Below, one piece after another: positions 1-44,394 of a DNA stretch of 44,394 bases; the stretch's first letter is position 1; each line of letters opens with the position of its first letter. A model generated the notes under the pieces. The model had not been told where the DNA came from, ran no database searches, and saw only the letters and a program-made list of their open reading frames with translations. The position numbers were made by a program, and so were the translations under genes. This DNA comes from SAR92 bacterium BACL16 MAG-120619-bin48 (GTDB lineage: Bacteria; Pseudomonadota; Gammaproteobacteria; Pseudomonadales; Porticoccaceae), in NCBI GenBank assembly GCA_001438605.1, contig LIDE01000030.1:1-44394 (forward strand). Reading direction: 5' to 3'.

Positions 1-1
1 C

Positions 2-106
2 TGGGGTGGTGGCGGTATTGTTGCTGATTCGCAGGACGAGTGCGAATACGAGGAGTCCGTCAATAAAATTCGCGCTATCCTCAAGACGCTAGAGACTTTT
101 ATTTAA
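2..106 (+). CDS. pabB: C-terminal end of a chorismate-binding enzyme (PabB-like), cut by window edge
   Basis: Only the last 34 codons are present, read in the second frame and ending at TAA 104-106. The stretch WGGGIVADSQDECEYEES followed by an N-K-x-R-A-I-L tail is the typical end of aminodeoxychorismate synthase component I and related anthranilate synthase subunits, where the GGGIVADS segment lies in the chorismate pocket. The family makes 4-amino-4-deoxychorismate for folate. The choice of PabB over TrpE is an inference, because the tail alone does not separate the two. The gene converges on avtA across an AT-rich gap (107-178) in which I see no clear terminator hairpin. Confidence 0.7.
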   Translation, partial: WGGGGIVADSQDECEYEESVNKIRAILKTLETFI

Positions 107-178
107 ATCTCGAATATTGTTTAAAATAATTATTTATCTAATTGATTTTATTACTTATTCTAGAATTTATCGTATGCG

Positions 179-1432
179 TTACTCTAAATAAGCCTTAGCC
201 ACTTCCTCGGCAATAATAGCGACTCCTCGCTGCACCACTGAGCCATCCTGCGCATAAGAAACACGAATACATTCATCCTTATGAGACCAGTCACCCTCAA
301 TACCGGGGAAAAAGTTATGCCCCGGCACAACCAATACACCGCGGGCCTTGAGGCGCTCATAGAGCATCTGACTGGTAATCGGCAGTCCCTCAAACCATAG
401 CCAGAGAAATATAGCGCCTTCTGGGCGGTGAATGCGGTACGGCAGGTCACCCAGCGCGGCTCTAAACCACATTACTGTCTGATCTGCGCGCTGCTGGTAG
501 AACGGCGCGATTGTCTGAGTGCTCAACGATAAAATATCACCGCTGGTGACTACCTCCCGCGCCAAAGCAGGCCCAAGATTCCCGCAGGCCAAGCTGACAA
601 TAGTGTTGACCTTGGTGTAGGCGTTAATAATATCCTCGCGCGCAACAATGATTCCTGTGCGCACGCCGGGCAAGCCAAGCTTCGAGAGGCTGAGAACCAA
701 GATCGTGTTGCTGTTCCAGTGCGCTTTGGCGTCATTAAATATAATGCTGGGGAATGGCAAGCCGTAGGCGCCATCAATAATAAAAGGGATATCCTGCTCG
801 ACAGCAATACTGTCCAAATGCGCTATTTCCGCGTCGGTGAGCACATTACCGGTGGGATTAGTCGGCCGAGAGACACAGAGCGCGGCAGTCCGCGCATTTA
901 TAGCCAAGCGCGAAAAATCGACGTGATATTTGAACAGATTGTCGTCCAATAACTCGATTTCAGGGCGAGTGGCAGTAAACAGATTGTCGCTCAAGCCGAT
1001 ATCGCGATAGCCAATATATTCGGGGGCAAGTGGCAGATGAATGGCTCGCTCGGTGCCATCTGCCATCTCACCGGCAAACATATTGTAAAGGACGAAAAAG
1101 GCCGATTGACTGCCATTGGACACGGCAATATTGCGCGCGGTTAATGGCCAGCCGAACTGACGCTGCAATAGAGCCGCAATCTCTTCAAGAAAGGCTTTAT
1201 CGCCCTGCGGTGACTGGTATACCCCCATCAGGCTGTGCAGCTGCCGAGGATCCGCAAGCACGCTTTCCAGCCGGGCTTTGAATACTTGCTCTACCTCGGG
1301 AATACGCCCTGGATTGCCGCCGCCCATAAAAATCATATCGGGATTCTCATTGAGCGCCGAGCCCAAGTCCTCCATCAGCTCAACAATGCCGGATGTGCCC
1401 GAAAATTTTTCGCCAAACTTTGATAACTTCAC
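179..1432 (-). CDS. avtA: Valine-pyruvate aminotransferase AvtA
   Basis: A PLP-dependent fold-type I aminotransferase that interconverts valine plus pyruvate and 2-oxoisovalerate plus alanine in the cytoplasm. Visible marks are the N-terminal MGGGNPGRIP segment, the SRPTNPTGN motif, the IIDGAYG cofactor-aspartate motif, and SLSKLGLPGVRTG, which holds the Schiff-base lysine. Two GTG starts are possible. The AGGAG upstream lies about nine bases from the second (1432) and only three from the first (1438), so I chose 1432. This gives 417 residues, the usual length for the family. It is the last gene of the leftward envelope-gene run, 72 bases after alkB, and may have its own promoter. Recognition is strong along the whole length. 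Confidence 0.93.
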   Translation of the reverse strand: MKLSKFGEKFSGTSGIVELMEDLGSALNENPDMIFMGGGNPGRIPEVEQVFKARLESVLADPRQLHSLMGVYQSPQGDKAFLEEIAALLQRQFGWPLTARNIAVSNGSQSAFFVLYNMFAGEMADGTERAIHLPLAPEYIGYRDIGLSDNLFTATRPEIELLDDNLFKYHVDFSRLAINARTAALCVSRPTNPTGNVLTDAEIAHLDSIAVEQDIPFIIDGAYGLPFPSIIFNDAKAHWNSNTILVLSLSKLGLPGVRTGIIVAREDIINAYTKVNTIVSLACGNLGPALAREVVTSGDILSLSTQTIAPFYQQRADQTVMWFRAALGDLPYRIHRPEGAIFLWLWFEGLPITSQMLYERLKARGVLVVPGHNFFPGIEGDWSHKDECIRVSYAQDGSVVQRGVAIIAEEVAKAYLE

Positions 1433-1504
1433 GCGCACCCTCTCCTTTTACTTGTTTACTCTACTTTACTGACTCATCAATTAACGGCCCTGGACACCCT
1501 GCAT

Positions 1505-2110
1505 CTAGGCCATATAACGAAAAGTGAAATTAACACGCGCAGCTGTTGCGCACTTGTCCTTTGCCACACGGTGCTGCCAATAAGCCTGAATACCGGCGCC
1601 CATCACCAATAGCGAGCCGTGGGGCAACACAATGGATAACTGCTGCTGAGTCTCTGTGTGACGCATCTGAAAAACCCGCTCTTCACCGACAGAGAGTGAG
1701 GCAATCACTGGCTCAGGGCCCAGCTCTGCCTCGTCGTCAGCATGCCAATCAACGCTGTCCGCGCCACTGCGATAATGGTTCACCAGCGCGCGGTTAAACG
1801 GCATGCCAGTGTCCCGTTCAATAGTGCCGCGCACAGTATCAAGCCAATCAGGAAACGCCAGCGCGGCGAGACGAATATTGGAATAGGTATAACTGGTACC
1901 CACCTCGCCATACCATTGCTGGAGGCGCGGCAGCGGAATTGCCTTGCCTGCAATGTGAATAGTGTCTTGACGCCAGGGCACATTGTCGATCGCCTGAGAC
2001 AGCAAGCTATCAGCATCCGCAGAGCTCAGCCAGTTCGGCCAAAAGCGAATCTCCCCTTGACGTCCCTCGCAGAGAGGCAAAGCAAAGGTCTGTTCCTCAA
2101 AAAGCCCCAT
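1505..2110 (-). CDS. alkB: AlkB-type 2-oxoglutarate/Fe(II) DNA dealkylase
   Basis: Oxidative demethylase of alkylated bases (1-methyladenine, 3-methylcytosine) in DNA or RNA, using Fe(II) and 2-oxoglutarate. The jelly-roll signature is complete: HADDEAEL gives the iron ligands of the HxD pair, QHRVAKD the distal histidine, and RVNFTFR the two arginines, the first of which binds the co-substrate. The NHYRSGADSVDWHADDE context resembles short ALKBH2-like bacterial proteins (about 200 residues) more than E. coli AlkB itself. The ATG at 2110 overlaps the murB stop in a TAATG junction, so translation is probably coupled. The upstream TTG at 2116 is a weaker start choice. Being translated with murB means it is probably not under a dedicated adaptive-response promoter. 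Confidence 0.9.
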   Translation of the reverse strand: MGLFEEQTFALPLCEGRQGEIRFWPNWLSSADADSLLSQAIDNVPWRQDTIHIAGKAIPLPRLQQWYGEVGTSYTYSNIRLAALAFPDWLDTVRGTIERDTGMPFNRALVNHYRSGADSVDWHADDEAELGPEPVIASLSVGEERVFQMRHTETQQQLSIVLPHGSLLVMGAGIQAYWQHRVAKDKCATAARVNFTFRYMA

Positions 2111-3147
2111 TAACAAGGACCGTAGACGCGCGGCTCTAACTCTAGGGCGATGGCGAAGCGCCCCGCTACCGCAGTAGAGATCTCGTCTGCCAGCGCTAAT
2201 AACTGCTGGCCCGTACCGCCCCCGAAATTGACCAAGACCAATGCCTGCTGGGAATGAACACCCACAGCGCCGCGTATTGCGCCCTTAAATCCGCACTGAT
2301 CAATTAACCAAGCGGCGGGTATTTTTACCTGCGAAAGCGCCTGCGCAAAGTGCGGCATGTCTGGATAGCGCAGCAACAGATCCGCCGCGCGCGCGGCGCT
2401 GACGACAGGATTTTTAAAGAAACTGCCTGCATTTGGCAGATTTAAAGGATCGGGCAGCTTGTCGCGGCGAATAGCCATCACGAGTTCGCTGACATCGATC
2501 GCTGTTAAATTGGGATAGTTTGCGTGCCCTTCAGCTGCGCTGCGCAGGGCGGGATAGCTCAGATTCACCTGCGGCTCGGTGGTTAGGCTCAGGGTAACAT
2601 CGAGAATAATATACTGGTCGCGACACTGGGTTTTAAATAGGCTGTCGCGATAACCAAACTGGCACTGGGCTTTCGTGAAGGTTACAACCTTGCCCGTGGC
2701 CACTTCCATAGCCCGCAAAGAGTGAAAAAGATCTGCCAACTCAACCCCGTAGGCGCCAATATTCTGAATAGGTGCTGCGCCCATGTTGCCGGGGATTAAC
2801 GAGAGGTTCTCCATGCCAAACCAACCCTTCTGCAGGGTCGTTATCACGGTGCGGTGCCAGTTTTCGCCTGCCGCGAAGGTCACCTGTACCGCAGCGCCCT
2901 CAATGGCATAGGACATGCCAAGCAAGTTGAGCTGAATAACTAATCCAGCAATATCCCCAGAGAGCACAACATTACTGCCACCGCCCAGCGGCGTGACGTT
3001 CAGCTGCCCTTTTTTCGCAAAGTTTAAGGCCTCGCCGAGATCCTCGAGACTGCCTACAGCGCAGAAAAACTCGGCCTGCGCAGGCAGGGACAGCGAGTTA
3101 TAGGGCTGCAGCGGGACATTTTTTTCGATAGTCAGAGTCAATGGCAT
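2110..3147 (-). CDS. murB: UDP-N-acetylenolpyruvoylglucosamine reductase MurB
   Basis: FAD-dependent, NADPH-using cytoplasmic reductase that makes UDP-N-acetylmuramate, the second committed step of peptidoglycan synthesis. Visible are the FAD-binding PLGGGSNVVLSGD segment, the IPGNMGAAPIQNIGAYG motif, NAGSFFKNP with the proton-donor serine, and the C-terminal LELEPRVYG with the active-site glutamate. The insert between these makes it a type I (E. coli-like) enzyme of about 345 residues. I start at ATG 3147 because an in-frame ATG eight codons upstream would lengthen the overlap with the phosphatase gene and add residues not usual for the family. A GGTGG stretch lies just upstream. It overlaps the phosphatase gene by ten bases and alkB by one. 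Confidence 0.95.
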   Translation of the reverse strand: MPLTLTIEKNVPLQPYNSLSLPAQAEFFCAVGSLEDLGEALNFAKKGQLNVTPLGGGSNVVLSGDIAGLVIQLNLLGMSYAIEGAAVQVTFAAGENWHRTVITTLQKGWFGMENLSLIPGNMGAAPIQNIGAYGVELADLFHSLRAMEVATGKVVTFTKAQCQFGYRDSLFKTQCRDQYIILDVTLSLTTEPQVNLSYPALRSAAEGHANYPNLTAIDVSELVMAIRRDKLPDPLNLPNAGSFFKNPVVSAARAADLLLRYPDMPHFAQALSQVKIPAAWLIDQCGFKGAIRGAVGVHSQQALVLVNFGGGTGQQLLALADEISTAVAGRFAIALELEPRVYGPC

Positions 3148-3635
3148 GCCACCAAGCCGTGTTGCTGGCAAATATGCGCTAACAACCCTGCTGAGGCATC
3201 TTCAACAAGGTTAAACACCTGCTCAAAACCTGCGTCACCGCCGTAATAGGGATCTGGCACTTCACTTAGCGTCCGCTGGGTTGAAAAATCGAGAAACAAT
3301 CCGAGAAACCCTTGAAAACTCGCGGGGCGCATCGCCTCGAGGTCGCGTAAATTAGCACGATCCATGGCGACCACGTAGTCGTAACTATCGAAGTCTGCCG
3401 GTGTGACCAGTCGCGCGCGCAGATGGCTGAGATCATAACCCTTCGTCAGAGCAACCTGCGTCGTGCGTTTGTCCGGCGCGTGACCGATATGCCAGTCGCC
3501 CGTTCCCGCCGAGTCGACGTCAATCGCGCTGGCCAGACCGGCGCGGTGAACCAGCGTCTCAAACACGCCGTGCGCCGTTGGTGAGCGACAGATATTGCCG
3601 AGACAGACAAACAGAACAGCGGTCTTTTTCTTCAT
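3138..3635 (-). CDS. Low-molecular-weight protein-tyrosine phosphatase
   Basis: Cytoplasmic cysteine phosphatase of the LMW-PTP/arsenate-reductase fold. The P-loop VCLGNICRSP (C-x5-R-S) lies at residues 10-19, the SAGTGDWHIG segment near residue 42, and the general-acid loop PDPYYGG near the C-terminal third. At 165 residues it has family length. Its place between kdsB and murB matches the order in pseudomonads and relatives. Family members act on tyrosine-phosphorylated proteins such as BY-kinases of polysaccharide export, but no such kinase is in the window, so the partner is unknown. It is separated from kdsB by 67 AT-rich bases. Confidence 0.92.
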   Translation of the reverse strand: MKKKTAVLFVCLGNICRSPTAHGVFETLVHRAGLASAIDVDSAGTGDWHIGHAPDKRTTQVALTKGYDLSHLRARLVTPADFDSYDYVVAMDRANLRDLEAMRPASFQGFLGLFLDFSTQRTLSEVPDPYYGGDAGFEQVFNLVEDASAGLLAHICQQHGLVACH

Positions 3636-3702
3636 TGATTGAACCTTGAAACATCTAATGCAATTTAGAGGTAAATTATTTAACTAATTGTTTTTATGTG
3701 TT

Positions 3703-4464
3703 TTATTGGTTTTTTATAAAATCTATAACCGCCTGAAGATCACTTTCCGTATCTACTCCGCCAGGGACCGGCTCAAGTGCTTCTGCCACATGAATGGCTA
3801 CGTTATTCCACATAAAGCGCAGTTGCTCGAGCTTTTCAATCGCCTCCAGCGGCGCAACCGGCCAGCGAACAAAGTGGTTGAGCTGCGCGGTGCGGTAGGC
3901 GTAAATGCCAATATGGCGGCAAAATACAGTGTCAGCGGGAAGCTCTGTGAGAGAAAGAGCGAAATTATCACGGTCCCACGGTATCGGTGCGCGGCTGAAA
4001 TAGAGTGCCAGCTGCTGCTGATTGGCAACCAACTTGACCACATTGGGGTTGTGCAAATCTTCTGCGCGGGTAATTCTCTCAAATAGCGTCGCCACACCCG
4101 CTTCGGGACTGTTCGCCAGATTATCTGCGACCTGGTTAATCACCGCTGGCGGAATTAGAGGCTCATCACCCTGAACATTGACGACAATGTGATCAGCGCT
4201 CAAAGCCAGCTTGGAAGCCACCTCTTGCAGCCTATCGGTGCCGGAGACATGGTCGGCTTTGGTCATACAGACCTCACCACCAAACTCGCGCACGACCGCT
4301 TCAATACGCGGATCATCCGTCGCCACCACCACCCTGCTGGCGCGACTTTTACAGGCCTGCTCCCACACCCGCTGAATCATTGTCTTGCCAACGATATCGC
4401 GCAGCGGCTTGGCCGGTAGTCGTGTTGACGCGTAGCGCGCCGGAATAATTGCAATAAAGTCCAT
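3703..4464 (-). CDS. kdsB: 3-deoxy-manno-octulosonate cytidylyltransferase KdsB
   Basis: Activates KDO with CTP to CMP-KDO, the donor for the inner core of lipopolysaccharide, in the cytoplasm. The N-terminal [16 protein letters not shown] nucleotide-binding motif and [10 protein letters not shown] metal/CTP motif are diagnostic; HIGIYAYR and LEQLRFMW further on are also typical. The 253 residues match the family. The start lies eight bases from the lpxK stop, so the two are probably co-translated. The small Trm112-like (YcaR) gene that sits between lpxK and kdsB in many gammaproteobacteria is absent here. Confidence 0.96.
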
Positions 4465-4472
4465 AAGGCTGC

Positions 4473-5513
4473 TTAGGCTCGCTGTGATGCGGCGAGTTGC
4501 AATGTCTGCAGCTCGGCCACTAATTTATCGATAAAGGCGGTCTCAACTTGCGCCTCGATGTCTAGTATCCAGACATTCTCTGGCATCAAGCCAGCACCAC
4601 CGCGGGAAAACTTAATCGCGTCTTTCGCAGTGATCAGCACAGGGAAATCGTCGTCAAACATAAAGTTGCTGGTACCAAGGGGTTGATGATCGTCATAGGC
4701 GTGCAAAGTAACAGTTAGGTCAAGAGCGCTCAAGGTATCGGCAAAGCGCTGTGGATTGCCAATTGCCGCGACCGCATGCACGTGCCGCTCTGCCCCAGCG
4801 AACTGATCAATCCACGCCTCAATGCTATAAATCAGACCACTGCACAACTGCCGGACATGGCAGGGGGCAATCACCATGCTGTGGCCCGCATCATCGCCCA
4901 ATACCGCTAAACTAGGGTGTTCCAATGCACCGTTTACCAACACAAAATCAGTCTCATTTAGCCGCTGCACACCTTCGCGCAATGGCCCAGCAGGCAGCCG
5001 ATAACCATTGCCCAGCCCACGCTGCCCATCAATGACGATCAGCTCAATTTCGCGATGCATGGCATAGTGCTGTAAACCATCGTCACTCAACACCACATCA
5101 CAATTAAAATTGCTCAACAGATGGGTCACCGCGAGACTGCGATTGGCACAGACCACCACAGGACAGCCAGTCAAACTGGCAATCAGTAGAGGCTCATCGC
5201 CACACAAACTTGCGGGGGTATCGGACGCCACTTCAAGAGGAAAGCTGCCTGCTTGGCCGCCATATCCGCGGCTGACAACGCCGGGCACGAACCCCTGCGT
5301 GCGCAGACAATTGACCAGCGCCACAATTAAGGGGGTTTTACCGCTGCCACCGACGGTGATATTACCAACCACCACCACGGGCGCACGGTACGGACGCCCC
5401 TGGTATTTTCGCTGCAGAAAGTACCGACGCACCGCCGCAACTATTGAAAACACACAGGAGAGAACAAGAAGCGGCAACAACCAGCGACTTTTTGTCTGCC
5501 ATATTCGTGTCAT
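4473..5513 (-). CDS. lpxK: Tetraacyldisaccharide 4'-kinase LpxK
   Basis: Inner-membrane-associated kinase that phosphorylates the 4' position of the lipid A disaccharide. An N-terminal hydrophobic anchor (about residues 10-30) is followed by the P-loop [12 protein letters not shown], the VVSRGYGG motif and [16 protein letters not shown] at 5531 is possible, but ATG 5513 gives [15 protein letters not shown], which aligns with the usual N-terminus of the family, so I chose it (346 residues). It lies between msbA and kdsB with very short gaps, keeping lipid A maturation, export and KDO supply in one leftward unit. Confidence 0.94.
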
Positions 5514-5542
5514 TGTCTGCTCGAAAGTCACGCTGTAGCGAC

Positions 5543-7399
5543 CTAGGTTTCACTAAACTGATTGCGATGCAACTGAGCGTAACGACCGTCCATCGCCAGC
5601 AGCTCGTGATGACTGCCCTGCTCGACAATACAGCCATTCTCCATCACTAGAATTCGGCTGGCCTTTTCAATGGTGCTGAGGCGGTGAGCGATCACAAATG
5701 TGGTTCGGTTTTTCATCAGCACCTCTAATGCCGCCTGAATATGGCGCTCAGAATCGGTATCTAGGGCCGACGTGGCTTCGTCGAGAATCAATATCGGAGC
5801 ATTCTTTAGCACAGCCCGCGCTATCGCAATGCGCTGCCGCTGGCCACCGGAAAGCATCACGCCATCATCGCCGACTGGGGTGTCATAACCCTCTGCCAAC
5901 TGCTCAATAAACTCGTGGGCATGGGCGACCTTGGCCGCTGCTTGGACTTCCTCGAGAGTACAGGCAGATAGCTCGCCGTAGGCAATATTGCTGCGCACGG
6001 TGCCATTAAATAAGGTGACATTTTGACTGACCTGGGCGATATGGCTGCGCAGATTTTCCAGAGTGAAGTCATTGACGTCGACACCATCGAGTAAAATCTT
6101 ACCTTCGCTGTGATTATAGAAACGCGGAATTAAACTCACCAGCGTAGTCTTGCCGCTGCCCGAAGATCCTACCAGCGCCACGGTCTCCCCAGGATTGACG
6201 GTGAAATTAATATTGGTCAACACCGGTCGCTCACTGGACTCATAGTGAAAATTGATATTCTCGAAATCAAAGTGCCCCCGCACGGACGGCAAAGCAACGC
6301 TGCCCGTATCTTTCTCCTGCTCGGCATCCAAAATCTCAAAGATCGACGCAGCGGCGGCAATGCCTTTTTGAATATCGCTGTTGATCTCGGTCAACTGGCG
6401 AATCGGCTTGACCAACATGCCAGACGCCACCAAAAAGGTGATAAAGCTTCCAGTGCTCATGGTTTCAAGAATCGAAGGGCTCAGCATAAAACCGGTGATA
6501 GCGGCAAAGGCGATGGACACCAACATCATGACCAGCGGGTTGCTGATACCCTCTGTCAGGGCCATCTTCATATTCTGTCTGCGGTTGCTGTGACTCGCCA
6601 ATTCCATGCGCGCGCGCTCGTTGGCCAACCCGCCAAACATGCGCACCTCTTGATAGCCATTGACCACCTCTTGAGTCACGTGAGCGACATCCCCCATGGC
6701 GGACTGGATACGCGTGCTAATTAGGCGGAACCGCTTGCTCACCGTGGACACCAAAAACCCAATAATTGGCATCACAGCGATAAAAAACAGCGTGAGCTTC
6801 CAGTTCACATAGACCAGATAGCCAAGCAACCCAAGAACCAAACTGCCCTGCTGCAACAAGGTTTTAAGCGCCTTGGTACATGCCTGAGTGACCTGCTGCA
6901 CGTTGAATGTAACCGTCGACACAAGGCGTCCTGACATCGCTTGGTCAAAGAAGTTAAACGGTAAAAATAGATACTTATCGAGGATGTCGAGGCGCAGGGC
7001 GTGCACGAGGTAATTTGACACATAGGCCAGCCCGTAACTGCCAATTAAATAGCCAATGCCACGCATAAAACTGACCGCGATTAAGAAAATGGGGATCACC
7101 AGCCACGCGCGCTCAACCATGAGATCGCCCATAAAAGTAGACGCCAGTGCCGCCGTAATACCAGTTTTAGGCAAACTCATCGCAGCGTTATCACCAGCGC
7201 CAGAACCGGTTAGATTACCAACCGTATCGGTGATAAAACCCAGCAAATCAACAAAGGCAACTTCCGCCATCGAGTGCAAAACCAAACCCAAAATACTGAC
7301 GAGAAACGCAGCCCAATAACGACGGACATATTTTAGAAGTCGCAGATAAGTTGCTACACCACTGATCGCGGGTTTAAGGGTTGGCATGTTATGGCTCAT
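5543..7399 (-). CDS. msbA: Lipid A flippase MsbA (ABC transporter)
   Basis: Homodimeric ABC exporter that flips core-lipid A across the inner membrane. Residues about 25-330 form the six-helix transmembrane domain. The C-terminal nucleotide-binding domain has Walker A GSSGSGKTT, signature LSGGQRQR, Walker B ILILDEATSALD and the H-loop AHRLST. At 618 residues it is slightly longer than E. coli MsbA, mostly through an extra periplasmic loop (GNLTGSGAGDN) between the first two helices. The start overlaps the end of exbD by 11 bases. Context (exbBD before, lpxK after) supports the lipid A role over a generic multidrug exporter. Confidence 0.93.
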   Translation of the reverse strand: MSHNMPTLKPAISGVATYLRLLKYVRRYWAAFLVSILGLVLHSMAEVAFVDLLGFITDTVGNLTGSGAGDNAAMSLPKTGITAALASTFMGDLMVERAWLVIPIFLIAVSFMRGIGYLIGSYGLAYVSNYLVHALRLDILDKYLFLPFNFFDQAMSGRLVSTVTFNVQQVTQACTKALKTLLQQGSLVLGLLGYLVYVNWKLTLFFIAVMPIIGFLVSTVSKRFRLISTRIQSAMGDVAHVTQEVVNGYQEVRMFGGLANERARMELASHSNRRQNMKMALTEGISNPLVMMLVSIAFAAITGFMLSPSILETMSTGSFITFLVASGMLVKPIRQLTEINSDIQKGIAAAASIFEILDAEQEKDTGSVALPSVRGHFDFENINFHYESSERPVLTNINFTVNPGETVALVGSSGSGKTTLVSLIPRFYNHSEGKILLDGVDVNDFTLENLRSHIAQVSQNVTLFNGTVRSNIAYGELSACTLEEVQAAAKVAHAHEFIEQLAEGYDTPVGDDGVMLSGGQRQRIAIARAVLKNAPILILDEATSALDTDSERHIQAALEVLMKNRTTFVIAHRLSTIEKASRILVMENGCIVEQGSHHELLAMDGRYAQLHRNQFSET

Positions 7400-7808
7400 T
7401 TGGCTGTTGAGTCGCTATTTGCAACTGATTAAATCCTAACTTTCCCGCTGCATCCATCGCCGTGACAACCGCTTGATGAGATGACTCAGCGTCCGCTGTA
7501 ATAACCACAGGTAAATCCCTGTTGCCCGCCGACGCATCCTTGAGCGCCGCCATAATCGTTTTAATATCCCGATTAATCAAGCTTTGCCCATTTAGTGCGT
7601 AATTACCCTCTTTGTCGATCGTCAGCTCTAGGCTCTCCGGCTCTGCATCAACCGTTTCTCCGCCGGCTTCAGGCAGAGAGATAAGCAACCGCGTCTCTTG
7701 GGTAAACGTCGTGGTCACCATAAAAAAGATCAGCAGCAAAAAAACCACGTCAATTAGCGGCGTGAGATTAATGCCTGAATCAGGCTTGCGGCTGCTACGA
7801 AACTTCAC
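7389..7808 (-). CDS. exbD: ExbD/TolR-type biopolymer transport protein
   Basis: Energiser subunit that works with ExbB to pass the proton gradient to TonB or a related partner. It has a short basic N-terminus, one transmembrane helix (INLTPLIDVVFLLLIFFMV) carrying the essential membrane aspartate, and a periplasmic domain ending in QLQIATQQPNEP. At 139 residues it is a normal ExbD. It lies after exbB, separated by 81 bases containing a small tandem repeat, and overlaps msbA. No tonB is adjacent. It could energise the TonB receptor at 41244-43655, but that is inference. Confidence 0.9.
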   Translation of the reverse strand: MKFRSSRKPDSGINLTPLIDVVFLLLIFFMVTTTFTQETRLLISLPEAGGETVDAEPESLELTIDKEGNYALNGQSLINRDIKTIMAALKDASAGNRDLPVVITADAESSHQAVVTAMDAAGKLGFNQLQIATQQPNEP

Positions 7809-7830
7809 AGCGGCTGCTCGGCTTGCGTAT

Positions 7831-7858
7831 TAATCACAGTACGTCTAATCACAGTACG
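7831..7858. repeat. Two-copy 13-bp direct repeat between exbB and exbD
   Basis: TAATCACAGTACG occurs at 7831-7843 and again at 7846-7858, a 15-base period, inside the exbB-exbD gap. It could be a small slippage duplication. No function is evident. Confidence 0.6.
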
Positions 7859-7889
7859 GTTAAGTAACGCGGGTAGCAGCTGCATTGTC

Positions 7890-8528
7890 TTAGGACTGAC
7901 GCATCGAGTCGCTGTGCATTGCATCGACAAGCTTCGTCGCCTGCCCCTCTAGCTCAACCACAAGTGACTCAACTCGGCGCTCGAAGTAACGATGGGAAAT
8001 CATGGCGGGGATCGCGATAGTCAGGCCCGCAGCAGTGGTAATGAGTGCTTGTGAGATACCTCCCGCGAGCTGAGCGGCATTCCCCGTTCCATAGAGCACA
8101 ATATCGGCAAACACTTGAATCATGCCAAATACGGTACCCAACAGACCAATCAGCGGCGCCATATTGGCTATGGTGCTAAGAATCGCGATAAAGCGCTCGA
8201 GTTGATGCACCACTTGACCGGCGGCCTCTTCGATACTGTCCTTCATAATATCGCGGCCGTGGCCTGAATTACTGATGCCCGCCGCCAGAATATAGCCCAG
8301 CGGAGAGGAGTCGCGCAGCTCTTTTAACCGCTCGCCGGATAGCTCTTTGTTGCGTAGCTGCTGCCAAACTCTAGCCAGCAATCCGCTCGGTATAATCCTG
8401 TCAGCGTTGAGTGTAATAAACCGCTCTATGGATATGGCCACCACCACGATCGAGCAAATCAGAAGTGGCCACATCAGCCAGCCACCAGACAGAAAAATTT
8501 GATACACAGAGTATTCCAACGAGTCCAT
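7890..8528 (-). CDS. exbB: ExbB/TolQ/MotA-family proton channel protein
   Basis: Inner-membrane subunit that forms the proton channel with ExbD. The 212 residues hold three hydrophobic segments: near residues 10-32 (GGWLMWPLLICSIVVVAISIE), near 112-135 (ATIANMAPLIGLLGTVFGMI region) and near 155-178 (LITTAAGLTIAIPAMISH). The GLLGTVFGMI and TTAAGLTIAIPA motifs are the family core. It starts about 60 bases after comEC ends, so the two may be co-transcribed. This is the first of the exbB-exbD-msbA-lpxK-kdsB set. TolQ is less likely because no tolR/tolA/tolB follow. Confidence 0.92.
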   Translation of the reverse strand: MDSLEYSVYQIFLSGGWLMWPLLICSIVVVAISIERFITLNADRIIPSGLLARVWQQLRNKELSGERLKELRDSSPLGYILAAGISNSGHGRDIMKDSIEEAAGQVVHQLERFIAILSTIANMAPLIGLLGTVFGMIQVFADIVLYGTGNAAQLAGGISQALITTAAGLTIAIPAMISHRYFERRVESLVVELEGQATKLVDAMHSDSMRQS

Positions 8529-8585
8529 TAACCTGCGCCTAACCTTAGCACAAACATCGGCGCGGCAAAATCTGAAAATGCGCCC

Positions 8586-10937
8586 CTAACGCCACCATCG
8601 GCGATGCTCTCGGGCGGTTTCGACAGACAGTTCACCCGCCGCCGACCAGGTAAATACAACCGCACCCTGCTCCGCCGTGCGCCATAAAGTTGTGCCTGCC
8701 GTACGATAGCGGTCAACCACGGTAGCATGGGGATGGCCAAACTGATGTTTATAGCCAGCCGAAAACACCACGTGCTCTGGTGCCAACCGATGAACAAACC
8801 CCGCCGTCGATGACGTTTTACTGCCATGGTGCGGTGCCACAAGAAGGTCGATAGGCGCGCTGCTCAGACCGTCGTGGGTGGCAAGCAGTATTTCGCCCCG
8901 CCGCTCAATATCGCCAGGCAACAACACCGTCACATCGCGCCAGCGAATCTGCACTACACAAGAACTATTATTGCCCGACTCGATCTCCACTGTTGCTTTA
9001 TCAGGAGGGCTTAATATCGAAAACTCAACGGCATCCCAACGCCAGGATTGGCCGCTGCGGCAATGCCTTACCAGCGAATCATCAACAACTTCCGGCGCGA
9101 AATTAACCGCCGGTCCCGTCATCAGCTGACGACTGGCAATCGACTGTTGCAGAGACGCAAATCCCCCTGCATGATCGCCATCCTCGTGGCTCACAATGGT
9201 CGCATCAATCTTCGCTCGCCCCCTCGACCAGAGGTATGGTGCAATAATGCCATCCCCCGCACTAAAACGATCGCTGAACTCACTGCCCGTGTCGCCAACC
9301 GCACTGTGGTTGGGTGTTTCCTCCACTACCGCAAGCCCCTGCCCCACATCGAGCACAACGACACGCAGCGGCGGCTCTGGGGCGGCAAAGGCCGCCTGTA
9401 ACCCCAACGGCAACAGCCCAAGCCAGCGAAGTGGAACGCCTTTTGGCAAAAGCAGCATAATTACCGCAAAAAGAACCGCGGCCAGCGTCGCTATAGATGT
9501 GCCCAGTGGCAGCGACACAAACCCACTATCCGCTGGAAAAAAACCAAGCACCCGCCACAACTGATCTACCGACCACTCGGCAACGCGCCACGCCGCGCCC
9601 GCCCAATCGCTGGATACCAACAACAGCAGACAACCTAGCAGCGCCAGCGGCACCGTAATAAAGGATACCCATGGGACAGCAAAAATATTCACCACAGGAG
9701 ACAACCACGACAGCTTGCCAATAAAAACCAAAAGCGGCACCGACATACCCACCAGCAACGCAAATTGTGCTGTCAGCCCCCGCTTCCACTGAAACCAACT
9801 ATCTGCAGAGCGCCACGGGCTAAACCAAGCCACAAGAATCCCAACGGCTGAAAATGACAGCCAAAACCCTGCGCTGAGAGCGGCAAGGGGCTGACTCAGC
9901 GCAATCAGCAACAGCGCCCACAAAAAACACGCCACCGGCGCCAATTTGCGATAGGCCAAACGAGCAACCACGACCACAGTTACAGCGATCAATGCGCGCT
10001 GCGTCGGCAGAGAAAAGCCCGCCAATAAACTGTAACCCGCCGCCGCACACCAGCCTATTAGCGGCGCCAAGGACGACAGATCAGGAGAGCGATAGAGTCC
10101 TAGCCCAAAACGACCGCCGAGATGCCAAAGCACCAGCAGCAGCCGCACTAGAAGCTTTCCCAAAAGCGCTCCCACCACAGCGATTAACCCAACGTGCAGA
10201 CCTGAAATAACCAGTAGGTGCACAATCCCCATCCGCGCCAAGTCCTGCCACCAGTCACCGAGCTGCTGTTTGTCACCAATGGTCAGCGCCAATAACACCG
10301 CCTGCCCTCGCTCAGACAGCTGGCTCTTTGTAAGCGTATTGCGCACCAACTCGCGCAGTTCATGGGGCATCGCTTCAAGGCGAGTGAAGAATGGACCGTT
10401 TTGCGGCAACTGCTCGGCGACATAACCCTCGCGAATGTACCCAGTAGCACTGTATCCCTCGTGCACCAACCAGCGCTGATAGTCGAACCCCGCAGGATTG
10501 ACAAACCCGCGAGGCCTTCGCAACCGCGCCACAAAGCGCCACTGCTGCCCTGCGTGGAGCTCAGCGCTGCCATACCAGCTGAGCAAAAGTTTTGATGGTG
10601 GGCCAAGCACCCGAGAATCAGCAATTAAATGCGCCAACAAAGGCCGAAAGCTAAATCGACTGCGACGACTGTCACGGTCAACCAAGCTGACAATTGTTCC
10701 AGTGAGGAGAACCTCTTCACCGTCCAAAGCCTCGGGAAGCAAGCTCTGCGACGTCTGATGGGCGCACATGACACCCCAAGTGATGCCAGCCATTGCCCAC
10801 AGAACTGCGCGCAGCTGCACCACCCGCCAGAGCGGCAGCAAACAGACCAAGAGCGACAGGCAGATCACCGTTTTCGGCAAGCTGGGCCACCAAGTCACCG
10901 AAAAAACGCCAATAGAGAATACCAACAAATTGATCAC
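8586..10937 (-). CDS. comEC: DNA uptake channel ComEC/Rec2
   Basis: Polytopic inner-membrane protein that carries one DNA strand into the cytoplasm during natural transformation. It has N-terminal helices and an OB-like domain (about 20-200), a long competence domain of many helices (LLVISGLHVGLIA, LSAGFWLSFSAVGIL), and a C-terminal metallo-beta-lactamase-like domain (DVGQGLAVV, SHEDGDHAGG, APHHGSKTS) thought to degrade the non-transported strand. I set the start at GTG 10937, which has AAGGAT seven bases upstream and gives 783 residues beginning with a helix. An ATG at 11042 would add a 35-residue hydrophilic tail unusual for the family. A pilus would also be needed for competence; none is in the window. 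Confidence 0.93.
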   Translation of the reverse strand: MINLLVFSIGVFSVTWWPSLPKTVICLSLLVCLLPLWRVVQLRAVLWAMAGITWGVMCAHQTSQSLLPEALDGEEVLLTGTIVSLVDRDSRRSRFSFRPLLAHLIADSRVLGPPSKLLLSWYGSAELHAGQQWRFVARLRRPRGFVNPAGFDYQRWLVHEGYSATGYIREGYVAEQLPQNGPFFTRLEAMPHELRELVRNTLTKSQLSERGQAVLLALTIGDKQQLGDWWQDLARMGIVHLLVISGLHVGLIAVVGALLGKLLVRLLLVLWHLGGRFGLGLYRSPDLSSLAPLIGWCAAAGYSLLAGFSLPTQRALIAVTVVVVARLAYRKLAPVACFLWALLLIALSQPLAALSAGFWLSFSAVGILVAWFSPWRSADSWFQWKRGLTAQFALLVGMSVPLLVFIGKLSWLSPVVNIFAVPWVSFITVPLALLGCLLLLVSSDWAGAAWRVAEWSVDQLWRVLGFFPADSGFVSLPLGTSIATLAAVLFAVIMLLLPKGVPLRWLGLLPLGLQAAFAAPEPPLRVVVLDVGQGLAVVEETPNHSAVGDTGSEFSDRFSAGDGIIAPYLWSRGRAKIDATIVSHEDGDHAGGFASLQQSIASRQLMTGPAVNFAPEVVDDSLVRHCRSGQSWRWDAVEFSILSPPDKATVEIESGNNSSCVVQIRWRDVTVLLPGDIERRGEILLATHDGLSSAPIDLLVAPHHGSKTSSTAGFVHRLAPEHVVFSAGYKHQFGHPHATVVDRYRTAGTTLWRTAEQGAVVFTWSAAGELSVETAREHRRWWR

Positions 10938-11061
10938 GGACAATCCTTGGTTGCAGATATGAGGTAGACTGGCAGGGTTATCCAGCGCGGGGCTCACTGT
11001 AGCCGTGTGGCACTGAAAAAGAGTGTAACCGCGCCACAACATTGACTGACTTTAGGCGCTT

Positions 11062-11517
11062 ATGAAGCATTTGCTGATCGTTTACCACACGCAAAGCGGC
11101 AACACAGGAAAAATGGCCGAGGCTGTTGCTGCTGGGGCCGCACTCGAGAGTGACGTAGAAACGCGAACGCTGCGGGCGTTTGACGCTGGACTGGATGACT
11201 TACTCTGGGCCGATGGCCTGCTGTTTGGCACACCAGAGAACTTTGGCTATATGAGCGGCGCCTTAAAAGACTTTTTCGATCGCACCTTTTACCCCGCAGA
11301 ACCCCATCAGCTCAATCTGCCCTATGCACTGTTTATTAGCGCAGGAAGCGATGGCACGGGCGCTGTGAGAGAAATCGACCGAATCGCGCTGGGCTATCCT
11401 CTGCGCAAAGTCGCCGCGCCACTCATCCTACACGGCGAAATCCATCAGCCACAGCTTGAGAGTTGTCGAGAATTTGGCCACTCCATGGCCGCAGGTCTAT
11501 CACTTGGAATTTTTTAA
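11062..11517 (+). CDS. Flavodoxin-fold protein (FMN-dependent reductase type)
   Basis: A 151-residue flavodoxin-like protein. The N-terminal LLIVYHTQSGNTGKMAEAV is the FMN-phosphate loop, and DGLLFGTPENFGYMSGALKDFFDR is the loop typical of NAD(P)H:quinone oxidoreductase and multimeric flavodoxin families. It probably carries FMN and transfers electrons to quinones or another acceptor. The partner is not visible. It lies three bases ahead of the patatin gene on the same strand, so the two form a pair, divergent from comEC. Confidence 0.8.
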   Translation: MKHLLIVYHTQSGNTGKMAEAVAAGAALESDVETRTLRAFDAGLDDLLWADGLLFGTPENFGYMSGALKDFFDRTFYPAEPHQLNLPYALFISAGSDGTGAVREIDRIALGYPLRKVAAPLILHGEIHQPQLESCREFGHSMAAGLSLGIF

Positions 11518-11520
11518 CCC

Positions 11521-12669
11521 ATGAGCAGAGCATTAGTACTCACCGGCGGTGGCGCGCGCGCCGCCTATCAAGTAGGCGTATTAAAAGGCATCGCAACTAT
11601 ACTGCCGCGTTCCGTTTACAACCCCTTTCCGATTATCTGCGGCACATCCGCGGGAGCGATCAACGCACTCTCGATTGCTGGACGAGCAGGCCCGTTTAGA
11701 CTGCGCACAAGTAAATTAGAGCGCATTTGGAACGAGTTAACCCCCTCAGATGTCTACCGCACAGACTTTGCCGGCGTGGTCAAAAACACCTTCCATGTCC
11801 TCGCCTCATTTGTCCACAGCGGCTATGGTATCGGCAAGCCGATATCACTGCTCGACAACAGTCCTTTACGCAAAATGATGGAAAACTACGTCAAGTTCGA
11901 TTATCTGGAAACAGCCATAAAGAATGGTGAACTTGACGCCATAGCAATCACCGCCATGAGCTACGCCTCGGGGCAATCTGTGACATTTTTCCAATCCCAC
12001 GAGCAAATTTCCCCGTGGTCACGGTCCCGTCGAAGAGGCGAAAAGATTGATCTAACCATCGAGCACTTAATGGCCTCAACCGCCATTCCCGGGCTATTTC
12101 CAGCCGTCAAAATTAACGACGACTACTTCGGCGATGGCGCCGTGCGACAACTTAAACCGATTAGCCCTGCTCTGCATATGCAGGCTAAAAAGCTACTGAT
12201 TATTGGTGTCAGCGACAACGCCACACGCCCGCAGCGCAATGCCAAAATGGACCACTCGCCATCCACTGCGCAAATTGTAGGGCATATGTTTAACAGCGCC
12301 TTTATCGATGCCGTGGAAAGCGACTTAGAGACCCTGACAAGCATTAATCGTCTCGCTGCTGCGCTACCGCAATCGCTACGTGAAAAAAACCATGTCACCG
12401 ATCTAAATGCCGTCGATGTGCTATCAATCTCTCCGACAGAATCTATCGACAAAATCGCCCAAGAGCATTTGCATTCACTCCCTCGCTCGCTGCGGTTATT
12501 TTTACGTTTAACCGGCGCAACGACACAGGGAGGCGGATCGAGCGCCGCAAGCTTTTTGTTGTTCGAACCAGGCTTTTGCCAAACATTAATCGACCTAGGA
12601 ATGCGCGATGCACTCGCCAAAACGAAGGAGATTAAAGCGTTCTTTGATATGCCGACACTCGACAACTAG
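11521..12669 (+). CDS. Patatin-like phospholipase
   Basis: Lipid acyl hydrolase with a Ser-Asp dyad. GGGARAAYQVGVL (residues 8-20) forms the oxyanion loop, CGTSAGAINAL carries the nucleophile serine of GxSxG, and FGDGAVRQ gives the catalytic aspartate. The 382 residues lack a signal peptide, so it is probably cytoplasmic or membrane-peripheral, like RssA-type proteins. The segment between (SGYGIGKPISLLDNSPLRKMM) is common to marine members. The gene ends just before a strong bidirectional terminator. The natural substrate is unknown. Confidence 0.88.
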   Translation: MSRALVLTGGGARAAYQVGVLKGIATILPRSVYNPFPIICGTSAGAINALSIAGRAGPFRLRTSKLERIWNELTPSDVYRTDFAGVVKNTFHVLASFVHSGYGIGKPISLLDNSPLRKMMENYVKFDYLETAIKNGELDAIAITAMSYASGQSVTFFQSHEQISPWSRSRRRGEKIDLTIEHLMASTAIPGLFPAVKINDDYFGDGAVRQLKPISPALHMQAKKLLIIGVSDNATRPQRNAKMDHSPSTAQIVGHMFNSAFIDAVESDLETLTSINRLAAALPQSLREKNHVTDLNAVDVLSISPTESIDKIAQEHLHSLPRSLRLFLRLTGATTQGGGSSAASFLLFEPGFCQTLIDLGMRDALAKTKEIKAFFDMPTLDN

Positions 12670-12763
12670 CGTTTATGTGCTTTAAAGAGCCGATCAACGC
12701 AGGAGAGAAAAGCTAGAGGCAACAAATAGCTTTCAAGGATTAACGGGAGACGAAAAAAAGACC

Positions 12764-12800
12764 AAAAAAAAGCGCAAAACTTCTGTTTTGCGCTTTTTAT
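12764..12800. terminator. Bidirectional Rho-independent terminator
   Basis: The arms AGCGCAAAAC (12771-12780) and GTTTTGCGCT (12785-12794) pair perfectly around TTCT. T-runs follow on the plus strand and A-runs precede, so it can end both the patatin transcript (+) and the tRNA-Glu/Gly transcript (-). Confidence 0.92.
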
Positions 12801-12802
12801 AT

Positions 12803-12877
12803 TGGAGCGGGAAACGAGGTTCGAACTCGCGACCCCAACCTTGGCAAGGTTGTGCTCTACCACTGAGCTATTCCCGC
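12803..12877 (-). tRNA. tRNA-Gly (anticodon GCC)
   Basis: Reading the minus strand from 12877, GCGGGAA opens the acceptor stem, AGCTCAGTGGTAGAGC is the D arm, CTTGCCAAG is the anticodon loop with GCC, and GTTCGAACC is the T arm. The closing TTCCCGC is followed by T and an encoded CCA at 12803-12805. It lies 37 bases after tRNA-Glu and is surely co-transcribed with it. Confidence 0.97.
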
Positions 12878-12914
12878 ATACAATCGTTATTAACGATACT
12901 TAAACTACTAAAAT

Positions 12915-12990
12915 TGGCGTCCCGTAGGGGAGTCGAACCCCTGTTACCGCCGTGAAAGGGCGGTGTCCTAGGCCTCTAGACGAACGGGAC
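12915..12990 (-). tRNA. tRNA-Glu (anticodon TTC)
   Basis: On the minus strand from 12990: GTCCCGT acceptor strand, TCGTCTAGAGGCCTAGGA D arm, CCCTTTCACG anticodon loop with TTC, GGTTCGACTCC T arm, ACGGGAC closing strand and an encoded CCA at 12915-12917. The bases are those of a normal elongator tRNA-Glu. Confidence 0.97.
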
Positions 12991-13138
12991 GTAGGGTGTA
13001 ACTTAGGCTAGTCGTAGCATCAAGGCATAGTAACCGCTAACCTATGATGCTTAATTCTAGTCATATGCGATAAATCTGCGTTATGACCAAAAAAATCCTT
13101 CTAACTTCTTGCTGTTCTTTCACAAAAGCAAGGCGCGC

Positions 13139-13166
13139 ATTATAAACACAGAGGAATCAGATACAA
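13139..13166 (-). promoter_or_regulatory. Stable-RNA promoter for the tRNA-Glu/Gly transcript
   Basis: On the minus strand, TTGTAT (13161-13166) and a perfect TATAAT (13139-13144) are 16 bases apart. The -10 is followed directly by a GC-rich GCGCGCC discriminator, the usual mark of stringently controlled stable-RNA promoters. The leader to tRNA-Glu is about 140 bases and holds an imperfect hairpin near 13017-13050. The promoter is intact, so the AT-rich operon to its right has not separated the tRNAs from their promoter. Confidence 0.75.
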
Positions 13167-13175
13167 GATATTTTC

Positions 13176-13208
13176 AATAAAAAAAGAGGAAGTTTTACCC
13201 TCCTCTTT
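13176..13208 (-). terminator. Rho-independent terminator of the AT-rich five-gene operon
   Basis: AAAGAGGA (13183-13190) and TCCTCTTT (13201-13208) form an eight-base stem with a ten-base loop. On the minus strand the stem is followed by seven or more T. It lies 14 bases after the last gene of the leftward operon and marks its left end. Confidence 0.85.
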
Positions 13209-13221
13209 CTCTCTCTTTATT

Positions 13222-13755
13222 TTAGCCTTTTATATCGACCGAAGTTCGGATTGATTTATAAGCTTTCTGAAGAGCCTTCGTATCGCCTTTACCGTATTTT
13301 CTCATCAAGTCTTGAAGAGTCTTTGTGAGTCTCCTAAAGTCCTTCAGAACCTTCTTAGCACCGATAACCCGCGTCCTGCCTATCTTTCCCGCTGAAGAAC
13401 CTATTCGCGGCTTGTTTGGCGCTCCTTTACGAATAAGATTACCATCCCGCTTCCAATCTAAAGCAATCGATCCGCTATATCCTAAAGCCCATTTTGCAAG
13501 ATGTTCCTCTCTTGTTGAGTTCATCTTTCTTGGCGCAAATTTTACCTTTAGAAGTCCTTGTGCTTGTTGCCGAGTTTGCCTTATTCGATACAAACCACCT
13601 TCAAGGCTCTGAAGGTCTTTCAAATCACCCTGCTTCGCATATTCAGACGTTAAACCAACCGCAACGGCTTTCATCTCTGCTTTTGCCTCGCTCAATGTTC
13701 TTCCAGAGTGAATGAGCTTTAACATCTGGTATTTGCGCTCTCGTTTGATGCTCAT
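13222..13755 (-). CDS. Unrecognised small basic protein, element gene 5
   Basis: A 177-residue protein very rich in lysine and arginine, with no signal peptide or membrane segment. The N-terminal half looks helical (SEAKAEMKAVAVGLTSEYA). The middle has a GSSAGKIGRTRVIG stretch, and the C-terminal 50 residues are strongly basic (KKVLKDFRRLTKTLQDLMRK). Such charge suggests nucleic-acid binding, but no family motif is seen. In particular, I see no tyrosine-recombinase RHRY set, so it is not a recognisable integrase. It is the last gene of the element operon, 51 bases after its neighbour and just ahead of the terminator. Confidence 0.65.
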   Translation of the reverse strand: MSIKRERKYQMLKLIHSGRTLSEAKAEMKAVAVGLTSEYAKQGDLKDLQSLEGGLYRIRQTRQQAQGLLKVKFAPRKMNSTREEHLAKWALGYSGSIALDWKRDGNLIRKGAPNKPRIGSSAGKIGRTRVIGAKKVLKDFRRLTKTLQDLMRKYGKGDTKALQKAYKSIRTSVDIKG

Positions 13756-13806
13756 TTGAAAAGAATGGTTTCTTGAGCTTTAATGAAGACGTTTATCTTT
13801 TCGTAT

Positions 13807-14157
13807 TTATCCACGGTTGGCATGAGTCATCCTCCGCATCATCTCGACTCTGTGGTCTTCAATGAAGGCATTTGTAAGCTTCTCTGAGTCTGCTGCTTTC
13901 ATCCTTCGGTTATGTGTAAACATTCTTCCTCCATCGCTCCGAACAGAATTAAATTGGTGGTCTTTCTTGGCTGAATTGCCTCCATAGCTTTTGCTATAAA
14001 CCATGAAGTTTTCCGCGCTTGTGTCTTTGTATTGAGTTGCTTTACAAAATTGCAGATAGTCATCAACAAAGTCATCATTGTGAAAGTGGTCTTTCTGCTT
14101 TTTGTAAGCCTTTTGGCATATCTCGCGAGCTTCTTTATTGAGTGTTTCTATTTTCAT
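13807..14157 (-). CDS. Unrecognised small protein, element gene 4
   Basis: 116 residues, hydrophilic and probably helical, rich in K, D, H and M. The C-terminal part (RRMKAADSEKLTNAF then VEMMRRMTHANRG) is basic. There is no known motif. Its start overlaps the stop of the preceding gene in an ATGA junction, a sign of translational coupling and of real coding. The neighbours are a Cys-rich small protein upstream and a basic protein downstream. The function is unknown; an accessory of replication or packaging is possible only by position. Confidence 0.65.
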   Translation of the reverse strand: MKIETLNKEAREICQKAYKKQKDHFHNDDFVDDYLQFCKATQYKDTSAENFMVYSKSYGGNSAKKDHQFNSVRSDGGRMFTHNRRMKAADSEKLTNAFIEDHRVEMMRRMTHANRG

Positions 14158-14468
14158 TTATATTCCTCCTGGCATTTTTCGTTTGAAAAAGCCTCTTTGC
14201 TAACTGCATTTGCGATAATTCCCTGCTTCAGCCATTCAATGGCTTGGCTTCGCATTAACAGATATAAGTGGTAGTGGTCGGGTGTTGGGAAAGTTGCGCG
14301 AATGCAGCTACAAGCCTCATCTTTGCAGTATTTTTTAGAGCCACAGAAATCAGGACAATCCTCAAATCCTGTTGCAGCTAAGTAAATGAGTTGGTCTTCG
14401 CTCATCTCGCCTTCAGTATTATTAAGCCAAGCTTCGGCTTGTTTCATATCTTCATTTAGATCAATCAT
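14154..14468 (-). CDS. Small cysteine-rich protein, element gene 3
   Basis: 104 residues. An acidic helical N-terminus (LNEDMKQAEAWLNNTEGEMS) precedes a compact cysteine cluster, DCPDFCGSKKYCKDEACSC, with five cysteines in 19 residues, followed by HYHLYLLMRSQAIEWL. The spacing suggests a zinc-binding knuckle, but it does not match a family I know. It follows the primase-helicase gene after 94 AT-rich bases and overlaps the next gene by four bases. It may be a DNA- or protein-binding accessory of the replication protein; this is inference from context only. Confidence 0.65.
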   Translation of the reverse strand: MIDLNEDMKQAEAWLNNTEGEMSEDQLIYLAATGFEDCPDFCGSKKYCKDEACSCIRATFPTPDHYHLYLLMRSQAIEWLKQGIIANAVSKEAFSNEKCQEEYK

Positions 14469-14562
14469 TGAGCGACCCCGCTGAGATTTGAGAGTCGAAA
14501 AAACTTCTTGGTTATATATAAAAGATTCTTAAAGACGATAATTTTTTTCATAAAAAATTTAT

Positions 14563-17500
14563 TCATTGCGATAAAACCACACGCTTCTCTTCTTGGCATC
14601 CACACGAACAATATTTAGTGTGGTTTTGACTAAAACCGCTTTTGTCATCCATTGCTTTGACGGCTCTTGTCATTCCATGAAGCCAGTCATAAGAGATAAA
14701 AGTTTTCCTTTTAATCATGAAAGACTTTGGCCTGCTCATTAAAAAATCTTGTTCAGGTTTAGAAAGCCTTTTATGTGCTTTTTGCTTTCGTTTAATGTTC
14801 GTAAAGCACCAAGCTTTTTTGAGAGTGACTTTTGCCTTAAAAATAAAGCCTGGCTCTTTTGTTTGTTGGTAATAAGCAAACAGATTCCTTTCGCCTTCTT
14901 TTGCACCAATCCGCTCTTGTTTCGGAAGCTTGTCCATATCGCTCTTAGTTGTGAAAGTTAAATCAAAAGCTTCTACCAACGGTTTAAGCATTCGATTTGG
15001 TTCGGTCAATGCATCATTACCAACGCTTTTAGATAGCTCCTCTTGCAATGCTCGAAGGTTGCTGCGATTGAGCCTTAAACCTTTAAGATTTAGCGTATCA
15101 AAGTCTCCATATATAGGCGTGCTTTCAGGGTCAGAATACCAATGAGCAAAAGAGAAAAATGATTCAGAATCAACAAGCTCTCCAAGTTCAAACCAGAGCG
15201 CGTCAAGTAATCTGCCTAAGAGCACGTTATATTGCCATTTGACTCTTAAATCCTCTTCTTGACGCTCTTGTTCGTCCATCGAAATCAGCCTGCAGAGCCG
15301 AATAGCATCATTAGAGTCGATACGCTTGCTTCTATTAACTAAGGCTTTCATCTCTTTATTGGAAATATTCTCCTCATCAAAGTCGATAAATCCTTCAGGA
15401 GCTGCTCTTTTGAAATTGCTGAGCACGCGTAAAACTTGTTCTCGCGAAGATTGGTTTCTATCAGCATATTCTTGCTCAGCTTCCTTTTTAAATTCTTTCC
15501 AATCGACTAAAACCGCATTTCCAGACTCAATCTCCTCCTCCGTAGAAACAATCTTTTGTACCAATGCTCTTCCATCCTCTAAAAGCTCTTCAAGCAGCCA
15601 GGGAACATTAGCCAAGTCCATATCATGTGCTTCTTTTGCTCTAACGTGCCAAGCATCCATTCGGCTCATTTCTGATTCATAAATGCCCTTTTCATTCTCA
15701 ATAGCATTGAATGTTTTATGCTTAAACGCCGCATGTCTTGGATTGCTAATATAAACGGACGCTTTTCGAGTCATTCTCATTCGGCGAAGCATTTGCTTTA
15801 TCTTTTGAGCTGAGAAGAATCCACCCGTTGAAAGCACGAAAACTTCATCAAAGTCATAACCTTTAACTAAATAATCCCAACCACAAGCCGCCCAAGAAGA
15901 GACTAAAAGGCAATCAAGCTCATCGTTCTTTATCCAGTCTGAAATAGTCTTATTGGGGTTGGTCTTTAATTCGGGGGCGCTCTTGCGAACCGTTTTAGAA
16001 TCAAACGCTTTTATCTTCTTCCCTGGACAGTGCATCTCAAGCCATAAACCCAATGCAGAAAGAGTGCCTTCATCATCGCCATAGCTTGTAAATACTGCGA
16101 CCCTCTGCCCCGCATTGATTGAATTAACTATCTTTTGAAGTGTTCTTCCGTAGTTATCTTCGATTGCGACTTTATAGTCTCTCAGATAACTTGCCGAGTT
16201 ATAGTAGAGAGCCGAAGTCTCTGGAGCGAAGTTCGCTATGCGGCTTAAACCCCAAAGACAAAGTTCATCATCAATATCAGCATCCAGAATGATTGCGTTC
16301 TTGCTCTTATCGAGGATATTGAACAGCATGGTTGAGCTTGCAAGATGTTGAGTCGGGTCAGTCCATGCTCGAAAAACCTGAGAAGCTTCATCAATAATCA
16401 CGATGTCAAACTCAGGAACAAAACCCATTTCTTCATATAGCTTTAACGACTGGTAACAAACAGCAAATTGTGGAGCTTCAGCGAATACTCTCTTTTTCTG
16501 ACTCTCATGCTCTCCCATTGAATGGTAGTGGGCTATGCCTATCTCTTCAGCAATCTGCAAAGTCACCGCAATCAAAGGCGTAATAATAAGAACAGTTTTA
16601 TTTGAAGCTTTTGCTTCCATCACAAGGTTGTAGATAACGCCTTTTGTTTTATTCGTCCCCATGCAAGAGCGAATCGCAACGGCTCTATAATTAAGCAAGT
16701 TACTCCAATCACGTTTATCTAAATCTATCTCTTCAAAGTTTTCGATTGAATTAAAATTGTTGTGCCTGAAACTCTCTGCTTCAAGCTTTAGAATTGAAAG
16801 CGCTTTCTTTCCCGATAACTTTGCCCAATCTTTTAGATTTTTTTCATCTCTATCACCCATCAAGGCAGGAGCGTTTAGCATCTCGTCAATCAACAGAGCA
16901 CAGTTACCAGAACTAAAAAGAGCCTCCCTTCTAAATAATTCAGAGAATATCGGGTTTCTGATATTGGCAAGTTCTCCATTTTCGGCATCCTTTTCTAATT
17001 CAGAAACAAGGTATTGTCGATTCGTGTTGTAGAGTGTTTTCCACGCTTTTCCTGTCTTATCTAGTGCTGTAGTTATCTTCTTTAAAGACGTTTTAGTCTT
17101 CTTTCGAGCAGCCTCTTTAATCTCTCCGGGAATCTCATCCAAAGACAAGGCCACACCTTCGTAATATTTTAGGTGCGGCTCATTCTTCAGGAGATTTTCG
17201 GTCCCTAAAAAATGGCCACGCATTATGTAATGCCGTCTGGTTGGCTCATACATGGATAAATCGATGACAGAGGAAAAATCTGCGAGATGATGTTGAAGCT
17301 CTAAGCATGAATAAGCTTTGTCAGTTTCCACCCAAAGCCGTAAGCAGTATTTCTTTGAGCAATCTTTCTCTTCTCCGTTCTTTTTGTAGACTATACCCAA
17401 CCCCGCAGAGCTTGAGAGTTGAGCAATGAAGCGACAATTCTTTAGAAAAGGAAGATCTTCCATAGCAACCGCAACTCTGTCATCAAGAGGTGAGCCTTGA

Positions 17501-17826
17501 TTAAGCAGCTCAGTCTCATTGTCCAAGTCCAGTTGAAATTGCCTGGAAGAACAATCAATCCAGTTTGATTCTGTTAAGCCATAAGATAAGTCAGGATTCT
17601 GATTTACTGGGTTTCCTCTCATCAAGAAAGCATTGTCGCCATCTCTCTCAACTTCTTGAAGGAAGGAGAACAACTTTGGCAATGTGAGAAGGTCTTCGTC
17701 TTGCAATGGTTGCTTAACCGCAGTATTTACTTGGGCGAAAGCAAAGTTTGAAGACTCAATTCCATGATGAACTTCTTTTCGAGCTTTAATATGCTCTGGA
17801 TTGGGCTGAACGATAGTCCAACCCAT
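14563..17826 (-). CDS. Primase-helicase type replication protein
   Basis: A 1087-residue two-part enzyme, cytoplasmic, acting on DNA. Residues about 95-205 carry marks of an archaeo-eukaryotic-type primase: DLD at 100-102 (metal ligands), SSSAGLG near 138-144, and VIDLSMYEPTRRHYIM near 188-202, a block seen in replication proteins of cryptic plasmids and prophages. Residues about 385-700 form an SF2 helicase related to origin-binding (Herpes_ori_bp/CyRepA-like) proteins: P-loop CMGTNKTK at 388-395, DEAS box at 479-482, VSSWAACGWDY near 642-652 and motif VI QMLRRMRMTR at 678-687. The C-terminus ends with a small Cys cluster (YCSCGC). The P-loop is slightly non-standard (TNKT instead of GxGKT). 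The start overlaps the upstream gene in TAATG. It is probably the initiator of the element; family assignment is from motifs only. Confidence 0.75.
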   Translation of the reverse strand: MGWTIVQPNPEHIKARKEVHHGIESSNFAFAQVNTAVKQPLQDEDLLTLPKLFSFLQEVERDGDNAFLMRGNPVNQNPDLSYGLTESNWIDCSSRQFQLDLDNETELLNQGSPLDDRVAVAMEDLPFLKNCRFIAQLSSSAGLGIVYKKNGEEKDCSKKYCLRLWVETDKAYSCLELQHHLADFSSVIDLSMYEPTRRHYIMRGHFLGTENLLKNEPHLKYYEGVALSLDEIPGEIKEAARKKTKTSLKKITTALDKTGKAWKTLYNTNRQYLVSELEKDAENGELANIRNPIFSELFRREALFSSGNCALLIDEMLNAPALMGDRDEKNLKDWAKLSGKKALSILKLEAESFRHNNFNSIENFEEIDLDKRDWSNLLNYRAVAIRSCMGTNKTKGVIYNLVMEAKASNKTVLIITPLIAVTLQIAEEIGIAHYHSMGEHESQKKRVFAEAPQFAVCYQSLKLYEEMGFVPEFDIVIIDEASQVFRAWTDPTQHLASSTMLFNILDKSKNAIILDADIDDELCLWGLSRIANFAPETSALYYNSASYLRDYKVAIEDNYGRTLQKIVNSINAGQRVAVFTSYGDDEGTLSALGLWLEMHCPGKKIKAFDSKTVRKSAPELKTNPNKTISDWIKNDELDCLLVSSWAACGWDYLVKGYDFDEVFVLSTGGFFSAQKIKQMLRRMRMTRKASVYISNPRHAAFKHKTFNAIENEKGIYESEMSRMDAWHVRAKEAHDMDLANVPWLLEELLEDGRALVQKIVSTEEEIESGNAVLVDWKEFKKEAEQEYADRNQSSREQVLRVLSNFKRAAPEGFIDFDEENISNKEMKALVNRSKRIDSNDAIRLCRLISMDEQERQEEDLRVKWQYNVLLGRLLDALWFELGELVDSESFFSFAHWYSDPESTPIYGDFDTLNLKGLRLNRSNLRALQEELSKSVGNDALTEPNRMLKPLVEAFDLTFTTKSDMDKLPKQERIGAKEGERNLFAYYQQTKEPGFIFKAKVTLKKAWCFTNIKRKQKAHKRLSKPEQDFLMSRPKSFMIKRKTFISYDWLHGMTRAVKAMDDKSGFSQNHTKYCSCGCQEEKRVVLSQ

Positions 17827-18191
17827 TATTCAATCTCCCAAAATGACTCATGCTTATCAATACGTTTCCACATTCTCATCAAAGCTTCAGCACGAACATA
17901 ACTCAGCTTATTTTTAAGCAGTATTTCCCAATCTTCAAATCCGATTTCTTCGGGACAAGCGGCTAGGATTATCTTTTCAAGATATTGTCTGGCTTTAAGC
18001 GGTCGGTCTAACCTGTATTTGTGAATCAGGTTATAAATAGACTTTTCACAACGACTCCGCCTTCCAAACTCTTTTATAATCTCTGAGGGAGTAAGGAGTG
18101 CGTAAAGTTGAAGTAAGTCTATGTCCGTTAATTCATAGAGTTCATGGCTTTGCCGACTACTAGAGTCTTTTGGGTATTTTCCTGATTTCAA
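17826..18191 (-). CDS. Small putative helix-turn-helix protein, element gene 1
   Basis: 121 residues, starting at TTG 18191, the only standard start in the frame. A GGAAG lies just upstream. The middle (LTPSEIIKEFGRRSRCEKSIYNLIHKYRLDRP) reads like a helix-turn-helix of a DNA-binding or terminase-small-subunit-like protein, but this is not a firm match. The open frame continues upstream with LGRPLKSGKYPKD, a common N-terminal style of such proteins, so the true start may be unusual. It is the first gene of the element operon, about 57 bases after the predicted transcription start, and is translationally coupled to the primase-helicase. Confidence 0.6.
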   Translation of the reverse strand: MKSGKYPKDSSSRQSHELYELTDIDLLQLYALLTPSEIIKEFGRRSRCEKSIYNLIHKYRLDRPLKARQYLEKIILAACPEEIGFEDWEILLKNKLSYVRAEALMRMWKRIDKHESFWEIE

Positions 18192-18254
18192 TGGTCTTCC
18201 AAGAGGCTTTGCGAGGGGTTGTAAAATGTCACTAAGTGATTGATTTATAAGTAT

Positions 18255-18283
18255 ATTATACAGATATATTGCTTTTCTGTAAA
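18255..18283 (-). promoter_or_regulatory. Near-consensus sigma-70 promoter of the element operon
   Basis: On the minus strand, TTTACA (18278-18283) and a perfect TATAAT (18255-18260) are separated by exactly 17 bases. This is the strongest-looking promoter in the window and drives the leftward five-gene operon. Confidence 0.8.
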
Positions 18284-18290
18284 GGGAAAT

Positions 18291-18311
18291 TTTTGCGTTG
18301 GTATCGCAAAA
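18291..18311. promoter_or_regulatory. Inverted repeat abutting the element promoter
   Basis: TTTTGCG (18291-18297) and CGCAAAA (18305-18311) are perfect inverted arms around a seven-base spacer, eight bases upstream of the -35 box. The place and shape suit an operator for a dimeric regulator, possibly the first gene product, or a replication initiator site. There is no direct evidence for either. Confidence 0.5.
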
Positions 18312-18351
18312 TGGTGGGTTGAGTAAAAATAGATTGCTGCTTTATTCCTGG

Positions 18352-18376
18352 CAAAAGAAAACCCGCCGAAGCGAGT
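18352..18376 (-). terminator. Minus-strand terminator with TTCG tetraloop
   Basis: On the minus strand ACTCGC, a TTCG loop and GCGGGT form a six-pair stem (one T-G wobble) followed by TTTTCTTTT. It would stop leftward transcripts from the aldolase operon before they enter the element promoter. Confidence 0.65.
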
Positions 18377-18551
18377 GTCCCACAAAACTTCCTAAAACCC
18401 TGCAACAAAACCCCAAGTCTCAGATACGCCGAACCCACCCCGGGGGTACCCCCCTTTTGTCAGAAGGGACTCCTGCTATACCCTAGTATTACTAATACGC
18501 TTGAATGAATTTCTTCATTGGTAGTTCAGTTATCACGCCGATGATCAGCAG
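18377..18551. other. Gene-free stretch right of the element
   Basis: Together with 18192-18376 this makes about 360 bases without a gene. Besides the sites listed, it holds a C-rich segment, a perfect 12-bp palindrome GGGGGTACCCCC (18442-18453), and a short TAGTA-T-TACTA inverted repeat (18484-18494). I see no coding sense in it. It is the most likely place for the right junction of the element, or for a replication origin, but no iterons are visible. Confidence 0.4.
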
Positions 18552-18756
18552 TCACAATTGATAGGTCCTGACAGCGACGGCTGATTCGAGGAATTTCCCT
18601 TCTTTATCATAAAAATTCTGGAGGCTGCGGCAGTGCAGCAACATCTGTGGGCTCATACTGAATAATCGCTCTAGCCCCTAATTCTGCCGCTAGCCTTTCA
18701 ATGACTTTCATCAAACTAAAATTAGACCAGAGGCTAAATAATAACTTGCCTAAAAG
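18552..18756 (-). pseudogene. Frameshifted C-terminal gene remnant of unknown family
   Basis: Two adjacent minus-strand frames read like one protein. The first, from about 18756 to TGA 18607, includes MKVIERLAAELGARAIIQYE and ends PQPPEFL. The second, ending at TGA 18552, reads FYDKEGKFLESAVAVRTYQL. Removing one T from the T5 run at the junction joins them as PPEFYDKEGKFLES. The amino-acid composition is that of a soluble enzyme, and both parts end abruptly. I take it as the tail of a gene broken by a one-base insertion and 5' truncation, directly after the aldolase gene. The family is not recognised. A short intact 34-codon ORF (18607-18711) is the alternative reading. Confidence 0.45.
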
Positions 18757-19535
18757 TTAGCCCGCGCTTTTTCAACCAGGTTTCTAGCCCCCTGTTTTAT
18801 AAAACCATGGTCTGAAGACATTAAAAAAAGCGTGACCCCTCGATTTCGCCAAAATTCGATGCTATCAATATTAGGGACAAAGATTCCGAGTTTTCTATTA
18901 TTTGCCTGAGCAGCAGCGCAGATTTTTTCAGCCGCCTCAATAACGACCTTATCAGTTGCAGCCGTCGCGCCAAGAGCGATTGTCAAGTCCATCATGCCAA
19001 CAAACAGGCAATCTATACCTTCTTGAGCCGATATCTCCTCAATGTGGTCCAAAGCAGCAAGATCTTCAATTTGAGCTATTACCGTAGTCTCTGACTGGTT
19101 AAGACTGATATTATCAGCAACGCTAGCTGCGCCATAACCCGCTGAGCGAGTAGAACCTGCATAGCCTCGCCCTGTCCTTCCATACCTAGCCGCAGTCGCA
19201 CAGGCCAAGGCTTTTTCAGGCGAATCGACGTGAGGAATAACAACACCCGTAGCGCCACAGTCAAGTGCGTTAAGTATTTGATCCGCCGATGAGGAGGCTA
19301 CCCGAACCAACGCAGGCTTCTGCACTGCGCGAAAGGCCAACAAACAGCTGTCTATGTCGCGGCGATCGAACGGGGAGTGTTCGGCATCAAAACAAACAAC
19401 GTCTAAGTCTGTACTTGCCAATACCTCTGCAACCATCATCGAGGGAGTTTTAATAAAAGTGCCAATGAGACATTCCCCTGAAAGCAACTTCTGGCGAAAA
19501 TTATTGTGTGGATTAAAAGCGCTCATATTGATCAT
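18750..19535 (-). CDS. HpcH/HpaI-family 2-oxo-acid aldolase
   Basis: Class II aldolase of the citrate-lyase-like TIM-barrel family. It cleaves 2-oxo-3-deoxy acids to pyruvate plus an aldehyde with a divalent metal (family knowledge). Family marks are CLIGTFIKTPSMMVAEVLA at the N-terminus, VVCFDAEHSPFDRRDI with the Glu-His pair, GATGVVIPHVDSPEKA, RGYAGSTRSAGYG and CLFVGMMDLTIALG. 261 residues, cytoplasmic. It follows the alpha/beta hydrolase gene by 15 bases in the lacI operon, so it probably supplies the final carbon-carbon cleavage of this pathway. The closest named functions are RhmA (2-keto-3-deoxyrhamnonate) and HpaI; the sequence does not decide between them. Confidence 0.85.
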   Translation of the reverse strand: MINMSAFNPHNNFRQKLLSGECLIGTFIKTPSMMVAEVLASTDLDVVCFDAEHSPFDRRDIDSCLLAFRAVQKPALVRVASSSADQILNALDCGATGVVIPHVDSPEKALACATAARYGRTGRGYAGSTRSAGYGAASVADNISLNQSETTVIAQIEDLAALDHIEEISAQEGIDCLFVGMMDLTIALGATAATDKVVIEAAEKICAAAQANNRKLGIFVPNIDSIEFWRNRGVTLFLMSSDHGFIKQGARNLVEKARANF

Positions 19536-19550
19536 CTTTAGTAGTTAAAG

Positions 19551-20255
19551 TTAAGATTTGAGCCAACTATCGAGGGCTCTATTCACCTGTTCAGGCGCAT
19601 CAAGAGTACTGAGGTGGCCTGCCTCTTCAATCACTTCCAGCGTGGCATGTTTGATTTCACCGGCCATGTCGCGATGTAACCTTTCATTGCACAGCGCATC
19701 ATGCATGCCGCAAAGAATAAGCGCAGGACAGTCGATATCCTTTAACGTGCTCCAGCTATCAGGACGGCACTCTAACGCGCGCCATTGATTGATAAATCCA
19801 TCGACGCCCGCGTCCAAGGCCATTTCCATGACTACAGGCTCGAGGCGTAATAGCTGTTTCGAATCGAATCCATATTTCGGTAGCAACTCTTGGCTAACTA
19901 AGGTCTTCACACTCTCGATGCCGCCTAGCGTAATACTGCTGATCTGCTGATGTCGAATGGCACCACGCCCTGGCAGTTCAGCGTACGGGTTGGTGCCAAG
20001 TAAAGCGAGCTTTCTAACGCGTTGAGGCGCCTGTCTCAATATTTCAAAAGCAATGATGCCACCCATTGAAAGCCCTGCTAACGCAAACTCTGCGGGCGCC
20101 TCGGCAAGGGTTTTAATCGCCATGGCTTGAATCGTATCACAACCTGAAAAATCAGCGACTATCACCTCTCTCTGCTGGGTGAAAAAAGAGATTTGATGCT
20201 GAAAAAGCTGCTCGTTACAAAGGGAACCCGGCAACAGTAATAAGGGTAATGCCAC
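19551..20255 (-). CDS. Alpha/beta hydrolase (lactonase/esterase type)
   Basis: A cytoplasmic alpha/beta hydrolase of about 234 residues. LLLLPGSLCNEQLF is the oxyanion strand, LAGLSMGGIIAFE holds the nucleophile serine, LILCGMHDALC the acid and EEAGHLSTLDAPEQV the histidine. Small enzymes of this shape include 3-oxoadipate enol-lactonase-like and carboxylesterase families. I set the start at GTG 20255, eight bases after AGGAG. A TTG at 20276 would precede this ribosome site. It lies 36 bases after lacI and 15 before the aldolase gene, so it belongs to the regulated pathway, perhaps cleaving an ester or lactone intermediate. Confidence 0.85.
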   Translation of the reverse strand: MALPLLLLPGSLCNEQLFQHQISFFTQQREVIVADFSGCDTIQAMAIKTLAEAPAEFALAGLSMGGIIAFEILRQAPQRVRKLALLGTNPYAELPGRGAIRHQQISSITLGGIESVKTLVSQELLPKYGFDSKQLLRLEPVVMEMALDAGVDGFINQWRALECRPDSWSTLKDIDCPALILCGMHDALCNERLHRDMAGEIKHATLEVIEEAGHLSTLDAPEQVNRALDSWLKS

Positions 20256-20291
20256 CAACTTCGCTCCTATTAACAAGATACAATCTAAACG

Positions 20292-21335
20292 CTAGTCCAA
20301 CTGAGCAGTAGCACCATGTCTTACACTGCCGGCAAAAAGACGTTTCTCAGCAGGCAATTCAGGCTGTTCAATACGCTCCAAAAGCATCTCGACCGCAGCC
20401 TCCACCATTCGCTCTAGAGGTTGCAGGACCGTTGTTAAATCGTAGTTGAGCCAAGCAGCAGCATCGACGCCATCAAAGCCAACGACAGATATATCCTTAG
20501 GTATATTGGCCTTGTATTCAATGCGCAGTGTATCCAGACAACCAATGGCCATAATGTCATTGGTACAAACAAAGGCATCTGGATTGTGCATTGCCGAGTT
20601 CATCACTTCTCGCGTTAAGCTGCAGGCGCGTTGATAACTATAATCACCTTCCACCTCGACAATATCAACCGCCAAACCTTTAAGTTGCGCCACTGCACCC
20701 TGAGTTCTTGCTGTGCTTACTGGAGAATCCACTGGCCCGCTCATTACTACAAATGACTTGCGACCGCTGTTTAGCAGACCTTCAACTAACGAGCGCTCGC
20801 CCTCATAATGATCACAGCAAACAGACGATACCGTACTTTGAGGGTAGAGACGATTATAGAAAACTAAGGGAATGCCACGGTCTTCACAAGCACTTATCTG
20901 GACCTCAGTGAATTGAGCCGCGGCAATAATTCCATCAACTTGATATTGCCAGACCTTCTCTAAAACCTTGTCAACATCGCTCTCTTTATCAAGAGTAAAT
21001 AAGAGTATATGAATATCTTTTTCAGCAAATTTACGATTTAACTGAGAAAGAACTTGCGGGTAATTAAGATTGGTTAGCTCGGTAATGAGTACACCGACAA
21101 TGTTTGATCGGCCAGAAATTAATCCACGGGCAATGGCATTTGGCTGATAGCCTAAGGATTTGGCAGCACCGTCAACTTTCGCGCGCGTTTTGGCTGAGAC
21201 ACTGGCCCCTGCCTTAAAACAGCGTGACACTGCTGATTGAGAGACTCCAGCGACGCGAGCAACGTCATACGAGGTAGCTCGCTTACCTTCAAGGTTAATA
21301 GTTGTTGACTTAACGTCTCGCGTTTTATTTTTCAT
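20292..21335 (-). CDS. LacI-family transcriptional repressor
   Basis: 347 residues. The DNA-binding head is near the N-terminus (ATSYDVARVAGVSQSAVSRC, hinge region YQPNAIARGLISGRS). A periplasmic-binding-protein-like sensor domain follows (NIVGVLITELTNLNYPQVL, VFYNRLYP, VCTNDIMAIGCLD, ISVVGFDGVD). The ATG at 21335 is preferred over a TTG at 21368 because the perfect TATAAT of its promoter lies at 21368-21373, so the TTG would be upstream of the transcript start. It is divergent from the SnoaL-like operon. Centred CG palindromes with TTCGAA, as LacI proteins usually bind, lie in its own promoter and before most units of the locus. It is very probably the local regulator, responding to a pathway intermediate. 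Confidence 0.92.
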   Translation of the reverse strand: MKNKTRDVKSTTINLEGKRATSYDVARVAGVSQSAVSRCFKAGASVSAKTRAKVDGAAKSLGYQPNAIARGLISGRSNIVGVLITELTNLNYPQVLSQLNRKFAEKDIHILLFTLDKESDVDKVLEKVWQYQVDGIIAAAQFTEVQISACEDRGIPLVFYNRLYPQSTVSSVCCDHYEGERSLVEGLLNSGRKSFVVMSGPVDSPVSTARTQGAVAQLKGLAVDIVEVEGDYSYQRACSLTREVMNSAMHNPDAFVCTNDIMAIGCLDTLRIEYKANIPKDISVVGFDGVDAAAWLNYDLTTVLQPLERMVEAAVEMLLERIEQPELPAEKRLFAGSVRHGATAQLD

Positions 21336-21367
21336 ACCTCTAACTGGAAAGCTCCTATAGGCACTCA

Positions 21368-21401
21368 ATTATAAGTTAACGTGCAATGCATTCGAAAATC
21401 T
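21368..21401 (-). promoter_or_regulatory. lacI promoter with operator O1
   Basis: On the minus strand a perfect TATAAT lies at 21368-21373. The operator GCATTCGAAAAT, within 21386-21401, covers the -35 position. Binding there would give autorepression. The remaining divergent gap (about 21400-21620) shows no further motif that I can support. Confidence 0.6.
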
Positions 21402-21620
21402 CGCAGCATACTAACACAGCCCCAACATTTTTGGTGGTGAGCAAGGTATCCACTCAAGCTGTTTAGTAGCTGTCTTTAAACCAACTTAGGCCACACTACA
21501 CTGTCCGTTACTCGCAGTATGTTATCGCTTCTTAGTAAGGCCCAACAACGCCCTTTAAGATCATCGGCAAAACACATCGCTTCTTGCCAGGCGATAAACA
21601 AGTATTATCTTGTAAAAAGT

Positions 21621-21650
21621 TTGACTTTAATTTTGCATTCGAAGTACATT
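21621..21650 (+). promoter_or_regulatory. Promoter/operator O2 of the SnoaL-like operon
   Basis: TTGACT (21621-21626) and TACATT (21645-21650) are 18 bases apart. The operator GCATTCGAAGTACA (21635-21648) lies between and into the -10, so bound repressor would block RNA polymerase. Operator and flank (ACTTTAATTT before it) are almost identical to O3 on the other strand. Confidence 0.65.
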
Positions 21651-21689
21651 AGCATTCTACTCAAAAATATTCCCCTTGGGAACACTTAG

Positions 21690-22697
21690 ATGAAGAATGC
21701 CGCGCCAAGTAACAACAGTATTATTACTAGTCTATTTGAATCACTGCAAGACCCTGAAAGAGCGCAGACTTTACTCTCTCAGCAGGTTGGAGAGCACTTC
21801 GCCTGGCATGGACCCAAGCCGTTTAAACCCTGTTTCAGTTCGAATGAATGGTGCTCGACGTTTTGGCTACCCTTTATTGATGCGTTTTTGGGGTTATCCC
21901 GAGAAACTCACATGCTGTTTGGCGGAATAAGCGAGGGCAAGGCTGACAAAAGTCCCGATGGGCAATCGTGGGTAGGCGCAACTGGCTATTATCATGGCGT
22001 TTTCTCAAAATCCTGGCTTGGGTTTGAACCGACTCATCAAGTGATCAAGCTAAGATGGGGTGAATTTTTCCGCATGGAAGAGGGAAAAATTATCGAGATG
22101 TATACTCTTTTCGACATCATTGACTTCCTCCAGCAAATCAATAAAAACCCCCTACCCCCCAGCCATGGCGTAGATTTTGTGTATCCTAGCCCGGCGGGCA
22201 TCAACGGAGTTCTACTCGATGCGAGCGATCCGGCTAAAACAGCAGAGTCAATGAGACTGATACGTGCATTTCTATTTGAGGGGCTCAATAATTTTGACAA
22301 AGAAGATCTCACCAGCATGGGTGTAGCTGACTTTTTCCATGATAATGTTAACTGGTACGGCCCTGGCGGAATAGGCGCATGCCTCAGTCTTAGAGAGTTT
22401 CAAGACTACCACCAGCAGCATTGGCTAACAGCATTCCCAGATCGCAAAGTGCAGGACCTAGATAGTTTATTTGCCGAGGGTGATTTTGTCGGATCTTCAG
22501 GCTGGGCTGGCGTTACCTCACAGCATACAGGACAGTACCTTAGTGCTGAGGCTACAGGTAACAGGATCAACTTCAATGGAATGGATTTTTGGCTTCGACG
22601 CGGTGACAAGTTTGTCGAAAACTGGGTCTTTGTTGACATGATTGATCTCTTCGATCAATTTGGTATTGATTTACTGCAACAGGCAAGAGAGCTTTAG
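21690..22697 (+). CDS. Tandem SnoaL/NTF2-like protein 1
   Basis: 335 residues made of two predicted cone-shaped NTF2-like domains (about 10-165 and 185-335). The second carries NWYGPGGIGACLSLREFQ, the HQQHWLTAFPDRK block, and FNGMDFWLRRGDKFVENW, which recur in its three closest neighbours. The first has HFAWHGPKPF and GYYHGVFSKSWLGFEPT. The fold includes polyketide cyclases, ester cyclases, dehydratases and a gamma-formaldehyde lyase of lignin catabolism (family knowledge). No signal peptide, so cytoplasmic. It is first in a three-gene operon (gap of five bases to the next) behind operator O2. The exact reaction is unknown. Confidence 0.8.
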   Translation: MKNAAPSNNSIITSLFESLQDPERAQTLLSQQVGEHFAWHGPKPFKPCFSSNEWCSTFWLPFIDAFLGLSRETHMLFGGISEGKADKSPDGQSWVGATGYYHGVFSKSWLGFEPTHQVIKLRWGEFFRMEEGKIIEMYTLFDIIDFLQQINKNPLPPSHGVDFVYPSPAGINGVLLDASDPAKTAESMRLIRAFLFEGLNNFDKEDLTSMGVADFFHDNVNWYGPGGIGACLSLREFQDYHQQHWLTAFPDRKVQDLDSLFAEGDFVGSSGWAGVTSQHTGQYLSAEATGNRINFNGMDFWLRRGDKFVENWVFVDMIDLFDQFGIDLLQQAREL

Positions 22698-22702
22698 ACG
22701 CT

Positions 22703-23707
22703 ATGACCGATCATTCCTCCAATAAGCAGCTTATTCTCGATTACTTTGATGCGATAGAAAAATCTACTACGGAAGATATTTCCTATACGATCGATCAATT
22801 TATTGCTGACGATTACCACTGGTATGGGGTATACCCATTTGAGGAGCAAGAGAATGCCCAGGGTGTGGCTAAGGCCTTCTGGATACCCTTTCTTAGTGCC
22901 TGGTCGCCAGTCCGGCGCCGCCAGGACGTATTCATGGGCGGCACTAGCGAGATCGATGGCACCCAGTGGGTGACCAGTATGGGTCACTTCCAGGGTCTTT
23001 TTGACAATGATTGGCTGGGCATTCCAGCTACTGGCAAGCTGGCCTATTTACGGTATGCGGAATTTCACAATATAAAAGACGGCAAGATCGTTCGCAGTAG
23101 TTTTTTTTGTGACATTATTGGCGTCATGCACCAAGCCGGTATTGACCCGTTGCCTATGCAAACCGGCGCCTCTGTCATTGTTCCCGGGCCTAAAACCCAT
23201 GACGGTATTCAGATTGCCAACCAACCCGAAAGTGAATCTCAAAAAACCATGGCGGTGCTCAACCAAATGATAGCTGATCTAGATGAGCTAAATCATTCAG
23301 GTGAAGGTCGCTATCCTCCTGAAATATTGGAGCGATCATGGCACTCTGATATGAGTTGGTATGGGCCTGCCGGTATTGGATCGACCTATACTATTCGTCG
23401 TTATCAGGAACAGCATTCCTACCCGTTTAGAGAAGGCCTAAAAGACAAAGTGTATAACGGTCATATTTGTCGCTATGCTGATGGCGACTACGCCTGCTTT
23501 TTTGGCTGGCCTAATTTGACCCATACGCCAACCGGTGGGTTTCTGGGTCTCCCGGGAAATGACTGCCGAGTCGATATGCGCGTCGTCGATGTTTACCGGC
23601 GCGATGGTGACAAACTCGCCGAGAACTGGGTCATTATTGATTTGCCCTGGTGGCTAAAGCAGCAAGGGGTAGATATTCTTGAGCGCTGTAAAAATATAAC
23701 CTCTTAA
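22703..23707 (+). CDS. Tandem SnoaL/NTF2-like protein 2
   Basis: 334 residues, again two NTF2-like domains, clearly a paralogue of the preceding gene. Matching blocks are DDYHWYGVYPF, MGHFQGLFDNDWLGIPATG, SWYGPAGIGSTYTIRRYQ, GWPNLTHTPTGGFLGLPG and YRRDGDKLAENWVIIDLP. The loop residues around the WYGPxGIG motif are kept, but the second half of the C-terminal domain differs, which suggests divided roles (for example a hetero-oligomer or consecutive steps). It begins five bases after the stop of protein 1, so the two are probably made in equal amounts. The function is unknown beyond the fold. Confidence 0.8.
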   Translation: MTDHSSNKQLILDYFDAIEKSTTEDISYTIDQFIADDYHWYGVYPFEEQENAQGVAKAFWIPFLSAWSPVRRRQDVFMGGTSEIDGTQWVTSMGHFQGLFDNDWLGIPATGKLAYLRYAEFHNIKDGKIVRSSFFCDIIGVMHQAGIDPLPMQTGASVIVPGPKTHDGIQIANQPESESQKTMAVLNQMIADLDELNHSGEGRYPPEILERSWHSDMSWYGPAGIGSTYTIRRYQEQHSYPFREGLKDKVYNGHICRYADGDYACFFGWPNLTHTPTGGFLGLPGNDCRVDMRVVDVYRRDGDKLAENWVIIDLPWWLKQQGVDILERCKNITS

Positions 23708-23731
23708 ACGCTGACTGCGAAGACTTTGGCT

Positions 23732-24271
23732 ATGAGTATGAAAAGATCAAGACCCTCACAGGCTACGCTAACGGCCAACAATGACCTAAGTAAAACTGCC
23801 GAAACTCTGGCAGTCGTTGATGCCATGGTGGACGGTCTTAATGATCATGATATTGACACCATGGATAGATTTTTTAGTAAATCGTTTCGCTGGATAGGAA
23901 ATGCTGGCTGCGGTTATAAAGTTGGTCTAAATGAATTTCAAGAAAATTGGCAGCGCCCATTTCAAGACGCTTTTTCCGATAAGGTCTGTGTCGACGAAGC
24001 AAGAGTAACCGAGGGTGAATGGTGCTCTGCTTTTGGTCGCCAAGAGGCGGTGCATTCTGGTGACTTTATGGGCATCCCGGCAACTCACAAAAAAATTGAA
24101 ATTCGCTATATGGATTTTTGGAAAGTGGTTGATGGAAAAATTGTTGATAACTGGGTTATGGTTGATTTTCCATCGATATTACAGCAACTTGGAGTTGACC
24201 CATTCGGCGGCTATGGGTGGGAAAAGATGGATTCTCAAAGAGCTCCTATTCAAAATGGCGAAGAGTCCTAA
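23732..24271 (+). CDS. Single-domain SnoaL-like protein 3
   Basis: 179 residues (start at ATG 23732; a TTG at 23726 and an ATG at 23738 are also possible). One NTF2-like domain matching the C-terminal domains of proteins 1 and 2: FRWIGNAGCGYKVGLNEFQ, RPFQDAFSDKVC, HSGDFMGIPATHKKIEIRY and KIVDNWVMVDFPSILQQLGVDP. The usual WYGPxGIG reads WIGNAGCG here, so the pocket entrance differs. It is last in the O2 operon, 24 bases after protein 2, and converges on the minus-strand paralogue at 24326. It probably acts as a dimer, as family members usually do. Confidence 0.78.
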   Translation: MSMKRSRPSQATLTANNDLSKTAETLAVVDAMVDGLNDHDIDTMDRFFSKSFRWIGNAGCGYKVGLNEFQENWQRPFQDAFSDKVCVDEARVTEGEWCSAFGRQEAVHSGDFMGIPATHKKIEIRYMDFWKVVDGKIVDNWVMVDFPSILQQLGVDPFGGYGWEKMDSQRAPIQNGEES

Positions 24272-24325
24272 TCCTCCATAATTAAATATCAATATCCTGA
24301 TCTGAAAATTCGCATCAAAGGCTTT

Positions 24326-24856
24326 CTAGGGAAGTCTTTTTGCTTTATTAAATTCTCGCATTCGCCCCAACACATCTATACCCAGTTGGTTATACACATC
24401 TAACAGGTCAATCAAAACCCAATTTTCTCGAATTAACCCTTTTTCACAGCGCCAAAAATCAAGACTGCGCATAGTAATTTTTTGGCCCGCTGGCGCAATA
24501 CCCAACCAGCCATCGCCACTGATAGTCATGCGCATACCAGGCCATGCAGTAAATTCGACATAGTCACCATCAGAGAACATATTCGATGTCTCAGGTATGC
24601 CACCACGATCAGGGAGAGCGTTTAGAAAAGGAATTTGGTGCCAGTTATGAACACCTGAGAGGCCTCTGCCAGTGCCGATTCCAGAGGGCCCATACCAATT
24701 ACACCTATGATGCCAATAATTGTCCAGAGCCATTGCATCCACGCCACCGTTGGAGAAGTTCAGTAGACCAGCGCACATATCATTAACCGTTGATTCTACA
24801 AATGTTGCCATCGAAACGGCTAAACCTAGACTGTTACGTTTTGTTATATTTATCAT
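24326..24856 (-). CDS. Single-domain SnoaL-like protein 4, opposite strand
   Basis: 176 residues from ATG 24856, which has AGGAG eight bases upstream; longer in-frame starts lack this. One NTF2-like domain with NWYGPSGIGTGRGLSGVH, QIPFLNALPDRGG, FTAWPGMRMTISGDGWLGIAP and SLDFWRCEKGLIRENWVLIDLLDVYNQ (longer blocks cut here). It resembles the second domain of protein 1 more than protein 3. It is transcribed alone from operator O3. The promoter region is near-identical to that of the forward operon, as if a domain plus its control region had been copied and inverted. Role unknown. Confidence 0.78.
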   Translation of the reverse strand: MINITKRNSLGLAVSMATFVESTVNDMCAGLLNFSNGGVDAMALDNYWHHRCNWYGPSGIGTGRGLSGVHNWHQIPFLNALPDRGGIPETSNMFSDGDYVEFTAWPGMRMTISGDGWLGIAPAGQKITMRSLDFWRCEKGLIRENWVLIDLLDVYNQLGIDVLGRMREFNKAKRLP

Positions 24857-24967
24857 GTTGATTTCTCCTAATGTGCATAAAAACTCAGAAATTAAGCCCA
24901 GCGGCAAGTCATCCCTTTTGTTTTTATTGTAGTAATTAACAGGAATAATCACCTAAATGAATCCCAT

Positions 24968-24990
24968 TTGTACTTCGAATGCAAATTAAA
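24968..24990 (-). promoter_or_regulatory. Operator/promoter O3 of the minus-strand SnoaL-like gene
   Basis: On the minus strand GCATTCGAAGTACA (24968-24981) follows ACTTTAATTT. TTAACT and TACAAA flank it 17 bases apart. The element lies about 110 bases before the ATG at 24856. It may also act on the divergent hydrolase gene at 25156. A further hairpin GCCGTA-TAGT-TACGGC lies at 25066-25081 in the same gap. Confidence 0.6.
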
Positions 24991-25155
24991 GTTAAACTAT
25001 TTTTTAACGATAAAAGGCAAATTTGTGCGGTTAAACATATATTTCGTCACATTTTAATAACATGTGCCGTATAGTTACGGCTTTAGAAAGACACTCTATA
25101 AAACTATTTTGTGACTCCGGCATCAAAAATATCACCCTTGTAAACTGGTAACGGG

Positions 25156-26052
25156 ATGTTCATGGCGATTATGAAAGCCTTTGCAGTCTATTTTATATTT
25201 ATTAGTGTTTCGCACTTCGGTAATACAGTCGAAGCGGAGGAAACTAATACACGGCCACTTGAAATCGAAGCTCGCTTCATCTCTATGGAAAGGAATCGTC
25301 TGGCGAGCCCCTTAAAAGGTCTCTCGGCCCAAGTGGGGAAATTCAGTGTAGATGGGTTAATTCAATATGCCCTCTTGCTGCAACCCGAAAATGGAATGCC
25401 AGAATCCGGCTGGCCAGTGATAATTTTTAATCATGGATTTCATCCTGAGCCGTCTATGAGTGGTCGGCGCACCATAGACGGCATAAGTGACCGCCCGGGT
25501 GACTATTATCGCCAGATACCTCAGATACTTGCGCGCCAAGGGTTTTTAATCGTTGCGCCAGATTATCGGGGCCACAATGATTCCATAGGCACTGAGTTCA
25601 CCCTGCAAGAAAACTCCTCTAACTGGTATGTCCGCGATGTACTGGGCATGCTAACTTCCCTTCAGGGTAATAGTCACGCCAATATGGAGCATTTATTTAT
25701 GCTCGGCCACTCCATGGGGGCAGAAGTAACACTCCTCGCTGCTGCTGCCCTTGGCGGCAGGTTGAAAGGGGCTAGTATTTGGTCTGCCCATGTCCCTGCA
25801 GTTAATGCCAGCCAATTAGAGCAGATCTATAGCCCCATAAATATTCATCACGCAAAGGATGACCCAACAACGGTCTTTGAGGGATCTGTGGCCATCGCCA
25901 GCCAACTTGATCAATTAGGTAACACCAGCAAACTGTATTCATACTTGAGCGCGAACCATCTCTTTACGGGCGACAATTTACAATTGGCAATTACCCGAGA
26001 TATCGAATTTTTCCGACATATTATGCTGACCCATGGGACGCGCCAAGAGTAG
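25156..26052 (+). CDS. Exported alpha/beta hydrolase (periplasmic esterase type)
   Basis: 298 residues. An N-terminal hydrophobic segment (MKAFAVYFIFISVSHFG then TVEAEE) looks like a signal peptide, so the enzyme is probably periplasmic. The hydrolase core shows PVIIFNHGF (oxyanion strand), VAPDYRGHNDSIG, LFMLGHSMGAEVTLLAAAA with the nucleophile serine, IHHAKDDPTT for the acid and SANHLFTG for the histidine. It resembles dienelactone-hydrolase/prolyl-oligopeptidase-like esterases. It stands between two operator-controlled units, divergent from SnoaL-like gene 4. A role in taking off an ester group before import is plausible but not shown. Confidence 0.82.
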   Translation: MFMAIMKAFAVYFIFISVSHFGNTVEAEETNTRPLEIEARFISMERNRLASPLKGLSAQVGKFSVDGLIQYALLLQPENGMPESGWPVIIFNHGFHPEPSMSGRRTIDGISDRPGDYYRQIPQILARQGFLIVAPDYRGHNDSIGTEFTLQENSSNWYVRDVLGMLTSLQGNSHANMEHLFMLGHSMGAEVTLLAAAALGGRLKGASIWSAHVPAVNASQLEQIYSPINIHHAKDDPTTVFEGSVAIASQLDQLGNTSKLYSYLSANHLFTGDNLQLAITRDIEFFRHIMLTHGTRQE

Positions 26053-26208
26053 CTGAGCTTGGGTTCTGCGCTAACAATTAAAGTCTATAGGTCAACGTGA
26101 GCTTCTTTGAGCCCCCTCTCACGGCCGGAAATACGTCAGTTACTGGCTAAGAACATGACTAAATGACTCCCTAAATTTTTACGAACTAGACATGCGACTT
26201 ATCGCATC

Positions 26209-26238
26209 TTGATTTTGCATTCGCAGTACATTACTATC
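26209..26238 (+). promoter_or_regulatory. Promoter/operator O4 of the bicupin operon
   Basis: TTGATT (26209-26214) and TACTAT (26233-26238) are 18 bases apart. Between them lies GCATTCGCAGTACA (26217-26230), the only operator copy with C instead of A in the TTCGAA core. It probably drives the long operon from 26277 to at least 31366. Confidence 0.55.
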
Positions 26239-26276
26239 GTGCCTCACTCATTTCAACTTACTGTTTGAATACACTT

Positions 26277-27305
26277 ATGACCCCAATCTCTAATGTAGGC
26301 AGCCTCAAATCTTTTATTTTACGTCGCAGCGAGATCGTGCCTTGTAAGACCGCGTTCATCGATGCTCGAACGCCAGGAAGCGACCAGAAAGAAAATTATT
26401 GCCTCATTGGTGCAGGCGTAGCGGAAAACACAGAGCAAGTAGTGCACATAAGTACTCCACATGGCTTTGATGTCGGCGCAGCGCGTCAGCCAAAAGGCTG
26501 CAAAAACTCTCATCATAGTCACGATACAGAGGAGGTATTTATCGTTCATCAGGGGCAGTGGAAGTTTACCTGGGGCGAAGATGGTAGCGATGGTGAGACT
26601 GTACTATGCAGTGGTGATACAATCTCTATACCTACTCAAATGTTTCGAGGCTTTGAAAATGTGGGTGACGATAATGGGTTCCTGCTCAGTGTTTTAGGTC
26701 ATCTTCCAGACGGCACCCCAGGTAGGGTCACCTGGGCGCCATATGTTTTCGAAGAGGCAAAACAGTATGGGTTAGTGTTACTGCAGGATGGGCGTCTTAT
26801 CGATACGCATGCAGGCCAGCGTATTCCAGATGACCAACCGTTATATAGTCCTATCTCTGGTGAAGAACTAGAGGCTTTCAGAACATTAACACTGGAAGAT
26901 ATGACTAAGAATGTCTGTCGCAATGCTGAGCTTGTAACTCAGAATACTGGTGGCCTTAGCGATGGCCATGGCGCACAAGAATTTTCTGTTATTGGCGGCC
27001 AAACTGACTCTGAGCGCATGCCTGCAGGCAAGATTAGTCGGCCTCACAACTTTCAACTGCGACGATTGATGCTTGATCCCGGTGCGTCAATCGCTAAGCA
27101 CAAGCGGCAGGAGCCCGAAGTTATATTTGTTCATCAAGGTAGCATTATGGTCGCCACGCACAAAGGCACCTTTACCCTCGGTACTGGTGATCTATTTACC
27201 TGCCCCGTTGGGCTACCTCGATCCTTTACTAATGAAGGCAGTGAAACTGCCGACATAATAGTAGTACGAGGCGGGGACTGCCCCAGTGCCGCAATCTTTA
27301 TCTGA
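26277..27305 (+). CDS. Bicupin protein, possible dioxygenase or isomerase
   Basis: 342 residues (ATG 26277; a TTG at 26265 is possible) with two cupin domains. Domain 1 (about 55-150) has HHSHDTEEVFIVHQG, giving the HxH and Glu of cupin motif 1, then GDTISIPTQMFRGFEN, where motif 2 has Arg in place of the usual His. Domain 2 (about 255-340) has KHKRQEPEVIFVHQG and GDLFTCPVGLPRSFTN, again Arg for His and lacking the full HxH. Domain 1 could still bind a metal through three ligands. Bicupins include ring-cleaving dioxygenases, but this one matches none that I can name. It is first gene of the O4 operon, 37 bases before a SnoaL-like gene. Confidence 0.75.
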   Translation: MTPISNVGSLKSFILRRSEIVPCKTAFIDARTPGSDQKENYCLIGAGVAENTEQVVHISTPHGFDVGAARQPKGCKNSHHSHDTEEVFIVHQGQWKFTWGEDGSDGETVLCSGDTISIPTQMFRGFENVGDDNGFLLSVLGHLPDGTPGRVTWAPYVFEEAKQYGLVLLQDGRLIDTHAGQRIPDDQPLYSPISGEELEAFRTLTLEDMTKNVCRNAELVTQNTGGLSDGHGAQEFSVIGGQTDSERMPAGKISRPHNFQLRRLMLDPGASIAKHKRQEPEVIFVHQGSIMVATHKGTFTLGTGDLFTCPVGLPRSFTNEGSETADIIVVRGGDCPSAAIFI

Positions 27306-27342
27306 AAACGCGGTTTAGCGTTGGCAATAATTTTAGAGATTA

Positions 27343-28413
27343 ATGACTATGGATAGAATGCAAAACCACTACGATAGCGCCCCTAGTAAAACGGACGCAA
27401 AAGCTTCCTCGATGGCAGGTTTTGACGATGAATTTACCGATATCGTTGACTATATCTTGCGAATTACGTACCGAATTTGGGAAGGTAAGCAAATAGGACT
27501 TTGTTACGATTATTATTCCAGTGACTGCCCGGTGTATACAATGGCCGGCATTACGATTGGCGCCGAAGAAGTTACCCAAAATACGCTAACCACGTTAGCG
27601 AGTTTTCCCGATAGAACCCTGGGAGGCGAAAATGTGATCTGGGGTGGTAACGACATTGACGGGTATCATACTTCCCACCTAATAAAAACGTCGATGACCA
27701 ACCTCGGCGCCAGCGACATGGGCCCTTCATCCAATAAAAAGACGACCTTTTGGGTGATCGCACATTGTATCGTCAAGAATAATATAATTGTCGAAGAATG
27801 GTTGGTCCGGGATAATTATGCCCTTGCCGAACAGCTCGGCTTCGATGTTCATCAGGTCGCTATGGAAAAAGCGTCTGCACCTATACAGCAGCGGCTAAAG
27901 GATTGGAATGACTCTGAACTGCATCGAGTAGAAAAAAGCGTCACTCACGAACGTCAGCCATTTTCAGGGTCCAGTTCCAATGATCCCGAAGGCTTTATCG
28001 CTGCCTTACTGCAAAATGTCTGGAACGCTAGATTACTTGGTGATGCTTTCCAAAGCTACTCGGAAGACGCCTTATTACACTGCTCAAGAAACCAAGTATT
28101 GAAAGGCCATGAAAAAATTGCCGCCTTTTACGCTCAAATAATAGGCACTGTCACGCAATTAAAATTCTCTTACGATTATAGCTGCTCTATTCCAAACGCC
28201 AGCGGCGGCACTGATGTCGCTGTTCGCTGGACTATAGCGGGGAATCATGGCGGCCCTGGTCTCTATGGTGAGCCATCGGGAACGCCCCTGCTGATTTTAG
28301 GAGAGAGCCAATTTAGGATAATCGATGGCCTAATTACTGAGGAATGGACTATTTTTGATGAGCTGTCCATATTGGTTCAAATTTATCGCGCCAGGTTGAG
28401 CATCACGGGATAA
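27343..28413 (+). CDS. Tandem SnoaL/NTF2-like protein 5, divergent
   Basis: 356 residues with two predicted NTF2-like domains. The first (about 25-170) has DYYSSDCPVYTMAGITIGAE, ASFPDRTLGGENVIWGG and IVEEWLVRDNYALAEQLGFD. The second (about 215-350) has NVWNARLLGDAFQSYSEDA, GHEKIAAFYAQIIGTV and RIIDGLITEEWTIFDELSI. The WYGPxGIG block of proteins 1-4 is missing, so it is a separate branch, closer to ordinary SnoaL-like ester cyclases. It lies inside the O4 operon between the bicupin and the symporter. The presence of a fifth family member argues that this fold does the core chemistry of the locus. Confidence 0.72.
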   Translation: MTMDRMQNHYDSAPSKTDAKASSMAGFDDEFTDIVDYILRITYRIWEGKQIGLCYDYYSSDCPVYTMAGITIGAEEVTQNTLTTLASFPDRTLGGENVIWGGNDIDGYHTSHLIKTSMTNLGASDMGPSSNKKTTFWVIAHCIVKNNIIVEEWLVRDNYALAEQLGFDVHQVAMEKASAPIQQRLKDWNDSELHRVEKSVTHERQPFSGSSSNDPEGFIAALLQNVWNARLLGDAFQSYSEDALLHCSRNQVLKGHEKIAAFYAQIIGTVTQLKFSYDYSCSIPNASGGTDVAVRWTIAGNHGGPGLYGEPSGTPLLILGESQFRIIDGLITEEWTIFDELSILVQIYRARLSITG

Positions 28414-28438
28414 ACGTACCTACAAAAGAAGAAAAGAT

Positions 28439-30052
28439 ATGGAACTACAATCATTTGGTTTTATAAATTGGCTGGTGTTAGGAACCTATCTGTGCGCAAA
28501 TATTGTTCTTGGATTTGTACTCAGTAAAAAAGTCACTACTGCAGATGACTTTTTTATCGGCCAGCGAAACATTCCCTGGTGGGCTATTGGTATTTCGGTT
28601 GTCGCCACCTATGTAAGCGCCCTATCCTTTCTTGGTGGACCTGCCTGGTCCTACACTGAGGGGCTGAGTGTTATTGCCATTCACCTCAATTATCCCATCG
28701 TTATCTTCATTGTTATTGCATTTTTCTTACCGTTTTTCTTCAATAGTGGCTGTGCTTCGATATACGAATATCTTGAAAAACGTTTTGGCCCCACGACGCG
28801 CAGTGTTATTTCTATTATTTTCCTGATATCCCAATGCCTGACTTCGGCAGCCATTCTCTATGCCACAGCACTAGTTCTTGAGTTTATTACAGGAATGCCC
28901 GTGGTTTACGCTATTGTCATCATCACCCTTATTGCGCTGGTTTACACCATCATGGGTGGATTGGCGGCAGTCATTTGGACAGACGTTATTCAGGCATTTA
29001 TATTATTGCTCGGTGCGCTAATTATCACTGTTGCTTTAATCAATAACCTCAACCTACCCCTAGGGGAAACGCTGGAGCTATTAAAGTCTCAGGGTAAAAC
29101 CAACCCCTTGAGTTTTAGTTTCGACGTAACCGAAGTCAGCACCTTATGGACAGGTGTCATTGCCATGACCCTATTTCATATAACCGTATATGGTGCCAAC
29201 CAGATGATGGTGCAACGCACCCTGGCATCCAAGAACATCGGCGATGCCAAAAAATCTTTTTTAATGATGGGCTATTTTGCGATCTTTATATATTTCCTGT
29301 TTTTCCTACTTGGCATACTGTTTTACAGCTATTACGGTGCTCGCGAATTCGACAATGGCAATACAATCATTCTAGAATTTGCCTCCTCTCTGGCCATTCC
29401 TGGGCTTATGGGTATTATTGCTGCAGCAGTGATAGCAGCCTCCATGTCTAGTCTTGACTCCGCATTTAATTCTATGTCGACAGTAACCACCATCGATTTT
29501 TATCAGAAATATGCAAAACCCAACGCTAGTCCAGAACACTACCTTTTGGCGTCACGGCTATTCACTATTTTCTGGGCATTAGCCATCATCATTCCAGCCT
29601 TTATGTATACGAAAAGTAACGGCTCTGTTCTGGAGACTCTAAGTAAACTCGGGTCTTATTTTGTAGGTGCCAAACTGGCCATGTTTGGTCTAGGCTTTTT
29701 CTCCAAACACACCACTGAAAGAGGCCTATTAACCGGCGTAGTTGCTGGCTTTGGGGTGCTTTGGTGGGTCGCGACAAGTACCGATATCGCCTGGCCCTGG
29801 TACTGTGCAATCGGCGGTATTGTCAATATCAGCGTCTCGATTGCTGCCAGCCTAATTATTGATGGTCATCAAACTGAATACTCCAGATATAGTGTCGAGG
29901 GTCAGAAGCAATATTTTGCTGACAACAACCTTCCCGAAAAGGACGGCGGCTGGTATTTAGTACCCGGCCGAATCGATAAACAAACTTATTGGTTACTGCT
30001 GTTTTTTGTCGGCTCGATTGCCGGCTTATATTTATTTAACCAGTTGATTTAA
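28439..30052 (+). CDS. Sodium:solute symporter (SSS family)
   Basis: 537 residues with about 13-14 hydrophobic segments. The family core is visible: TADDFFIGQRNIPWWAIGIS, ATYVSALSFLGGPAWSY, YTIMGGLAAVIWTDVIQAF (longer block cut here), and AASMSSLDSAFNSMSTV, which holds the Na+-site serines. SSS carriers import sugars, organic acids, amino acids or vitamins with Na+ at the inner membrane. It follows SnoaL-like protein 5 by 25 bases with an AGAAAAG ribosome site. The likely role is uptake of the processed substrate from the periplasm. The substrate cannot be read from the sequence. Confidence 0.92.
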   Translation: MELQSFGFINWLVLGTYLCANIVLGFVLSKKVTTADDFFIGQRNIPWWAIGISVVATYVSALSFLGGPAWSYTEGLSVIAIHLNYPIVIFIVIAFFLPFFFNSGCASIYEYLEKRFGPTTRSVISIIFLISQCLTSAAILYATALVLEFITGMPVVYAIVIITLIALVYTIMGGLAAVIWTDVIQAFILLLGALIITVALINNLNLPLGETLELLKSQGKTNPLSFSFDVTEVSTLWTGVIAMTLFHITVYGANQMMVQRTLASKNIGDAKKSFLMMGYFAIFIYFLFFLLGILFYSYYGAREFDNGNTIILEFASSLAIPGLMGIIAAAVIAASMSSLDSAFNSMSTVTTIDFYQKYAKPNASPEHYLLASRLFTIFWALAIIIPAFMYTKSNGSVLETLSKLGSYFVGAKLAMFGLGFFSKHTTERGLLTGVVAGFGVLWWVATSTDIAWPWYCAIGGIVNISVSIAASLIIDGHQTEYSRYSVEGQKQYFADNNLPEKDGGWYLVPGRIDKQTYWLLLFFVGSIAGLYLFNQLI

Positions 30053-30058
30053 GATAAC

Positions 30059-30078
30059 AGCGGGCGCGCTGCCGCTTT
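30059..30078 (+). terminator. Weak hairpin after the symporter gene
   Basis: AGCGG (30059-30063) and CCGCT (30072-30076) pair around an eight-base GC-rich loop, followed by only a short TTT. It may weaken transcription into the next gene rather than end it. Confidence 0.3.
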
Positions 30079-30220
30079 AAAGGCGCTATGTAAGTGGTCG
30101 GAGTGGACGTATTTCCCGCCGACTAATAATGGCAATGCATCCACTTCTCCAGCCTGCAATGATCAGGTGCAGAATCGACTGGGGTTGATGCCTTTTCACA
30201 TTCTGATTGAGGAATTATAG

Positions 30221-31366
30221 ATGGGTAACATACTAACTAGCCACGTAGGCTCACTCCCTAGAACTCAAGAAGTCGTTGATTACATTTTTGCTAGAGAAAA
30301 TGAGCAGCCATATGATGCGCAGCAATTCGACGACTGTATGACTTCCAGCGTTCTTGACACGGTAGAGAAACAAAAGCATGCAGGTATCGATATTGTTAGC
30401 GATGGTGAAACATCTAAAATATCCTATGCCACCTATGTGAAAGACCGATATACCGGATTTTCAGGTGATAGTCCTCGCAATCCTCCAGAAGATTTAAAAC
30501 TGTTCCCAGGCTTTCTCCAAAAACTGGCAAACGATGGTGGTACGCCACAGTATGCACGTCCCATGTGCACGGCTGAAGTGAAGTCAAAAGGTCAGGGAGA
30601 ACTGCAAAAAGACATAGCCAATCTAAAATCAGCAATGGCTGCCAACGATATTCATCGGGGCTTTATGAATGCCGCCTCACCAGGGGTTATTTCGCTATTT
30701 TTACAAAATGACTATTACCCTACAAGAGATGCTTATCTAGCAGCGCTTGCCGATGCGATGCGAGATGAATATGAAACTATTGTGGCCTCAGGATTAGACC
30801 TACAGCTGGATTGCCCCGACCTGGCACTTTCAAGGCATATGCTATTTAGTCATTTGTCAGATGCAGAGTTTATCAAAATTGCTGAGTCACACGTAGATGC
30901 GCTCAACCACGCGCTTAAAAATATACCCGAAGAGAACGTTAGAATTCATATCTGCTGGGGCAATTATGAAGGCCCCCACTGCTGTGATATTGACATGAGT
31001 AAGGTGTTTGGGACCTTAATGAAGACCAAGGCTCAGTACATTTTGTTTGAAACATCTAACCCCCGTCATGCTCACGAATGGACTGTTTTCCGCGATCGTA
31101 AGAGCGAAATACCGGATAATAAAATACTGGTGCCTGGCGTCGTAGATACCACCACCAATTTTGTCGAACACCCTGAGTTAGTTGCAGAACGAATTCAGAA
31201 ATTTGTCGATATAGTGGGCTCAGAAAGAGTCATAGCCGGTTCGGATTGCGGGTTTGGTACCTTTGCCGGTTTTGGTGCGGTAGACCCCGACATTGCTTTT
31301 GCAAAATTAAAGTCGTTATCTGAGGGCGCAGCACTGGTAACTAACCGTTTACGCGATATTAAATAA
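30221..31366 (+). CDS. MetE-like zinc methyltransferase / epoxyalkane-CoM transferase family
   Basis: 381 residues corresponding only to the C-terminal barrel of cobalamin-independent methionine synthase. The zinc set is complete: His243 and Cys245 in RIHICWGNYEG, Glu277 in ILFETSN, Cys343 in AGSDCGFGTF. The N-terminal TSHVGSLPR is typical of the short family, which includes archaeal MetE, methylcobalamin-dependent demethylases and epoxyalkane:coenzyme M transferase. It lacks the N-terminal folate domain, so it is unlikely to be a housekeeping MetE. A role in transferring a methyl or other alkyl group from the pathway substrate to a thiol fits the context. The ribosome site GAGGAAT is good. 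It lies 168 bases after the symporter gene. Confidence 0.82.
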   Translation: MGNILTSHVGSLPRTQEVVDYIFARENEQPYDAQQFDDCMTSSVLDTVEKQKHAGIDIVSDGETSKISYATYVKDRYTGFSGDSPRNPPEDLKLFPGFLQKLANDGGTPQYARPMCTAEVKSKGQGELQKDIANLKSAMAANDIHRGFMNAASPGVISLFLQNDYYPTRDAYLAALADAMRDEYETIVASGLDLQLDCPDLALSRHMLFSHLSDAEFIKIAESHVDALNHALKNIPEENVRIHICWGNYEGPHCCDIDMSKVFGTLMKTKAQYILFETSNPRHAHEWTVFRDRKSEIPDNKILVPGVVDTTTNFVEHPELVAERIQKFVDIVGSERVIAGSDCGFGTFAGFGAVDPDIAFAKLKSLSEGAALVTNRLRDIK

Positions 31367-31505
31367 AGATTCCTGTCTGGGCATATTGCTTTTTTATTGC
31401 TAAAAACTTGAACAGAATTGATTAAGCTATCATAGGTAGATGACTGCCGAGTAAAGCTTAATTTAGTCCCAAACCGCCAATCCCATATTGGAAAGACTCA
31501 GCCCT

Positions 31506-32939
31506 ATGCCACGTGCCATTTTGCTCCCTTTGTTCCTGTTGTTCTCTTTGTTAAGTGGGCTTATAAGCCCCAATATCTATGCCCTATGCGCACCGACCGC
31601 TGTCAGCTGCATAAGCTCGCTAGACAGTCTCAGTATTGCCGCACTGAGAAGCCGTCAATACCAATCTAGCCCCAGTCTGATTAAACAACTGAGCGCGAAT
31701 GACGGGCTTAGTGAATATGCCCGTCACTACTCACTTGATGGTACCGCGCCATTTCATAGTTATATGGTTAGCTATCAATCAGACCTGAGGATGGTCTATG
31801 CCCGCCTAGACATTCCATCAACGGCTATGCCCGCCAAGGGTTATCCCGTAATAATATTTGCCCATGGCTGGGTTGGCCAAGAAAAAGCCGATAATTATAA
31901 TTTCGGTTATGACTTAACATCACTTGCAGGAGAGCTCATCAATGGCTATGTCGACGCAGGATTTATGGTGATTACCCCTGGGTATCTGGGCCATGGAACT
32001 GTTGATGGGGTGCAGGCCGAGGGCTTCGACATAATGCAAAGCTGGGACAATGCCACTTATTTGACACCCACCTTTTATGCAATCGATTTGCTAAATCTAC
32101 TTGAGGGCCTATCGTTTGTGAATAGCACAGATTGGAAAAAATGGGCGGGAAATAAGATGTTGAGTCCCAAAGCCAACCTTAACGCCATAAACCTTACCGG
32201 TCATTCTCAGGGTGGCGATGTCGCTCTCACGGCACTAGCAGTGTCCGGGGAAGACTCCAGTATCAAAAATACTTTTGCAGCAGCTTCGATTTGGTCGGGA
32301 AATATTCCCAGTAGGTTTACCCAACTAGAAACATTTGCACCTATGGCGAAAACCTTACAGGCATTTTTCTCGGGAGATGGTACCTGGACCGGTACAGCAA
32401 AAGGCCGAGATAACAGCATTAATCAAAGCTTTATTTTTCCTTGGCCAAGTGATTCTATCGGCACCCTTGATACGAGTTCGCCTGTTTGGACATGGCAATC
32501 AGAACAGTGGGCAGAGCCCACTGTCGCGTCGGTTATACGCAGTAGATATAAAATTATGTATGACCGAATTAATACACAGGTAGAAGACGCAGAGGCTTTA
32601 TCCATCAACATTGAAATAGGTGATGACGGCAAGTTAGAAGTAAAACATCCACTTAAATTTGAAAAGCAGATACTAGCCATTGGCGGGTTCGATGCGGTGG
32701 AGTTTTTGACTGAGCCATTGGTGCTTCATTTCTCAGACAGGGACTATTATTCGATGCCCAGTTGGAATCTAGATTTAGCCAAACGGATAGGCCGGGGAGG
32801 TGGCAACGCAAAGGCTTTTATTTATAATGGCAATACTCATGGATTGAAGCGCAGTCAATATAGTTGGTTTTCGCCGGATGATACTACTGATGGATTTCCA
32901 CAGGCCGTTAAACGGGATATATTATTATTTGCTCGTTAA
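31506..32939 (+). CDS. Second exported alpha/beta hydrolase
   Basis: 477 residues from ATG 31506, preceded by GGAAAGA; a TTG at 31488 would add six residues before the signal peptide. The N-terminus (MPRAILLPLFLLFSLLSGL) is a signal peptide. Hydrolase marks are YPVIIFAHGWVG, ITPGYLGHG, LTGHSQGGDVALTALAV with the nucleophile serine, LVLHFSDRDYYSMPSWN for the acid and NGNTHGLKR for the histidine. It is larger than the hydrolase at 25156 through a roughly 150-residue insert between the nucleophile and acid blocks. Both share PVIIF-HG and GHS-G. Likely a periplasmic esterase; substrate unknown. Confidence 0.82.
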   Translation: MPRAILLPLFLLFSLLSGLISPNIYALCAPTAVSCISSLDSLSIAALRSRQYQSSPSLIKQLSANDGLSEYARHYSLDGTAPFHSYMVSYQSDLRMVYARLDIPSTAMPAKGYPVIIFAHGWVGQEKADNYNFGYDLTSLAGELINGYVDAGFMVITPGYLGHGTVDGVQAEGFDIMQSWDNATYLTPTFYAIDLLNLLEGLSFVNSTDWKKWAGNKMLSPKANLNAINLTGHSQGGDVALTALAVSGEDSSIKNTFAAASIWSGNIPSRFTQLETFAPMAKTLQAFFSGDGTWTGTAKGRDNSINQSFIFPWPSDSIGTLDTSSPVWTWQSEQWAEPTVASVIRSRYKIMYDRINTQVEDAEALSINIEIGDDGKLEVKHPLKFEKQILAIGGFDAVEFLTEPLVLHFSDRDYYSMPSWNLDLAKRIGRGGGNAKAFIYNGNTHGLKRSQYSWFSPDDTTDGFPQAVKRDILLFAR

Positions 32940-33051
32940 CCCCATTCTTATTCCGTACGCTCTATCGGTATTATAAGCACCGTTGGAGCGACTTATAGCA
33001 AGCGCTATTCTACTCACAGTGAGTTTAATCAAACCACAGTAAGGCAATATT

Positions 33052-33813
33052 ATGAGTAATTCTAACAGCCCTATAATTTCTAAAATGTTCTCCCTTACAG
33101 GAAAGATCGCTTTAGTTACAGGCGCGGGCAAAGGTATTGGTCGAGCCTGCGCCATACTCCTTGCTGAGGCCGGTGCCAGCGTTATCGCCGTCAGCCGAAC
33201 CGATTCTGACCTGCATGAATTACATCAACTGTATGGTGATAGCATTAAAATATGGACACTAGATATCACTAATGATGAATTTTTAAAACGCATCGCAAGC
33301 TTGGAGAGACTAGATATTTTAGTCAACAATGTCGGCACTAATAAACCAGAACCATTTGTCGATGTAACTGAGCAGACCTTAGATCTAATGCTAACATTCA
33401 ATGTTCGTTCTGCTTTTTTGACCGCGCAAGCTGCAGCTAAAATAATGACCAAACAGGCCTCTGGATCTATAATTCATATGTCATCACAAATGGGGCATAT
33501 TGGCGCCGCTAACCGCACTGTTTATTGCATGACAAAACATGCGATTGAAGGACTCACTAAAGCCATGGCGGTGGAGCTGGCTGTTCACAATGTGCGTGTG
33601 AACTCTGTAGCACCCACATTTATTGAAACGCCATTGACACTGCCCATGTTTGAGGATGAGACCTTCAGGAGTGAAGTCTTGGCCAAGATTCCACTGAATC
33701 GAATTGGAAAGGTTGAAGATGTTGCAGCGGCAGTCCTCTATCTTGCTAGTCCTGCATCCAACATGGTCACAGGGCATAGCTTAAGAGTTGATGGCGGCTG
33801 GACCGCGATATAG
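33052..33813 (+). CDS. Short-chain dehydrogenase/reductase (SDR)
   Basis: 253 residues, classical SDR. ALVTGAGKGIGRACA is the NAD(P) loop, DILVNNVGTNKPEP the NNxG motif, SSQMGHIGAANRTVYCMTK holds the catalytic Ser, Tyr and Lys, and NSVAPTFIETPLTL and LRVDGGWTAI form the C-terminal part. It oxidises an alcohol or reduces a ketone in the cytoplasm; FabG-like and sugar or gluconate 5-dehydrogenase branches look like this. A ribosome site AAGG lies eight bases upstream. It is the last plus-strand gene before the convergent hisD-like gene. It could act on a sugar, polyol or aryl-propane intermediate. Confidence 0.9.
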   Translation: MSNSNSPIISKMFSLTGKIALVTGAGKGIGRACAILLAEAGASVIAVSRTDSDLHELHQLYGDSIKIWTLDITNDEFLKRIASLERLDILVNNVGTNKPEPFVDVTEQTLDLMLTFNVRSAFLTAQAAAKIMTKQASGSIIHMSSQMGHIGAANRTVYCMTKHAIEGLTKAMAVELAVHNVRVNSVAPTFIETPLTLPMFEDETFRSEVLAKIPLNRIGKVEDVAAAVLYLASPASNMVTGHSLRVDGGWTAI

Positions 33814-33920
33814 CGCAGGCTTAGGGGACGAACTGAGTATGGGCGACTGTCGAGACAATGCTGTAGTTTGAATCCATTACTCAACAGTCCCTGCTACATA
33901 TTGAGTCAATCTATCGGGCT

Positions 33921-33950
33921 GCCGTCTCTGTTCTTATCGCAGAGACAGGC
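33921..33950. terminator. Hairpin in the convergent SDR / hisD-like gap
   Basis: GCC-GTCTCTG (33921-33930) pairs with CAGAGAC-A-GGC (33940-33950) with one bulged base. The gap 33814-34042 separates two convergent genes, so a bidirectional stop is expected, but no clear T-run follows. Confidence 0.4.
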
Positions 33951-34042
33951 TCAAAACACCTGTACCGGTCTTGCTAGCCTAGATGGTTTGGTTACCTATT
34001 GACTCACTGCAATTAAATTCAGCTAGTGGATAGACGACGACT

Positions 34043-35323
34043 CTAATTGGAGCCGTAGCGTTTAACCCGCAGATCAGCCTGTGCTTTGTGACCAGCAAAA
34101 CCTTCCAAATCACATAATCTCGAGCAGTACTCGCCTATCTCGACCGTTGCTTCTTTACTAACCCGTTGGTAGGTGCAGGTTTTGATAAACTTACCAACCC
34201 AAAGACCACCGGTATAGCGAGCCGCTTTGTTTGTCGGCAATGTATGGTTCGTTCCTATAACTTTGTCGCCGTAAGAGACGTTGGTTTCGGGTCCCAGAAA
34301 TAAGGCGCCGAAATTAGTCATATTGTTTAAGAAATACTCTGGATCTTTTGTCATCACCTGGACGTGTTCGAATGCCAGATCGTCCGCTACCTGAAGCATC
34401 TCTTCATAGGTATCACAAAGAATAACTTGGCCATAATCTCGCCATGCCTGACCGGCTATTTTTGCCGTCTCAAGGGTTTCTAACTGCCGTTCGACCTCGA
34501 TAACGGTTTCCTTTGCAAACACTTCGCTATTGGTCAGTAATATCGCGGGTGAGTTGACACCATGTTCCGCCTGACCGAGAAGATCTGTGGCAGCCATTTC
34601 AGGATCACAACCTATGTCATCGGCAATAATCAGCGTTTCCGTGGGACCCGCAAGCAAATCGATGCCTACTCGACCAAAGAGTTGACGTTTCGCTTCAGCT
34701 ACATAGGCATTACCTGGACCGACAATCATATCGACCGGTGCAATCGTTTCTGTACCTATTGCCATGGCACCGACTGCCTGGACACCACCAAAACAATATA
34801 TTTCGTCAGCACCGGCCAAGGCCATGGTGGCAACAATTGCCGGCATAGGCTTACCATTAAACGGTGGTGCGCATGCGATCACACGCTTAACGCCCGCGAC
34901 CTTAGCTGTAGCCACACTCATATGAGCTGAGGCCACGAGTGGATACTTTCCGCCGGGGATATAACAGCCAACGCTGTTCATGGGGATATGCTTATGCCCG
35001 AGAACCACACCAGGGCGTGTTTCCACTTCAACATTTTTCATAGAATCGAGTTGAATACGGGCAAAATTTTTCACCTGCTCCTGGGCAAACTTAATATCAT
35101 GCAGGGTACTTTCAGAAAGACTGTCAATACAGGACTGTATTTCATCGTCAGACAAACGGAAGCTTGGCGGCGACCAGTTATCCAATTTTGCTGACATCTC
35201 ACGAACATGAGTATCACCATGGTCGGTAATGCCTTGTAAAATACCTTCCACAACCTCTCGAACCTGATTACTCGCTTCGCGGCTCTGCTCTTCTGAAACA
35301 CCTTTTTTTAATATTGTTATCAT
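34043..35323 (-). CDS. Histidinol-dehydrogenase-like NAD-dependent polyol dehydrogenase
   Basis: 426 residues (ATG 35323; a GTG at 35338 is possible but has no ribosome site). It belongs to the HisD fold: [58 protein letters not shown] with zinc ligands Gln and His, FEHVQV with the catalytic Glu-His pair, [15 protein letters not shown] with the zinc Asp, and [12 protein letters not shown] with the zinc His. No other his gene is nearby. The sequence style ([31 protein letters not shown]) resembles sulfopropanediol dehydrogenase HpsN-type paralogues, which oxidise a primary alcohol to an acid. It shares a palindromic control region with the sulfatase gene, so it probably oxidises a product of the pathway. 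Confidence 0.85.
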
Positions 35324-35369
35324 CGCGGGGTTTTCCACTCTATATTAATGTTACTAAACGTATGGGTTA

Positions 35370-35413
35370 GATATTATTAACAATTGACTTCGAAGTCAAT
35401 TGTTAATAATATC
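35370..35413. promoter_or_regulatory. Perfect 44-bp palindrome: operator O5 and symmetric divergent promoter
   Basis: Every base from 35370 to 35413 pairs with its mirror, with no loop. The centre is GACTTCGAAGTC (35386-35397). On each strand TTGACT and, 17 bases on, TAATAT occur as possible -35 and -10 boxes. They lie at 35384-35389 and 35407-35412 on the plus strand, and at the mirror positions on the minus strand. It lies between the divergent hisD-like and sulfatase genes. It looks like a fully symmetric form of the TTCGAA operator seen elsewhere in the locus. Confidence 0.8.
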
Positions 35414-35514
35414 GATTCAGTTTTCATGCTCATACTATTAAAAGCAGGGTCAGGGTTGCTGGCCATTGGGCCCCTATCAGAAGTAGAGCTAGGAGCAAAA
35501 CTAGGAGCAGATCT

Positions 35515-37794
35515 ATGCAATTTTCTAGAAGGAAATTTCTCGAACTTATAGCCGCCACTGGCGCGGCTTCTGCTGCTAGCAGTGTCGTCAGTGCTAAATC
35601 TGGATCGCATGAGCAACCCAATTTAGCTGAAGGGCGGCAAAAAGGATTTACCGATAAAGGCTGGACTCCAAGAACAAAGATTCGCCAGCCTAATATTCTG
35701 ATTGCCGTTTTAGACGATGTCGGTTTCGCCGATTTAAGCTGTTTCGGCTCCGAGTATGTCATGCCATTTACCGAATCCATGGCAGAAAACGGCACCAGAT
35801 TCAACAACTTCCACGTCACAGCGGTTTGCGCACCCACAAGAGCCTGTCTATTTACCGGTCGAAATGCTCATTCTGTCGGCGTTGGCAATATTGCTGAGTG
35901 GGCTCAAAAAGGCCAGCCAGGCTACAACGGCTGGATCCGCCAAGATGCGGCAACTATGGCGGAAATATTATCTCAGCAGGGCTACTACACTAGCGCCTGC
36001 GGAAAATGGCATATGACGCCGCTAGAAGACCAAAACGGTACTGGCCCTTTTGAGCACTGGCCAACAGGCCGGGGATTTGACCATTGGTATGGCTTTCACG
36101 GGTCTGCGGTAGACCACTGGCATCCAGAGTTGTTTGAGAATGTATCCCCTAGCTATCCCGACAAGCAGACAGATAAAGTCTATCATCTTAGTGTCGATCT
36201 AGCCGACAAGTCTATTAGCTATATCCAAAATCATCTAGCTGCAGACCCTGAAAAACCTTTCTTTCACTATATTGGTTTTGGCGCCTGCCATTTCCCACTG
36301 CATGTGCCTGCGGAAGATATTCAGCGGCAAAAAGGTAAATTTGATCAGGGCTATGATATTGCCAGGACAAAACGCTTTGCGAGGCAAAAAATACTCGGCA
36401 TTGTCCCGAAGCAGGCGAGCCTTCCTGAGGATAATGGAAACCACATCAAATGGAATGATCTCAGTGCTGATGAACGGCGTTATGCAGCACGAACACAGGA
36501 AGTCTATGCGGCATTTATCGAACACACTGACCTACAGATGCAGCGAATTATTCAGGTTCTCAAAGATGAGGGCGTGTATGACGACACGATTATTATATTC
36601 ACCTCTGACAACGGGGCTACAGCCAGTGCTGGACGCAATGGAATGCATGACGTTAGACGCGTCAGCTACCTTGGAGAACCCTGGGCAGAGAGACTGGCAA
36701 ATATTGATTTGCTTGGCGGTGAGCTGTCCCAGCCAGCCAATGTAGGAGGCTGGGCACAGGCCAGCAATACCCCCTTAAAATGGTACAAGAGTGATACCTA
36801 TGAAGGAGGCATCAGATCGCCGCTTTTAGTCACCTGGCCAAACGGCAATTTGCCTGAGGGACAGATTAATTCTCAGTATCACCATGCGATTGACCTATTA
36901 CCCACTTTACTTAACATGGCCAATCTGGAGATGCCCTCTTCACACAAAGGCTATAGCTCTCTGGAGCTGCAGGGAACAAGTTTTGCCTATACCTTCGACA
37001 ACCCGAATGCGGCCACTCGAAAAGGTCCCCAATACTACGAAACTTTGGGTGACAGGGCGATGTGGAAAGATGGCTGGAAGGCCGTTACCCGGCACGTCAA
37101 AGGCGAGGATTTCAAGGACGATGTATGGGAACTTTACAATACCGCAGAAGACTATTCGGAGATCACCAATCTCGCCGAAGCTGAACCTGAGCGCCTTAGG
37201 GACCTAATTGCACTCTGGTATAAAGATGCCGAGCGTTATGACGTTTTACCCTTAGAAGACGATACGCTAAAGCTCTATAAAGCGTCTGTGCCACAGCCTC
37301 GTTCAACCCATGTCTTTTACCCCGGCATGACGCGGCTCGATCGGCTGAGCGCTCCTGATATCTACAATTATAACTCTCTCATCACCGTCGAAATGGCAGT
37401 ACAGACTCGAGATGTCAATGGAGTGATTCTTGCTTCAGGGGATAGCAGCAGTGGTTATGAGATGTTTGTACAAAAGGGTTATCTACACATCGTGTATGTC
37501 TACACCAGAGACACTGTTTACAGTTTCAAATCTAGCCGAAAGATACCCCTAGGCGAACACAGACTAACGGTCGAGATTAATAAAACCGGCACTGATTCCG
37601 CGGTTGCCAAAGTGGCTCTAGGCAGCCAGAGATTAGGCGTGATGGTGCTACCCAAACTCTGGCCAATCTATACACCAAACTCTGGGATTCGCTGCGGTGA
37701 AAACCGCCATGCGCCAATCAGTCGTGTCTATAGGTCACCGTTTGTATTCAATCAAACGTTAAAGCGTGTCACTGTGGACATCCAGATTAGCTAA
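35515..37794 (+). CDS. Tat-exported type I sulfatase
   Basis: 759 residues. The twin-arginine signal SRRKFLELIAATGAASAAS lies at residues 4-22. The sulfatase core starts with LIAVLDDVGFADLSCFG (two metal-binding Asp at 67-68). CAPTRACLFTGR at 105-116 is the formylglycine motif, whose Cys105 must be oxidised by a maturase not present here. GYYTSACGKWHMTP, TSDNGATASAGR and WYKSDTYEGGIRSPLL follow in family order. About 200 residues at the C-terminus form an extra beta-rich domain. The motif set matches the arylsulfatase-like S1_4-type branch. The ribosome site AGGAG is eight bases before ATG. It removes a sulfate ester in the periplasm and defines the locus as acting on a sulfated compound. Confidence 0.92.
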   Translation: MQFSRRKFLELIAATGAASAASSVVSAKSGSHEQPNLAEGRQKGFTDKGWTPRTKIRQPNILIAVLDDVGFADLSCFGSEYVMPFTESMAENGTRFNNFHVTAVCAPTRACLFTGRNAHSVGVGNIAEWAQKGQPGYNGWIRQDAATMAEILSQQGYYTSACGKWHMTPLEDQNGTGPFEHWPTGRGFDHWYGFHGSAVDHWHPELFENVSPSYPDKQTDKVYHLSVDLADKSISYIQNHLAADPEKPFFHYIGFGACHFPLHVPAEDIQRQKGKFDQGYDIARTKRFARQKILGIVPKQASLPEDNGNHIKWNDLSADERRYAARTQEVYAAFIEHTDLQMQRIIQVLKDEGVYDDTIIIFTSDNGATASAGRNGMHDVRRVSYLGEPWAERLANIDLLGGELSQPANVGGWAQASNTPLKWYKSDTYEGGIRSPLLVTWPNGNLPEGQINSQYHHAIDLLPTLLNMANLEMPSSHKGYSSLELQGTSFAYTFDNPNAATRKGPQYYETLGDRAMWKDGWKAVTRHVKGEDFKDDVWELYNTAEDYSEITNLAEAEPERLRDLIALWYKDAERYDVLPLEDDTLKLYKASVPQPRSTHVFYPGMTRLDRLSAPDIYNYNSLITVEMAVQTRDVNGVILASGDSSSGYEMFVQKGYLHIVYVYTRDTVYSFKSSRKIPLGEHRLTVEINKTGTDSAVAKVALGSQRLGVMVLPKLWPIYTPNSGIRCGENRHAPISRVYRSPFVFNQTLKRVTVDIQIS

Positions 37795-37858
37795 GTAGGT
37801 CCTGCCTTTATACTGATTCTTAATTGAAGGCATATATGTTGTGAATCAACCCACTGTT

Positions 37859-37886
37859 GCCCTATTGAATTCAATTTCAATAGGGC
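37859..37886. repeat. Perfect 11-bp inverted repeat between sulfatase and amidohydrolase genes
   Basis: GCCCTATTGAA (37859-37869) and TTCAATAGGGC (37876-37886) pair exactly around TTCAAT. No T-run follows, so it is not a standard terminator. It could be an operator or an RNA hairpin that stabilises the sulfatase message. Confidence 0.6.
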
Positions 37887-37924
37887 ATGAAAGTTCGACG
37901 AATCCTGTTACTTAAGAGATAAAT

Positions 37925-38818
37925 ATGAATAGCCATCCGTTTCGCTTTATCGATGCGCACCATCACCTATGGGATTTGGAAGCCTGCGACTATCCTTGGT
38001 TAATGGCTAAAGGGGAGCAACGATTTTTTGGAGACCCTAGCCCCATCCAAAAGAACTACCTCGTTAGTGATTTTCTCAATGAGTCTACCCAATACTGTCC
38101 TGAGAAGTCGGTACATATCCAAGTGGGTACAAGTAAGCATGATAGTCTTAAAGAAACACAATGGCTTCAACAGCAAAGCCCAGTTCCCAACGCCATTGTT
38201 GCCTTTTGCGATTTAAGTGCTGAAAACTATCAGCAGCAAATCGACGCTCAAAAAGCCTATTCAAAAGTAAAGGGTGTTCGTCAAATTATCGGGCGCCACG
38301 CCAATGAAGACAGTAAATATGGTAGCCATACATTACTCGTAAACGCTAATTGGCGTAAGGCCATGGTCTATCTTACGGAGCAAGGCTTAAGTTTTGATTT
38401 ACAAATGATCCCGCCACAAATCGATGCGGTATATAAAGCATTACAAACCATACCCAATGTAAAAATTGCCCTATGCCACGGCGGGTCGCCCTGGGACCAA
38501 TCCTCATCAGGGCTGGATAGTTGGCAAGCTGGTTTAAAGAAGTTATCCACGCTACCAAATGTTTGTTGCAAAGTTTCTGGGTTAGGTATGTTCAATAACC
38601 ATTGGCGTGACCAGGATTTAGCATCACTGATTGAACGTATCATCGATACGTTTGGCCCCGAAAAAACTATGTTCGGCTCTAACTTTCCTGTCGACAAACT
38701 TTATCGTAGCTACGATAACTACTGGGATTGTTATCGGTCGGCTGTTAAACAGTATTCTTGTTTAGAGCAGCATCAAATGTTTTATCAAACCGCTAGCAAC
38801 TTTTACCAAATGGACTAA
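37925..38818 (+). CDS. Amidohydrolase-family lactonase (PF04909-like)
   Basis: 297 residues, TIM-barrel metal hydrolase. FRFIDAHHHLWDLEACDYPWL is the N-terminal metal motif (HxHxW; longer block cut here). HIQVGTSKHDSLKETQWL, KGVRQIIGRHANED, LSFDLQMIPPQIDAV, IALCHGGSPWD with the metal His and MFGSNFPVDKLY with the catalytic Asp follow in order. The nearest named functions are L-fuconolactone/sugar lactone hydrolases and 2-pyrone-4,6-dicarboxylate hydrolase LigI; the sequence does not decide. It lies 130 bases after the sulfatase gene on the same strand. In this context it probably opens a lactone formed by the dehydrogenases. Confidence 0.88.
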   Translation: MNSHPFRFIDAHHHLWDLEACDYPWLMAKGEQRFFGDPSPIQKNYLVSDFLNESTQYCPEKSVHIQVGTSKHDSLKETQWLQQQSPVPNAIVAFCDLSAENYQQQIDAQKAYSKVKGVRQIIGRHANEDSKYGSHTLLVNANWRKAMVYLTEQGLSFDLQMIPPQIDAVYKALQTIPNVKIALCHGGSPWDQSSSGLDSWQAGLKKLSTLPNVCCKVSGLGMFNNHWRDQDLASLIERIIDTFGPEKTMFGSNFPVDKLYRSYDNYWDCYRSAVKQYSCLEQHQMFYQTASNFYQMD

Positions 38819-39276
38819 CTCGATTATGTCGAGGCGCTAGCAAGGCATCGCTGTATATCGTTACGATAATAGCTAGGGCTTAACTTAAACTGTAAAGTAA
38901 AGAATTAAGTAAAATTTGACTGGTCATGAAATCCGACTTCAGAATGACATCGCTCGATCTAAGCGTCGCTTTAAAGTATGCCAATGTGTCGAGACGTTCT
39001 GGATGACCCGCTAGCCTGCGTAGTTATGGCCACCAAGCTGAAGATCAGCCTTTTAACATTGCATTGCATGCAAAACATACTTTTTTAAAAAACTAGCCAT
39101 AAAATTAAGTCATCAGGTTGGTATGTATTACCCAGCAAGATAGACAAATACAGTTATGGTTGAGTAGGTTTTTTGTAACTAGGCTGTTGATGTTAATTTT
39201 CATAAAATATAGCAGTTGAAAGATGGCTGCTCGCCGACAAACAGCGTTAAGAGAGAACTATTAATCAGAAACAATA
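38819..39276. other. Gene-free stretch between convergent genes
   Basis: 458 bases. A weak CTCGA-TTATG-TCGAG hairpin follows the amidohydrolase stop (38819-38833). A minus-strand frame is open for about 47 codons (38881-39023) and a TTGCATGCAA palindrome lies near 39060. None has a start or context that would make it a gene. It may hold decayed sequence. Confidence 0.4.
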
Positions 39277-41142
39277 TCAAAGCGCTAGATCGTCACCCAA
39301 TGCTTCGACCAAAGGCTGTAGATGTTGCTCATATTTTTTCCAAGCTTGCACTGATGACTTATAGATAGGCTTGCGTACCTGGCTTGCACTGGGGGTTCTT
39401 ACCAAGCGCTTGGTTGAATAAAACTCTAGCATTTCAGGCTCAAGGTCCAAATCCAGAAATTCTACTAAGCGCACACATTGTTGCTGAATGTTGGATACCG
39501 TGTCTTCGTAGCGAACATCCAATATTCGCTGTGGATACATTTCCTTCCATTGATCCATCAAGCCTTTGTAGAGCCTGTAATGGTCTCCCAATGATTTCAA
39601 ATCATGGGCATAGTCTTGATCGTCAGCAAAGGCCAACTTGAAAATAGAGAAGCAATTATCCATAGGGTTTCTGGAGCAATGAATAAATTTTGCACTAGGA
39701 AAGACTTCAGCGAGTAAACCCAAGTATTGAAAATTCATGGGTGTTTTATCGATGAGTACTGGGATATCCCAATGGCTTTGGGAAATTTTTCCCAAGAAGT
39801 TTGCGCGTAATAAATTGATATCCTCTTGGGACAACCCTGAAAGACCCTGAGGATAATGCTTTCCTGTCAGCTCCTTTACTTGAACCGCCATCTCATCAGC
39901 ATAGCCAACCTCGCCTAAACTGCTTACCTTAGTATTGCTTGCCAGAATCTGGTCCGTCAGTGAGGTTCCGGAGCGTTGCATTCCTACGATAAACACTAGC
40001 TGACGAGTATCTTCTGCAGGGGACCCAGTGAACCTTCCGATCAAGGCTTTGCTATAAGCAATGGATGAATCCCGATAGCCTGTTCTTTTATTTAAGTCAT
40101 ATGGGTGGCGCTCAGCTTTACTCTGATTAGCGATCAGCCAAGCAGCAAAGGCTTTGTCAGTTTGACCTTGCTGGTCGTAGGCTACGCCCAATCCAAAATG
40201 TACATTAGACTTATCTCTAGAAGAGAGATCGGTGACTTTTTGAAGGCGCTCCATGGCCAAGATCTCTTCTTCGATCATTATTCTGCCCTTAATCTGAGAC
40301 AGATGATAGAGCGGTGAAACTGCATCAGGCGCCAACTCTATGGACTTTTTGAAGCAATCAGCGGCTGCTACTATATCGCCTACCTGTTCTTTTAATATAC
40401 CCAACGCTGCATGGGCTTTGGCATGTCGCGGCTCCAGCTCAATTAGCCGGTTTAAGACCTCAAGTGATGAGTCGACATCCTCAGATTCTCGGTACACGGT
40501 GGCCAACCCAAGCATCGATTCATAGAGTGTTGGGCACAACTCAAGGGATTTTTTGTAAGCACTAATAGCCAGGTCATATTTAAACGTTTTTCGATATACT
40601 TCGCCCATTTGGTTGTGTGCCTCGGCGAGGGAGGAATCAATCTGCAAGGCTCGGCTCACCGCCTGAAAAGCGCGCTCAAACTCACCGAGCTCCACCAGTG
40701 CCTGAGACAGGTTGGTCCAGCATTCAGGATAGTTACCATCAGCTTTAAGGGTGCTTTCATAGACTTGAACCGCTTCTGACGCCCTGCCACTCTCTCTGAG
40801 TATATTTCCCAAGCTAATAAAAATTGTCCGGGTTTTACCGCCTATTTCGATAGATTTTCTAAAGCAACTCTCGGCTAACTTGAGGTTACCCATGTGCTGA
40901 TAAGCTAGACCTAGATTGCCTTGGGCCTGTGCATCAGCGGGATTGATTTTCAGTGCCTGTGTGATCAGCTTTACGGCTTCTTCATGGCGCCCCGTGTTAA
41001 CACAGATCATACCGAGTAAATTCAGTCCGTGAATATTGCTGCTATCGCCCAATATTACTCGGCGAAAGTTCTTCTCAGCAGCGTCCAAATTGCCTTGTTG
41101 GTAGTACTCGAGCCCGGCTTTAAGTAAATCAGTTATTGTCAT
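39277..41142 (-). CDS. TPR-repeat sulfotransferase
   Basis: 621 residues from ATG 41142; a GTG at 41184 falls inside a terminator hairpin, so I reject it. Residues about 1-300 form eight or so tetratricopeptide repeats (GLEYYQQGNLDAAEKNFRR, LGLAYQHMGNLKLAESCFRK, ALGILKEQVGDIVAAADCF). About 375-600 is a PAPS sulfotransferase: QLVFIVGMQRSGTSLTDQIL (5'-phosphosulfate loop), IPVLIDKTPMNFQYLG, and FIHCSRNPMDNCFSIF (3'-phosphate loop). Such proteins are common beside TonB receptors in marine proteobacteria, with unknown targets (general knowledge). No signal peptide. It lies directly downstream of the receptor gene, after a terminator. It could sulfate a carbohydrate, lipid or protein. Confidence 0.88.
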   Translation of the reverse strand: MTITDLLKAGLEYYQQGNLDAAEKNFRRVILGDSSNIHGLNLLGMICVNTGRHEEAVKLITQALKINPADAQAQGNLGLAYQHMGNLKLAESCFRKSIEIGGKTRTIFISLGNILRESGRASEAVQVYESTLKADGNYPECWTNLSQALVELGEFERAFQAVSRALQIDSSLAEAHNQMGEVYRKTFKYDLAISAYKKSLELCPTLYESMLGLATVYRESEDVDSSLEVLNRLIELEPRHAKAHAALGILKEQVGDIVAAADCFKKSIELAPDAVSPLYHLSQIKGRIMIEEEILAMERLQKVTDLSSRDKSNVHFGLGVAYDQQGQTDKAFAAWLIANQSKAERHPYDLNKRTGYRDSSIAYSKALIGRFTGSPAEDTRQLVFIVGMQRSGTSLTDQILASNTKVSSLGEVGYADEMAVQVKELTGKHYPQGLSGLSQEDINLLRANFLGKISQSHWDIPVLIDKTPMNFQYLGLLAEVFPSAKFIHCSRNPMDNCFSIFKLAFADDQDYAHDLKSLGDHYRLYKGLMDQWKEMYPQRILDVRYEDTVSNIQQQCVRLVEFLDLDLEPEMLEFYSTKRLVRTPSASQVRKPIYKSSVQAWKKYEQHLQPLVEALGDDLAL

Positions 41143-41169
41143 ATGGACGTATTCAGTCTGTTGTAAATG

Positions 41170-41198
41170 TACAAAGCCCCGCACTTAAGTGCGAGGCT
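41170..41198 (-). terminator. Terminator between TonB receptor and TPR-sulfotransferase genes
   Basis: On the minus strand AGCC-T-CGCAC, a TTAA loop and GTGCG-G-GGCT form a nine-pair stem with one mismatch, followed by TTTGTACATTT. It contains the 14-bp palindrome CGCACTTAAGTGCG. It probably limits, but may not fully stop, read-through. Confidence 0.65.
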
Positions 41199-41243
41199 CT
41201 AGTATACAGGCCATCCATGGCCCCTGTGACTGTAATGGCTAAG

Positions 41244-43655
41244 TTAGAATTTATAACCAGCTCTTACGCCCCAAATACGCTGACGGCCATAGTCAGCCAT
41301 AATGCGGCCACCACTAAACGCGTTCTGATTAACCTTATAGACCTCATCTGTCGCGTTGTTGACGAAGGCTTTAATTTCTAAGCCCTCTGTAGGCGTTATC
41401 CAAGTAACTCGCAGATCAAGAGTGGTATAACCAGATTGATTAGCAAAACCATACTCATGATTCATAGTTTTAAAGTCAGACTGTCGATACACAGTGGCGC
41501 CCGGGATGAGAGTACCATTACCACCTAAATCGATCCGATAGGAAGCATCCAGGTTAATAATATTACTTGGCGAGAAAGAAGCCTTTTCACCACTAATATC
41601 GTACGTTGGGGTCGAGGTTACTTCATCATTATCAGATCTGAGCCATGCACCTCTGTGACCGTTTGGACGGTAGGGGTAGTAACCACCCGCGGCACTGGTC
41701 GCATCCGTGACAAATCGGCCTTCGGTAAATACCGACTCGGTTACCTGGAATTCATCCAACACTGTGTTGTCAAATATAATGCCTGCTATGATATTTAGCT
41801 CTTCTACTGGCTGCCACAATAACTCCACCTCAAGTCCTTTAGATGTAAGGCCACCACCAGTCTCTTGGCTTGAGCAAATACTTGCGCCACAGGTTTCAAA
41901 AACCGTATACGACAGGTTAGTGTACTCACTGTGATACAGGGCTGCATTAAGCCTTACGGTGTTATCAGCCCATGAGGACTTTAAGCCCAGCTCAAATGCA
42001 TCGAGCTCATTTGGAGCGAGGATTTTGTCGCCACTTACCGTACTAGGGATGTAGCCGGTGGAGAAACTACCGTAAATGTTGATATCGTCGTTGTAAGCGT
42101 AGTTTAAGGCTAACTTGTAGTCAGTGTGGCCAATATCTAAACCTTCATCGCTGTCAGCCAGATCAGTGTAGTAGCTTGCATCCAGCACCAAGCCCCCGGA
42201 GTTGGTACTGTAGCCAGGACCCCAGACAGTTTCGTCACCGTAGCCGTTACTGGTGTAACTGAAAGATTTAGTCGAATCTTCCTGACGACGAAGACCCACA
42301 GAAGCGGTCAAGTCATCGGTAATGTCATACTCGGCATTGGCGTAGACCGCTGAAGACTTAGATCCATAACTATCCCAGGTTGTCCATGAAGGATACGAAA
42401 TAGTGCCATCATCTTGAGGATAGCCCCACACATATGCGCCGTTGTTATCATCCTCGTCCCATGAGTCGGACCAGTAGTAGCCAAGCGTCCAGCGAAATGC
42501 CTGATCCCCTTTCGACGACAGATACATATCAATCTGATCATTTGCCGTAAAGCCAACGTTGCCGTCTACTATGTTATTAGATCCACCATCGACATCCCAG
42601 AGACTTAAATTCTCAGTCTCACTGTGGCGTGCTTTAACACTGAGGTCTGCAAATTCTAGTTCCCAGTTGAACTCAAGGGTCAAGGATTCGGATTCAGACT
42701 GCCAAGTGTTTGCAAAGTTACCGGTTGTAGAAAAGTAGGCCGTCGGATCGGTTGCCGGGTTGTCGTTGTGATAAGTACGGCCACCGGTTTGAACATCGCC
42801 GTCGATAGGTGCCTTGCGAGGTACGATGTTGTCACTAAACCAACCACTTGATCGACCCGTGTCTGGATTGATGGGGAGACCCACATAATGGGAGCCAAAG
42901 TTGGCATTACCCATCGAGTCAGTTTCCCACTTGGAGTATTCGACGTTTATGTCCATGGCTTCAGTTGGAGCCCAAGACAATTGAGCTCGGATGTAGCTGT
43001 TGTCTTCATCGCGAAGACCACCCTCACTAAACTCCTTATTTTCAATCAGCGGATCGCGCTCCGTGTTACTACCGGTAATGCGAACGGCGAGGGTATCGCT
43101 GATCGGCATGTTGGCGAAACCTTCAACCTTCCGCGCACCGTAGTCACCCAACGTAATCGCCACGCCGTAATCTGTACCTTCGGTACTTGGCTTTTTAGAG
43201 ACAATGTTAACCAAGCCGCCGAGAGTATTTGCTCCATAGAGTGTGCCCTGCGGGCCGCGTAAGACTTCCGCGCGCTCAAGGTCAATCCAGCCAGCCCAAC
43301 TTGTGCCTCCGGCCAGGCCATTGGTGTATAGAGGAACAGCCTCACCATTCAAGCCTGCAACTCCACCGCCACGCATTTTAAAACTGGGAAAGGAGCCCTG
43401 CCACTGCACTTTTAAACCAGGTGCTAACTTGGGTAAATCGATGCTGGAATAAATACCCAGATCATTCAATATACCGCCATCGATCGCCGTGATTGCAATC
43501 GGAATCTCCTGAGCATTAACAGACTGCTTAGTCGCTGTGACTATCACTTCGTCCATCATTGAAGTCTGAGCCAGCGCTGATGAGGCGATACACGGCCCTA
43601 GCACCAATGTCGAAATAACGGAACTTAGTTTGGTTTTTCGGAAGTTACTTATCAT
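41244..43655 (-). CDS. TonB-dependent outer-membrane receptor
   Basis: 803 residues. A signal peptide (about 1-30, ending SSALAQ) precedes the TonB-box-like DEVIVTATKQSVNAQEIP. The plug domain (about 40-160) has LKVQWQGSFPSFKMRGGGV and RAEVLRGPQGTLYGANTLGG, the family hallmark. The rest is a 22-strand barrel ending in RQRIWGVRAGYKF, with the usual terminal Phe. The barrel resembles the large proteobacterial receptor group of the Fiu/VciA/carbohydrate-uptake kind, so the substrate could be an organic compound rather than a siderophore. It has two operators (43767-43783, 43854-43870) in its promoter region, so uptake is under the same repressor. GGGGAA is the ribosome site. Confidence 0.93.
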   Translation of the reverse strand: MISNFRKTKLSSVISTLVLGPCIASSALAQTSMMDEVIVTATKQSVNAQEIPIAITAIDGGILNDLGIYSSIDLPKLAPGLKVQWQGSFPSFKMRGGGVAGLNGEAVPLYTNGLAGGTSWAGWIDLERAEVLRGPQGTLYGANTLGGLVNIVSKKPSTEGTDYGVAITLGDYGARKVEGFANMPISDTLAVRITGSNTERDPLIENKEFSEGGLRDEDNSYIRAQLSWAPTEAMDINVEYSKWETDSMGNANFGSHYVGLPINPDTGRSSGWFSDNIVPRKAPIDGDVQTGGRTYHNDNPATDPTAYFSTTGNFANTWQSESESLTLEFNWELEFADLSVKARHSETENLSLWDVDGGSNNIVDGNVGFTANDQIDMYLSSKGDQAFRWTLGYYWSDSWDEDDNNGAYVWGYPQDDGTISYPSWTTWDSYGSKSSAVYANAEYDITDDLTASVGLRRQEDSTKSFSYTSNGYGDETVWGPGYSTNSGGLVLDASYYTDLADSDEGLDIGHTDYKLALNYAYNDDINIYGSFSTGYIPSTVSGDKILAPNELDAFELGLKSSWADNTVRLNAALYHSEYTNLSYTVFETCGASICSSQETGGGLTSKGLEVELLWQPVEELNIIAGIIFDNTVLDEFQVTESVFTEGRFVTDATSAAGGYYPYRPNGHRGAWLRSDNDEVTSTPTYDISGEKASFSPSNIINLDASYRIDLGGNGTLIPGATVYRQSDFKTMNHEYGFANQSGYTTLDLRVTWITPTEGLEIKAFVNNATDEVYKVNQNAFSGGRIMADYGRQRIWGVRAGYKF

Positions 43656-43766
43656 TTTAATTCCCCAAGGATTACTAACATACTGTGATTAAACTGTTGC
43701 TATATTAATCATCCACGAGCGACAGCGCTCTGGCATTATTGAAATTTGTCTTTATCTTAGAATATT

Positions 43767-43783
43767 TTGACTTCGAATGCTAA
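43767..43783 (-). promoter_or_regulatory. Operator O6 upstream of the TonB receptor
   Basis: On the minus strand the core GCATTCGAAGTCA lies between TTGATA and CAAAAT, 18 bases apart, the same arrangement as at O2. Its centre is 86 bases from that of O7. Confidence 0.6.
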
Positions 43784-43845
43784 TTATTATCAAAAATATC
43801 ACCGACCTTTAAATTTATAGTTATTTTTCAGAAAGATATAATTTA

Positions 43846-44010
43846 TCAAACATATACTTCGAATGCAAGTTTAGAGCAACTAAGCTCTAATCCATTTCCA
43901 CTGACGCCATTGATTCGGCGCTTAATTAAACAATAGTCGCCCTCTAAGGGCTCATCCAGATCTTGACGGACATCGCGGCGCAGTTTTAAGGTATATGTAG
44001 TTCCAATCAT
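43846..44010 (-). CDS. Doubtful small ORF beside the receptor promoter
   Basis: 54 residues from ATG 44010 (a TTG at 44049 would give 67). The sequence DEPLEGDYCLIKRRINGVSG is hydrophilic and not recognised. Its last codons coincide with operator O7 and with the upstream region of the receptor, which argues against a real gene. A GCGAGAGAA before the ATG is a weak ribosome site. It is kept only as a possibility, perhaps another decayed reading frame like the one at 44092-44271. Confidence 0.2.
   Translation of the reverse strand: MIGTTYTLKLRRDVRQDLDEPLEGDYCLIKRRINGVSGNGLELSCSKLAFEVYV
43854..43870 (-). promoter_or_regulatory. Operator O7 upstream of the TonB receptor
   Basis: On the minus strand the core GCATTCGAAGTATA lies between TTGCTC and TATATG, 17 bases apart. 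Two operators 86 bases apart (about eight helical turns) would allow a repressor tetramer to loop the DNA. Confidence 0.6.
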
Positions 44011-44091
44011 TTTTCTCTCGCTATATTTGGCTTCTGCGTAAAGGGTCAAGGGAAGTCATATTTAAAATATTGTTGGTGCGTTATCGACCAC

Positions 44092-44271
44092 TTAAAGTGT
44101 TTTAGTACAACGTACCTGTTTATTAGGTGCGCTTTCGTAACGCAGCATAGCCGCACGCTCTTGCTCTGATAGATCAGCGTGTTAGTAGGTTTCAGTTAGC
44201 TGTTTTAGACTGGCCCCAGAGGTCTTGCTGAGCAAGGTGGCGTAGTGACTGGCCGACTGAAAAATCATCAT
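44092..44271 (-). pseudogene. Degenerate C-terminal gene remnant at the window edge
   Basis: A minus-strand frame reads ATLLSKTSGASLKQLTETY, then an in-frame TAA (44182-44184), then HADLSEQERAAMLRYESAP and a final TAA at 44092. Upstream of 44271 the reading is broken by further stops, although segments such as SPTVQQAAEASLRLY still look protein-like. The style (a helix with LKQLTETY, then ADLSEQERAAML) resembles the end of a DNA-binding or recombinase-type protein, but I cannot name it. It is a pseudogene unless the stop is a sequencing error. It may mark an old insertion at this end of the catabolic locus. Confidence 0.4.
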
Positions 44272-44394
44272 CGCTGACGACTTCGCACTGAGCTGTTTTC
44301 TTTACCGTATAGCTTACTAATACAAGCGCAATGATGCTTCAGCAGCTTGCTGTACAGTGGGGCTAAAGATGCGCTTACCAGAATTTAGATTAGC

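Follow-up and report, generated by a model that had tools for sequence, protein, structure and literature searches.

A gene for a LacI-type regulator lies among catabolic and transport genes on a contig of the SAR92 bacterium BACL16 MAG-120619-bin48 (the window, meaning the whole 44,394-nucleotide stretch analysed), which raises the question of whether it controls these neighbours as one regulon, and through which sites. The preliminary description had proposed a single LacI-type regulon across the cluster, and our comparison strongly supports this, since the motif follows lacI and precedes orthologous genes in eight families. We assign a probability of about 0.85 to the reading, based on sequence, that LacI (20295-21335) acts locally, repressing the catabolic cluster to which it belongs (18.7-43.7 kb) through promoter-embedded sites. 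The genes concerned are as follows.

18750..20276, minus strand: HpcH/HpaI aldolase and alpha/beta hydrolase (abh1), downstream of lacI (Pfam)
20295..21335, minus strand: lacI-type regulator, 347 aa (Pfam HTH PF00356 and Peripla_BP_3)
21690..24271, plus strand: three SnoaL-like genes, Sno1-3 (Pfam)
24326..24952, minus strand: SnoaL-like gene, Sno4, 208 aa (Pfam)
25156..26052, plus strand: alpha/beta hydrolase, abhDLH (Pfam), divergent from site O3 and without a site of its own
26265..33813, plus strand: bicupin, SnoaL, SSF symporter, MetE-like, abh483 and SDR genes
34043..35338, minus strand: hisD-like dehydrogenase, closest solved relative sulfopropanediol 3-dehydrogenase
35515..38818, plus strand: sulfatase and lactonase-like amidohydrolase
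39277..43655, minus strand: TonB-dependent receptor and TPR-sulfotransferase

The regulator matches the LacI helix-turn-helix model PF00356 at 45.4 bits (curated Pfam cut-off 27) and the effector domain Peripla_BP_3 at 76.6 bits (cut-off 26.5). Residues 20-320 align to CcpA, and the protein has a QSAVSR helix (AVSR). Among the 19 genes scanned (18750-43655), it is the only Pfam-recognised regulator. Orthologues with 75-86% identity are found in six other genomes of the family and homologues with 51-68% identity in ten genomes of other families, and the gene order lacI-abh1-HpcH is maintained in several relatives.

The bicupin-to-SDR genes probably form one operon, as they share a strand with gaps below 170 bp. 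The hisD-like protein is nearer to HpsN (8v35, 385 bits) than to the best HisD (4g07, 277 bits), which places it by sequence in the sulfopropanediol 3-dehydrogenase (HpsN) family. The closest solved structures give no firm answer on the substrate: those of the symporter and the HpcH aldolase point to sugar-like ligands, Sno1 and the MetE-like protein have weak matches, and the bicupin has no match among solved structures. In H231 and other genomes, the relatives of Sno4 are longer. Sulfate removal had been included in the regulon, and the sulfatase does lie beside a site (O5); among the stretches read, a close relative (75-92%) accompanies the cluster only in G017 and G023, so this gene is a local addition. 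Weaker sulfatase matches occur downstream of the G099 cluster (26%) and in G014 (71 residues). No paper on the cluster was recognised among the literature matches listed, and the operator strings matched in none of the literature searched.

Seven TTCGAA-type cores had been described as operators in the window, and all seven are present at the places described. Their coordinates, with those of the larger elements around them, are as follows.

21388..21399, no strand: O1 core (GCATTCGAAAAT), rejected as an operator
21633..21648 (core 21635-21648), plus strand: O2, type A, TTGCATTCGAAGTACA
24969..24984 (core 24969-24982), minus strand: O3, type A, before Sno4
26215..26230 (core 26217-26230), plus strand: O4, type A, TTGCATTCGCAGTACA
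35370..35413 (centre 35391/35392), no strand: O5, perfect 44-bp palindrome
35384-35399: type B operator TTGACTTCGAAGTCAA of O5, between the hisD-like and sulfatase genes
35384-35389 and 35407-35412: proposed -35 and -10 (TAATAT) of the O5 plus-strand promoter
35394-35399 and 35371-35376: proposed -35 and -10 (TAATAT) of the O5 minus-strand promoter
43767..43782 (core 43767-43780), minus strand: O6, TAGCATTCGAAGTCAA, with TAAGAT 17 bp downstream of TAGCAT
43853..43868 (core 43853-43866), minus strand: O7, TTGCATTCGAAGTATA, with TAAATT 17 bp downstream of TTGCAT

Six of the seven (O2-O7) hold up as candidate operators. O1 was dropped for lack of conservation: four aligned copies read GCGTTTAATAAT or GTATTTAATACC, and it is absent from the matrix matches scoring above 5. 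The family genomes contain no convincing site near lacI itself. The TTGCATTCGAAGTACA-type sites (O2, O3, O4, O6 and O7) precede SnoaL, bicupin and TonB-receptor genes, and their single orientation relative to their gene is confirmed. The O2 16-mer is identical across all eight lacI/SnoaL intergenic regions of seven genomes, and the H231 counterpart of O3 precedes a TonB receptor.

Within the window, the bare TTCGAA was rejected as a signal, with 12 occurrences against 13.4 expected. Nor does the 14-mer show clear enrichment there when as many as 3 mismatches are allowed (7 against 4.1 expected, with 13 of 100 shuffles giving as many). The exact longer motif GCATTCGNAGTNNA occurs seven times in the 2.53-Mb genome, five of them inside the 44-kb window, and the two outside fall within open reading frames of 411 and 446 aa. 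Allowing one mismatch brings the genome count to 30, compared with 13 for the reversed control. Extra regulon members were sought among the 25 further matches (2 exact and 23 with one mismatch); the five examined (L001, L002, L010, L012 and L019) all overlap open reading frames of 196-543 aa and were rejected. Because the pattern was built from sites in the window, the independent test lies in the relatives, where the motif holds.

The exact motif GCATTCGVAGTAYA is present in all seven family genomes with a lacI orthologue (19 matches, all on contigs of the cluster) and in 4 of the 105 without one (5 matches), two of these four being contig-end fragments bearing related genes; the reversed control gives 4 matches across the 112 genomes. 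In a sample of 390 genomes from the order (control, 22 matches), 11 of the 12 with a lacI homologue of at least 51% identity contain the motif, with 30 matches, and the 28 of these that were examined all lie at or beside homologues of cluster genes. The other 378 genomes yield 13 matches in 13 genomes, of which ten overlap an open reading frame longer than 150 aa and none has a homologue of the window cluster within 500 bp. Two conditions that would have refuted the proposal, a motif common genome-wide and a motif not conserved before orthologous genes, were checked: without this lacI it stays at chance level, and it precedes cluster genes in eight families, mostly in one orientation. A cluster-gene start lies within 520 bp in the motif direction at 56 of 61 distinct sites. 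One of 62 sites, G023a, had been removed from this set for a context identical to that of H231, and the set excludes G018 (near-identical to the window), type B sites and the distant f15 sites. As in a local LacI regulon, the sites stand before the neighbours of lacI and are conserved before their orthologues.

More distant homologues keep parts of this arrangement. The f15 proteins (38-41% identity) have the QSAVSR helix and the gene order hisD-lacI-abh1, and the sites before hisD read GCATTCGAATGCA(A/C) or GCATTCGGATGCAC with the CG present, one of them nearly palindromic over 14-16 bp. Among the distant lacI homologues (35-41%, QSAVSR), five of nine have no similar site in the 4-kb loci scanned, mostly on one strand.

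We divided the sites into those ending GTAYA (type A, n=44) and those ending GTC (type A', n=17). The preliminary description had placed most sites between possible -35 and -10 boxes; this is close, and one arm can often itself be a promoter hexamer. In type A, 20 of 44 sites have a TTGACA-like -35 (at least 5 of 6 positions) 16-18 bp upstream of TACA, against a mean of 1.1 and a maximum of 6 in 1000 flank shuffles, with TACANN as the possible -10. At O2, this geometry would comprise TTGACT (21621-21626) and TACATT (21645-21650) at a spacing of 18 bp. In type A', TANNNT stands exactly 17 bp after the left hexamer, a possible -35 reading TTGCAT (TAGCAT in O6), in 12 of 17 sites (shuffle mean 0.45, maximum 3); nine of the twelve precede hisD and are orthologous rather than independent. 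The type A' 15-mer shows no enrichment in the family (found in 2 of 112 genomes, control 4 matches), and one of these two, G087, lacks a cluster homologue within the 3-kb locus. The idea that one promoter rule covers every type A site was rejected: 24 of 44 lack such a -35, and TANNNT has additional peaks shortly after the site (at spacings of 11, 14 and 26 from TTGCAT in 8, 6 and 5 of the 44 sites, respectively), so the proposed -10 has competitors. By eye, a TACTAT-like -10 after the site fits several bicupin and MetE sites better, O4 included, which is flanked by TTGATT (26209-26214) and TACTAT (26232-26237) with a 17-bp spacer. Comparison establishes the sites and their link to lacI, their conservation, their orientation and their promoter-like spacing; that operator orientation goes with the promoter appears to be new here.

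The sites had been taken for CG-centred palindromes. The CG centre stands, occurring in 20 of 20 distinct type A and A' sites, a partly circular count as the search pattern required CG; most predicted operators are mixed, with two different half-site words, and the type A arms differ too much for an even palindrome of 16-22 nt. Type B (O5), which also has the CG, forms an even palindrome that is perfect over at least 22 bp. Its TTCGAA-type core lies where it had been described; the description had missed that a perfect 44-bp palindrome is centred on it, ending 1 bp beyond both proposed -10 boxes. The predicted layout is not that of a bidirectional promoter with a shared -10 element: the two proposed -10 boxes are separate, with 30 bp between them, and enclose a back-to-back pair of proposed -35 boxes. 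Scored with the type A matrix, O5 reaches 14.5, about the level of the best chance matches (14.3 and 13.2 for the two best of 20 simulated windows). Among the 112 family genomes, six contain the O5 core itself, and each of these has the cluster or near-identical fragments of it (control 0). A 68-bp palindrome at a contig end of G018 could be a fold-back of the assembly and is left out of the support for arm symmetry, and the left arm of the G023 palindrome reads N.

A perfect inverted repeat of 44 bp could fold strongly, so O5 might be an RNA hairpin, a terminator or a transposon remnant outside the regulon. We consider this very improbable: the element lies upstream of two divergent genes, bounds the proposed -10 boxes and holds the TTCGAAGT core, and the palindrome with this core recurs before hisD orthologues in two genera. 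When part of one arm was searched for in the genome with 3 mismatches allowed, the only matches were O5 itself and a weak one at O7 (control 1). The motif could also be a plain conserved promoter element, a core promoter or sigma-factor site rather than an operator, given that its arms fall on -35 or -10 hexamers and its orientation is mostly fixed. This too is most unlikely, as conserved core positions lie outside the hexamers (most of them required by the search pattern), the arms would act as a -35 box at some genes and as a -10 box at others, and the motif falls to chance level where this lacI is missing.

The asymmetry of the conserved sites and their mostly locked orientation are unusual for a symmetric LacI dimer, and in G014, a 74%-complete genome in which no lacI was detected, one site shares its contig with homologues of SnoaL and the TonB receptor. 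Both points would suit another transcription factor, encoded elsewhere, with lacI merely its neighbour. That the motif tracks this lacI over 112 and 390 genomes makes such a factor unlikely, as do the lack of a second Pfam-recognised regulator in the genes scanned, the existence of CG-centred symmetric forms of the site and the association of orientation with promoter overlap. LacI-family activators and dual regulators exist, FruR/Cra being described as one by Ravcheev et al. 2014 (PMC4052901), and the protein might activate the cluster instead of repressing it; the overlap of the sites with proposed -35 and -10 boxes, where bound protein should exclude polymerase, renders this improbable.

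Under the preferred reading, local repression by LacI, we infer binding, repression, promoter activity and an inducer as follows. LacI would bind CG-centred sites made of the half-site words GAATGCAA and GAAGTCAA/GAAGTACA around TTCGAA, interlocked with sigma70-type promoters. In type A, the GTACA arm could carry the -10 and be preceded at 16-18 bp by a -35; in type A', the TTGCAT arm would be the -35, followed by a -10 at 17 bp; in type B, both arms would be -35 boxes (TTGACT) of two back-to-back promoters, so that a single bound dimer would switch off hisD and the sulfatase operon at once. While bound, the repressor would keep RNA polymerase out until an inducer, probably a sugar-like intermediate, releases it and switches on outer-membrane uptake, symport and catabolism. 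A fuller proposal, for which we see even odds, is that one repressor reads two half-site words and that the operator is written into the hexamers (GTACA as -10, TTGCAT/TTGACT as -35), so that promoters set operator polarity. At hisD/sulfatase, the halves would have become a two-fold symmetric bidirectional promoter-operator whose arms co-change between species, possibly by template-switch correction.

In the E. coli bio operator, one palindromic operator likewise controls two divergent promoters; it differs from O5 in its repressor family (BirA), its imperfect palindrome and its promoters, which overlap face to face. The E. coli bidirectional promoters described by Warman et al. 2026 (PMC12825309) resemble the proposed O5 promoters in combining a symmetric element with divergent transcription and in leaving no room for two polymerases simultaneously. 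As reported there, they share a -10 and their starts are commonly 18, 10 or 23 bp from each other, whereas O5 would have two -35 boxes back to back, -10 boxes outside and an operator in the middle. Local LacI-family regulons in PMC4052901 are similar to this one in that the regulator adjoins catabolic and transport genes in several operons, with a central CG and sites mostly close upstream of start codons. Even palindromes are given there for 1251 of 1303 regulators, in contrast to the sites here, which are mostly mixed, with two half-site words and mostly fixed orientation; its main text does not contain the terms hisD, cupin or TonB. According to Camas et al. 2010 (PMC2978694), one regulator may accept two palindromes and non-palindromic mixtures, a scheme that type B, the f15 palindrome and mixed type A would fit. 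The code in that paper concerns a TVSR set, whereas the protein here is AVSR (QSAVSR), and conservation of the mixed form here extends over several families and accompanies the promoter register.

If true, the rule that a half-site is also a hexamer would explain how a symmetric repressor can come to have asymmetric sites of fixed orientation, and other LacI regulons offer a test of it; the O5 palindrome is predicted to be a natural, minimal two-way switch. For the order of SAR92, the sites outline a clean predicted regulon in eight families, whose pathway genes encode an HpsN-like dehydrogenase, a bicupin, several SnoaL proteins, a lactonase-like amidohydrolase, an HpcH aldolase, a Na+ symporter and a TonB receptor. 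The regulon defines pathway membership, and its repressor offers a handle for finding the substrate through ligand screening.

The preliminary description had placed seven TTCGAA-type candidate operators, O1–O7, around a predicted LacI-type regulator gene, lacI (20295–21335, minus strand), and reading the sequence confirms all seven at the described places. Apart from O1, they comprise mixed sites ending in GTAYA or GTACG (type A), sites ending in GTC plus two bases (type A′) and the symmetric O5 (type B). The short core TTCGAA is not above chance frequency in the window. The exact pattern GCATTCGNAGTNNA is rare, and not common genome-wide: the 2.53-Mb draft genome to which the contig belongs holds seven matches, five of them in the window and two within ORFs outside it. 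The consensus of 20 distinct sites, out of 22 exact matches in the window and its family relatives, is TTGCATTCGAAGTACA; letters that the search pattern prescribes cannot vary in this alignment. The conserved positions that were not forced are two leading T's (19/20 and 20/20), A at position 8 (16/20), A at 12 (18/20) and C at 13 (17/20). All eight lacI/SnoaL intergenic regions, taken from seven genomes, share one identical 16-mer before the SnoaL-like gene Sno1. Four aligned copies show no conservation of O1 (the alignment leaves aside three regions of genus g14), and O1 is rejected as an operator.

The motif follows lacI. A lacI gene at 75–86% identity is found in 7 of 112 family genomes, the source genome included. 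Of five loci related to the window's lacI, four, from SAR92-clade and Porticoccaceae records, match it at 85–86% and the fifth at 24%. The exact pattern GCATTCGVAGTAYA is present in 7/7 family genomes with lacI (19 matches) versus 4/105 without it (5 matches), and a reversed control pattern gives 4 matches in all 112. Among the four exceptions, the G018 contig is near-identical to the window cluster and stops inside Sno1, before the expected lacI position; the G014 site lies ~150 bp from a contig end and points at that end, on a contig that also carries SnoaL and TonB-receptor homologues. The G054 and G083 matches fall within ORFs, and no cluster homologue was seen at either locus apart from a 34% SDR match less than 1 kb from the G054 site, SDR being a very common family. 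One family genome bin, G023, contains two different lacI–Sno1 contigs (L075, L038), reflecting either a duplication or a mixed bin.

In a sample of 390 genomes of the order, 12 carry a lacI homologue of at least 51% identity, and 28 have any match at 1e-50. The exact motif occurs in 11 of these 12 (30 matches) and in 13 of the remaining 378 (13 matches), with 22 matches to the reversed control in all 390. In the remaining genome, G186, the motif differs in its last base and is found before the bicupin gene and between the genes for LacI and the symporter. In clusters of six families (f4, f10, f25, f41, f42, f47), the dehydrogenase gene hisD immediately precedes lacI, followed, where the contig continues, by abh1 (an alpha/beta hydrolase), MetE-like or HpcH aldolase genes; in f40, hisD lies apart from lacI. 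Bicupin, SnoaL, symporter and TonB-receptor homologues surround lacI in the clusters read, many preceded by sites, such that the motif is conserved before orthologous genes in eight families (these seven and f1). More distant lacI homologues of f15, at 38–41% identity, share the QSAVSR helix and the order hisD–lacI–abh1. Their candidate sites before hisD, GCATTCGAATGCA(A/C) in G331, which is two copies of the left half-site, and GCATTCGGATGCAC in G312, tie the motif to the lacI lineage beyond the original search pattern; the lack of a similar site in the 4-kb loci of five of nine distant same-helix homologues counts against this tie. A type A-like site was also observed near the 41% lacI homologue of G212 and near the second lacI (39%) of G357.

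Loci of individual sites and possible rearrangements (unprefixed coordinates, window)
L114, 3710; L161, 8272: type A-like sites of G212 and G357, whose second lacI adjoins the main lacI
L156; L157; L163, 5686; L164, 8968: abh1-frame sites of f25, f41 and f47
24326–24982; L066, 13367–16851: possible deletion at O3, compared with SAR92 H231
39277–43655; L071, L073, L158–L160, L162, L163, L172: TPR-sulfotransferase gene and TonB receptor
35370–35413; L174; L177: mirrored-arm palindromes, window (44 bp) versus H231 (42 bp), and G099 (38 bp)

Of 61 distinct sites, 56 point towards a cluster-gene start no more than 520 bp away; 33 of these 56 sit between divergent genes, so that orientation is informative mainly for the other 23. 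Three of the remaining five have a cluster-gene start on the opposite side only (in one case the motif points at a 437-aa unassigned ORF; in two a TonB-receptor ORF, taken from its longest start, extends over the site), and two have none (G014, at the contig end, and G188, where a TonB-receptor ORF covers the site). In 20/44 type A sites, a TTGACA-like hexamer (5 or 6 positions) stands 16–18 bp before TACA, against an average of 1.1 and a maximum of 6 in 1000 runs with shuffled flanks; the sole other such hexamer at spacings of 12–29 bp is at 24. TANNNT also occurs at spacings of 11 (8/44), 14 (6) and 26 (5), so the −10 may follow the type A site directly rather than lie inside it. Among the 17 type A′ sites, 12 have TANNNT downstream of TTGCAT (O6: TAGCAT) at a spacing of exactly 17 bp, with none at other spacings of 13–25 and 0.45 (maximum 3) in shuffles; nine of these 12 are hisD orthologues and hence not independent, and the remaining three stand before genes for a TonB receptor or a bicupin. 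Type A geometry appears in 1/17 type A′ sites and the converse in 1/44. Because site classes were inspected before testing, p-values are not to be taken at face value. Site orientation most plausibly results from the operator being written into the promoter.

Between 21.7 and 43.7 kb of the window, a site precedes every operon-like block except abhDLH, another alpha/beta hydrolase gene; lacI–abh1–HpcH has no site of its own. In four genomes of f25, f41 and f47, where hisD–lacI is one unit, the abh1 frame has a type A site within it or at its start, possibly a roadblock operator within hisD–lacI–abh1 or a misplaced start. At the O3 place (abhDLH/Sno4), the site in H231 and G022 precedes a TonB receptor lying between it and Sno4. 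The window has neither this receptor nor the N-terminal half of Sno4, and the shortened gene follows O3 directly; this looks like a deletion that spared the operator. Many related clusters have a TPR-sulfotransferase gene (~22–45% identity) next to the TonB receptor or divergent from it. Elsewhere in the window, a 1087-aa ORF (14563–17826, minus strand) has no Pfam match at E 0.001.

O5 is the centre of a perfect 44-bp palindrome, for which we calculate a chance of roughly 2.5 in a billion in random 44-kb sequence. Its counterpart in H231 is a perfect palindrome of 42 bp, differing from the window at two positions per arm, mirrored; others at this place measure 38 bp (G099), 22 bp (G111) and at least 22 bp beside N's (G023). 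The G018 contig (L175) ends here in a 68-bp perfect palindrome, perhaps an assembly fold-back. The core TTGACTTCGAAGTCAA occurs in six of the 112 family genomes scanned (G000, the source genome; G017, taken as H231; G018, G023, G099, G111), each with the cluster or with fragments nearly identical to it, and is absent from G022 and G108 despite their lacI. Before hisD, G022 has a type A′ site instead, with no long palindrome and no TANNNT at 17 bp. Window O5 reads TTGACT–17 bp–TAATAT on both strands, the palindrome ending 1 bp beyond each putative −10 box. Visual inspection shows TAGTAT on either side in H231; in G099 a good −10 (TAACAT) is kept on the hisD side only, in agreement with no close divergent gene there. 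Mirrored substitutions at a spacer position could reflect selection acting on both arms or, alternatively, template-switch correction of quasi-palindromes, which is a known mutation route (PMC7202029).

Of the 1303 LacI-family regulators in Ravcheev et al. 2014 (PMC4052901), 1251 are reported to have even palindromes and 1173 to have CG centres; type B agrees with these, whereas type A departs from them. The nearest precedent for type A is the mixed sites of Camas et al. 2010 (PMC2978694), where palindromic and mixed sites are described for one regulator. The O5 layout differs from the bidirectional promoters defined by a shared −10 in Warman et al. 2026 (PMC12825309). Among the matches listed from the open-licence papers searched, nothing was recognisable as this cluster or its operator strings.

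Cluster genes encode a TonB receptor, a Na+ symporter, an HpsN-like dehydrogenase (385 bits to sulfopropanediol 3-dehydrogenase), a lactonase-like amidohydrolase, an HpcH aldolase whose relatives include keto-deoxy sugar acid aldolases, five SnoaL-like proteins and a bicupin, for which no solved relative was found; our guess at the substrate is a sugar-like compound or a sulfonated polyol. The association of motif with lacI across family and order supports the original proposal of one LacI-type regulon over the cluster, and on this comparative evidence we place the probability that the predicted regulon is real at about 0.85. It would add a new regulon to a known regulator family, and its putative operator layout is an uncommon variant.
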